A stretch of DNA of 64,000 nt from Branchiostoma floridae (Eukaryota; Chordata; Leptocardii; Amphioxiformes; Branchiostomatidae). Shown piece by piece: positions 1-64,000 of the stretch (positions are counted from its first letter, which is position 1; every line of letters starts with the position of its first letter). The stretch covers positions 21,151,645 through 21,215,644 of the forward strand of contig NC_049981.1 in NCBI RefSeq assembly GCF_000003815.2. Direction: 5' to 3'. The translations under genes were made by a program, and so were the position numbers. The notes under the pieces were generated by a model, which was not told the DNA's origin, ran no database searches, and worked only from the letters and a program-made list of their open reading frames with translations.

Positions 1-1465
1 TTCTTCATTCCGGCTAGTTCTGCTTGATTCCTGCTGATTCGGTTTCAGTGTGAAGGCTCTATAATGATGATCACATGCCTAATAAATACATGAATGCCAA
101 GCGTAGCCAAATCTTATTATAAGTACACAATACATATATATTCATAAGTACATATGAATGCTTTGACAATGGTCAATAGTCTGGAATAAAGTTTACGATT
201 AAGATTGAAGACTAATGGATTTCACGCCTTTAATTGCAATGTATCTTTACTTCTTCCAATCAAATTACAAACAGTCTGAATTTAAATTGAATGTACATTG
301 CATTGACCTAGTACTCACGATGTTGAATGAAGGGCTTGTGATTTCAATACATTTCGTACTACATAAACACAAATAGTAGTCATATTAGACACAGCACAGA
401 AAATGCCATGAAAATACTCAACCAGGGAATAAGCAGCAAGTAATAGATGTATTATATATTTTCTTCTCAATCTGGTTAAACCGTTTCTACATGCCATGGT
501 AGGCTTTTTTTTAACAAAATGTGTAAATATATATTGTGTAGTTATACACATAACGTATGTTACTGATTATAATACCAGGCTAAGACAACAGAAAGAAAGA
601 AATCAGCATTCCATTCACAATACTCTTTCTCATTAGTCATCAGAAAACTACAATAGAATAGTAGAGTTTAACATAGACGGGCCCTTTGCGGGCTGGGGCG
701 GGTGATGATATTAGTCACTCTTGTTATGTTGTCCTGACTGCATCAGATCAAAGCTTATGTCAGCTGAGTGCTGCAGCAATGTCTGTGTCTTGTACGGCAG
801 CAGTCTGTAATGAAAAGCAACACAATGATCGCACATTTGCACGGGTCTATTGGAATATATCGCAATATTGGCATGACGGCCGTGGTACTTTGTAAATACT
901 AATTGATGGACATTGACGTGTAAGTTCTAATCTAAATTTTATCTACTTTTCGTGACTTAAGTATTTTTTATTCATGTATGGTGATGATTTATACATGATT
1001 TCATATTATAACTGAGCATTGATACACATTGATATGCAATCTGTTAGTCTATCTATCTATCCAATTCAGAATAAACTGATCATATGACGTGCGGTAGGTA
1101 TATCCTGAAAAGATAAATAAATGAAATGTGCATGAAAAGATAAATAAATGAAATGTGCATAGAGTTACGCCTGTTTGAAGAGAAAGCTGATCACACTGTA
1201 CATTTTGGGATATTCATAGATTATCGTAGTAAAGGGCAAACACATTGAATTATTGTCTGATTGTATATTGCATGTCAGCTTTCAGGTTCATCCTAAAAGG
1301 TGAAAACAACACTTAATTTAGTTGTTAGAGGTTAGCATAATAGGCTAATCCTAGCTTTTGCAACACACTACACAATATTTATGTTGATATGCAAGACCAT
1401 TTCCCTTTAGTTTGTACACACGTGCCCTGCCAGTGAGTATCATTCATTTTAACTAGTGGTCAGAC
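1..1465. other. Left edge, no gene resolved
   Basis: I see no supported gene here. The stretch is AT-rich with short open frames only. The dehydrogenase on the minus strand may place a final exon here or left of the window, because its fifth exon ends at a perfect GTAAGT donor, but I could not identify that exon. A 27-bp word containing GATAAATAAATGAAATGTGC is directly repeated at about 1110-1160. Confidence 0.5.
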
Positions 1466-1595
1466 TTACTGGCTAGTGAGAGGAACGGATCTCAGCTCCG
1501 GTGGCAAGATGAGACGTCTTTTGTTCTTGAGAACGGCATCGACTGCCTCCAAGGCAACTTCCTCTGGTGAAAGAACGCGCATCCCACCTCTGGTA
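1466..1595 (-). CDS. SDR exon 5, end uncertain
   Basis: Acceptor TTTCAG. It encodes [20 protein letters not shown] and a [12 protein letters not shown] segment typical of the family C-terminus. An in-frame TAA at 1468-1466 lies inside the sequence CAGTAAGTC. Either the protein ends here after TSQ, or the donor GTAAGT is used and the last 30 or so residues lie on another exon. I favour the second. Confidence 0.7.
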
Positions 1596-4500
1596 CTGAA
1601 AGGTGACAAGGGCAAGGTTGTGGTCTTTTGTTTGTTTGTTTGAACCTTTATTTATTCATGAGCTCAAATAGGCCTGCAGGTCGCTTTTCATTGAGGTCAT
1701 GAGGGAGGTATGGGTCAGATAAGATATAACAGAGATACAAATTACATCGAGTCCTAATAGATCCATCAACATTTATATCACTACATAAACATGATACAAA
1801 AATTTAGAACAGCGAAAGCTCAGATTTCATAGTCTGTGTCTCAAGCAGGTCAGATTTTGGGCCGTTACGTGTGTCTGGCGGTAGGTTGTACTTTCAAACA
1901 TTTGGTCAACGGTAGGCTATCGATCTTCTGAAGGTGATTGACTTGGTCAAAGACACGGTAATTCTGACTGTACTGAGCCGAGAAATAACTATGTAAGTTG
2001 CCATCAGAATAAGTGTTAACATTTTCACAAACACGTTTGATTTTAACAAGATAATGGTGCCCACTACACTAATAATCAATAAAATGTCTCTTTACTTATT
2101 TTCTTGTTTGTCTTCTTTCTTCTTATGAACAGAAAAATTTTCCTAAAGAGGAAATCTTTCTGCTTTTAAGAAAACGTTTTATTCACAAATGAACAATATT
2201 TTTGTAGTAATTTCTGTCTTACAACATTTTTCTTGAAGTAAGATTATTCTTCTTGAAGGAAGAGAAAAACTTTAATATTTTCTTACATATGAAAACAAAA
2301 ATAAGAAAAGACAAGAAAATTGACTTGAATTTCCAGAAATGCTTGAAAGTCAAAATCCTTTTTTAGAAATACATAAATAAAAATTGTTCCTTGTTGTAAG
2401 AAGAATCTTCAATCTATTTTTCTTAGTCATTCTTATGAGAAAATATGCCCACGATTTAAGAAAAAGAAATAAAGAAATAAGGTAGCATATCCTTACAATC
2501 ATCACGGTGTCAGACTGGCAACTTTTTTCACCACTGCCACCCCACCCCCAATGTTACCAGTATGCAATGTTGTACCTTCCAATTTTAGGGTTGGGACAGA
2601 ATCCTGTGTCGATGAAGAAGGGACAGACGGTGGTTGTTTTAATTCCATCCTTCCCCTGCAGTTCCAACTCTTTCTGCAAGGTGTCCATCAGCCCCACCAC
2701 AGCATGCTTTGATGAGCTATTGAAATTACAACCAAACGCCAAGTCAAATCATCGACAAATGAACAATACCTGATTGCAATACTTATTGGGTAAATTTCGG
2801 TATTTAGACTGCCTATTCTTAACAATGGGAAACATGGCAGAAAGAGGCTGTCAAAAATCACCTACCTGAGTTTTAAAAACATGAAAAACTCACATTGGCA
2901 TGGTTGTCCGGCCTCTGAAGAGTAATTTGACCACAAAAAAAGGAAAAAAAAACTTACGGCCGAATTATATCATACGACATCAAAACATAGGTGGTGACCT
3001 TTTCACTGCCTGTAAACAACACCAAAACACCTAACTTCTAAGGCCTACTGCAGCCACAAACATCACTAAAAATCTGTTTCTTCAACACAATATAGGAACT
3101 ACAACCCTTACCTATAATATGCACCTCCAAAATCCAAACATATCCAAAGAAAAACATTTCTACATCCACTTTGGCCAAGGCTACCTAAGCATTCTGAAAT
3201 ACCGAAATTTGCCCTCTTGGTTGGAACTGTAATTTTATTACATTTTATCGTAGTAGGGGAAAAACAAGGCATTGAAATGTTTCATTTTCTTTTCAGAAAT
3301 CCATACCTGTGACTCTAATGCATTGTCAATTGCCAAGTTGCAAACTCAGAGTAAGAGTAGTTAACATTACGTGTAGTCAACCATGTATGGACTTCCGCTG
3401 TAGCCCGCTATAGAGGCCAGTGCGGCAATGTGGCCATGGTTCTTGGTCATCATACTTGGTAGGAAGGCACGTATGGTCTGCGAAGGATTTGAACAAAAAG
3501 GTGACATGAGGATCTGAATGACAATAACTCTGTTCATTAAATGTCAGTTTTTATTTTCAAAATGTTTCATAAAATATGTATATCGATGATTAGTTTAGAA
3601 TCAACAATAGGCATATTTATACATAGGAAAATATATTAAAGAATGTCTAGACGACAGAAATCCCTCCAATGATTGTAAAATACCATTTCTTTCATCCAAT
3701 ACTATGCACCATTATATTACATAGATTGGCCTTGTAGTTATGTAGTTATGTATAGCCTGTAGTTATGTACCAGTAGATGGCATGTTTTGTACCTTGTACA
3801 GTTGTTGCGCAATAAAGTTATCATTGTAATGTAAAAAAAACTCTATCATTGAATTCTTGGGAGTTTTTCCTTTCTGGACAACATCTGTAAGTTAAACCCT
3901 CACCCAGAAATGTGCAAGGACGTTGACTTGGAAGGTTCTCTCAATCTGGTCATCTGTTAGGTCCAGTACGGAGCCTGTGGTCATCACGCCAGCATTGTTG
4001 AACAGAACGGTCACATCACCTACCTCTTCTTTCACCTGGGGCCGGCAGGTGATGAAGAAAATTTAGAATTAGATAATGTTAATCCTGCAATCTACATCTA
4101 CATCTGTTCCATGCTGTAAAACACAGACTAGTGAAAGCTTAAGGTAGCAAGTTCTCACTTTGTATATTGTAGATGATTATAGTATTAGTATTAGTTTAAT
4201 GATTGCCCATGTACCAATCTGTTTCTTTTTTACAATAAAGATTTTTTTTTATTCTATTCTAATCTATATCTATTTGATGCGTGGCAGCGCTCATCAAGTC
4301 TTAATCTTCTGTAAATCTTCCAGTATCACTCAGCCGAAGTGGTTATTGTAATTGAGTAGGCTAGAAAGGTCAACTCTGAAGGGCTGGCGATCGTCATATG
4401 CACAAGTTAAACATTAATAGCCAAAGACCAATGACGTAACTGGTATGCTTAGCAGCATGTCTAAGTACATTAGTAAAGTTAATGTACATGTACATGTACA

Positions 4501-5143
4501 TATATTCCGTAAACCTGCTTTAAAGTAACATTATGTATACTTAGGCACCACTGAAGACACATGATGGGCACATAACTGTTGACAAACTTCCACTCAAACT
4601 TGGATATGTTTGGCGACATTCTTAGTATGAAATAATCAGCCCTAATATCCAGGCAGATTTACCATTGGCATAAGATAGTATCAAAGCTCACTAAGGAGTA
4701 TAGCTGGCCAAAGGGAGTCATCAGCCACTCGATTAGCCAAACACAATCCTAGAGGCCGGCATCACTCCTCTGGCAGCTTTTGATACTAATCGTATGCTAC
4801 CGTAGGATCTGCATGGAGATTAATTAACCCCACCCACCTGTTGGGCCACCCCCTGTATTTCCTCCCTTTTGCTACAGTCTACCCGGTAGGCCCGCGCCGT
4901 GCCGCCGTCCTCACGGATCTGTTCGGCAGTAGCTTCGTTCCCGTCCCGATTGATGTCCCACAGCACCACGGTTGCGCCCAGCCGGCCGAACTCCAGCGCC
5001 AGGCACCGCCCGACCCCGTGAGCCGCCCCGGTCACCAACACCACCTCTCCCCGCACACTCTTCCTCTTCACCGGGACGAACTTCAACACGAAGGCCTCGA
5101 GGATCGTCCAGAAAGTTTTGGCAAGTAAAATGAAGATATTCAT
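1466..5143 (-). CDS. SDR16C/RDH10-type short-chain dehydrogenase, 5 exons
   Basis: Likely a membrane-associated NAD(P)(H)-dependent oxidoreductase of the classical SDR superfamily, nearest to SDR16C members (RDH10, SDR16C5, HSD17B11) that act on retinoids or steroids. The joined exons (5143-4838, 4035-3904, 3477-3371, 2716-2576, 1595-1466) keep one frame. Residues 1-25 form a hydrophobic N-terminal anchor with a basic flank. The cofactor motif TGAAHGVG is at about 38-45, LWDIN at about 61-65, NNAG at about 115-118, and the catalytic tetrad is N140, S168, Y181 and K185, with YTSSK assembled across the exon 3/4 junction. The reading meets a stop after 271 residues, shorter than the 300-340 usual for the family. 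That stop overlaps a perfect donor, so a further exon outside my model is likely. The substrate cannot be read from sequence. Confidence 0.85.
1626..1812. repeat. Dispersed repeat, copy 1
   Basis: This begins in a TTTG run followed by GAACCTTTATTTATTCATGA and a region with CATTGAGGTCATGAGGGAGG. The same sequence recurs in the same orientation at 63481-63660, with about 85 percent similarity by eye. It is probably the 3' end of a retroelement or a MITE. It lies beside SDR exon 5. Confidence 0.75.
2090..2485. repeat. AT-rich inverted-repeat region in SDR intron 4
   Basis: The region is built from repeated TTTTCTT/AAGAAAA words. TTATTTTCTTGTTTGTCTTC on the left is matched loosely in reverse complement by AAGACAAGAAAAT-type words near 2310 and by AAGAAATAAAG near 2470. 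It looks like an old palindromic element, with no coding content seen. Confidence 0.4.
2576..2716 (-). CDS. SDR exon 4: catalytic lysine
   Basis: It opens with the bases completing T then SSK, giving Y-T-S-S-K across the junction. It continues with the typical SDR16C segment [11 protein letters not shown] and CPFFIDTG. Donor GTACAA after the second base of a serine codon; 141 nt. Confidence 0.82.
3371..3477 (-). CDS. SDR exon 3: catalytic serine and tyrosine
   Basis: It encodes the segment [13 protein letters not shown] with the catalytic serine (about 168) and ends two bases into the codon after VDY. The donor is GTAATG. Length 107 nt. Confidence 0.8.
3904..4035 (-). CDS. SDR exon 2: NNAG motif
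   Basis: 44 codons, phase 0 at both ends, acceptor CCCCAG and donor GTGAGG. It encodes VLFNNAG followed by the helix ending in the catalytic asparagine ([10 protein letters not shown]). Confidence 0.85.
4643..4822. mobile_element. MITE family M1, degenerate copy
   Basis: The right terminus GTAGGATCTGCATGGAGATT and the internal words GGCATAAGATAGT and CAGCTTTTGATACTA match the intact copy at 14988-15143. The left terminus is decayed. It sits in SDR intron 1, next to the exon 1 donor. Confidence 0.75.
4838..5143 (-). CDS. SDR exon 1: membrane anchor and cofactor motif
   Basis: The start codon is at 5143-5141, followed by 102 codons. It encodes the hydrophobic N-terminus, TGAAHGVG and LWDIN. 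The donor is GTGGGT (phase 0) on the minus strand. A degenerate MITE ends about 16 bases beyond this donor. Confidence 0.85.
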
Positions 5144-6144
5144 GTTTAAAACTCATGCAGTGCAAGACGTTTTTTTCCGACCAAATTGTCCACAAAGATC
5201 TTGGGATTCCGCTGGCGCTGAGCAGATTGTAATTAGTAATACTGGTATTTGAATCGCTCGGTGCCAAATATCTCGCCTGGTTCGGTAAATATCCGCTGAA
5301 TTGAACTCAGTGAACCTTGAACGGGGACGTCTAGCGGTGCTAACACGGTGAACAATGAATTATTTTCTCTCTCGGCCATGCCCTCCATCTGTTGAGTGAT
5401 CATGAATCTGCAGTGGCAATGTCGCTGAAACCAACCCTTTTCAAAACTGATTTGTATTACCAGTATTTTCACCATCATGACCAATGCCAGCTGTTTTTTT
5501 TGGGGGGGGGGCGTAATTCAATTGTCCGACACCGTTTCTCTACATCAGACGATCACGTTTACATGTTTTCTGTTATGTCACGTGTCAAATTTTGTCCAGT
5601 GGTGCCATTAAAAGTCTGCTTGAGTGCGGCACCACTGTGTACTGTATCCTTTTGTTGTAATAAAGAAATGTCACTGAAGCCAGCATCCCTCCTTAAGTTA
5701 TTGCTGAAGGTTGTGCGTTTTCTGTCTTTTTTCCTCCTCCTTTCCACTGTTGGATGCCAGAGGATAAGCTGGATGACTATCAGCTCGGTATGTCGGACGC
5801 GGTGCTTGATTGTTTGTTTATTTATTCATTTCGCACGTATAAAAACAATAACAACTAGAGTTCGACAAACACATCTCTTCGCCAAAAAATCATGCCTTTA
5901 TTTAAGACTTTAAGTTTAAGGTCTTATTCATGTGTTACTAAATAGTAGCATGAACTGTGATCCTCACAAAGCCAGAAATGCTCCCCAAAACAAGTCTGTG
6001 ATCACAGTTGACCTGGTACCATGCCTGGTCAATCAGAAATTCATGCCTTCCAGAGGTTTTGTCCCTAGTGTAACAGCATCCAGCTCACAAGCTCCTCCAG
6101 CAAAATATCTGTGTAATAGCTGTGTCTATAGATATAGGTCAAAA

Positions 6145-6146
<2 letters not shown>
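5144..6146. other. Upstream flank of the SDR gene
   Basis: This is the presumed 5' flank and promoter side of the minus-strand dehydrogenase. I could not assign a core promoter. Open frames here lack domain features and codon character, and a G9 run lies at about 5503-5512. Nothing else is supported. Confidence 0.5.

Positions 6147-6213
<67 letters not shown>
6147..6213. repeat. (AT)n microsatellite
   Basis: An uninterrupted run of about 33 AT units. Confidence 0.97.
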
Positions 6214-6214
<1 letters not shown>

Positions 6215-6289
6215 CAGTTTATTTCTGTTAATTGGCCACTGACTACAACTAAAAGCATCTTTCCATGTAGATTATTATCTTAAGTACCT

Positions 6290-7320
6290 TTCAGCCAAAA
6301 ACAATGCAAACAAGTTTGAAAGTCCTATCATGGAATTCAGTGGATTTCTGTACTTTCCTCATTAATTATGCAAATTAGCTGTTGATTTGAATAATTAGCA
6401 TTACATTATGTAAGTCGTCACTTGAAAAATGATATGCCAACTGTTTTCGAACACAACCTTCCTTTCTGCAAACGCTACTCAAATGCCAGATATCATGAAA
6501 ATCCATACACAGATTCTTGAGTTATATGCTGTTGGAATGGATTTATGAACGTTCCTCATTAATTATGCAAATTATCTGCTGATTTGCATAATAAGTATTA
6601 CATTGTGTAAGTCATCTCTCATTCTATCTACATACCAAAAATCCTGATGATCCGTCAACACGTTCTTGAGTTATTCTCGTCCAAAGTTTTAAAGGAAATC
6701 GGTGCCTGCAGTTCCCAAAAAGCCGCTAGGGGGTCCAAACTCACAGCACTTACTCTCTGTCCCAAGGGCTATCTATCACTCAAAAATCATGACCACAGCC
6801 TGTCCAGAACACGAAGTGTATAATTTAAAAGTTTTGCTGCAGTACCTTAGGCAGCTACTAGAGGGCCCATTATCGAACTTGGCCTTAGTTTTCCTGACAC
6901 CCACCCACCTACCAAATATCATCAGGATCCATTCCAGGGTTCTCGAGTTATTTTGCATACAGACAAACGCACTTACATACAAATCCCGCTACAGCATCGT
7001 ACGTAAGAGCTAGGTAAACCATTTTCGCACTTGACCTTCCTCTCCAAAACCGCTACACACCTACAAAGTATCGTGAAAATCGCCCAGCTGCATTTTGACT
7101 TATGCTGCCCAAAACAAACCCCCAAAACATACCAAGCTTGCTGCAGTACCGTAGGAAAACGCCAGGTAAACCGTTTTCTAACTTGGGATTCCTTTTGACA
7201 ACCGCTACACACCTACCAAAAATCACAAAGTTCCATCCACAATTTCTGGAGTTATTTGCTGTTGACCTACATACAGACCCAAGTCAGCAATCTCATACTC
7301 TTCTTGGCGAAGAGAATAAA
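6290..7320. repeat. Dispersed repeat cluster
   Basis: A motif recurs several times: CATTAATTATGCAAATTA followed by an ATTACAT-GTAAGTC word, then CCAAATATC / ATCC / TTCTCGAGTTATTTGC-type words. Copies are near 6355, 6550, 6770, 6900, 7060 and 7215. This is a tandemly organised interspersed family with no gene seen. Confidence 0.6.
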
Positions 7321-8220
7321 GTATAGAAGGTAAATAAGGTACTGGAGGAGGGAAGAAGCCTAGTTGGCTTGTACAATACCCTTATCCATTTAAACAAACA
7401 TTAACTAACCTATATACGAATGTAGAAAATATAAAATGAATCACAGAAAAATAGTGAATGAAACATGTCCATAATTAATCCTTGATTTAGATGATTAAGT
7501 GTCAAGTCAGCGACGGCATTCGTTGCCTTTTCGTAAATGCCATACTTTCAGTGATATGTATGCTTGTTGACAGTTCTTCATGGATAGGACACAAAACCAA
7601 GCACCTTTGATTGTCGAGTGCTCTGGGTTTTGAAGATCTTCACAAGAAATGGCACAACCTTTGGGAACTTGATTGTAGAATGTTTAACATGCATGCGAAT
7701 TTGGATAACGAAGATCGGTTGTCATGACAACTGCAACATAGTCTGGAAACTCTGAGTACATTGTGTTCTGTACATTTATTTGTTGTTTTTTCTCCCTCAC
7801 AGATATGCCTCAGCCATCAAAGGCTTCACCGGCTTAATATCTCTCAAAGAAAACTAGAACATCGAATACAGCGCTATCGCGGAAGGAAGATAAAACAAAT
7901 GATAAACAAATCAAGTAACAAACCGTTTCGCAAAACCTCAAAGAATCAATTACATCATTAAACACCATCTCACCATGCATTCGACAGCCCTCCAACAGAA
8001 CGGCCTGGTGGTACGAGGGTGTGGGGATGGTGAAATTCGGCAGAAAAAATCGGAAAATTGTCCAGAGGAGTCAGTGTACGCTAAGGTTAATGTTCCCCCA
8101 CCGGGCTACGTGTCTTCATCACAACCGCATATTTTCAAGATCAGACGTTTCGATGGCATTCTTCATATTTATTGCCCTGGAGAACTGAACTGACCAGACC
8201 TTTGCGCGAAACTCAATTGT
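7321..8220. other. No gene seen
   Basis: Short open frames only. Nothing matches a recognisable domain, RNA or repeat. Confidence 0.5.
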
Positions 8221-8343
8221 CTCACGAGAATGAAGGTTGCCGACTGATTTATTGCCCCGAAGAAAGTTCTTCAGGTCTTTCAGGGCAATAAATTATGCCA
8301 ACTAATTTACAATAAATCAGTTGGCATCCTTCAGGCTCGTGAT
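8221..8343. repeat. Imperfect inverted repeat
   Basis: Left arm 8221-8254 and right arm 8311-8343 pair over about 33 bases (core CTGATTTATTG / CAATAAATCAG), enclosing a 56-base loop that contains two further AATAAAT words. It could fold into a hairpin and is probably a MITE remnant. Confidence 0.7.
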
Positions 8344-8504
8344 TCAAGTTGGCAGTCATTCAACAACCTGATGAAACTATTGGCAGTCGTTAGCTGGTCT
8401 ACACATATAATGTTGCCATTTCCGGTGTTTTGAACGTTGCTCAAGGTCACCCGTTATAGCTTTTTTTTGAAAGTCTAGATCGATGTGCTACAAATTCACC
8501 TACA

Positions 8505-9300
8505 TGTACTCTCCATGCAAGCAATGGCTAGGATCTGGCTTGTATTCGAAGTCTTTTTAGCTAGAGGGAAAAAAAAGAAAACACGTCAATACAAAGCCCG
8601 ATGAAAACGCCTGACGGAGAATTATAAAACAATTCAGATTTTAACATCTGCTTGGAGAGTGCTGCAATTCTCTTTTCTCGATTGCTCTAGATATTTGCTA
8701 GCTCACATAGATATATGTTTGTTTTTGTTGACATCTGGACCAGTGGATGAGTTGATGTTTCTTGGCCAGTTTGTTTGTCCACAGCACCGCACGTGTATAT
8801 TGAACTAGCATAAAGTTGCTTCGTCATAAATCAATGGCTTGGGTACCATCCTCCTGATCCGTACTAGACCTGCCCTCCCTGCTGAGGCAAGCGAAAAGTG
8901 GCCGGGGAGCCAGCGGTAACTGTGTAGGATGGTACCCAGGCTAATAACCCAGTATACTAGTGAGCTTTGAAACATTGGCTCTGATCATGACCGCTGATAA
9001 GAGTTTAGTAGAACAGCTTGAAAAAGTTCAAACCTGATGAACTTGGCAGCCATTCAAACTATTGGCAATTGTTTGTTGGTGCCAAAGGATGTGATGAATG
9101 TACATGTTTATGAACAGAAGTGTTTTCATCAAACAAGCACAACGTTACCCTTTATGGCCTGGTTCTTTGTGTTACAAATAACAATCTACATGTACTCTCC
9201 AAGCAATGGCTAGGATCCGGCTTATATTCGAAGACGTTTTAGCTAGAGGAAAAATGAAAATTTGTCAACACAAAGCCCGATGCAAACGCCTAAGACGAAG
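8505..9300. repeat. Local tandem duplication
   Basis: The segment around 8505-8610 (TACATGTACTCTCCA, then AGGATCTGGCTTGTATTCGA) recurs at about 9187-9290 (AGGATCCGGCTTATATTCGA), a spacing of about 680 bases. Words with TTGGCAGTCATTCAA also recur near 8346 and 9040. No gene is seen. Confidence 0.65.
8641..9030. repeat. Segmental duplication, copy A
   Basis: This matches 11178-11638 in the same orientation, including CTGCTTGGAGAG, GACATCTGGACCAGT, TTTCTTGGCCAGTTTG, GCACCGCACGT and the GGTACC hairpin region. It contains the inverted pair GGGTACCATCCT (8833-8846) and AGGATGGTACCC (8926-8939). Confidence 0.8.
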
Positions 9301-11092
9301 ACTAAAAAAACTAGAAAGGCCGACATTTGCTTGGGTGCAAATACAGCATATTTCAGCCATACCCATTCCCACGCAACATTGGACTGTTCCAAGTCACCCC
9401 TGCGCAAAAATGCAATATTTAATGTAAGTTATCCCCAAAAGAGAACTAATATTGTGAATTGATTCCATGTCAAAACAGAGCTTGCCCAATATGCCCCGGG
9501 CCCATATGGAAGAATATAATCTTCCACAGGAGCGCCTATGCATAACTGATTGGTTTTTAGAATTGCGGCAGCTCCTATTTTTCCGAGAGTGAAAAAAAAA
9601 CGCATCTTCCATTCAGAAGATTTTCGTCATGAAATTACATGACGCCATTCAACAATTTCCACTTCGATAACTAGGTCTAAGTACCGTCATAATCTCCTTG
9701 TGATGTGGGTGCATTTATTATTGCAGTGAACTTTTTTTAAGCAAGTAGGGCATACGTTTTAATAATTGTCAGGTGCATGTACTGTGTAGTAGGAGTGTTG
9801 TTGTTTTTTTCAAGCTAAAAACTTCAATCTTCTTCTTGTTTTGTATGAGCCATTACATAAACGGAGACGTCTCGAAATTTTACAAGAATTTTACCACCCT
9901 GTCGCTTCATTTCTTTTCTGAAAAATCCCAGGACGAACAAGTTAACTTGATTTGGCTTTATCTATATATTTCATTTTCCTTCGAATTCTTTGTTAAGTAT
10001 ATGCCCCTGCATACCACTGTTAAATTGTTTTACTTTGTATGCAATCAGCCATCGGACGTAATCTTGTCTGAGTGTTTCCTGCTCGTAGCGTGCGAGACCT
10101 GGAGGATAGGTGTTTCTACTTTGTTCGGGGGTTTCTTTTCGGAGGTCAGTGGTGATACTCTGGTATTGAGAGTGTTTTATTGGGCTCAAACTCTGGCAGT
10201 TTAAAGTTACTTACAATTTGAATGTACAAAGTTTACGTCAAAAAAGAACAACAACAACACTAGAAGTACCTACATTTGTTCGGGGAAAAATACATGCATT
10301 CTCGCCACTGTCAAACTTACGTATCAAAACTATTTAAAACGCAAGCCGTCCAATTTTCCCTGTCCAAATCTGCCGAAAATGATTGATAGTGCCATGCGGA
10401 ATGTTGGTAAATTCATCGACACTAACGTTCAATGCACGCGTACCGTCCGCTACCGCTCAAATGACCCTGTCTGAACTCCAAATCCTCGCAAACTACAATT
10501 TCAAACCCGGCAAAGGGGACCATATGGCCACTGTAAGGCTGTAATATGCATCTGTTTGTGTATATACGGGATTGCAAGGCCCCGCTTATGAATATTAACT
10601 AGCATTCGCCTTTCTCGTCGCTGATTGGCTGGCGTCCATAAAGTAATTATCTCTCTCTCCCCCCAGACCGCTGGCACCTGGCACGTGTGGGCTCTGGGGT
10701 CACTGGAGTTCACGGCAGGAAGCCGAAAGAAAACCAATTTCCCCTCAGAAAAGCGCTGAAATTAAGCATTTTAAAGTAGTTTATGCCCAAAATTTTACTT
10801 GGATCATTTTACCAACTATCTAATGCCTATCTACACCAAATTTAAGGTCATTCCATTGTAATTCAAGGGAACAGGGGGCCACAATATACCGTTTGGGTCA
10901 AAACATGACCTTTAAACTTCAATAAAATCATTTTAGAGGCAGATATGAAAAAAATGAGAAAACAGCACCTTGGTATTGACCCACTCTACCCTTGTGCCAA
11001 ATTTCAGGTCATTCGGTCACGGAACGACGGAGATGAATCGCTTTGAAGATTTGACAGGAGAAAGAAAGAAAGAAAGAAACATTACGAATACA
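9300..11092. other. No gene seen
   Basis: An open frame at 9773-10204 (143 codons) is AT-rich, has no recognisable domain and no conserved look, so I do not call it. From 10770 to 11060 there is a dispersed-repeat-like stretch with CCAAATTTAAGGTCATTC and CCAAATTTCAGGTCATTC words. Confidence 0.45.
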
Positions 11093-11166
11093 ATATATTT
11101 CACCATACCATATATGGTATGGCTGAAATATAATCACCATACCATATATGGTATGGCTGAAATATA
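11093..11166. repeat. Duplicated perfect palindrome
   Basis: The 20-base perfect palindrome CCATACCATATATGGTATGG occurs twice, 34 bases apart, each within a TATTTCA/TGAAATATAA frame. Confidence 0.9.
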
Positions 11167-11177
11167 ACAAGCCGGAT

Positions 11178-11638
11178 TCTAACCTCTGCTTGGAGAGTGT
11201 TGCAATTCTCTTCATTAGTGTTTGTAGAATTCCTGCCATGTTATCTTCGCAAACGAAACGATTGTTCTAGATATTTGCTAGCTCACAAAGAGATATGGTT
11301 GTTTTTGTTGACATCTGGACCAGTTGAGTGCTGAGCTAATGTTTCTTGGCCAGTTTTTTTGTTCACAGCACCGCACGTATATTGAACTGGCCATAAAGAT
11401 GCATCGTCACAAATCAATGAAAAAGTTGCTTCGTCATAAATCAGTGGCCTGGTTGCCATCCTTCCGATCCGTACTATCGCCGTCTCTCCCAGCTGAGACA
11501 AGCGAAAAGCGAGAGCCAGTGGTGAAAGTATAGGATGGTACCCAGGCTAATACCCCAATGTAGTGAGCTTTGAAACATGCAGAGACTCTGACCATGACCG
11601 GTGATAAAAGTTTAGTAGAACAGCTTTGAAAAGTTCAA
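11178..11638. repeat. Segmental duplication, copy B
   Basis: Partner of 8641-9030. It lies directly upstream of the main gene's promoter and carries the same GGTACC inverted pair in a partly decayed form. Confidence 0.8.
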
Positions 11639-11854
11639 CGACCACGGTTGAAAAAAAAAACGCGACGTAAGGCGCTCAGAATCTGCTTGTCTGGCAACTT
11701 ATTATTTATTGCTAAGCTTCAGCTCAAGTGCTTTTGTAACCTTTGCCCGCGATGTGCATATATTGACCTGGCAGCAAGATTGACTACCCATTGTACTAGC
11801 GCCATAAAGAGGGTGTTGTTTGTGTAGTCGGTGAGCGTGAGGGCACCAGCTCAG

Positions 11855-11922
11855 CCAATAGGAACAAGTGGTTGTTTGTGAGTCCGTGGCTATAAAATCT
11901 GAGCTCGGTGCAAAGATCAGTC
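11855..11922 (+). promoter_or_regulatory. CCAAT/TATA/Inr promoter of the mosaic gene
   Basis: A CCAAT box is at 11855-11859 and TATAAAA at 11891-11897. The initiator TCAGTC at 11917-11922 puts the start A at 11919, 28 bases after the first T of the TATA box. A splice donor follows 41 bases downstream. Spacing and element order are textbook, but usage is inferred. Confidence 0.75.
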
Positions 11923-11959
11923 ATCAGCTAACCGAAGGTCCCGACTGACTTCCACCGAG
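11919..11959 (+). other. Exon 0, non-coding 5' UTR
   Basis: A 41-nt exon between the predicted start site and a near-perfect donor (GAG|GTAAGTG). It has no ATG. It would splice to the acceptor at 15535, an intron of about 3.6 kb. Confidence 0.65.
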
Positions 11960-12030
11960 GTAAGTGTCGCCAGCATATGTAGCTTTTAGTTGTGAGTTTG
12001 TATCATAAAACATTACTAGTAAGTTAGACG

Positions 12031-12356
12031 GCAATGTCATGTTATACGTTATAATGCGAATGGCATTTCCATGGCCGTTAAACAACTACAAAGTGACACA
12101 CGCAAAAAATGTACATGTACATGTATATTCCTTTTATAAGCTGTAATGGTCTTTACCTTTCTCTACGTTGCAATACATTGAGTTATACTGGCAATGTCAT
12201 GTTATATATGTCTTGTAAGACCTTGCGATCGAATGACATTTCCGTGGCCGTTGAACAACTACAAAGTGACACACGCACAAAACACACTTATGTACGGACA
12301 TTCCTTTACTATGCTGTAATGGCTTGTACTTTTGACTACGTTGCAATTCTGCACTG
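12031..12356. repeat. Tandem duplication just after the promoter
   Basis: Two direct units of about 160 bases (12031-12190 and 12191-12356) share GGCAATGTCATGTTATA, a GGCCGTT-AACAACTACAAAG segment and TCCTTT-TA-GCTGTAATGG. They may hold intron-1 regulatory sequence. No coding role is seen. Confidence 0.8.
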
Positions 12357-13020
12357 CTTTATATGTGGATGTGTCAATCCAACTGTGGAGTACTTTTGAC
12401 TCTACTTCCTGTAAACGACCGCTACCAGGAGTAAAGATGGTAAAGTCTAAGGTTTTGTAACGGTCTTTTAGCAGGCCTAACGTTTTGATCGACCTTTGGC
12501 CTTCTAGTAACACCGTAACTAATTTGCACAGGAAAATCCTGTCGCCATTCCCCAACAACATGCAGCTAGCTAAGTCTGCGTTATATATATAAGTCCGTCA
12601 TCTAATGATTATAGGTTATTTCACTTCAATAGGGATGAGATACGTTAAGTAGTTTGTGGTTGACTTGTTCACTGGTCGCTCTGTAAGAATCTACGAAAGA
12701 AAGACAAACAAATCAAAGCAGAGATGAGAAAAAGTGAATTGCTCCCAAAGTTTGTTTTACTTCGATGTCTATCAGTACAGGTAACCAACCTCCGTAGGCG
12801 GTAGTAATAAAATCCCTTATCTGTTACCACTATCCCGTGTATCTTGATGGAGCATAGGGCAACCATGTCAGTTCTGGTACATGCTGTAAGCTCATGGCAA
12901 GGTTGGGGACCAATAGGAGTCCAAAGGTGAAGTTCTACTCTGCCCAGGAAGCACGTGCACGATTAAACCACATGGCAATGCAACAATAGAGTTATAAATC
13001 ATTGCAGCCAATATCGACAG
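12357..13020. other. Intron 0, no element seen
   Basis: Unique-looking intron sequence; nothing supported. Confidence 0.4.
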
Positions 13021-13029
13021 GTGGCTGTT

Positions 13030-13170
13030 TATAAGATCTGTGTGGGTATGAAGCTTGCGTTGCCCAGAGCAAAGATCAGCTACGGGTACAGACAGGTGTC
13101 AGCTCAGCCAACTGGAGCCTCGTCGCCAGCTGAACCCACGGGAGCCAGCGTTCTGAGGACTCCTCGACTG
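13030..13170 (+). promoter_or_regulatory. Possible alternative promoter and first exon
   Basis: TATAAG at 13030-13035 is followed by GCAAAGATCAGC, which resembles the start region of the main promoter, then by CAGCTCAGCCAA, shared with 11848-11858. A possible donor ACT|GTAAGC is near 13169. It may be a decayed or alternative copy of the promoter. Confidence 0.3.
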
Positions 13171-13291
13171 TAAGCGCCGAACAGAGAGCGCCGAGATACC
13201 ACAAGCTCCCTATAACCTAAAACAGATAGATGCCTAGCTTCAAGAAGAAAATGAATGACATATTTCTGCTGCAAAGTTTTTTCGTAACCAA

Positions 13292-13480
13292 ATGGATTGG
13301 TACAGGCAGGAAGGGATAGCAGGACATGTGAAATGTTTTTTGTCCATCACTATAGCTAGTACCCCAAAAATTGGCCATTTTCTTGATTTTCTTTTTATTT
13401 GTCTAAAGCTTATCTTGTAAATGATCATTTCTATAATCCTCTCAAAGGCTTTTCGATGTTGGTATATGTAACGAAAAAAA
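13292..13480. repeat. Dispersed repeat, copy 1
   Basis: Direct copy of 14553-14722, sharing ATGGATTGGTAC-GGCAGGAAGGGATAGCAGGA and TGAAATGTTTTTTGTCCAT. A further stretch, 13473-13545, is present in inverted form near 14285-14370. Confidence 0.85.
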
Positions 13481-14284
13481 GTGCCCAAATTCCCCCGTTT
13501 CTGTTCAAAACTGTATCGTCCGGTTCAACCGTTGTTATGGCCGCGGGTGACAATGATTCAAACAATCCTTTTATCACCTAACGTTTGGTTTACAGAACAT
13601 CCAAGTTTCTTTTTAGCATATCTGAGTAGAGTATTTTATGAGTGTAAATTCATGGAGCGAGGACTAGGCCCGCTTACGTACAGGGGGTCCTAAAGATAAA
13701 GTGCCAAAATTACCCTACTAAAGTCAATCACTCCATTCTGCTCATTTTCTTCCGTCAGTATTGCCTTGGGAATGAAGGCAAGTTGAATAAACAGGACATG
13801 TCAATCAAAGCTACTATTACTCTTTATTCAAGCAAAAAATCTGAACCATATCATGGCAAGAGGTGATCAATCGAGTGCTAGCCATAAGCCGTAGGAAGGC
13901 TATTCCACCCTAAGACTGTGTCCAGCATCCAATGGTCCTTGCTCTGTGTGGACTGGTGTTGTAATTTTGCAGAATGGCATTTGGTCCAATATTGAAGAGG
14001 TAGAATGTTGCTACTGGATGGAGGATGGTGTCCCTATATGTCACCACATTAATTTACCTGGAATGATGACGAGTCTTGTTTACCCTATGGTGGTTATACC
14101 GCCCCACACCATGACGCTGCCTCCACCACGAAAGTTACTCTTGCCTTGTTAGCGTGCGGTTCTCCTTGCCGCATACACGCTTTGATTCTGCCATCCAACT
14201 ATCGAAAGGGCAGATGAACTCTGCTCGAGTGTACTAAAACCTTGTATGTTCCGTATACAAAATGTGAGGTGAAAAGAGGATTGA

Positions 14285-14722
14285 TTGAACCAATGACACA
14301 CGCGCCAATATCAACAGGACGATGCAGTGTTGAACAGAAGTAGGGGAATTTGGGCACTTTTTTTTCGTGACCCACCCACGTAAGCAGGCCTTGTACTCGT
14401 TTCATGTGTTTACAATCATCATAAGTTTGATACCATAGGAAAGAAAATCACACCAGCTTTCAATTGATATATAATACATTGAAATTGATGCATAAATAAC
14501 GGAAATATGATATACCAAAGTTGATATTCCAAACTTTTTGTGCCGAGTGTAGATGGATTGGTACCGGCAGGAAGGGATAGCAGGAAATGTGAAATGTTTT
14601 TTGTCCATTACTAGTACCTCCCTCCCCCCCAAAAAATTGGCCATTTTCTTTATTTACACCTTTATTTTTATGATCATTTCCATAATCCCCTCAGAGGCTT
14701 TTCAATGTTGATAAATGTAACG
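14285..14722. repeat. Dispersed repeat, copy 2 plus inverted segment
   Basis: 14553-14722 is a direct copy of 13292-13480, and 14285-14370 is an inverted copy of about 13473-13545. It looks like a rearranged transposon remnant. Confidence 0.75.
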
Positions 14723-14987
14723 ACAAGTTGCTCTATATGCCACATTGGTGGCAGCTGTTGGAACCAGTTGCTACGCAACGTTAGTGGATTCGGTTGTTAG
14801 TAAATTTGAGGAGGGCTGGACAAGGACGACCTCTAATTGCTTTATATTCTTGACAAAAGAGTAACATTCTTTAGTAGAGATCTTATCAAACAAACAAACA
14901 AACAACCAAGTAAGCAAAGAAATTACGAATGATAGCCACAATACTAATAAAAGGCAGGCCTCATGGGATACTGGTATGTCCACCAGG

Positions 14988-15143
14988 GTAATCTCCAAGC
15001 AGATCCTACAATGGCATAAGATAGTTCCAAACTGGCCAAGGAGTGCACGTGTAGTCAGCCAAGAGGTGTCAATTTGCCGGGTTCACTCCTCTGCCAGCTT
15101 TTGATACTATCTTATGCTACCGTAGGATCTGCTTGGAGATTAC
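14988..15143. mobile_element. MITE family M1, intact copy
   Basis: A 156-bp element with perfect 22-bp terminal inverted repeats at 14988-15009 and 15122-15143 (GTAATCTCCAAGCAGATCCT and complement). The inner part is also palindromic (GCATAAGATAGT / ACTATCTTATGC). It is non-autonomous, with no coding capacity. Confidence 0.93.
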
Positions 15144-15337
15144 ACTAGGGGATTTGAATAACAATACGCTGGTGGCAGCGGTGAGGTTCAGTTCTTAGGG
15201 ACGTCTTCCTATAATTACTTAGGATTTTAAAACTAGAAGGCTTAAATCTATGTCACTTCTTTCGGACTATAAAAGCTATCTAAAAGACGTATAATATCAA
15301 GACAATCCATTCAGAGAAGTTCTTCAGTTAGCCGGTG

Positions 15338-15338
<1 letters not shown>

Positions 15339-15389
<51 letters not shown>

Positions 15390-15443
15390 CGCACACACGC
15401 ACACACGCACGCACGCACGCATGCTCGCACGCACGCACGCGTT
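15339..15443. repeat. (AC)n / (GCAC)n microsatellite
   Basis: A compound run of AC units passing into CACG and GCAC units, about 90 bases upstream of the signal-peptide exon's acceptor. Confidence 0.97.
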
Positions 15444-15535
15444 ACGAAATGCGTATCTTACTAACGAATAAGCGTATGAAACATGTTGCTTTCTGCTGGG
15501 ACTCATAGTGAATTTTGCCGCACTGTTTGTTTCAG

Positions 15536-15629
15536 CTATCCTGCAATTTGAAGTAAAGCGGATCCTTCAGCAAGTGTGGCCATGTTGCTGCTCCTGTCCG
15601 CACTGCTGGTGACGGCGGCGGCCGTGACG
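15536..15629 (+). CDS. Exon 1: signal peptide
   Basis: Acceptor TTTCAG, 46 nt of 5' UTR, then ATG at 15582 with G at -3. It encodes MLLLLSALLVTAAAVT, a typical hydrophobic secretion signal core, and ends in phase 0 at GTAAGT. No upstream ATG exists in exon 0 or in this leader. Confidence 0.88.
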
Positions 15630-18600
15630 GTAAGTGTCAAAGCCAAGTTCATTTGCTTATCTGCATTGTACTATGGCCCTTGTACAGCCGGTCACAATTG
15701 CCTATTCCAAAGTGCCAATGCAAACTGAACGTTATAGAACCAGTGCCAATCCGCACGTTGTACGTTTGATTGCCACTCCCCTCTAAATAAGTTTCTCACA
15801 TGGAATCAATCTAAGTACAAGTCTAGTATGTCTAGTATTTGTACATATTTGTCTGTCAAGCCGATTTTAAGTATTTCTAGTTTTAAAATGAGCTCGTTTA
15901 GATATTGGCATTCTATGACATTAGTATACGTTTTCAGATATTTTTGTGAAATCCACTGCAATTTTTTGCTCATATTGCAGCTACTTTGTACAATTTACAG
16001 TATGGTTGTAAACCTTTTTTGTGGAAACGGCCGAAATTTGATAGAGTTCCATCCTCCGCAGTGACCGCTGGCTCAATCCTTTAACTTGCTAACGAAAGAA
16101 TTGTCAATTGAGCCAGCGGTCACTACGGATGATGGTACTCAGACTAGAAAATTGATATGGCACGGATGATCATCCGCATCATTGGCAACGGTCGGCTTGG
16201 CCTGGCAACGTCCCAAAGTCTGTTAGACCACTCACAACTTCTGTTTCTGAAGTTGTTCCTCAAGTTCTGTTCCTCAACCACAGTCGGGTCCTTCCGTGCC
16301 AGGCTGGAGGCCTGCCCACCTTAGCCCAGGCCCTCAACTCCCCCACACACTTTGCCTCTGTTTGGTCACATGGAGCGGCAATTTAATGCAAATGTAACGT
16401 TAAATGTATAATAACTGTTTCTGTTTTTTTTTTGTTTCAGCCCACCATTAATCAAGCCGACATCAAATGTAAGTTTACAACACTTTTGCCACACTTTTAT
16501 GGCAACGCCAACAAGGTTAAGTATAGCACAGAAAAACGTTCACTTAAACGATACTAAAGGCATATTGAAGTGAAAATAAGCCTTAAGATAGTTGTGGGGG
16601 AGACTTTTCTGCTGGTTGATGGTTATTGCATCATGCATATGTAACATAGATTATGTTACGCCACGCCCGTGGGCAAAGTTCGACATCCAGTCGGGTGCTT
16701 ACAGAGAGGGCTACAAGAGCCTATAAGCTACAATATAGTATCCTCTACCAGGCTTCGCGGAACGGTGGTCTAATAGTAGAAATTGGACAAATAGAGTCTA
16801 TAGTGAGCTGGAGGAGTTAGCCGCCAGAAGAAGAACCTTCTGGCGGCTAACTCCATTTGTCCAATTTCTACAATTAGACCACCGATCCCTGGGGCCTGGA
16901 AAGAGGCTAACGATATAGATGGATTCAAGGCTGATAGAAAACCACGGCCTCATACCTTCACCAAATGATGTCAGCCTTTTCGGATGACATATTGTAAATG
17001 TTTCTCAATGATTATGATTTTAATTCTAATTTTCTCATGAATTATGTTACATAATGATATCAGTTGATCATCTTCTCTACCCAAAAAAGATCAAAGCTTT
17101 TCAATGTATGATAGTATTATCTTACTAAAGAAGGCTATTCAAGCGTTTCCTCGTGAGTTTTGTAAATGAGGATGTTCTCTAACTATAGTATGAAGATCAG
17201 CTGTCAAATAACGTTTTGATCCCCACCCTACATCTGCTTGGAGATTGTGTGTGTCCGTTCGATCGGCCGTATGGTGTACGGTAACTAAGGGGCGGTGTCG
17301 GGCAAAGTTCGCCTGTCTGGCACAAACCTTTTTTAGTCTTGATACTAACACTCTTCAGTTAGTAGCAACAAAAATTATTCAAAACTTGTAAATCTTACGA
17401 TCAAGAAGTTACCTTCGTCAATGCTCTAAAAGGGTAACAAAATCAAAATGACAATACATTAAATTTTTTGTATAACAACTTATTTAACTTATTTAACATT
17501 ATGCAAACAGATAAATCAATCTAATGCGGGCATACAATAAATAGAAAAAGTTATTTTTCTAAAAAGCTAAAAACAACAACTAATCAAAAGCAGTAACAAG
17601 AGAAATGTTATTAACGTTAGATATTGCTGTGGGTCCTAAGGTATGTACCCAAGTTTTGAAAATTGTCAACCCTGGCAAAAACCTAAGCGTCTGCTGCGAC
17701 AGTGAGTCTCCTAGCAAAACAGAGTAGTTTATATCACGTTACGATCTTTTGCACCTAACATCTGCTTGAGGAATCCCAGCGGACCAGCCTACCAGTGGAG
17801 TGTCGGCAAGTTGGCGGCACCGACAGGCCTTCAGCAAACAACTTGACAGTAGATCGTACGTCGTCTTTCCTCTGTTAGATCTTGCCGTCGTTCCATCAGT
17901 TAGTTAACTTAGTTATCTAGACAACTGGGCCAGTTGAACCGGTGTAGCCTCCATATTCTGTCTTGTGGAAGACGAATTTCTGGAGATTTGGAATTTTCGG
18001 TCGCCATGTTGAATCATGATCAGCGCACTCAGATACCCATCCTTCATCCTTGTTGTTGTCCCCCATGGCCAGTCCTGTAGCCTGCGATTCGGTGTTATAG
18101 GAGTGGTTTAGTGCTTTCTATCGTCCATAATACTGCAACTGCACGATACTGTAATGTGACGGTGTGGGTTACAGTGTCAGAATCCGTAAGAGTCTTTGAG
18201 TTTGATGATGATCTTTCATCCATGACCGACCCCCCAGAGTTAGTCATCTTGAGTTCTTCCTCTTCTGAGTCGCCCGATCAGCGTACTGACGTTTGGAAAT
18301 TTAGGACGACATCTAGGCAACGTTTATTGCCTACAAGGTTTTGATGCAATTTTGTTTCTCTTGTTTAACCAAGTAGAGGAGAAGATCATAATATGAGAAA
18401 ATCCTCACCTAACCTAAACAATAACCCGTTATTATTGCCACCTAGCTGTCTGGTCGAAAATTACAACAACACAATCTGTACAATGTATCGTAGCATGATT
18501 TGTGGCATCAACTGGCTGGGTAGTGGATCGTGAGGTCACAGTTTATTGGCTAGAGATGTTGTGAAAGGTACTTAACGTGACTTTCATCACTCCCATGTGT

Positions 18601-21600
18601 AAAACTAAAACAGACTATTTCTGACTTGAGTTGTGGTGGTAAAAACCGGTGGAAGGAGAGGGATGGGTTCTGCCTTCCAATACTGTGTGCCCAGTAGACA
18701 CAGTGGATAGCAACCCACTGCCTCAGGCTCTATGGCTAAAAAAAGCTTTTTTACATGTTCAAAGAGCCCTGGTTTTCCCCTGCTGTCCACGTGCACTCGT
18801 GGGGGATGGCGCGGCATCCACCCGTTCTGGTGTCCACCTTTTCCAGTGTCCATCGGTCCTGGTGTCCACCGGTTCTGATGTCAATCAGTTTTGGTGTTAT
18901 AGACAGAAACGTCCGCCTTCTGGTCTCCACCTGTTCTGACCAGTGTTCACCAATTCCAGTGTTCACCAGTTCAGGTGTCCACCTTTACAGGGGGATTGCG
19001 TCCAACCATGCAGGGGATGTTATTTAATAACCAAGGAGAACAAACTCTAGCTAGTGCCTGCTCCTGTGGTCTGATGCATCTCAGGCTGCTGCCATGCCTG
19101 CTGGTGTTCAACCCAGGAGCACACATTACTTAAAGGTTAAATCAGTTTTGATGTAACCTGCTTGATTTCACCAAGTGTTGCCCTTGATTTACTTTTACAC
19201 TGTTACATTTTTTACATGAAAAGTAGCCTATGTTATTTTTTGGGAAAGATTTGACATAAAGTCATTTTCATTACTTATAAATCATGGGGATGCCATCCTT
19301 CTGTTCCGATGTACACTTGGGCAGATGGGGCCCATCAGCCTGGGAAGGGAACATTGAAATTGAGCTTAATACTTTTCTGAAGCCTTACAATGTTTAAGTC
19401 TATTCTAACCTGCTTTCCAATGGAGATGTATGTGTTATCTGCCCTGTGAACAGTCCCCCAGCCATGCTGGAATGACAAGTCTACCATCCCCACCTTCCTG
19501 CACCATGGATCCCCCATGTACCTGTCTGGCGAGTTCGTCCCCAGGTGCGACGACCACGGCATGTACGACTCCGTCCAGTGTCACGGCGTGGAGTGCTGGT
19601 GCGTCAGCCCCTGCGGGGAGGAGATCGAGAACACCAGGACCACTGACTGGCCTGTCTGCGGTGAGTGGATGTTCAGGGGTGACTAAGCATTTGCACAAAC
19701 CTTATGGAATTTGCACGAACCTTAGGCCACAGCAAGTAAATTTAATGGATGACATCAGCGCGCATTGATTTTCGCCTGATTTCAGAAAAAAAATAAGAAT
19801 TTTTTTCTTCTGCAGGAGTGGTCAACATGACGATAAAGTACCAAAATGAGCAAATATGTTGTGTTGTAGCCTAATAGTTGTACTTGTACAAGTGACACTT
19901 GCGATGTACCCAGGACTGTAGTTGTATAAATGAAACCTATTGGATAGTTGTAAAATTGACACCAATATGGAAGCCATGAGTGTGGTTACCAACTTTGCTG
20001 GTGATGGCAGTCTACCACACTAGTGTCACTTTTACCACACCAGTACATATCTTGAATACAAGAATGAATGCCTTGTTGGCTCTGATACCATGTTTTGTCT
20101 CCTTAATTCTTGTTAACACATTTACAACAACTTTATGGTGCCTATTTTTGAAAATGTAGCCATCTTGTTTTTTTTCACCAATCTTGTTTTTTTTCCGCCC
20201 TATCGCACTATTTTTGCAGTCTGCAGAGGATGTCATCCATGAAATTTACTTGCTGTGGCCTTATGAAAAACACACGAATCACCATGCGAAAACGTCCGAA
20301 CCTTATGAAAACTAAATGAATCACCATGTGATATGCACAAATCTTATGTCATACGACTGGCCTGGCTGTGGTGAGTGGATGGTGATAGCCTCTGTTACAG
20401 TCTTCGAACGGGGCTGGTTTTTACGGGGTCTGGACCAGGGGTTGGTTTGCGATTTTCAACGTTGCTTAGGTTCTCTTATGCTGGCAAAGAGAGTTTGCCC
20501 GGGAAGGGAGTTTCCATCTTCGAGACAGGGAAAACTACTTTCCACGGAAATTCCCTTCCCTGTTATAAACTCTCTTTCCAGGCATAAGAGAACCTAACCA
20601 ATGTTGAAAATCGCGAACGCGCAGGGCCACACCACCCACCCAAATAAAAACCATTGATATCCCCCTTCAAAAGAACCCTTAGGGAGTATTCTTCTCAACA
20701 TATGTAGGTAGAATGACTTTTGTCTGTTTGGAGGATTACTCAACATTTTTCACACGAAATGTAAATGATCTGACACATGTAAATGTTAAGCATAATGGTA
20801 CTATAGTGTAAGTGGTGGAAAGTAAGAGTTCTCACTTTAGCACCGCTAATGCAACACTTTTATCCTTCAGAAACCCGCCAGCCCCCCTGCAGGGACCTGG
20901 AGAGTTTCAGCGGCTCCACTCCCTCCTGTGACAAGCACGGCTTCTTCCTGGCACAGCAGTGTGACGGGGATGAGTGCTGGTGCGTCACCAAGTGTGGCCA
21001 GGAGATCTCCGGGTCTCGTACCCAGGGAAACCCACGCTGCAGTAAGTATGGGATATTGTGCTAAGGAAAACCCATGCAGTACCGTCCCTCCATCCCAGGA
21101 TGGAAATTTGCCTCTTGCTGTGGAAAAAACATATTACCCCATCCGTCCCAAGAATTTGAAGTTCATGACATGAAACTGTGCAAGTCTATTTTCATGAGCA
21201 CAAAATGACACAATAGCATTAATCAACAACATGGGCTCCCAAACAATCAGTGGGGAGAAAAAAATTAAAGCTTGAGACAGCCATGCCACAGTAAGCAGTA
21301 AAACAAGACTGTGTTCTCTGAAAATTTCATACCTTAAGTCATGATAACCCATTGGCAAGAAAACCCATGATGTAGTACATTGTAAGTGGTAACAGCAGAA
21401 GATACTCAGACACCAAGTTTAACTTATAAATTCAGAGCAACCCATGTTGAAGTTAATAGTAGGACAGCATGTGTTTTCTGTAAATCCAGGGAAACTCAAT
21501 GTTGTAGTTACTCTCACCTCTCAAATAAACGTACCGGTACGTTTATTTTTTCCGCCTCAGAATCCACCCGGTACGTCCTTATTTTAGACGGTACGTTTAT

Positions 21601-24600
21601 TTTTTTTTCAAATTTGGGCTTTTTTGACTAACCAGGGAACTCACAAATATTGAAAGTTGGAATTTTCTGCCCATATTTCCGCAGTATTTTTGCTCAAAAT
21701 TCACTAAATCTATCTAAAAAGTATCATTTTCCCCACGTAAATCTGTTGTTTACATTGTTGAAAGTTGCCGACAGTCAGCAGTGGCGCGTGCGACCAACGC
21801 CCCCTGAAGGGCGGAGTTTTCTTGAGAGAAGCAGCTTGAGAGCTTTTCCGGCAAAAGTCTCAAATTACCCACTAGCTTGATTTCACATTAACCGGCAAGT
21901 AAATTTAGAAGTGTGCAACTAATCTTGGACAAGTAAAAAAAAATCCAATAAAGATATTGAAAGGTTTCAAGTGTGTTCTCTTCAAATTTCCGATGTATTT
22001 TATCTCTGTTTACATTGTTTGAGGCCGGCAGTGATGCCAGCCCATGTAGACCTCTCCTAATGGAACACGCCTCCAAGGGGGCGGAGTTAAATAACTCAAG
22101 CTTTGTGAGCCGGTGCCGCCTGTGATCATGGAGCCGGGAAGTCTACTAGGGTTGTGCTGTTGGCATGGGAACCATCACAACATTTCTGTTAGATGTCGCA
22201 TTCTCAGCTATATGTCGATCTTTCCCTGGTAACTTCTACACTAAAATGTATTTCTTTTTACCAACTTGCAGGTAAAGTTGTGGATAGAGAAAAAATTCTA
22301 GTTTATGCTGCTTGTGAAGTTGTAAAACTAAAAGATTATCCTTGCTCCAACAGAGTTCTCAGGTCTCTCATGCATGTAACACTTTTGGGGGAGTGGCTAC
22401 AGTGCTGAGTCTATGATCGAAACATTTGGGGAAGTTGTGTTTATTTTGGTTACTACTCCGTAACCTTTTCTAAAGATAAACATGGCCAAATAACAATTTA
22501 CTATTGTCTCTAAGTTTCCACTCAGTATTTTGAAATACAATATTACAAAATACCCTTTTGTATTTCTATAAACATCGAATCTTTTTCTAACTTGAAATGT
22601 GTTCTTTCCCTGCATTCAAGTGAACTGTTCCCCTAGATAATAGATGTAGTACAATGAATGGCATGAATGAAAGAGCTCTAACTTGTAGGAATTACACTGG
22701 GGATTGCTCTGGAAGGCTGTGAAACTGTTAGAGCTGTCCAGCTTTCTTTCTGAACTGGGGGTTATTTATTTTGCAAACATGTACATGTAGTCATGCATAG
22801 TCATGTTTGCCAAAAATAATTTTTGCCATAAGTGTTTTTACAATGTCCAATTAGTTTATTATTTACTTACTACAAATTTTTAAGATGTAAAGGTAAATCT
22901 TAAAGATATGAGCTGACAAGTTGCCCAAAATACACCAAAAACCATTGGTACTCAGGCATAAATAAGTAAAAAGAACCTACCTGATCATCTTCTCTTGGAC
23001 AGAAGTAGTATGGACACAGTTTACATGTCAATTTGGTATTTTTCCGGGGGGTACTTTTATTCCAGGGGGTACTTTTATTAGATTTTGAAGATTTGTCCGG
23101 GGGGTACTTTTATTCCAGGGGGTACTTCTATTTGAGAGGTGAGAGTAGTATACTGTATAGGACGGCATGACACTGTTCTTTGAGAAACTCATGCTGTAGT
23201 AAGGAGGTACTCTGACTGAGTCTGAGACACTTTATCAACCCAGGGAAACCTACAATGAAATGTAGAAGAAATTTCGTGAAATTGCTTGTAATACTTCTGA
23301 CCAATCTGTGTTATTCCAGGCCAGTTCTTCAAGAGGGAGAAGACTCGCCAGTCCCGGCCCAACGTGTGCCCCGACGGTGACAGTCCCCAGCGCTGCTCCA
23401 GGGAGGACATCTGTGAGCACCTGACCTGCCCCGGCTTCCCAGACGCGCTGTGCAAACCCAACAAGTGCGAAGGCTGCCGTCCCGAGTTCTTCAACAACAA
23501 GGGAAAGAAGATCACATGCAATGATGGTAGGTGACATGTTTTTAGTTTTAGGTTGTGTTACACTTTAATGTCATACCTGGGCCGTGATAACACTTGACTC
23601 AATATGGGTTCCAGAATGGTTCCTATTTAACAATGTCCCAGAAGCTTCTGCTTGCACATGTGGCTTTTGACCATACCTTGTATGAAAATTTGAATAGCAG
23701 ATTTGGACCTAGGAACATTAATTAAAATACCAGTCAGATCTTTTCAATGTTTGGTGCATTTCACATTGTTATGTGGGAATGACTTGATTCATCACTGGCC
23801 ACTACCAACAGACCCTTAATAGTCTTACAATATTGTCATTTCACTATTCAACTTTGGTAATGGATTTGGGACTGCGATTAGTTAGACTTGCATAACTTGC
23901 TGTATCATCTGTTTTGCAGAGAAACTTGGGATGTGCCCCGCTGTGTTTGAGGTGGAGACCTCTGAGCACTGCGAGCCTGAGTGCAGCTCTGACTCTGACT
24001 GCCCCGGTGCACACAAGTGCTGCTTCAGCGGATGCACCACCCAGTGCCTGGCTCCCAGCACCGGTTAGTTATACTCTTAAGTTCACCTTTATTTGTGGGT
24101 TAACTTGTATCCACTATAAAACATTTTTTAAGGGATATCAAGTTGACTGACTTTGGTTTCAAATATGATATTTTCAAAATGATACACTTTGAAACCACCG
24201 TCCGTTGACTTAATATCCCTAAATACCCCGTTTTTTAGAGACAACAGTTATGGATTACCCCCCAGCATCAGTTGGTACAAAGTTCAAGTTATAGGGCCAC
24301 AATAACTGAATTTGTTGGTTCTCTGATTTCAGAAAAATCTAAAAAAAGTTAACTGGAAACTTAGTATACAGCATACAGTATTATTAACAATTAATTATTA
24401 TCAAGTGTTAGAAAAGATAAAACCTTTGTGAGCTTTTATATAAATAGAATGTCTTGGATAAGGCCACACCAGTTTGATTTGTTGGTTCTTGGATTTTGAA
24501 AAAAGACATGCTCAACTGGAAAACTGAAAACCAAGCCAGACGAACAGGTGTATACCTTGAAGAAGCAGCCTACTGCTCCTGTAGCTATAGCCTGAAGAAG

Positions 24601-27600
24601 GGGCTATGGAACGACTACTTAAAACTATACCTTAACTTTTTCATTATAACAGTGTCTGTGTTCTCCTTTCAGAGAAGTTTGGTTCCTGCCCCCTGGAGAG
24701 CAGCTTTGAGGACATGAGCTGTGAGGTGCGCTGTAACTCCGACTGGGACTGTGCTCACTCCGAGAAGTGCTGCTCCAACGGCTGCGGCCAGGTCTGCGTG
24801 TCCCCTACTGTTCATGGTGAGTTAAACTTTACTGTATGACACTCTGATGCTTCTTCAGTTCTGTTGATAGTCTTTACTTGCATCTTTCTTACTTATTTGC
24901 GCCAAAAAAGGATATCCCGTCCTTGTATATTAAAAAAACTCTGTCTATCATCACAAAACCCATACATGATAAAAAAGATGGGATCTTTTATCTTCAACTG
25001 TCTCCAAAAATTTAAAGAAGTAGAACCCAATATCCCAGAATATAGAGTTAGTTTTTAGACTAGAGTACTAGACACCTGTCAATATTTGTTTTTTGCACTG
25101 TTTGAACCTCTCATGTTACCTACAACTAGGCCATGGGCAAGAATTTGCAATAAACTTATAATTGATTAATGTCCTTAATGCAATAAAGATGTTTTAAACT
25201 CTAGTCAAAATGTTGCTGTCTTGTCTCCCCACAGAGAAGCCGAGCCAGTGCCCCGCCATGTGGCAGATCTCTGAGGAGATCTGTAACGACGTGTCTCTGA
25301 TGTGTGAGTCTGACAGGGACTGTGTGGAGGACAGCAGGTGCTGCAGCACCAAGTGTGGGAAGAGATGCACCAGCATCACCACCACAGGTGGGTTATGTGT
25401 GGGTTACTGATTATGTGGGTTATGTGTGGGTTACTGATTATGTGGGTTATGTGTGGGTTACTGATTATGTGGGTTATGTGTGGGTTACTGATTATGTTGG
25501 TTATGTGTGGGTTACTGATTATGTGGGTTATGTGTGGGTTACTGATTATGTGGGTTATGTGTGGGTTAGGCTGAGGTCTCATTTCCAAAACGGGACCTGG
25601 CCAGGACGTTTGTGTAAATGAAAAATAAAAATTTTTACCAAGGAATATACACATTCAAATTAAATGCTCCTGACTAATCTCTATTACGTTCTGTGTGTTT
25701 TGTTGCCTTCATATTTTTCGTTTCCGAAAGCTACTCGGCTGGGCCCCGGGTTTGGAATTGGGACCTTGGGCTTAGACTGTGGGTTAGGATACACAGGCCA
25801 TAGGCTAACACACGGGGGAAAGGGCCACATGTCTTTTTAAGAGAAAAGGGGTCTGCATGGTTTCAGAATACCAAGTAGAGTGTGCTAAAATTCAATCTGT
25901 CTCACACAGTTCTGCCACCTTGTGAGGAAGAGAAGACCACCATTCCAATGACAACTTTTGGTCTTAAAGCTTGATTATCCCCCTGTACGTGTCCCCTTAA
26001 GAGAAAAAAGATCTTCATGATCTCAGCATGCCATTAGTAGTGTGCTCTAAAATTCTATCTGTCCAACACAGTCCTGCCACCCTGTGAGGAGGAGAGGACC
26101 ACCATCCCGACCACGACCTTCGGCGGTGTGTCCCTGCCCGTTCTCGGCCACTGGTACCCCACCTGCAACTCCTCCGGCTTCCACACCCCCAAGCAGTGCC
26201 ACCCCACCAGTGGCCTGTGCTGGTGCGTCGACGCATGCGGCCGCCCCATTGACGGGACACACACCTATGAAGACCTGGAGTGCAGTAAGTACATGTTCAG
26301 GGCTGGTGCCCAGCGTTAATGTTAATATAATGTTATATACTGCTATATACAGATGTAGGACTGATGTTCTGTGTTGATTAGTTCCATGCAGGATTATAAT
26401 GTTTAGTTTCACACAGGATTTGTGTCCTGTCTTAATGTTTCCTTTGTACTTAGTTCCATATACGATTCTGTTGTACTGTAATGGTAAGTTGCATACAGAA
26501 CTGTTGTAAGTTACAGTATTATTCTGCAAACTTCAGACCACTGCAAACACAGGACCATTTTCTCGCTGCTACAAAATTAGATCACAATAAAGATATTTTG
26601 TAATTACAGTATTTTGCTCACATAACCAGCACCCAGAAACTCCCCCAGCCACCAGGCTAAGTCCAACCTTGGTATTGGGCCAAAGCCCCTTACATTCATA
26701 TTTTGATGCAGGGTTCATCCTTGTTTCAGTAGTAACGCTGGTTCACCTTTATCCGAGGGTGACCTATATTCGTTGTTTGTGCAAAAAACGTATTTAGGGA
26801 TATAGAGTCGACGGAAGGTGGTTTTAAATCGGAACATTTTGAAAATGTTGCAAATTTGAAACCACTGTCAGCAGACTTAATACTCCTAGATGTGCTGTTT
26901 TTAAAGACAACGGATAAAAGTCACCCCACGGATAAAGGCGAACGAGTGTTACATCTTCTATTTAGTCTGAAGCAGTCCTAACTTTATTTTTTATTCACAT
27001 AACCAGCTGGTCATGCCCCCTGCCCCGTGGCTAAGTCTAATTAAGTCCATCATTCTACATTACAGTATGATGCAGGGTTCATCCTTGTTTTTTAGTATAA
27101 CTTCTATCCAGTCTGAAGCAGTCCTAAACATAATATTTAATGTTCACATAACCAGCACCTACTCTCATGTCCCTAATAAACATACCTTCCGGAATAAACA
27201 TACCCCCCGGACAAATCCTCAATATCTAATAAACATACCCCCCGGAATAAACATACCCCCCGGAAAATTACCAAATTGACAAGTATTTAACTGTGTCCAT
27301 GCTATTTCTGTCCAAAGAAAAGAAGATGATAAGCAGGTAGGTTCTTTTTATTTATTTATGCCTAAGAACCACATCAGTTGTATAAATAATGAGCTGAAGA
27401 ACTATAACAGATAACGTTATCTTGTTCGAATTATGATGTTTTCTCCATTTTGTAATAAAAGGTACAGTGAAACCCGCCTTATGAGTAACCTGAGTATAGG
27501 GGCCACTTGGCCATTTCGGTCAGTTTTCGTCGGTCCGTTGGATTTTTTACCTAATCATTAAGAAATAGTCAATAGCGGTCACCTGTCGAATGCGGTCGCG

Positions 27601-30600
27601 GCCAGACGATTTTCAGTCCGGCCGCTATGCCAACACTGCCGAAGGCGGTCACCGGCGCGGCGCGACTGGCGGGGTTCACTTTTTTCAATTTCTGCACTAC
27701 ATCAGCAAAATGTAGGCTCAAATTAGACGATTTACGAAGGAAACGTTGAATAAAGAAACATTATACAAAATTATGTGATTTTATGCGAAGTTTTTCCACC
27801 AAAGTGGTGTTGAATTCACGCGGCGTTTTTTCTCGTCCAGACTCTTTGCACTCTACGTATACCCTTCTCTACGTCGTCATATCTGTGCAAACTGGTAGAC
27901 TATATGGACAGATTTTACAAATAGACCGTCCGTTCATGTATCTGATGTTTTAGGTTCTTAAAATGCTTGTACGCTGTCACAATTTTCGTATTCCGCGGGC
28001 CAAAAATGGAAATCTCCGTCTCCGGTAATTTTCCAAGATGGCGTCAGCAGCAGATAAACAAGGTCACTAGGGGTCAGTGGGCGACTCCATTTTTCCAAGG
28101 TAAAATGTCGCAACAAGAATTCTCATGTGTAGCATAAAATACAGTGATTACGGTATAAAAACGATTAAAATCTATTACATGAAACTTTTTTATGTGAAAA
28201 CTAGACTAAGGCTGATTTTTGCCGGAGAAATAAGCCTACGTAAAGAAAGTTTATTTCGACGTGACCTTCTCGGCATAATGGCACATGCATCTACAGAGGA
28301 AAGTGTTTGTGGCGGTTTGAAGCTTAGAAATGATTATGAACTTGCTGTTTTTACCGACGAATTCCTGCCGTTTTGGAGAATATGCGGCGTCAAAACTCAT
28401 ATCACAAGGGAAACGAAGTTATAGTTGTTATTTTTACGTCCAGTATTTATTATGTGAACGAATCACTCTTCCCAAGGAGCTTTTATCACCTTGCTCTTCC
28501 GCCTCGCTGACGAAAGAGCATGGAACCACAAGACCGGAAATTCCTCGTGCAAGGTGCTGGTTTACGATGTAAACAGAAACTGTAAACTACTACTAAATTA
28601 AAACTAAAAGTTATTTATGTAAAAATTGTATTTCAAAACGTCAGTGCGGTATCTTATTTTCCCCCAAGAACAACATTTACTTCGTAGCGTCATAGCGAGA
28701 TGGAACGACATCACCGAAAGTGTACCGCGTACGCGGGTCAAAACGCGGGGAAATCCGCGCTGTTTCGCCCGACAAATAGTGAATTTTGAGCAAAAATACC
28801 GCGGAAATATGGGCAGAAACCCAAAAAAAATTCAATTCTTTGAGGGTCCTGGCTTAGCAAAGCCCCAATTTTCAGAAAAAAAATAAACGTACCGTCCAAA
28901 ATAAGAACGTACCGGGTGGATTGTGAGGCTGAAAAAAATAAACGTCCCGGTACGTTTATTTGGGACATGAGAGTAGGAACACCCCTTGCCATGAGGCTAA
29001 GTCCAACCTTAGAACTGGGCCAAAGCCCCTGTTCGGAAGTTATGATGCAGGGTTCATCTTTGTTTTTTTAGTGCAACACCTATCAAGTCTGAAGCAGTCC
29101 TAACATAATTTTTTTCACATAACCAGCACCCAGGAATGCCCCCTGCCACGAGGCTAAGTCCAACCTCCTGCGCCCTGGCCTGAGGCCTTTGCTCGGAGCC
29201 TTCAAGCCCCGCTGCATGGAGGATGGGTTCTTTGAGACCAAGCAGTGCCAGGGCTCCATGTGCTGGTGTGTGGACAAGTGTGGGCATGAGGTCCCCAACA
29301 CAAGGGGGCATCTCAAGGACGTCACCTGTGGTAAGTTTGTTTGTTTTATTATGATCTCCATATATGGAGGATGGGTTCTTTGAGACCAAGCAGTGCCAGG
29401 GCTCCATGTGCTGGTGTGTGGACAAGTGTGGCCACGAGGTCCCCAACACAAGGGGACATCTCAAGGACGTCACCTGTGGTGAGTATGTCGGAAGACCCCG
29501 GTTCAAATCCTGGGAAGGGTATCGCGGTTGGGACTGCGTTCTTCCAGAAGAGGCACATACAAGATCAAAAAGACACAGGCCTAGCATTTCCTCCCTATGA
29601 AAATTTACCGTTGTTCACAGTCTGCAAATTGCCTTAGAGGGGCTTCAAGGGCTACAATTAGAGGGGAAGGGCTACATGTACATGTAGCATTTAAGTTCCC
29701 ATCCCCATGAAAATACAATTTGTATGCCACTGCTACAGAAACAGCATTGCAAGTAAACTTGCTGACCTACATGTATGTGCCACTAGGCAACAAAATAGTA
29801 AAAAAAAACAGTTATTTCTTGGTTATGAAAAAAGAATAACGTTATCATGCTATAGAATAATGTTATCATGCTATTAAGAGAGTCTCCGAAGTGTTTGAAG
29901 ATGTTCCCAGTATTAACGTTGTTTGTGTTCCACCAGACCAGTGCCCAGACAACCAGAGAGCCTTCCACTGCCCCAAGAACCCCTGCGATGACGTGACCTG
30001 CCCAGAGTACCCCGAGGCTCGCTGCTTCCCCTCCATCTGCGGGGGCTGCAAGGCTGAGTTCTTCATCGAACAGGGGAAGAAGGTCCAGTGCAATGTTGGT
30101 AAGGAGTCGTCACTTTTTGCGGATTTTGTTTTTTTACTGAAATACATATTCACAACTGTCACCTGTGGTATATCAGGAGACCCCGGTTCAAATCCTGGGA
30201 AGGTATCTCGGTCGGGGCTGCACCGTTCTTTCAGAAGGAACATAAATTTGGACGTAACAAGGTCCAGTGTAATCTTGGCAAGGAGTCATCACTTTTTCCA
30301 GACCCTTTTTTAGTAAAATACACATTCATTCAATTTACCTGAGCGGGCTATACTTGTCTTCCTGATGTGCTATGTGATAAAGGACTTTAGTTTGTGATGT
30401 TAAATGTCAGATTGTGTTCCAAAGACGGGATGCATATCGTCTGGGTTCTACAGCAAGGTGTTTATTCTAAATGGAATAGAAAAAAATCTTTTTGTTTTAT
30501 GTTGTTTAAATGTGTGTATGTTTGTATGTGTCTACAGTGAAGAACCATACCTGCCCCCTGACGTCTGACATGCCCCAGACCTGTGAGACTGAGTGTGCTC

Positions 30601-33600
30601 ACGATGGAGAGTGCCCCGGGACTCACAAGTGCTGCTCCAACGGATGTGCTTCCGTCTGTGTCAGCCCCATCACTGAGGGTATTCTATTTCTGTTTCATTT
30701 GATGTTATAACTTTAAAATGCGTTGTTAGATTGGCTAATGTTGCACTTGAGAACATGTACAATGTGCCTCACCTCCATTGCCTACAGGGGACCCAACATC
30801 TGGAACCACCACCATACGTACGCACAGCCCCAGCTCTGGTGTCCTGTAAGACACTCATAAGAAACGGAAACGACAGAAATAAATGGACTTGAAACATGTA
30901 GCACCTCTCACTATTATGTACTTTGTACTATGTATGTAAAATTGTGTATATAAACTTATAAGACTCATTAGGATGTAAACTGTATATACAGTACGTACTT
31001 TGTCTGACAATTGCCTCTTCCCTCATGACCTCAATGAAAAGCTGCATTTGAGCTATCCTGAATAAACGAATTTTTCAAATGACTAACAGTGTGCAGACAT
31101 ACTGATGTCTCACTAATGTTGGAATCTGCCCACAGAGCGCCCCGGCTCCTGCCCTGCCATCACCTTCAGCGACATCGGCTCCTGCTCCACCACCTGCTAC
31201 AGCGACTCCGAGTGCTCCGGGGTCTCCAAGTGCTGCTTCAACGGCTGCGGCAAGACTTGTGTGCATCCCGAGCCTGTTGGTAAGTTTGATGTGTGTTGTA
31301 AAACAAAATTAGGGTCTTTACATGCAGACTATGAACTGTGGCTGTGGCAAGACTAGCCCTAAATAGGGCTAAAGGGTATCTGAATAAAGGAAAAAGGAAG
31401 ACTAGTGTCCATTCGGAGCCTGTTGGTAAGTCTGATGTGTGATGTGAAACAAAGGTTAGGATTTGTGGCTTTCACCCAGAAGGCCGGGTTTAATTCCCAG
31501 TGTGAGAAAGGAGTAGAAACAGGCAACCAATATCCTGACTCCTGGTATTCAATCCCTTGCTGATCCTGGGCCGCCAGACTACAAACCGGCCCAGCACACA
31601 GCCAATTATGCCAAAAGGCTGAGGCTCAAAGCCATTTGGCATGGTCAAGTTTGGCGATGCTTAAACCCAACTGTTACACCATGAACCTTGGCTTTGGCAA
31701 GAATACTGATCAATACTGATGACCAATCTCTTCAGAACATAAACTCGCAAGAGTTACAGGCACTTGATCTTATTAACACAAGATCTCGTTGAAAATTTTT
31801 TCCGTGTATACATTTTGTACTCTTGTGTTGGAAGAAAGTTAAGCACTATACTCATAATGATTACTACCAAGTTGAACACAGAATCTGGTATGCTTCCATG
31901 ATCATAAAATTTACATATTTTGGTATCCACACTCAACAGTGCATGAGGGTGAGTGCCCCGTCCAGTGGGAGAAGACATGCACCACCGAGGAGAACCAGTG
32001 TGAGGTTGATAACGACTGTATCGGCAGCCAGCGCTGCTGCGACAGCGGCTGTGGCCTGCGCTGTATCTACCCCACACAGACCAGGACCATCACCTCCGAC
32101 ATCCAGAGCATTGCCGTCAACGCCATCTTCACTGCCACCATCACCAGGGGTAGGCTTTCTTCTGTCCTCCATTTCAAATACTATCTAGTTGTGGGAATAC
32201 ACTTGTCAGTTTGTTCATTTTTATCTGAGGGTTAACCTATATTTGTGGTTTTTAACAATATTATTGAGTATTTAGGGATCAAAGCAAATCAAATCAAAGG
32301 ACCGTGGTTTCAAACTGCAACTGGTTATGTTACACTGAATGACCTGTCACATAAAGCCTTTGTACATCTATCTGCAAGCATTGTTTAAACATTCTAATGA
32401 ACTCAAAGCTAACTAAATGATGACTCCCTTTTCTTTTTGTTTCCAGAAATGACGAGCGGCCAGTGCCCCCACCCAGACAACCTTGAGTGCGACCACCTGA
32501 GCGAGTGCCTGCAGGATGAGGACTGTACTGATGGCAGCATCTGCTGCAGCAACGGCTGCGGATTCACCTGCACACCTCCATGGACCATGGGTTTGTCATT
32601 TATCTGAATTCCTGCTTCTGTTCTGCAAGTCCACATAAGTAGCAGTGTGATTGCACAACTAAGGTCTCGAGTGATCTCGCATGGGTTTGGCGACTTCTGC
32701 TGCGTTCTCGTGTGTGTGTGTTAGTTTAAGTTTATTCTCTTATAGTACAATTCCTGCAAATGTTGCCTCTTGCAGCATACCACCCCCATTGTATCCCCTA
32801 ACACCCTCTAATGATCAAGAAAAAAGATCCATTCATGATCAATGAAGTGGTCAAAATTTCCCAACATTCACTGACAAAAAGAAAACTACAACCTTTTCGA
32901 CTTTCCAAGACCCACTAATTGCGGATAATATCTGACTTTGTCTTCTAGTAAGTTCTACGTACTGCATCCAAAATTAAGTCAAATACAAAAGCATTGAATA
33001 TCTGCTCCTTGAATGTTGGTATGGAATGAAATTGAGTTGCTTCATCTTATTACTACAAATTGTAGTATGTAGAAAAGTGCAAAGAAAATTGACTTTGATA
33101 ATTGAAGTTCTTACAAATCTCACTTGGGCTAGTACTATAGGTTGCCTTTAATAGTGCTAAAATATGATTGTCTATACTGCAGAGAAATACGGCCAGTGCC
33201 CCATGACTTCTGCTGCCTTTGACAAGATTGGGTGCAGCCTGGAGTGTGATGGTGGCATGTGTAATCATCAGTGCAGCGACGATGGGGACTGCCCCGGCTT
33301 CTCCAAGTGCTGCATGGACGGCTGCACCCGTGTCTGCGTCAACCCATGGATGTTTGGTAAGCAGTTCTGGAAGGTCTATTCTCTTAGATGTCTGTCTATG
33401 TTGTGCCAGAAGAAAGAAAATGAAAGATACACAGTAGCCAAAAATTTACTGACTAAATACTACAAATTAATATTGTGGAACTTGATATTGGCATGCATGA
33501 GTGTATCTATTTGCTTGTTTTTAGTCCTTTCAGCCATTCTTTAATTTATTTATTTGATATTCATTTACTCAACTTCTCACTGATTTTGGCCGCACTCCTT

Positions 33601-36600
33601 ATTTTATCCCTACGTCATTGACTCACGGGGGTCACGGAAAACTGTGTGCTACAACCACGTGGGCCTAACACAATCTGAAGTATACAACGTTTCATTGTCC
33701 ATACATCCAATCATTAATTTTGTCCGTTCCTTCTCCAGTGCGTGATGGCCAGTGCCCCATGTGGACCCAGGAGGATATCCAGGAGTGCAGCAGCAGCTCC
33801 GAGTGCTCCATCGACACCGACTGCTCCTCCGAGCAGAAGTGCTGCAACACCCCCTGTGGAGGGACTGTGTGCAGGAAGCCCGTCACTGAGTCCTGTAAGT
33901 GCTATATGATGGGTCTACCTAAACACCTCAAACAACCTCAAACAGCTCTAATATCCAGGGGACATGGGGCAACGACCTTGTGTGGTTTATTTGGAGTTAG
34001 TCACCCGTTTTCGCGATTGACGCACTTTGAGGCTCAAAAACACTTGAATGTATACAAGTATGATAGAATTGATTTGAATCATAAGTTGACAAAGATAGAA
34101 TTGTGCTATGCTGTAATCTATGAGCCAACAGTATCCACAGTTCTATTGTACTGTAGTCTGTGGACTGAAGAGAGTATCTACAACTTCTCCATGCAAGCAC
34201 TCCTCTCAGATGATCCAAAATGATGGTCAGACATTGCTTTGATCTTGGAACAGGTGGACCAACTCCAGATAACAGAAGATACTAATGCTGCATTTTTTTA
34301 AATTCATAAATGCATGAGCCCAAATAAATACAATGTGTCCATCATATTTTTGTTTCTTAGTGGACACATGCACCTTCCAAGGCTCCGTCCATCACCATGG
34401 CGACATGTGGAGTCCCGATGTCTGCACCATCTGCAAGTGTGTGACCGGAGTGACCCGCTGCACCCCTCTGCACTGTGACGCCATCCCGGCCGGCTGCACT
34501 GCTGTCCACGTCGACGGCCAGTGTTGTCCATCCATCCAGTGTGAAACCAGTGCTGAAGGTACTAGGAGAATACAGTCATATTTGATATATATTATTCCTC
34601 CATGTCCTATGCTCTTATGATGTCATCTTGCTACATTTATTCTTAAAAATCAGAGAACCAAGTAAATCAATCCGCATGGTCTAAGCTCAGTTTCATCGAT
34701 AACCTGAGATCTGATACCAACTTAATTAAAGTGAAGGAAATCAAGTCATTGATAGAGGATAGGGCAAGATGGAGCTAAAACAAGCCTGTTTTGATCAAAC
34801 ATAAAGAATGGTTGAAAACTGGAAACTCATCTGAATACATATGCCCAAACTGTGGACGCAATGAGTGTCATGCAAGGATTGGGTTACAATCCCACAGAAG
34901 AAGCTGTCTTGTCTTTTCAACAAAAGTGCTACCATCATTTGTGAAGATGGAAGGATGCCTACTAAAGGTGAACTAGTTTTAACACAAAAAGTATGTCTCA
35001 TAAAAGAGTTGTGTGTTTCCAGCTGACTGGTGTGAGGATGAGCGCATGGTGAGGCACATGCACGGCGAGCGTTGGTCCCTGGACAGCTGCAGCTACTGCG
35101 AGTGCATCCACGGCCAGATCACCTGCTCCCAGTACACCTGCACCAGCGACCAGCTGAGGAACACCACCGGCTGCACCGTGAAGCATGTCCCCGGCAGGTG
35201 CTGCCCTGAGGTCATCTGCCAGGACCGTAAGTCTGTTTGTTTGTTTGTTTGCATACCCGGTAGACCGCCTTATGGCGTAACACACCAGGTTTGTACTGAA
35301 ATGTACAAGCTTTATTTTATCCACTCATACCGGGAAGGACCACTATCCTTCTTAGTAAGTGTGGTGTGGCTCTCCTCAAACACAACCCCCATTTAACATC
35401 CTGTCCAGTGAACGGCCCCAGACTAAAGCTATAATAGGACTGGATTCCAGGTCATCTCAGCTAGGGAAAAACCATAATGCAAGGTTCATTCCTGGAACAA
35501 ACAAGCCATAAATTACGCAAGTCATTGATAAGCCTTTACCCCTGAGTTCATCCATCTGGTGAAGCTATGAAGTCCCTCCAGATGACTCTGTCTTGGAGAC
35601 TAACAACAAACTGCATGTCTCAGTATCAAATCTCTTCCCATCTTTTCTCTCCAATGGAAGGCAGCATACTTAATAACAGTCCATAGTGCTGAATGTTGGC
35701 CATGCCCTTGGTGCTGAAATCTGCATTGTTTCGTCGCAATTTGCTATTTACAACAAAAACAGGTTGAAGTAGCTATTTAGCTGCCAATTCTCTATAGGTT
35801 TCAGGGTTAGGTAGCAGTCGGAGGCTAAAGATTCTTTTGTTGTACCTGTAGGAAGAAATTTTTTTGAAGGACGGAAGCATGGATGTTGCAAAATTCTGTC
35901 AAAGGACGGATGCTGGCTTGAACCCTGCAGTGAACGTCTACAGCAAACTCCATGTCTCAGTATTAAATCTCATCTTACCTCTTCCCTGCAGGCTGTATCG
36001 ACCACTACGGCCACCTGCGCTATGAGAACGACATGTGGTACGTGGACGCCTGCACCATGTGCTCCTGTGTCAACGGCAAGACAGAGTGCACCGATGAGAG
36101 GTCCAGCTGCCAGCTGCCTGACAAGCTCCACCCCGACTGCACCCTGGAGAAGGTACCCGGACAGTGCTGCCCCAACGTCTACTGCCCTGTAGAAGGTAAA
36201 TTTGAGACAATGATAGGAAATTTACTCACAAGTTCATGCCCGAAGGCCAATTGACAATATAGAGGCTGATCATAGTCTTGTCTCTACCATAATTTTCTTT
36301 TTTTCTTAAATATAAAAGTGTTATTAAAAGATTTGTATAGACAAATCAATTTTTACAACAGTTACTGTACAAAATAGATCAGATTCAGAGATTGCTTCTA
36401 ACCGTATTTCACCTTTATCTGCCGGGTAACCTATATCCATTGTTTTGAAAAACAATTTATCTAGTAGGGAAATCAAGTTGACGGACGGTGGTTTCAAGAA
36501 GCAAATTTTCATAATATTGCAATTTGAAACCACTGTCCATCGACTCGATATCCCTGAATACAGTCTTTGAAAACAAAGAGATATAGGTTGCCCCATGGAC

Positions 36601-39600
36601 AAAGGAGAACTAGCATTAGATAATTGGAGAATTTATTTTCAAATTGACTCTTCATCTGTGCAGGTCGTAAGATGAGCTGTTCCCTGGAGGACCGTGAGGT
36701 TGGCCACCAGAGCTCCTGGAGGCCCAACTCCTGCACCATGTGTGAGTGCCGCGACGGCCAGGACTTCTGCGCCAACATCGACTGCCCCGCCTTCACCAAC
36801 CCCCTGTTCTCCGACTGCATCAAGGTCTACGTCAAGGGACAGTGCTGTCCCGAGACCATCTGCAACAAAGGTTAGACACAACGTAGTGTTTATGGAATCA
36901 TTAGGACTTCAATCGTGTAATTTTTGTCTTTGTTATATTTTATCTGACTCTCATATTACCTCCTCTCTCATGATGTTAAGAAAAAGTGGCCTACAATTTG
37001 CTTTTAGCTTCCTGTGAATAAGTTATTTTATCAAGTTTCAAATGAACTTTTGTGGCAAAAACACATCACAAACATGGCTAAGCTTGTAGACCCCCTCGTC
37101 CAGGTTCATCAGTGGAGTTGACTTTCTTATCCAGACTGCCTCCTTGATCCACCGAATCCAGCTGTTGTCTTCCCTGATAAATTAAAAAAATTCAGAAGTT
37201 GAATTTCAGTCTGACTGTAATTCTAATCCTACCCCTGCAGCTGAGGTCTGCACCTGGGAAGGCCAGACATTCTTCGATGGTGAGATGTGGCAGCCGGAGA
37301 CCTGCAGCACCTGCCAGTGTGTGGGCGGAACCACCCGCTGCGTCCAGACCACCTGCCCGGTCACCCCACCCGGCTGCCAGGCGGTCCCCGTCAACGGAAA
37401 GTGCTGCCCAGACATCGTGTGCCAGCCCCATCATCATTGTGAGTCCCCTTGCTATACACCTGTCAGTATCTTCTACTAAACTATAAGAGTACATAAGAGT
37501 AGGGCTGTGTACCTAAATACCCGTACCTGTAAAATTGTTTAGGTACAGGTTTGACCTAAACATCTGTGTACCCATTCCTATACCTAAACTAACAAAATCA
37601 CTAGTGGACACCATTGTTTAAGACTACAGATAGGTAAATCCAGTATCAACAATGACAATTGTAATGATAATCTTGCAGTTGAAAATTTAAAGAAACTTTG
37701 TTTTGAGGCTCAAATGTGTAATTCTTCATTCAAAGATGACAATTAGTTATATATTACCCGTGTCAACCACACCCACAGATCCCGTGTGCAAGGACACTGA
37801 AGTGATGCACCACGAGGGCGACAGCTGGCACCAGTTGGACTGCCAGGTCTGCACCTGCAGGAATGGCGTCACCTCCTGCACTTTTGACAAAACTATTACA
37901 CACAAATATAGTAACCGTTATTTTGTTAACTGTTGTTTACCACACCAACAGCTCCAGTTTGCAAGGACACTGAAGTGATGCACCACAAGGCACCAGTCAA
38001 ACCGCCAGGTCTGCACCTGTAGGAACGGCATGACCTCCTGTACTTTTGATGAAGCTATTACACACACATGTAGTTATTTTGTTTCCTCTTGTTAACCATA
38101 CCCACAGCCCCCGTCTGCAAGGACACAGAAGTGATGCACCACGAGGGCGACAGCTGGCACGAGTCCGACTGCCAGGTGTGCACCTGCAGGAACGGAGCGA
38201 CCACCTGCACCACCATGGACTGCCCTGTGACCGAGGCCGCGCCCGGCTGCCACCTGATGCAGGTGCCCGGCCGCTGCTGCCCCATGCAGATCTGCAGGCA
38301 CATTGATGGTAAGGCCGGGATGATTGTTATTTGCCTCCAACTGTTTATACTTGATTGTCAAATACTGTAATTCACTTTGTCTTCTAGGTATCAAACTGTC
38401 ACGGTCTGAGAAACTTGAACTTGTTCTCGGAACTAAATGTTCATGGTGGCAGCAGTTGCGCGTGAAAAAAAGTCGACAAATTATTTCTCTTCTTCTTGAC
38501 AGTATTAGTTAGACAGTTAAAATACAGTAAGACAGTAAAATATTGTATGTGATTTTCGTTTAATATGAGAATTTCTCCACCACAGAGTCCAGCTGCACTG
38601 TTGTTGAGACCGAGCTGACCTACCAGCACAGCGCCACCTGGCAGGAGGACAGCTGTACTACATGCGCCTGTGTGAAGGGAGTGATCTCCTGCATGCAGCA
38701 GACCTGCACCGTGCCCAGGGAGGGCTGCATCGTCGAGGAGGTGGAGGGACAGTGCTGTCCTACCGTCACCTGCCCGAAAGGTACACTGTATGGGTGCATA
38801 CCCAGGGCTCGAAATTTGTTTTTGGGATTAGGTGCACTGGTGCACCCAACCTAAAGTGTGCACATAAAAATTTTGGGGTGCATCACATAAAATAAAAGTA
38901 GACTAAGGTAGAAAAACCTTATTACAAACCTCACCGGTCCTCGTCTGGGTATCTAAAATTTCAATGGACCCAAATTCCAACTTCAAATTCTTAAACAAGT
39001 ACTATGACAGACATATTTCTAACACTTGGATTCCAAGAATAAGGTGCATAATTGTATGTTTAGATGGGTAAATCTGTGAAAATATTTGGGTACACCCACA
39101 TAAAAAATTGGGTGCACAGCTCAAATATTGGGTGCACATGCATGCACCCAGTATTTCAAGCCCTGATACCGGTATGGTGCAATGCTAAGTTCACCTTTAT
39201 ACGAGGGATAACCTATATTCGTTGATAACGAGGTATTTATGATGGATATTAAGTCGCCGAACGTTGGTCTCAAATTGTAGTATTTTTAATACATAAAAAC
39301 ATATCAAATATTGCAGTTTGAAAATACTGTCCATCGACTTGATATCCATGAAAACCATGTTTTTTAAAAGAACGAACATAGGTTACCCCGCGGATAAAGG
39401 TGAACTTGCATTACTGTTACAAAACCGTTTTTTCTTGTTCTATCGGTCCAGAAAAAACGGACCTGGAAAATATCTGTGGACTGGATGTTGGACCAATTTG
39501 AAGATGAACAGATTAGTATGGCATGCCGGCAGGCATTTGAGAGTTTTGAAACTTACAGAACCAAGGTCTTAAGAAAAGAACAATTAGCGAAATAGAGTAG

Positions 39601-42600
39601 ATTTCATAGTAATTTCATAGTAATTTACCAGGCTTCTACAGTCAAATTTGGTCTAAGACAGAGGCAGTTAGTGTTGTTTAGACAAAGATAGGATTTTGAA
39701 TGCCAATGGATATCGGATACCAGAGGAGAAAAGCTTATTAATTTACTATTATGCCGATAGCATGCATGCCAAATCACTTTGAAGATAACTTCTTCTGAAA
39801 GGTAAAAGCTAGATATTAACATCATCTATTTGAATGTTTGATATAACACAAATTGATATTACCTTTAGATACTAACCAGTTGCGTTGGTTGAACAGAAAA
39901 GCTGGGCAGCTGCCCCATCCCGCTGTTTGACTTCCTGTACGAGTCTGATGACTGTACCGATGAGTGTGAGGAGGATACCGACTGCATGGGCTCCTCCAAG
40001 TGCTGCTACAACGGCTGCAGCCGCATGTGCGCCAAACCCTGGATTGATAGTAAGGCATTTTTAATGTTCGAGTCGAAATACCCACTTGCACACTTGCAAA
40101 CGCAAGCACATTTTGCTTGGCAGTAACTTAATTCTAAACCCAGATAGCATGTAACTGGAAGAAAAGATAATGGATAAGTAGCTAATTTGAAGAAAGTAAT
40201 ATATGTAACTGGAAATGGGCAGCAGGGAAAGACAGCACAACAGTACATGAGAATTTATACAGTAATGTATGATTGTGAAGATGTGTAGCAGCAGCACTAA
40301 GTACTGTAAAACAATACTCATAGAGTTTACAGAATGACCTTGAGCTTTGTTTGCTGTAGGGTGTGTGAACAGCAGGGGTAGACAGCACAGTAGTACATTG
40401 TGCAGTATATGTAACAGCTACAGAATGACCTTGATCTGTTTGCTGTAGGCTGTGTGGACAGCAATGGCAGACAGCACAACAGAACATGCACAGTATGTGT
40501 AGAACATAGTGTTACAGACTAATCTTGACTTGAGCTGTTTGCTGTAGGCTGCGTGGACAGCAGCGGCAGACAGCGCAGTAGTGGCGACGCCTGGCAGCAG
40601 GACGCCTGCACCATGTGCTCCTGTGTCAACAACCAGTCCGTCTGCACCCAGCAGGTAAGACTCCCTTCACTTTCACTTTTACAAACAGAGAAAACAATAC
40701 AATTCAATCTCTACGACTGCGATGCTGAGGAAGAGTGATGGATGTCACTTCAAACATACAGAAGTGATTACAAGCTCTAGATCTGTTTTTTACCCAGTTG
40801 TAGAGATTGAATTGCATTTGAATACTGTTTTCTCAGATATTTGTTGACAATATTCGATGCAAAACTATGTATCAGCTGCCACAAATTGCACATTAAAACC
40901 GAAAGACATAGCTGCTCTCTTCTGGAACAATGAATATATCAATATTGTAAGCTAGATAGAATAGAAGATGAGCAGCATTTGTAGTAGTATGTTACATAAC
41001 ACTGACACTGACACTTTGTCCTTTACCTGTAGGAGTGTCCCCGTGCCCCCAACGGCTGCACCACCCGTCATGTGGAGGGCCAGTGCTGCCCAACCATCAT
41101 CTGTGAGGAGCAGGAGAACAGTAAGATCTTTTATTTCGCACAATGTTAGATGTAGCTAGTACACCTTTATCTGCGAAGTAACCTATATCCATTGATTTTG
41201 AAAATGGGGTATTTAGGGATTTCAAGCTGACAAAAGGTGGATTTGAATTGCAGTGTTTTGAAAATATTGCACTTTGAAACCTCCGTCCGTCGACGTGATA
41301 TCTCTAAACAGTGATGGTCTCCATTTTCAAAATCAACGGATATAGGTTACCTCATGGATAAAGGTGAACTTAATATATTACATGTATTTTGTGCCTTCTT
41401 TAATCTTTCTTCAGCCTCCTTGCTACAATTAAACTGATTTTGGTGTTTTTCTGGAAAAGTTGAACTGTAATTTCCAACACGAAAATTGGACTTACGCAAA
41501 TTTTTGACTGAACAGTCTTTGTCACTGAATGAGCAATCCAAGTCTGTTTCTGTGACGTCACATTATGCAGATACATTTTGTAGAACATGTAACTCGGTGA
41601 GCAGTGGATCATATGTGGCAGAAAGCCTATGGCACCCACTGTCTCTGTTATATGGGATCATTGTAAAGCTCTGATAAAGATGGCTTCCTGCAACTAGAAA
41701 ATTTGGGTAAGTCAAATTTTCATGTTGGAAATTACAGTTCAACTTTTCCAGAATAACTTCTACCAAGAATACAGATGAGCTTCAAGTTAAGATTGTGGTG
41801 TTTGTCTGGTCTTGTTAAACAGAGGCCACCTGTATGGTTGAGGGAGTGACCTACACCCACGGCAGCTCCTGGATGCCTGACAACTGCACCACCTGCACCT
41901 GCGTGTTCGGGCGCAGCTACTGCTTTTTGTTGTACTAAACTGATTGTGGCGTTTGTTGTCTTGTTGAACAGAGGCCACCTGTATGGTTGAGGGAGTGACC
42001 TACACCCACGGCAGCTCCTGGATGCCCGACAACTGCACCACCTGCACCTGCGTGTTTGGCCGCAGCGACCGCTTTTTGTTGTACTAAACTGATTGTGGTG
42101 TTTGTTGTCCTGTTTGCAGAGGCCACCTGCATGGTTGAGGGAGTGACCTACACCCACGGCAGCTCCTGGTCACCTGACAACTGCACCACCTGCACCTGCG
42201 TGTTCGGGCGTAGCGACTGTGACCGTATGGAGTGCCCTGCCATGCAGAGGACTGGCTGCCGTAGCGTGTACATCCCCGGACAGTGCTGCCCTGAGACCTT
42301 CTGCCAAGAAGGTGGGACACGTCGTTAGTTGTTAATCGTTAATCACTCCTTTTAGTTAATATTTTCTTCTTACTTTTTGATTTATATGTCGATCGTTCGT
42401 GCATGACATAAATCATTTATGATAAAAGTTTCTGGCATGTTTTACCAATTGCTGATGAATTGATCCTTAAGATCACGTGTTAGTAAGATCATGTATGTAA
42501 CTTTCGTGAGTTGACGTTCTGTAGTGATTGGTCAATAAGAGTGTTGATCCCGAAGAAGTCGACAGTGGTCGTTGAAAATTTGATCCGCGTGTACTTTTGT

Positions 42601-45600
42601 GTTGGAGAAAAGTATATTTAAAAGGACCCTCGTTCGATATTTGTGCATGACATGCCAATGATTGTTGAAGCTTCGATGTGGACTTATGCTTGTTTCATTC
42701 CCCCACAGCTGGCAGCTGCATGGTGGAGGGAGTCATGTACCTGGATGGAGAGAGTTTCCACACTGATGCCTGTACTACCTGCCACTGCAGGAAGGTTAGC
42801 AACAAAATTCATTTCACTCCAACAAAGATTCTGTAGCAAAAAGTACCCATAATACTGCACTGTGTCTTAACTGAGACTTTCCTGAAGCATATCCAGCAGA
42901 TCATGGTGTCAACTCCTGGTTAACTCGACTTTCCGTCCTAGGATGGAAATTCTCTTGTTGGGATCTTTTTTTAGAAATCAGAAATCAGAAATTCCGTCTG
43001 AACTTCATGACGCAAATTGATGAAAAATATATATTTTTTAAGCCGTAAAATGACAAATTTAACATTATAGAAAATTAACAAGATGAGCTCCCAAACTGAT
43101 GAGTGGGAAGTGTGAAAAAAATTAAAACTTGAGACAGCCCAGATATAGCTATTCTTCTTTGTACACCAAAAAAACAGTTACACAAGCAAGTGCCTGTTAG
43201 TAGTGAATATGATTTTGGAATCATATCATATCCAAAATCATATCCAGTTGCATGTCTGAGTAACTGCTTTTTGACATATCTTATTACCTGGATGTCTAAC
43301 CTACATGTACATCAACGTATTCTTTTTGCCACAGGGCCAGACCTTCTGCCAGGCCCAGTCTTGCCCTGCTATCCCTGATGGATGTCAGCCCATCACCACT
43401 GAGACCACTGACCCACAGTGCTGCCCCAACATCACCTGCCCACTCCAGTCTGGTGAGGCAGATCTCTTTTACTCTTCTGTTGTTTATTGTTCATTTGCAC
43501 AAAGGAAGCCTTATAGAGAAAGAAAGAAATGTATCAAAAGCCAAAATTCTTAGTATGTATATAAGTCGTGAGCTATGATAACTTTGTCTGGTTTTGTCCG
43601 GTCATTGCATCATTTGCATTGATTTTGACAAAGCAAAGTTAACGTACCTTGACTGTGCCTCCAATGAAATCCAAAGTGCCTCCAACAGAATCCTACATGC
43701 CTTCAACGAAGGCAGCAACCTGTTCATCTGGACTTGAAAGGCAACAGTGCTTCACGTCAGTGTGAGGGCAAGAGAGAGTCGGCTAAATAGCGTAATGGTG
43801 CCTACGTGAACAAACTTCATTGTACCTCCGCAGTACCTCCAGAGTGCCTCCACTGAGTGAGATAGGCCCTTAACCAGGCGTTAAGCTAGGATTCGATTAT
43901 AGGGGGTCCAAATTTCTTGGTGAGTCTGGCTATTGATATAGGCGCAACCATTATAGGGGGGTTGGGGGCATCCACCTTCCATGGTGCAGAGATTTCGAGA
44001 ATTCCAAGTTAAAATGTTGCATTCTAAGGTATCCTGATGGGCAAAATTACTGTCAGAGATCAGAATTTCATCCTTGGCAGAGGATCTGCTCCCCCTGTGT
44101 AAGGGCGTCTAGTGCGTCCAATTTCTTGTCATTTCAAGAAAAGCGTGTCCAAATGACGCCTGGACGCATGCCTGCCCTTGACTGATGTGGGATTAACCTG
44201 AACTTGTCTATGTGTTGCCAGCCAACACCTGCCAGTACAGGGGAATCCACTACAGGAGCGGAGAGCAGTGGATGTCTGACGCCTGCACCATGTGTACCTG
44301 CGACAACCAGCAGGTTAGGAACTGTTTCTCTCAACATCTTCTCATCTTGATCCCTTAGCCTAACTAATGGTGTTTAATGCTAGTTCACCTTTATCCGTGG
44401 GGTAACCTTTATCCGCTGTTATTTAAAAACTGAGTATCTGGGGATAGCAAAGTCGACGGACGGTGGTTTGAAAATGTACTACTTTCAAAATATTGGAATT
44501 CTAAACCACAACATATCAATTTAACCTGATATCCCAAAATGCCATGTTTTTAGAAACAACGGATAAAGGTTACCATACGGATAAAGGTGAACTAGCATTA
44601 ATCGTTGGGGCACCACATAAGATCTAGCAACCAGTTTTCTCCACCCTTCTTGATTTTCTGTTTTTCATAGTGTTTCACATGCCTGTCCATTCTCTGATAT
44701 TATCCTCCCATCTTATCTGTTATCTACATGTACCCCTCTACCTTCCTTCCTGACAGATTCCCTGCATGATCAGGGCTTGAAATACATTTTTCTGCGTACC
44801 TGCACTGGTGCAGGTAACATTGAAGATTACCTGGACCAGACAAAATTTACCTGCACCACTCTGAATTTAGGAACCGTTGCTGCTTCAATTTTACCTGCAC
44901 TAACCTGCATATGCAGGCGGTATTTCGAGCCCTGATGATACTGTTTTAGCTAGTCTGCCAGTGCTCAGGTGCACCTAGACATTTGTGTAGGTTGTGGATG
45001 TAAATTAGTATTAGAATATTCTGTGAATATTTACATGCAAGTGTCAGACATTCCACATTATCTCATGTTGTACACCCAAAATGTTTTCTTTGCACCAACA
45101 CTTTGCGTGCCAGCTTATGCATCTATAGTTTACTGTAATTTTCATTGCCTTTTATGACAGGTTATCTGCAATACCACTGGCTGCCCTAAGATGTCCTTTG
45201 CCCCTGGCTGCCGTGCCGTGCGTGTGGCTGGGCAGTGCTGTCCCAACATTGTCTGCAGGGATGGTAGGTATCTTTGTTCATTAAAGTATCTAAAATTTAG
45301 CAAGGAGTCTATCATTCAATGCATGATATCCTCAGAAAAATTATTGCACTTTATAAGATTAACCCTGACTAGGGATTATGACTTTTTAGGAAAGCATGCT
45401 ATTTTATGGGATTGAAAATGAGCTATGCATTGCTGATGCAATCAAAGAGAACAACAGACTATGATTAGAACATTTCACAGAAAAAGTTACTTGGCAATGC
45501 CCAAACCAACTTTGTATGTTTGTCCTCATTTTTGTAGAGTCTGCTGCTACCAGCCCAAAGCTGCTTAGGCAGACCCATGTAATGACTTGTCTCATCATCA

Positions 45601-48600
45601 ATTAAGTCAAAGTCAAGCAGTGAAATTCTTTCATTAATGGCTCTACTTTTCTGTGTTGACCAATGCGCGATGCCAATATCATTGACTGTGAAAGATAACA
45701 AGTATATCAAAAACTCACAGATGGAAAAATCTTACTTGCGTTAGGACAGTGCTTGCCTGATCAGCACTTTCAGTTGCCCGGGACAATCAGGCTAGTAGAC
45801 TCGTCCAGTCCTGCTTTTGATAATACACGATGATGTCTCCTGCAGTTCACAGCTGTTTGGAGGGTGGCATGAAGTTCCAGAACGGTGGGCAGTGGCAGAA
45901 CGACAGCTGCAGTTAGCACTGTTTGCATGAAGATAGGATATTCTGTACCAGTTACTGTAAATAAGCATTACTAATGATGCTGCCTCCTGCAGTTCACAGC
46001 TGCCTGGAAGGTGGCGTGAAGTTCCTGAATGGCGAGCAGTGGCAGAACGACAGTTGCACCAGCTGCCGCTGCGAGCACGGCAGGACCATCTGCAGCAGCA
46101 CCTCCTGCGCCCCCGCCCCCACCGGATGCCAGTTCGGAGAGCGCGTGCCTGGCCAGTGCTGCCCCAACGTCGTCTGCCCCACACAGACTGGTGAGTAAAA
46201 TAGGCATCAGCATGACGATTATTTAAGAAGGCTGATGGATTGTCTTCAAAATTGAAATTTATCGGTTTGGCTGTTCGGCACACAAAGCCAGGGATGCCCA
46301 ACTAGCCTGTGGCTATTATAAAGGGCTAGCCCTGCTGACAGACAAGGGCAAATGGAAGTTGACATGGACAGGATAAAAAATTAGTGAAAATATTCTTGGT
46401 ACATAAAAATATAATATCTGTATAAAAAAACAACTAATACATATTTTTATACAATCATATTAAATTGAAATGTATCAGGTAGATCTAGATTCAAGTGTTG
46501 TTTTACTGTGTTTGCCACCAAGGTCCCACCTGCACTGACACCATCGAGCTGGAGGAGACCCAGTTCTCCCACGGGGAGTCCTGGCAGAGGGACCCCTGCA
46601 CCACCTGCACCTGCATGAATGGTAGAGTCCGCTGCCACACCCAGAGCTGCCCCATGACCGTGGAGCACGGCTGCAGGGCCGTACATGTGCAGGGACAGTG
46701 CTGCCCCAACGTGGTCTGCAACCAAGGTTTGTTTGTTTGTGCCTTTATTCAATAGTGCTCCACTTTTTGTGGAGGTCGAGTTGGGAAGAGTGACAAATGA
46801 ATAAATGAGTTAGTGAATGACTTGATGAGAAAATTGTTTAACTCAAATAAAGAAAAATGAATGAATGTCTAGTGTTAGTATTGATACACTCCAAATCTAA
46901 ACTCTTAGTTTTTTTCTTGCACCTGTAAGTTGTCTGAGAAAAGGATATAATATGATTGAAATACAGTAACTGTTAATTCAATTCAAAATGTTTGTTCACA
47001 CATATATGGTGTCTGTGTGTTGCAGGAAAGGTTGGCCAGTGCCCAGTTGTTTCTCCCACCCTGACTGAAGAGATGTCCATGACTGACAGCTGTGTGACCG
47101 ACTCCGACTGCGCTGGAACCACCAAGTGTTGCCACAACGGCTATGCCTTCACCTGCATGCGCCCCTGGATCCTGGAGAAGCCTGGTAAGGTTCACCAAGA
47201 AAAAAAAGAGCACTTTAAAGAGGTCACTAAATTCCACCTGGATTTTTCCATGTAGTAGCGTGCTTAGTTCAGTGGTCAGCGGCCCTGCCTCTGGAACTTG
47301 AAACGTTGAGTTCAATTCTGGCTGTGTCGCTCACCCAACATGTACGTTGCCAGGAAGGTTTGCAGTACTTAGGACAGGACGTCAAGCCTTTTCAGAAAAT
47401 CTAGAATGACTTACAGTTTGACTTCCTTTTATGTGTCTCCCCCCACTCATATGTTTTGGAATCTTATTACCAGGTTTGCCAAGTGATCATGAATGACACT
47501 TCTAATTTCCATTCATGTACTACCAGGTGTCTGCCCCGCCATGGCCCCCTACACCAGCCCCTCTACTGAATGTAATGTGGAGTGCAGCAGTGACATGGAC
47601 TGTGTGGACAGCCACAAGTGCTGCGGAGATGGCTGCATCAGGACCTGTGTGCCCGCTGTGGACATGTCTGTCCAGCAGACTTTCACCAGGCAGCAAACAG
47701 GTTAGTCCTAACTGTGCAGTCAAACCTGTGTTAGTGGTCACCTGTGCAGTGCAGCTACCTTGCCATAGTCTGACTTTTGACCTAAGCGCAGTAGAGAACC
47801 CACCACACCTTTTAAAAAAGAGTAAGGCCATGCCCTGTGTGTGATGATACAAAACAGTCTGTCTGGAGTGGGTGATTCATTGCAAATCACTTGTTACTTA
47901 GGTGTATGAAGTAAGGAAACATAGGTTGACATCAGCCTATAAAGTTCATTTCTCTTTGTTGTATTTAACTCAGTCTATAAAAGATAACTTTATTTTACTT
48001 ATGAAGAAAGTTTACTTATTCATAAATACTTAAATGATCAAAACTAAATTTCCTTTCATATTTCTGGAAGGCTGGAAGTCCGGTAGATGTCCCAACCTAA
48101 TGCAGACGTACTGGACCCCCCTGATGTGTATCAGCAAGTCTTCTGATGATTGCACTGTGATCACAAGGAAGTTTATTCAAATACTTGATTCAAACTAAAT
48201 TTCCTTTCATATTTCTGTAAGGCTCCAAGTCCGGTAGATGTCCCAACCTGATGCAGACGTACTGGACCCCTCTGATGTGCATCAGCAAGTGTGCACTGTG
48301 ATCTTATTGATAAATCCTTCATTGAAACTAAAAATTTCTTGCATATTTCTGGAAGGCTCCAAGTCTGGAAGATGTCCCAACCTGATGCAGACGTACTGGA
48401 CCCCCCTGATGTGCATCAGTGAGTGCTCTGACGACATGGACTGTGACGGGGAAGACAAGTGCTGCTCTACCGGCTGTGGGCAGGTCTGCTTCAGCCCTGT
48501 GGAAGACACCACTGGTCAGTCAGGAATAGCAATATTACCTTTATTACCATTTATCCACCACTTCAAAACATAAAGAGAAAAACATGTACTGGAGTGTTTG

Positions 48601-51600
48601 TGCATGATGTCATCGTCAGCTACCTTGCTTGTGATATCTGAATGAAAGCTCATCTGTGTTGGAAAATTCCATAGTGAAAAAGGTTAAACTTTGTTCCAAC
48701 ACAAAAGAAAGACTCACCATAAATTTATGGTGAGTCTTTCTTTTCTTTTGTGTTGGAACAATGTTTAACCTTTTTCACTACTTTGCTTGTAGGTTTGATC
48801 TCTGTGAGTCTTATTGATTTTCATGTTCAGTATTATGCCATACTGACATTGAATTTTATTACTAGAAAAAGATATTGTTTTTAAAATTTACTTGATATAT
48901 GGATGAAAGAAATCTGCCATCTGTCAAGTGGCAATCTGCCATCCCAACACCTACTTGGAGATGAATTTGCAACAAAATTTGTACTTAATGAATGACCCCA
49001 CTAACAAGTCTTTCCCAACCTTTGAACTCTGACCCTGCAGTGACTGACATCTGCGAGCCCGTGACCTGCCGCATGAGCTGTAAGTACGGCTACGCCACCG
49101 ACTCTCAGGGATGCGACATCTGTCTCTGCAAGAAGCCCGGTGAGAATATTCTCAGTGATATCCTGTAAACGATAAGAGTGCTATTATCTGATCACTGTTA
49201 GTTATTCTGTGACATGTATTAGGACAGTGTTTCGAACGTTTGCAAATGTTCTAAAATCGATTGAAGCCTTTAAACTGCCTTCAAATTCATTATAACTAAA
49301 CACATTTAACAATTTTATATAGCGTACAAGGAGACGTCTATGTTGCTAGGGCCATTCTCTGTTCAATTATGTATGGTAGACATAACTGATAAGTGAGAAC
49401 ATGTTGTGCATTCATCGCAGTGTGAATGGATCAAGCTCATCAGTCCATTTGCCTTCAGTTGGTCCATTATATGCATGATTATATGGATGACATCCAACAA
49501 GACTCCAAAACTGAATGTCAGCATGCATTGATAAAAACACATTCAAAGTGGTGTGTGTTTGCTGACCATGCAGGCAGTGACTTTACTGACAGATTTGCCC
49601 CTTGTTGCCCTACAGAGAGTGAATGCGACAGGCTGGACAAGTGCAAGATGTACTGTCCGTACGGTTACTCCACTGATACCGAGGGTTGTGAAATCTGCAG
49701 ATGCAAGGCACCAGGTAAGTTGAATTCAGGACACAGTGTTTCACTTGATAACAATCAGATGTACATATAAGGGCTGTGTGATGTTTTTTTTGTAGTTGTT
49801 GAATTTGGTGCATTTGGATTAGCCTCCACCTTACTACAGGGGTGCGGGGATTGTAGAATTTGGCCAAAAAAATGGGAAATTGGCCAGGGGTCAGTCCATG
49901 CTAAGGTCCATGTTTCCCCTCCAGCCGGCCAACTGCTCTGGAAGCAAAACTCCCCTGGCAAATTATTCTCCCTAAAATAGCCAGTGTAGTCAGTCAGATA
50001 GAGGCTACATTTTGTTAACTGTTGATTCTCTCTCACAGTTCTGAAGACCTGCGAACCCTTCACCTGCCCCCTGACCTGTATGAATGGCCTGGCCACCAAC
50101 AAGTTCGGCTGCGAGATCTGTCAGTGCAAGGCTCCAGGTAAGTTTGTCAATCATACATTTGTACTGAATTTCTCAAGAAAAATCATTTTATTTCTGACTC
50201 AAACAATTGATGTTTAAGTGGCATAGTGATTGGTCTTTACTTATATATAGTAAGAGCTCTTTATTGCTGTTATAAGCAATTGCGTAGCTGTTAGGCTTTG
50301 TGTTCTGTTAATTTAATGCTATAGATTCAATAGAACTTGCCATTGTACTCATTGCAATTGCTGTACAATAAAGAGTGATTGTTTAATTGATTGTACCCCA
50401 TTTCCAAAAAAGCACCTGCTGAGCTTGAGCAACCAAAGATTTGACAGATTGCTCAACAAATTTCATAAACAAAGAACAAGTTTTATGTAACATTACAGTA
50501 TGTGTGTTTTAAATCATGCTTTCACGTGTTGAATCATATCCCAATTATTATGAAATCAAGGGTTACAGTACGGTTCGCTCACCGATCCTAATCAAGTAAA
50601 AGAGGGACCTTATTCTGTGAAAGGACAATCATTAGTCAGTGCAATTTCAGGTGTATATTTTAGCAATTTTAATGGTGTAAATCTTTGACAACTTTATTCA
50701 TACTTGTCACTTCCTGCAAACAAGTTTTCACCATTGTACTGATTATAAAATATTATTGTTGTGTTTTGCCCAGTTGAGGAGTGCACCCCGCTTGACTGTG
50801 CTCTCCAGTGTCCGTATGGTCTGGCCACTGATGTTGATGGCTGTGACATCTGCCAGTGCAAGAAGCTGGGTCAGTATTAGGAAGTTGTCGAACTGTATCT
50901 CAGGCAAAATGTGCCAAGCTATGTGTGCATGCGTGTGTGTGTTTTTGTGTATGTGTGTACACCTATCAATACATGTGTGTTTGTGTGTGTGTTTGTGTCT
51001 GTATGACTCTGTGTGTGTGTGCATGTCTGTGTGTGCATGTGTCTGTGTGTATGCATGCATGTGTGTGTGTGAGTGTCAAAGTGTGTCTGTTTGACTGTGT
51101 CTGCCTGTGTGTGTGTGAGTGTGTGTGTGTGTGTGTCTGCCTGTGTGTGTGTTTGTGGGTTTGTGTGTGCATTTGTGTGTGTGCCTCTGTGTGTCTGTGT
51201 ATATATGACTATGAGTGTGTGTGTGTTTCTTCCTACAGTACAGTTTGTACATGTCCTGCCAGACATTGTTACCATTATGGGGGTCGAAGTTTGCCATCCC
51301 TGATTGCCATATTTCTGACGTTGCAGTGACCGTCTCCTGTGAGGCTGTCTCCTGTGCCAAACAGTGCATCTATGGCTTCGCTACCGATACCAACGGCTGC
51401 CAGATCTGCGAGTGCAAGAAACCAGGTGGGTTCTTTGAGAAACCCATTGAATATTAGCTGTATACATTGACTGTATTTATGAATAGTCTTGTCATTATAT
51501 TCCCCGTTGATGTAAGGAAACGTACAATTTTTGCCATTTAGTTTGTAACTTTTTAACCATATTAAAATATAATACGGTATGGGGTTTTCTGAAGAGGGGA

Positions 51601-54600
51601 AGCAACATGCCCCCTTATCCTTAAGGGAGCAAATTCTATGACAAGCATGAAATTCATTCCTAAGGGTTATATTTCCTTTGATTTTACGAACACCAGTGAA
51701 AATTTCTAACAGGTTATTACATACTCAAAGTCCTTCTTTAGCTTTTGATACTTCCTTGGTTTGAAGAGTCCAGCTTTTAACAGTTTGTTACCCAAAGTCC
51801 TTTAGCTTTTGAAGCTTTTGATACTTCTTTGGTTTGAAGAGTCCAGCTTTTTAACAGTTTGTTACTCAAAGTCCTTCTTTAGCTTTTGACACGTCCTTGG
51901 TTTGAAGAGTCCAGGCTTTAACAGTTTGTTGTCCCTGCCCTGTCCAGAGAACCTGTGTGAGTCTGTGTCCTGCGAGATGGAGTGCCAGCACGGCTTCGCC
52001 ACCGACAGTGAGGGATGCGAGATCTGCAGGTGCCAGCTGCCAAGTGAGTACTGCTTCCTTTATATGCAGGCCTAAAGTTATAGAGGAGTTACCCAGTCTA
52101 CAAACGACAAAAAAAATATTTGCACCAGGCAAATGGGATACATTATGTTTTAGTAATTTATAATTTCTTTGATCATTCGAAGTAGCACAGTGTGTATTTT
52201 CTTATTGAAAAAAAGTGTATGGATGGCTGTATTAAAAAAATTTCTTTTGGTTGTTATTGGAAACTAGATTAATTCCTTTATTCCTTTATTCCGATACCCT
52301 TTAGCCCTATTTAGGGCTAGTCTACCAGGGTTCATATTAAGATGATTCATGTATGAAACAGTAATAAAAACTGAAAGGCAGGAGTCACAAAGTTACACAA
52401 AGGACATGCAGTCATATCACGTTACACACTCAGTACTGGTAATCACAATTTGACTGTAAGGCATTTTGTTGACAGCCTCCCACACCTGCCAGCCCCTGAT
52501 GTGCTCCCTGGACTGTGAAGCCGGGCTCGCAACCGACATGTACGGATGTGAGATCTGCAGGTGCAAGAAGTCTGGTGAGCCAAATTACTACTTAAATGCT
52601 CTAATGCCTTTAACGTTTAGGGGAAATTAATGTCGTTTAGATAGAAGATGGGTAGTTAACGGTGGTTTCACAGTTAAGAATTATTAGATCCTTTTTGCAT
52701 ATCAATTCATAGTTAGAACTAAAAACTCTCTCCTGGAAGATATCTCCAGTGTCACTGACGGATATTTGTCTGAAACGTCAGACCATTTCCAAAATCATAT
52801 TCAGTTGCTTGAGTAACTGCTTTTTGGCGTATGTGGACATATCCTCATGAAATAACACTCAGTCTGGCCTTCAAACTACATTCTGTAGTATTTTAAAATC
52901 TTTTTTACTTCGTTTTCAGAGTCTGAGTGCGAGGTTCCCAGCTGCGAGTTTGAGTGCGACTATGGCTTCGCCACCGACAACACCGGCTGCCAGATCTGCA
53001 AGTGCAAGCTGCCAAGTAAGTCAAGTTTGAAACAATTTAGAATTAAACGTTGGGTCATATAACGCAATCGGCAGGGCGTTGATTCATAACCCAGGGTTTG
53101 CTGATGTGGCACCGATATCGTGCTCTTGGGGAAAGGCAGTTAACATGACTTTCCTTAGGTGAAAATGACTACCTAACTTTGGTTAGTGCTACTGAAACGA
53201 AGATGGCCGCCACCCTATAGGGCATCAGGCGCGGGAAGGACTTTGACTTTTTTTTAATATATGATTCATATCTTCACTCACAACTGAACTGAACTGAACT
53301 CACACATGCACTGAGATTCACTGTGAAGATTTGTTTTCACAGCTGAGCATATAAGTGACTTGTTTGCTGGACATATCCTTCACACACATGTGCTCTGAAA
53401 TTCACTATGAATAATTCTTTTCACAGCCGAGCACATCTGCAAGGAGAACATCTGCTCCATGGACTGCAAGTTCGGCTTTGCCACTGACGTCTTTGGCTGC
53501 GACATCTGCAAGTGCAAGAAGCCAGGTAAACACACATCTCTGTGCGATTGGCGGGTGCAATGGCTGAGTGGGTTGAGTGTTTGCCTTGCATTGGGTAGGT
53601 CGTGAGTTTGATCCCCAGCTGAGTCATACAAAAGACTTTAAAAATGGTACAATACCGTACATGCTAATTGTTGGGTGCCATTGAAAATACATACAGTCAT
53701 ACATGTATATGCATCAATACTACATCAAATAAGGTAGCATGGATTTCTTTAAGAATGGCATGAAGTATAAAGAAGTAAACTGTCTTGTAGGATGATCTGC
53801 AAGTATAATAAACACCATTTAATTATGTGTAAGACATAATGCTATTTACTGCAATAATTCAGGCTTTTGCATTATTTTGTGAATGTTGATTTTCCTTGTA
53901 CTGATTTCAGATTTCGAGTGTGAAGATGTGAACTGTCGTCTTTTCTGTCCTCATGGATTTGCCACCAACAAGGAGGGTTGTGAGGTCTGCCAGTGCCGCA
54001 AGCCAGGTAAGTTAGGATCCCCAAATTTAAAACTGTTGTTAATAACATCCCACATTCAATGTGTTATGAAAGATGTGCATGTACTGGTGTATCGGTGTGG
54101 CCTAACAGTTGAAGCATTGGGCTCAAAACCAATTGGTCCGGGGTTCGATGCCCACCATCGAAGATGTTGTGCACTTCACGCCACTTTCCCTGATCTGTTC
54201 AAAGTGTGCCAAAAAATGCACGCACAGATTCACTGTGTCATCTGCACATTTGCACTAAGTATGGTAATTGTTTTTTCAAGAGGTGTCGCTTGTAACACAA
54301 CTTACTGTTATTGTACACATATTGTAAAATGGGATACTTTAGTCTCACACTCTCTACATCTTTCTAAGCCATTTCCGTAAATGACCCTGTACCAAAAAAA
54401 AAACAGTCTTTTCTTTCCTGGTACACTGTATTGTGTGTAGTCAATATTTTTATGTATTCCTTTATTTTTATAAATGATAGGATTTGTGGGTATCAGGTCT
54501 TTTCGTCCCCTACTCTCATGTCCCTAATAAACGTACCGGGACGTTTATTTTTTTCAGCCTCACAATCCACCCGGTACGTTCTTATTTTGGACGGTACGTT

Positions 54601-57600
54601 TATTTTTTTCCCTGAAAATTGGGGCTTTGCTTAGCCAGGACCCTCAAAGAATTGAAGTTTTTGGGGTTTCTGCCCATATTTCCGAGGTATTTTTGCTCAA
54701 AATTCCCTATTTTTCGGGCGAAACGGCGCGGATTTCCATGAGCGTGTACGCGTACGCGGTACTCTTTCGGTGATTTCGGTCGATCTCGCTATGACGCTAT
54801 GAAGTAAATGTTGTTCTTGGGGGAAAATAAAACACCACACTGACGTTTTGAAATACAATTTTTACATAAATAACTTTTAGTTTTAATTTTGTAGTAGTTT
54901 ATAGTCTCTGTTTACATCGTAAACCAGCACCTTGCACGAGGAATTTCCGGTCTTGTGGTTCCATGCGCTTTCGGCAGCGAGGCGGAAGAGTGATTCGTTC
55001 ACATAATAAATGCTGGACGTAAAAATAACAACTATAACTTCGTTTCCCTTGTGATATGAGTTTTGACGCCGCAAATTCTCCCAAACGACAGGAATTCGTC
55101 GGTAAAAACAGCAAGTTCATAATCACAACTTTCCTTTGTAGATGCATGTGCCATTATGCCGAGGTGGTCACGTCGAAATAAAACTTTCTCTACGTAGGCT
55201 TATTTCTTTGACAAAAATCAACCTTAGTCTAGTTCTCACATAACTAACTTTCATTTAATAGATTTTAATCGTTTTTATACCGTAATCACTGTATTTTATG
55301 CTACACATCAGAAATCTTGTTGCGATATTTTACCTTGGTAAAAGTGGAGTCGTCCACTGACCCCTAGTGACCTTGTTTATGCTGCTGCGACGCCATGTTG
55401 GAGAATAACGCAAAGACGGAGATTTCCATTTTTGGCCCGCGGAATACGAAAATTGGGACAGCTTACATGCATTTCAAGAACCTAAAACATCAGATACATG
55501 AACGGACGGTCTATTTGTAAAATCTGCCCATGTAGCCTTCCAGTCTGCACAGAAATGACGATGTAGAGAAGGGTAGAAGTGCAAAGAGTCTGAGATGAGA
55601 AAAAAACGCCACGTGAATTCAACAACACTTCGCATAAGGTCACATAATTTTGTATAATGTTTCCTTTCTTCAAATTATGTTTCCTTCATAAAGACTCCAA
55701 GTTGAACCGACATTTTGCTGATGTAGTACAGAAAAAAGAAAAGTGATTCCCTCGTGGATAATTTACTATTTAGCGCAGCGTAATGTAGCCGGCCACGCGC
55801 CCGTGACGGCAGTGTTGGCATAGCGGCCGGACTGAACATCGTCTGGCCGCGACCACATTCGACAGGTGACCGCTATAATATTTCTTAATGCTTAGGTCAA
55901 CGGGAAAAATCCAAGGGACCGACGAAAACTAACCGCATGGCCAGTTACGTGGCCCCTATACTCAGGTGACCCCTAAGGCAGGTTTCACTGCCAATTTTAA
56001 CTTACCTTTTATTTAAAAATTGAGAAAACAATGTTCATGATTCAAACAAGATATCTATAGTTCTTCAGCTCATCATTTATAGAACTAACTGATGTGGTTC
56101 TTAGGCATAAATGAATAAAAAGACCTACCTGCTTATCATCTCCTTTTCTTTGGACAGAAGTAGCATGGTCACAGTTAAATACATGTCAATTTGGTAATTT
56201 TCCGGGGGGTATGTTTATTCCGGGGGGTACGTTTATTACATATTGATGATTTGTCCGGGGGGTATGTTTATTCCGGAGGGTATGTTTATTAGGGACATGA
56301 GAGTAGATCTTTCGTCCCCTAGTCCTTTCGTCCCCATTTTGGAAGTTTCGTCCTCATCATGGTTCTTTCGTCCTCGTCATGTAACAGTGCTAAACCCCCA
56401 AAAGGCAACTAATAAGACATTTTATCACGTCCTATTCCGTAGTTGATTAAATCTTACTTTGAAATCATTTTCCGACTGCTTATATCGGGAAAATAGTTGC
56501 TCAGTCCTCCGTTCGACGGTTCCACACTCTGACTACAATATAATTCCAGTCGGTCCGGATCATAATATTTGGTGATTTCACCAACATGAATATCCTAATG
56601 TTTTTCAAAATGTGCACACAGTCGATTTTCTTGTTAAAGTTTACTATAAGTCTGCTTATTTACTCAGTCAAACTCGGTAAAAGGTGCGCACGAGCGCTTT
56701 CCAACATGCGTAAACATCCAAGATGGCGGACCCGGCAACATGAAAACTCGTCCATTTAGTGCTGGAAAGACACTAGTACAAATAAAAAATGTAGTGTTTT
56801 TGAAATAGAAGTTTGATAAAAACTCTCATAGAAATTGATTATGTGACTTGTCAATAACTTGTTCATAGACAAACATTGTCCGAGGACGAAACGTCCATGC
56901 CGAGGACGAAAGATCCAGGGGACGAATGGTCTAGGGGACAAAAAGACTAGTAACCGGATTTGTGATGACATTTGTGTACGCTTTTATTTCTGACACAAAA
57001 TGTCCAGTGTTTCAACAACAGTTATTTATTAATTTATTTATTGACCTTATAGGGTGGTCCGTTCAGTCTATCAGACTGATTTCCAAGGGAGCCCTGTGAC
57101 AATCAACATAAACAATAATCATACAACATAAAACGTAAATAATCGAACATAGGAGTAATAAAGTATGTAACTAGCTCAACATAAGCAAAAACTCACAACT
57201 CAAAATCATTAACTACAGAAACTGATCGCAACAATAATCATAAGAACAGATCAGAACAAGACATAAACAAAGTTAAAGTAAGGTCGCAATGTTTTCTTGT
57301 CACTTGACAGTTAAGACCACCTGTCAGCCCATCACCTGTACTGAACACTGTGAGTTTGGCTTCATGACTGACAGCTATGGCTGTGAGATGTGCCAATGCA
57401 AGAAGAACCGTAAGTTCCGAAGACTTAAAATTGTCTCCTTACCACACAATATCTAGCAAATTGCAGTACTAAGGTCTCTGTACATGTGCTAATTAATGTT
57501 GTGTTGTCAATTAGGGCCCTAAGAAAAATTAGGTTCTGTATTTCCTACTTTGCTAGCAGTGTTTTTATCAATTGTATGCAGTATGTCTTTCATCAATTCC

Positions 57601-60600
57601 AATCTGGACATAAGTTTTGATTTTAATCTTCACAGCTTGGATTGTACGCATTTAAACATAACTGTAGTACCTTGTACAGACTTAAAGATAAAGATCATCG
57701 TAATGGACCAAAAACTAATCTTTTCAGCATCTGAATGCGAGTTCTTCGAGGGCTGCTCCCTGGATTGTACCTTTGGCTGGGCCACAGACAACCATGGATG
57801 TGACATCTGTAGATGCAAGCCTCCAGGTATCATCATCATCATTTATCTATAACAGCCTACAGATTAATCTTTTTGATACTTTGTGAATAGCTTCCATAAC
57901 ATTGTTGATATCGCTAGGGAGCATCACGCTTTCTTGAAAATAAAAAAAAATCTGGACAATTTTTAAAAAAGTTTTATGAAACTATTTTGGGAAGTCTCCA
58001 GATTGTTTCAAACAATCTCCAGATGTTCTAATGCAATATCAACATTAATATTTTACCAGATGAGTACAGTACAGTGGATACTGGATACATAAATAGACAT
58101 TACAAAGCAGACTGCAGAAATAACAAGTTTCGTAGATGTAACTTTATGTAGTTTACACAATTTAGTAGTACTCAGCCATTTAACTTCACAGTTTGTAACT
58201 CGGTATTGTTCTCCGATATGTTGATTTTAATCAGTCATTTATGCTACAAACATGTTAACCAGAATGTAAAAGTCATTGTATGCCTCTAATGTTCGTATGT
58301 GTTTTATGACAAAGCCTGACATGTGTAATAAGGTCGAAATTCGGGTGAATGTGTGTTTGCCCGTGAGAACCTTACGGAATAAAAACATTGACATAATGAT
58401 TGAATTGTGTTATCTGTTGTACAAAGCTGACTAACACTAAATGTTCTGTTCTGGTTTTGATATGGTTCCTTTTAACTTCCAGTTGCCATCACCTGTAAGC
58501 CAGTGAAGTGCCGCATGCTGTGCCACCACGGCTGGGCTACTGATGAGTACGGCTGTGACACATGCAAGTGCAGGGTCCCACCAACAGGTAACTGAGTTAG
58601 ATGGCACAGACCTATTCCAAAAATAATTTCATCAGGTTGGAAGAACTTACTTAGGGTATTGAAGATTTCTTTTGCACAACCATGCAGAGTGTTTCTTACT
58701 TGCTGACATTTCGATGCCTGTCAGACATCTTCCCCAGAGCTTCTAACTGCTTCTCGCTGCTATTTGCACGATCCCAAATGTGGCTGAGTTTGTACCCCCC
58801 TATTCACGGTTCATCACTCAGTGGTTGACCACCTGACATATTCTGTGTAATGCATTGAGCAGTTTGAGTGTCCTCTAACCATTGTGCTCTTGTTTTCCCC
58901 TCTGACAGAGTCCCTGTGTGAGGGGCTTACCTGCTGTGTCTCCTCTAACCATTGTGCTCTTGTTTTCTCCAGACAGAGTCCCTGTGTGAGGAGCTTACCT
59001 GCTCTGTCCCCTCTAACCATGGTGCTCTTTTTTTCCCCTCTGACAGAGTCCCTGTGTGGCTGTGTGAGGAGCTTACCTGCTCTGTCGCCTCTAACCATTG
59101 TGCTCTTGTTTTCCCCTCTGACAGAGTCCCTGTGTGAGGAGCTTACCTGCTCTGTCGCCTCTAACCATTGTGCTCTTGTTTTCTCCTGACAGAGTCCCTG
59201 TGTGAGGAGCTTACCTGCTCTGTCCCCTCTAACCATTGTGCTCTTGTTTTCTCCTCTGACAGAGTCCCTGTGTGAGGAGCTTACCTGCTCTGTCGCCTCT
59301 AACCATTGTGCTCTTGTTTTCCCCTCTGACAGAGTCCCTGTGTGAGGAGCTTACCTGCTCTATCTCCTGCCCATTCGGTTATGCCACTGATGAACAGGGC
59401 TGCCAGGTCTGCAAGTGCAAGCTGCCCAGTAAGTATTCCTCTTTCATGTCATGCCTGGGCCTTGATAACATTTGATCAGATGTTCCAGACCTAGATTCTA
59501 CATTAACTATCATGAAACACTGAGTGTACTTGTACCAGTCTTCTAAACATAGAGCTACAGGGTCTGTTTCTCTAATAATGTGTCACAAAATTAAGATGTG
59601 AAAAAAAATTCAAAAATGACCACTTGCATTAAGTGGTTAACGTTACCCTATATAAACAAACTGCTTTTTGACCCTGTTAGCATCATTAGTTGACAAATTT
59701 CGTGCTTAAGTGAGGAAAAAGTTTTGGAACTCAAAGTAAAGATTGTGGTATCTTTAAAAGGTGCCTGTGTCTTTTCTTTTTAATACAGCCCCTTGCCAGG
59801 CCCTCGGCACAGAGATGTGTGACCTGACCTGCGAGCACGGCTTCATGACCGACGAGGCCGGCTGCCAGATCTGCCAGTGCCAGCAGCGCTCCTCCCGCTG
59901 TCCCGAGCTCGACCGCGACTGCCGTATGGACTGCCCCTGGGGATGGAGCACCAACGAGGAGGGATGCATCATCTGCCAGTGCAAGAGGCCTTGTGAGTTT
60001 TTTTATGACACTAGTTCATGATAAAAATTTGATTCTTGATAGATCATCTGCCATTGCAAGAGGCCTTGTAAGTTGTTGTTTTTTCTATGACACTAGTTCA
60101 CAATAAAGATTTGATACTTTGATTGACACAGTGTTTTAGCCAGCATCCATTCTTCCTTCCTCTGACGGAATTTCGCAGCTTGGAATGGACAAGAATTTTG
60201 CACATGCCATTCTCTGTGACGGACAAAATTGGCCTGTAAACATTGAACCAAGCTGAAACTGGGTCTACCTGCAAAATTTGTCCCTCAAAATAGAAGAAAT
60301 TGCGTTTCAGAGGATCCTACCCCAGTCAGGCTGGTGCCTCAGGTGATACGGAATACACCATGTTGTTTTCTATATGTTTGTACTACCTCCAAGACATCCT
60401 GAGTTACAGCCACGTATTGTCTCTCCCTTCAGCCGTTTGCACCCCGCTCACCGAGCAGACCTGCCCCCTGACCTGTGTGGAGGGATATGCCACCAACACC
60501 TTCGGCTGTGAGATCTGCAAGTGCAAACCCTCAGGTAGCCACCACATTGGCTTCTCATTTATCTAGTCACACACACGCACACACACAGTGACACACACAC

Positions 60601-63600
60601 ACACGCCACCAACACCTTCGGCTGTGAGATCTGCAAGTGCAAACCCTCAGGTAACCAACACCTTCGCCTCTTATTCATCTAGTCACACACACCAGCAACA
60701 AACGCACACACACAGTGACACACACACACACACGCCAGCAACACCTTCGGCTGTGAGATCTGCAAGTGCAAGCCCTCAGGTAACTAACACCTTGATATTC
60801 GCTTCTTATTCATTATGATTCATCATTACATTTTCCATTAATTCTCATTAATAAAACAGGTTTCTGACTTTTTTCCTTAAACCTTCCTTACTACATCTAG
60901 AAACACACACTTAAAAATACACACATACACACTGAAAATTCCCGTGATTGGTGCTGAACACCACACTCTTAGTGCAACATGCCTGTCCTTGGTACTGAAA
61001 AACACTCTCTCAGTGCAACATACCTGTCCTTGGTGCTGAACACCATTGACTCACTGCAACATATCTGCTCCTGTTAAACACCATTTGCTTTATAGAACAT
61101 ACCTACCCTTGGTGCTGAACACCACTCTCTCAGTGCAACATACATGTGCTTGGTACTGAACGCCACTCTCAGTGCAACATACATGTGCTTGGTACTGAAT
61201 ACCACTCTGATTCCTGTTCTTAATGCTAAGCACCATTCACTTGGTGCAACATACCTGTCCATGGTGTGAAACACCATTCACTCAGTGAAACTTTCCTGTC
61301 CTTGGTGCTGAATACCACTTGCTTAGTGCAACATGCCTGTCCTTGGTGCTGAACACCACTCTCTCAGAGCTTCATTAGCATATTTACGCAGTTTGTAGTG
61401 CTATACACTGTATACATTGCTTGACATGTAACTTTCAAGTACATGAAAATTCTTTTTTCTCTCAGTATGATTTACTTTTGATTTGTGATACTTGTGATGT
61501 TTATAAGCATTTCTGTAGATAATACTAATTTCATAATGATGTCTTGAGCTGTAACAAGCTGTTGTGTTGTGTCATTCACTAACATTTGCTCACTATCCGG
61601 TTTAGCGTCTGTTGTTCCCTGTCTTGCAAGAGTTGAACATTGCAAAATGTTGTTCAGGTTTGATTGCTAAGTAATGCTTTTAGGTATTTCTGCAGGTGTA
61701 ATGATATATTTATGATGGCTTCTTGAGTTGTAACAAGCTGTTGTTGTGTCAGCTGTTTCCGAGGTCTGCCAGACCGACGTGAGCCTGTGTAAGATCTTCT
61801 GCCCCTACGGCTTCATGACCAACCAGGACGGCTGTGAGACCTGTGAATGCAGGCTGCCAAGTAAGGGTTTCTCAAACTATGCGTTTGTGAAGATAATATT
61901 ATTGTTAGGAAAGAAACTGTCTATCAAGGTCACTTGAATGAAATATTTTTATGAAATGTTCATTAAGAATGTTTGTAATTGATACGCAATTCAGACATGT
62001 ACATTGACTGCCAGGTATCTACAAATAAACTATTCATTCATCTCCTATTCATTCATTTTAGTCTCTAGCACTGCAAAACTGAACGAAATAGAATTTTCGT
62101 AAACTGGCATGAATTGATACAGTAAATTCTTGTAATAAATTTGATTGTGCATTAGAGAGATCACTACAAAAATAATGTGTAAACTTTAAATGCACTACAA
62201 TAGTTAAAAAACATGCTGTCTTTTTCAATTACATTAAGAATCTCTCGCTAAAAAGTCAAACCTGTATATTGAATGATGATCCTTTAGATCATCTTTCTCA
62301 TGGACAGTCAAGCATTAGTTTCCACCTGTTATGTCATTTTCCAGTCCCTGAGTGGTCTTCTTAGGCAATTTTGACTTATTTTATTTGTATGCTTGTTGTC
62401 CAATGTAGCAGTTTCTATGCTAAATTTTGTTGTTTCCCGCGCACAGCTTCCGTCCAGATCACATCTGTCTGCAGGAACAGGCCTTGCCACAAGTTCTGTC
62501 CTCACGGCTTCCTCACCGACAGCAGCGGCTGCCAGACATGCACCTGCGCTGAACGTAAGTACGAGACCTACTAGCAGGCATAACACACTCTTACATGTCC
62601 ATGAACAAAGATTGCAAAGTGTGTATACATAAATGTATGTGCTGGGCTCTTTCCAGCCTAAGATTTTCCGTTCTATTAGTTTGATACGTTAAGTATACTG
62701 AATGTGTAAGGGATCCATTCTGTATCATATTAAAAGGTGCAATTGTGTATGGCTACCTGAGCACTACCTGAATAAGAGGAAAAGGTGGCAATCTTACTGT
62801 ATGACCTTTTTTTTCCTCTGTTGAACTGCAATTTCTAGCACAAAAATTGGACTTACCCAAATTTTCGACTCAACAGCTCCAGTCTTTGTCAAGGAATGAA
62901 CTTCCTGCAACTTATTATCCACTGCTCAATGAGTCACGTGTGCCATCCACATAACGTGGCGTCTCAGAAGCAGTGGATTGTCCATTCCTTGACAAAGACT
63001 GAAGTCTGTCAGTAAAAAATTTGGGTAATCCCAATTTTTGTGTTGGAAATTGCAGTTTAGCTTTTACAGAATGTCTTTTACCAACACAGATGAACTTTAT
63101 CCGAATGAAAGCTGATCGGTGTTGGTAAATTCCATAGGGAAAAAATTAAAACTTTGTTCCAACACGAAGGTCGGAGTTCTTGACCGAAAATTTATGGTGA
63201 GTCTTCTTATTGTGTTGAAACAAAGTTTTAACTTTTTCACTACAGATGAACTTTCAAGTTAAAATTTTCCTACATTTCCCCAGTGCCCGAGCAGGTGTGC
63301 CCCCACATCAAGTACGGCACCTTCGGCAGGTGTGTTGACGAGTGTAGCCATGACGACATGTGTGCACCCAACCAGCTCTGCTGCTCCAACGGGTGTGCCA
63401 GGACCTGCATGGAGTCGGTCTCTGCCCGTAAGTCTTTTTTGATATTAGCAAGCTCCGATGCTCTCTTACGTACATACAACTTGTTTGTTTCTTTGAACCT
63501 TTATTTATTCATGAGAAGCTCAAAGTGGCCTGCAGCCTGCTTTTCATTGAGGTCATGAGGGAGGCAAGGTCAGATGAAATATAAGAGATACAGATTACAT

Positions 63601-64000: not shown

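Follow-up and report, generated by a model that had tools for sequence, protein, structure and literature searches.

The host gene and its setting

The window, meaning the whole 64-kb stretch of DNA that was analysed, carries one exon-rich gene that continues beyond its 3' end to about 73255. When the 65 placed exons are joined they encode 3,228 residues with 0 stops, and the true exons are intact. The modules encoded are of the thyroglobulin-1 (Tg1), WAP, VWC and antistasin types, with a Pfam match in five of the six exons scanned. The first exon of the gene was not found, and no exon was placed 5' of 19454. The gene contains no N runs, and no known RNA was found in the window by Rfam at gathering thresholds. 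Exon n in the present numbering corresponds to exon n+2 of the initial annotation.

19454..64000, + strand: host gene, exons 1-55 of the 65 placed, mostly phase 1-1 single-module exons
25388..25568, + strand: 27-base minisatellite, 6.7 copies, starting at the first donor base of exon 6 (exon end 25387)

Partial exon copies at the splice boundaries

Many exons of this gene are accompanied by tandem copies of one of their own edges, consisting of intron end and exon start on the acceptor side, or of exon end and intron start on the donor side. Those within the window are as follows.

25837..26108, + strand: exon 7, one acceptor-side copy; copy acceptor before 25910, true exon 26072-26284; 81% over 112
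26612..29166, + strand: exon 8, at least three old acceptor-side copies; copy exon starts 26630, 27007 and 27156, true exon 29127-29330
29216..29488, + strand: exon 8, donor-side copy, 115 bases of exon end plus donor; copy donor after 29478; 96%
30249..30328, + strand: exon 9, donor-side copy; GT now GC (after 30277)
31252..31453, + strand: exon 11, donor-side copy; copy donor after 31425
37761..38210, + strand: exon 21, two acceptor-side copies (37779, 37952)
40319..40582, + strand: exon 24, two acceptor-side copies (40360, 40449)
41791..42219, + strand: exon 26, two acceptor-side copies (41823, 41972); unit ~149; 92%
45829..46058, + strand: exon 31, one acceptor-side copy (45846)
48015..48446, + strand: exon 35, two acceptor-side copies (48071, 48222)
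53301..53436, + strand: exon 44, one short acceptor-side copy (53343); 10 exon bases only
58865..59368, + strand: exon 49, six acceptor-side copies of ~70 bases each (58909, 58977, 59047, 59125, 59193, 59263)
59968..60119, + strand: exon 50, donor-side copy; copy donor after 60067
60489..60813, + strand: exon 51, two donor-side copies; copy donors after 60650 and 60779

Further copies lie 3' of the window at exons 57 (both ends), 58, 60, 61, 63 and 64. In one listing of the gene, acceptor copies occur at 13 exons, the exon 8 acceptor copies being additional, and donor copies at 7; there, AG is present in 24/24 acceptor copies and GT in 8/9 donor copies. The detected duplication units measure 35-185 bases, with a mean of 108. 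At exon 8, the last acceptor-side copy is interrupted by an inserted element whose ends could be read, and the donor-side copy differs from its exon by three synonymous and no replacement changes. Five of the 20 nearest spacings below 250 bases fall within 146-148, but with a P of 0.087 under a smoothed null we do not claim units of nucleosome size.

The initial annotation had named acceptor-side copies at its exons 9, 10, 23, 26, 28, 33, 37, 46 and 51, and all nine are present (exons 7, 8, 21, 24, 26, 31, 35, 44 and 49), including the array of six that it gave as the maximum (exon 49). The same is true of the donor-side copies at its exons 10, 13, 52 and 53 (exons 8, 11, 50 and 51). Its list, extending over 25850..60790, was nevertheless incomplete, as it lacked the donor copy of exon 9 and seven events past the window. 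Its description of the acceptor-side copies as having no donor holds for most of them but not for 3 of the 22 aligned, namely the nearest copy of exon 24, the exon 31 copy and the middle copy of exon 61, each with a moderate GT in an open reading frame that keeps the frame.

Tandem duplications are in excess at exon edges

A blind self-comparison of the gene identified 28 tandem clusters, of which 18 include a splice site. When units of the same lengths are placed at random, 6.5 ± 2.2 such clusters are expected, with a maximum of 16, and none of 20,000 draws reached 18. With the exon 58 donor set at 67254 rather than 67241 there are 18 clusters at 19 boundaries; the cruder placement test and the divergence, codon-position, stop, spacing and control counts below were computed with this donor still at 67241. 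The minisatellite at the exon 6 donor was scored as no boundary, and the aligner used for the copies reports two of the six exon 49 copies and misses the exon 44 copy. A cruder version that placed the alignments at their full length expected 12.5 where 19 were observed (P=0.007). The two tests agree in direction but differ in strength, and the cruder one overstates the target because matches within an array cover several copies.

Boundary duplications could be easier to detect through their conserved exon half, and the exon halves are indeed less diverged (146/1483) than the intron halves (192/1578). We consider it very unlikely that ascertainment alone explains the excess: when all placed exons were masked, 24 clusters remained, 15 or 16 of them adjoining the same boundaries, so exon conservation alone does not produce the signal and this explanation is largely refuted.

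Thirteen loci for myosins and chaperonins in this genome served as controls; in these, 71 family-match places yielded 66 exons with both splice scores >1; the remaining exons were left unplaced. Eight of the 12 tandem clusters at these loci cover a splice site, where ~1.6 are expected (unit lengths of clusters L035 and L036 were entered as 90). The boundary clusters are distributed over 5 of the 13 loci, on other chromosomes, and at one myosin locus four of six tested boundaries are duplicated. This count replaces an earlier one on seven myosin loci under a different rule (4 events at 62 boundaries). The copies, their excess at splice boundaries and a similar excess in other genes of the genome are directly observed. 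The host gene is the denser, with 19/130 boundaries affected against 8/132 (p=0.026 by Fisher's test, although boundaries within one gene are non-independent), a density ~2.7 times that of the control loci. Away from splice sites, the 10 clusters in 54.4 kb of the gene are at about the background of random pieces (12 in 80 kb). It had been proposed that the gene is unusual and the locus duplication-prone, and that other genes should be compared: the proneness and the higher density are borne out, but the proneness lies at exon edges and boundary copies occur in control loci too.

Divergence and coding consequences of the copies

Replacement divergence between copy and exon is 6.1% (71/1155.7), half the intron divergence of 12.2% (192/1578), which is the neutral expectation. 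In-frame stops are found in 2 of 31 copies and indels in the copied exon part in 3 of 31. An exon extended to the copy meets a stop in 22/22 aligned acceptor copies and 7/9 donor copies, and only 11 of the 31 copy spacings are divisible by three. Mean acceptor scores are 4.4 for copies, 6.3 for true sites and −0.6 for any AG, and the corresponding donor scores 4.5, 5.3 and 0.0, from matrices that were built from true sites and are biased toward them. The copy AG is kept in 22/22 aligned acceptor copies compared with 161/194 other AGs of the same alignments, a comparison limited by the non-independence of copies within one array and by an alignment rule that prefers boundaries still intact.

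Outside CpG, divergence is 14.4% at third positions and 4.3% at positions 1 and 2, a ratio of 3.3 (interval 2.25-4.8) where ~1.7 is expected; this exceeds the prediction of plain decay, and no fitted model accounts for the excess. The replacement/synonymous ratio of 0.24 is suggestive of selected coding sequence, but coding selection on the copies is not claimed, since replacement divergence equals half that of the introns and copy-specific changes at codon positions 1, 2 and 3 number 10, 10 and 21. In five usable control boundary events of eight, exon parts differ at 6/169 sites and intron parts at 17/93, too few for a codon test; the three others were dropped because each array had been aligned with itself.

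The copies as probable duplication debris

Structures of this kind are already known as the 'mirages' of other amphioxus genes, namely Adh3, the globins BflGb6 and BflGb9, TnC and PGBD5, which gave normal RT-PCR products (PMC3087553, PMC3902484) and whose origin was called unclear (PMC3087553). In these reports, mirages are likewise boundary-spanning tandem repeats of intron end and exon start or of exon end and intron start, with both 5' and 3' boundaries affected, the true exon intact, the frame kept and the splice dinucleotides often retained, in 1-6 copies of ~60-160-base units that overlap those found here. The reports describe one or two affected boundaries per gene, whereas ~20 boundaries of many ages are affected in this gene, and the rate relative to chance and to other genes is measured here; the published mirages were in addition assayed for splicing and instability.

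In light of these data, the copies are very probably amphioxus mirages, passive debris of tandem duplication that forms no regulatory system. A small tandem duplication that begins in an exon and ends in the adjoining intron, or the reverse, would leave one complete exon and a truncated copy with a single splice site. This copy would normally be bypassed, since exon definition is expected to require both splice sites near each other, and would be tolerated; it may later decay, or expand to an array by unequal exchange. The large number of mirages in this gene would reflect its many exons and a somewhat raised rate. The anatomy on both exon sides, the 18 of 28 clusters against 6.5, the 8 of 12 in the controls and the background density of intron-only clusters argue for debris, as do the replacement divergence at half that of the introns, the stops met on extension in 22/22 acceptor and 7/9 donor copies and the normal RT-PCR products of published mirages, whereas the AG retention and the third-position excess count against it.

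Decoy or poison exons regulate intron retention through splice sites that yield no full exon, and the copies share with them splice sites without a full exon. They differ in that selection on the present copies is unsupported. The initial annotation had considered decoy sites that tune the use of exons. If the copies competed for the spliceosome, thereby adjusting exon use or intron retention, and were kept by selection, their good acceptor and donor scores would be expected, and AG retention is a mild point in the same direction, weakened by the array and alignment effects given above. We find such a role highly improbable, because use of a copy mostly gives a stop, most spacings are off-frame and the copies decay at a neutral replacement rate, with stops and indels among them; the exon 9 donor copy already reads GC. 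It is also unlikely, if less so, that some copies serve as new exon parts or alternative splice forms. One candidate is exon 58 (67069-67254), whose extension to the copy donor at 67389 adds 135 open, in-frame bases with a donor score of 6.9 against 6.0; together with the three acceptor copies that have a moderate frame-keeping donor, only 4 of 31 aligned copies qualify, and nearly all the rest meet stops. False joining in tandem of haplotypes, also raised earlier, or of reads is conceivable given a reported amphioxus heterozygosity of 3.2-4.2% and one mirage that was aberrantly assembled in an old draft (PMC3087553). We regard it as extremely unlikely, because the copies are of sub-exon size and differ by several per cent, mostly well above heterozygosity, the gene has no N run, and parallels are published in other amphioxus genes, verified by RT-PCR and on two haplotypes (PMC3087553). 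Similar structures also stand at the five control loci on other chromosomes.

What is new is the number of events in one gene and the controlled excess at exon edges, together with a testable, if weakly supported, inter-homologue origin. The mirage cases that we found in print concern single genes; with ~20 events of differing age here, and an excess now measured at the exon edges of this and of unrelated genes, the rate becomes testable in pedigrees, and the host gene offers a natural series on how splicing passes over incomplete exons.

A possible origin in inter-homologue repair

Tentatively, and with rather low probability, exon edges may be hot spots of tandem duplication in a 3-4% heterozygous genome, through aborted repair from the homologue. 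Such repair would begin in a well-matched exon, abort in the mismatched intron and be completed by end joining; the resulting duplicate would reach from exon into intron, could lie on either side of the exon, and would be of conversion-tract size with allelic differences from birth. If this were true, high heterozygosity would itself be a driver of duplication at exon edges in amphioxus, perhaps also of intron gain and exon shuffling. The exon shuffling with 1-1 phase bias reported in lancelets (PMC4284660) shows a similar tendency to sub-genic rearrangement, and the host gene consists mostly of phase 1-1 module exons, but that report tallies exons rearranged between species and haplotypes, whereas the present copies are sub-exon and in tandem.

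Intron-only units of similar size speak against the inter-homologue origin. The text of PMC12500494 also makes no mention of exons or introns, so an exon preference of conversion is at most presumed. The same source gives B. floridae non-crossover tracts a mean of 99 bp, with 90.9% below 200 bp, and the size of the units here fits these tracts. The low replacement and high silent divergence of the copies also count for the inter-homologue origin. Against it, a model with a 4% allelic difference at birth improves only a little on plain duplication (log-likelihood −14.0, compared with −15.7), and neither attains the third-position value. A further point in its favour is that in some close copies (exons 8 and 58) the exon matches and the intron match ends shortly past the donor.

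The host gene and its exon-edge copies

In the genome assembly (513.4 Mb, 431 contigs), where the window is C3:21151645-21215644, the host gene lies on the + strand from 19454 to about 73255, with its first exon not found and its 3' end approximate. When joined, the 65 exons placed read through without a stop and encode 3,228 residues, 482 of them cysteines, and five of six exons scanned against Pfam matched thyroglobulin-1, WAP, VWC or antistasin, the sixth having no match.

All the partial exon copies named by the initial annotation were confirmed in the sequence. On the acceptor side they consist of the intron end, the AG and the exon start, with the exon part breaking off, and on the donor side of the exon end, the GT and the intron start. 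A further donor copy was found at exon 9 (exons are numbered by our own count), and beyond the window copies are present at exons 57 (both ends), 58, 60, 61, 63 and 64. A 27-base minisatellite starts at the exon 6 donor. One exon-8 copy is older than an inserted element, since it is split by it:

about 27159-28976: inserted element with inverted ends, splitting one exon-8 copy (direct reading)

Related elements are found at about 54510-56306 and about 21510-23150, and all three have internal 18-base repeats and inverted ends of the type CTACTCTCATGTCCC... or CTACTCTCACCTCTC-like. Two similar stretches, 29489-29550 and 30158-30237, each shortly after exon-8-end-like sequence, contain GGTTCAAATCC, which we take to be a tRNA-like B-box sequence; they are perhaps a SINE, and Rfam returned no match for them. 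An intron element of ~200 bases recurs at 24080-24260, 26733-26945, 36400-36620, 39190-39410, 41160-41370 and 44385-44600 and, by reading alone, seems palindromic, with a start like TTCACCTTTATCCG and an end like GGATAAAGGTGAAC. Tandem arrays confined to introns occur at 60927-61370 (unit ~41 bases) and 51703-51930 (unit ~70 bases).

Excess of tandem clusters on splice boundaries

The exon-edge copies are real and non-random. Within the 54.4-kb gene region, blind self-comparison (direct repeats at most 700 bases apart, at least 70% identity, low complexity filtered out) detected 28 tandem clusters. Splice sites are covered by 18 of them, against an expectation of 6.5 ± 2.2 and a maximum of 16 in 20,000 random placements with the same unit lengths; a cruder placement test expected 12.5 (P=0.007). 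Masking every placed exon still left 24 clusters, 15 or 16 adjoining the same boundaries, and exon constraint is therefore not the cause of their visibility.

Random genome sequence contained 12 clusters in eight 10-kb pieces (of 20 drawn initially), and the gene flanks, of about 29 and about 60 kb, had 6 and 12, respectively. The ten host-gene clusters away from splice sites are therefore at about this background, and it is the boundaries that carry the excess. Thirteen control loci, a small sample from two conserved families (7 myosin and 6 CCT chaperonin, picked from 142 and 60 family hits), gave 12 clusters, 8 on splice sites where about 1.6 were expected; these affect 8 of 132 boundaries and are spread across five of the loci, a single myosin locus accounting for four. 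The initial annotation regarded so many events in one gene as unusual and suggested comparison with other genes: boundary density is indeed higher here (19/130 versus 8/132, odds ratio 2.65, p=0.026), but intron-only clusters are at about background density and the controls are affected too. Exon edges in the B. floridae genome are therefore prone to tandem duplication, with the host gene at the upper end and not alone.

That myosin locus (L029, C10:21155000-21159000) carries copies at four of the six boundaries tested there, among them an array of ~100-base units across 1.2 kb upstream of one exon. A related module gene at C6:13008329-13038328 (L014, L013 and L015) carries near-identical whole thyroglobulin-type exons every ~450-700 bases, which is whole-exon duplication, not partial copying.

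Divergence and origin of the copies

The alignments of 31 copies show differences at 146 of 1,483 exon sites and 192 of 1,578 intron sites. Replacement divergence from the exon (71/1,155.7 sites, 6.1%) is half the intron value, as expected if the copy decays while the exon stays constant; synonymous divergence is 25.7% (73/284.3). Two copied exon parts contain an in-frame stop and three an indel. Outside CpG, divergence is 4.3% at positions 1 and 2, 14.4% at position 3 and 11.6% in introns, and position 3 exceeds positions 1 and 2 by a factor of 3.3 (bootstrap interval 2.25-4.8), where our model of plain decay expects about 1.7. An allelic difference at the birth of a copy would raise third-position divergence; PMC12862219 gives a silent diversity of 0.0397 for B. 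floridae, and a birth difference near this value fitted only slightly better, leaving over part of the third-position excess.

Slippage or unequal exchange accounts for the growth of an array once started, but not for the exon-edge preference of the first events. We tentatively propose that repair from the homologue might start inside the exon, abort within mismatched intron and be completed by end joining. The estimated mean length of non-crossover tracts in B. floridae is 99 bp, 90.9% being below 200 bp (PMC12500494), and the tandem units detected in the host gene average 108 bases.

The copies have the structure of amphioxus 'mirages', tandem copies spanning an exon-intron boundary, to which PMC3902484 adds PGBD5 as a case, citing TnC. 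A literature search limited to open papers found no genome-wide mirage count. The host gene is a dense case of this already described phenomenon, and its copies are best read as tolerated duplication debris.

Copies and splicing

Splice sites in the copies retain good scores: by matrices built from the host gene's own true sites, acceptors score on average 4.4 in copies, 6.3 at true sites and −0.6 at any AG, and donors 4.5, 5.3 and 0.0, respectively. An exon extended to the copy would contain a stop in 22/22 aligned acceptor copies and 7/9 donor copies, which speaks against coding use as predicted from the reading frame; it is not taken as a sign of selection, because intron tails in general are likely to contain a stop. 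The AG is kept in all 22 aligned acceptor copies versus 161 of 194 other AGs in the same alignments, mildly above expectation, with copies within one array not being independent. An exception is exon 58, in the stretch 67069-67389 beyond the window: its two good donors, 67254 and the copy donor 67389, lie 135 bases apart and both keep the frame, the open extension repeats the VWC module end, and the long form is a candidate alternative form.
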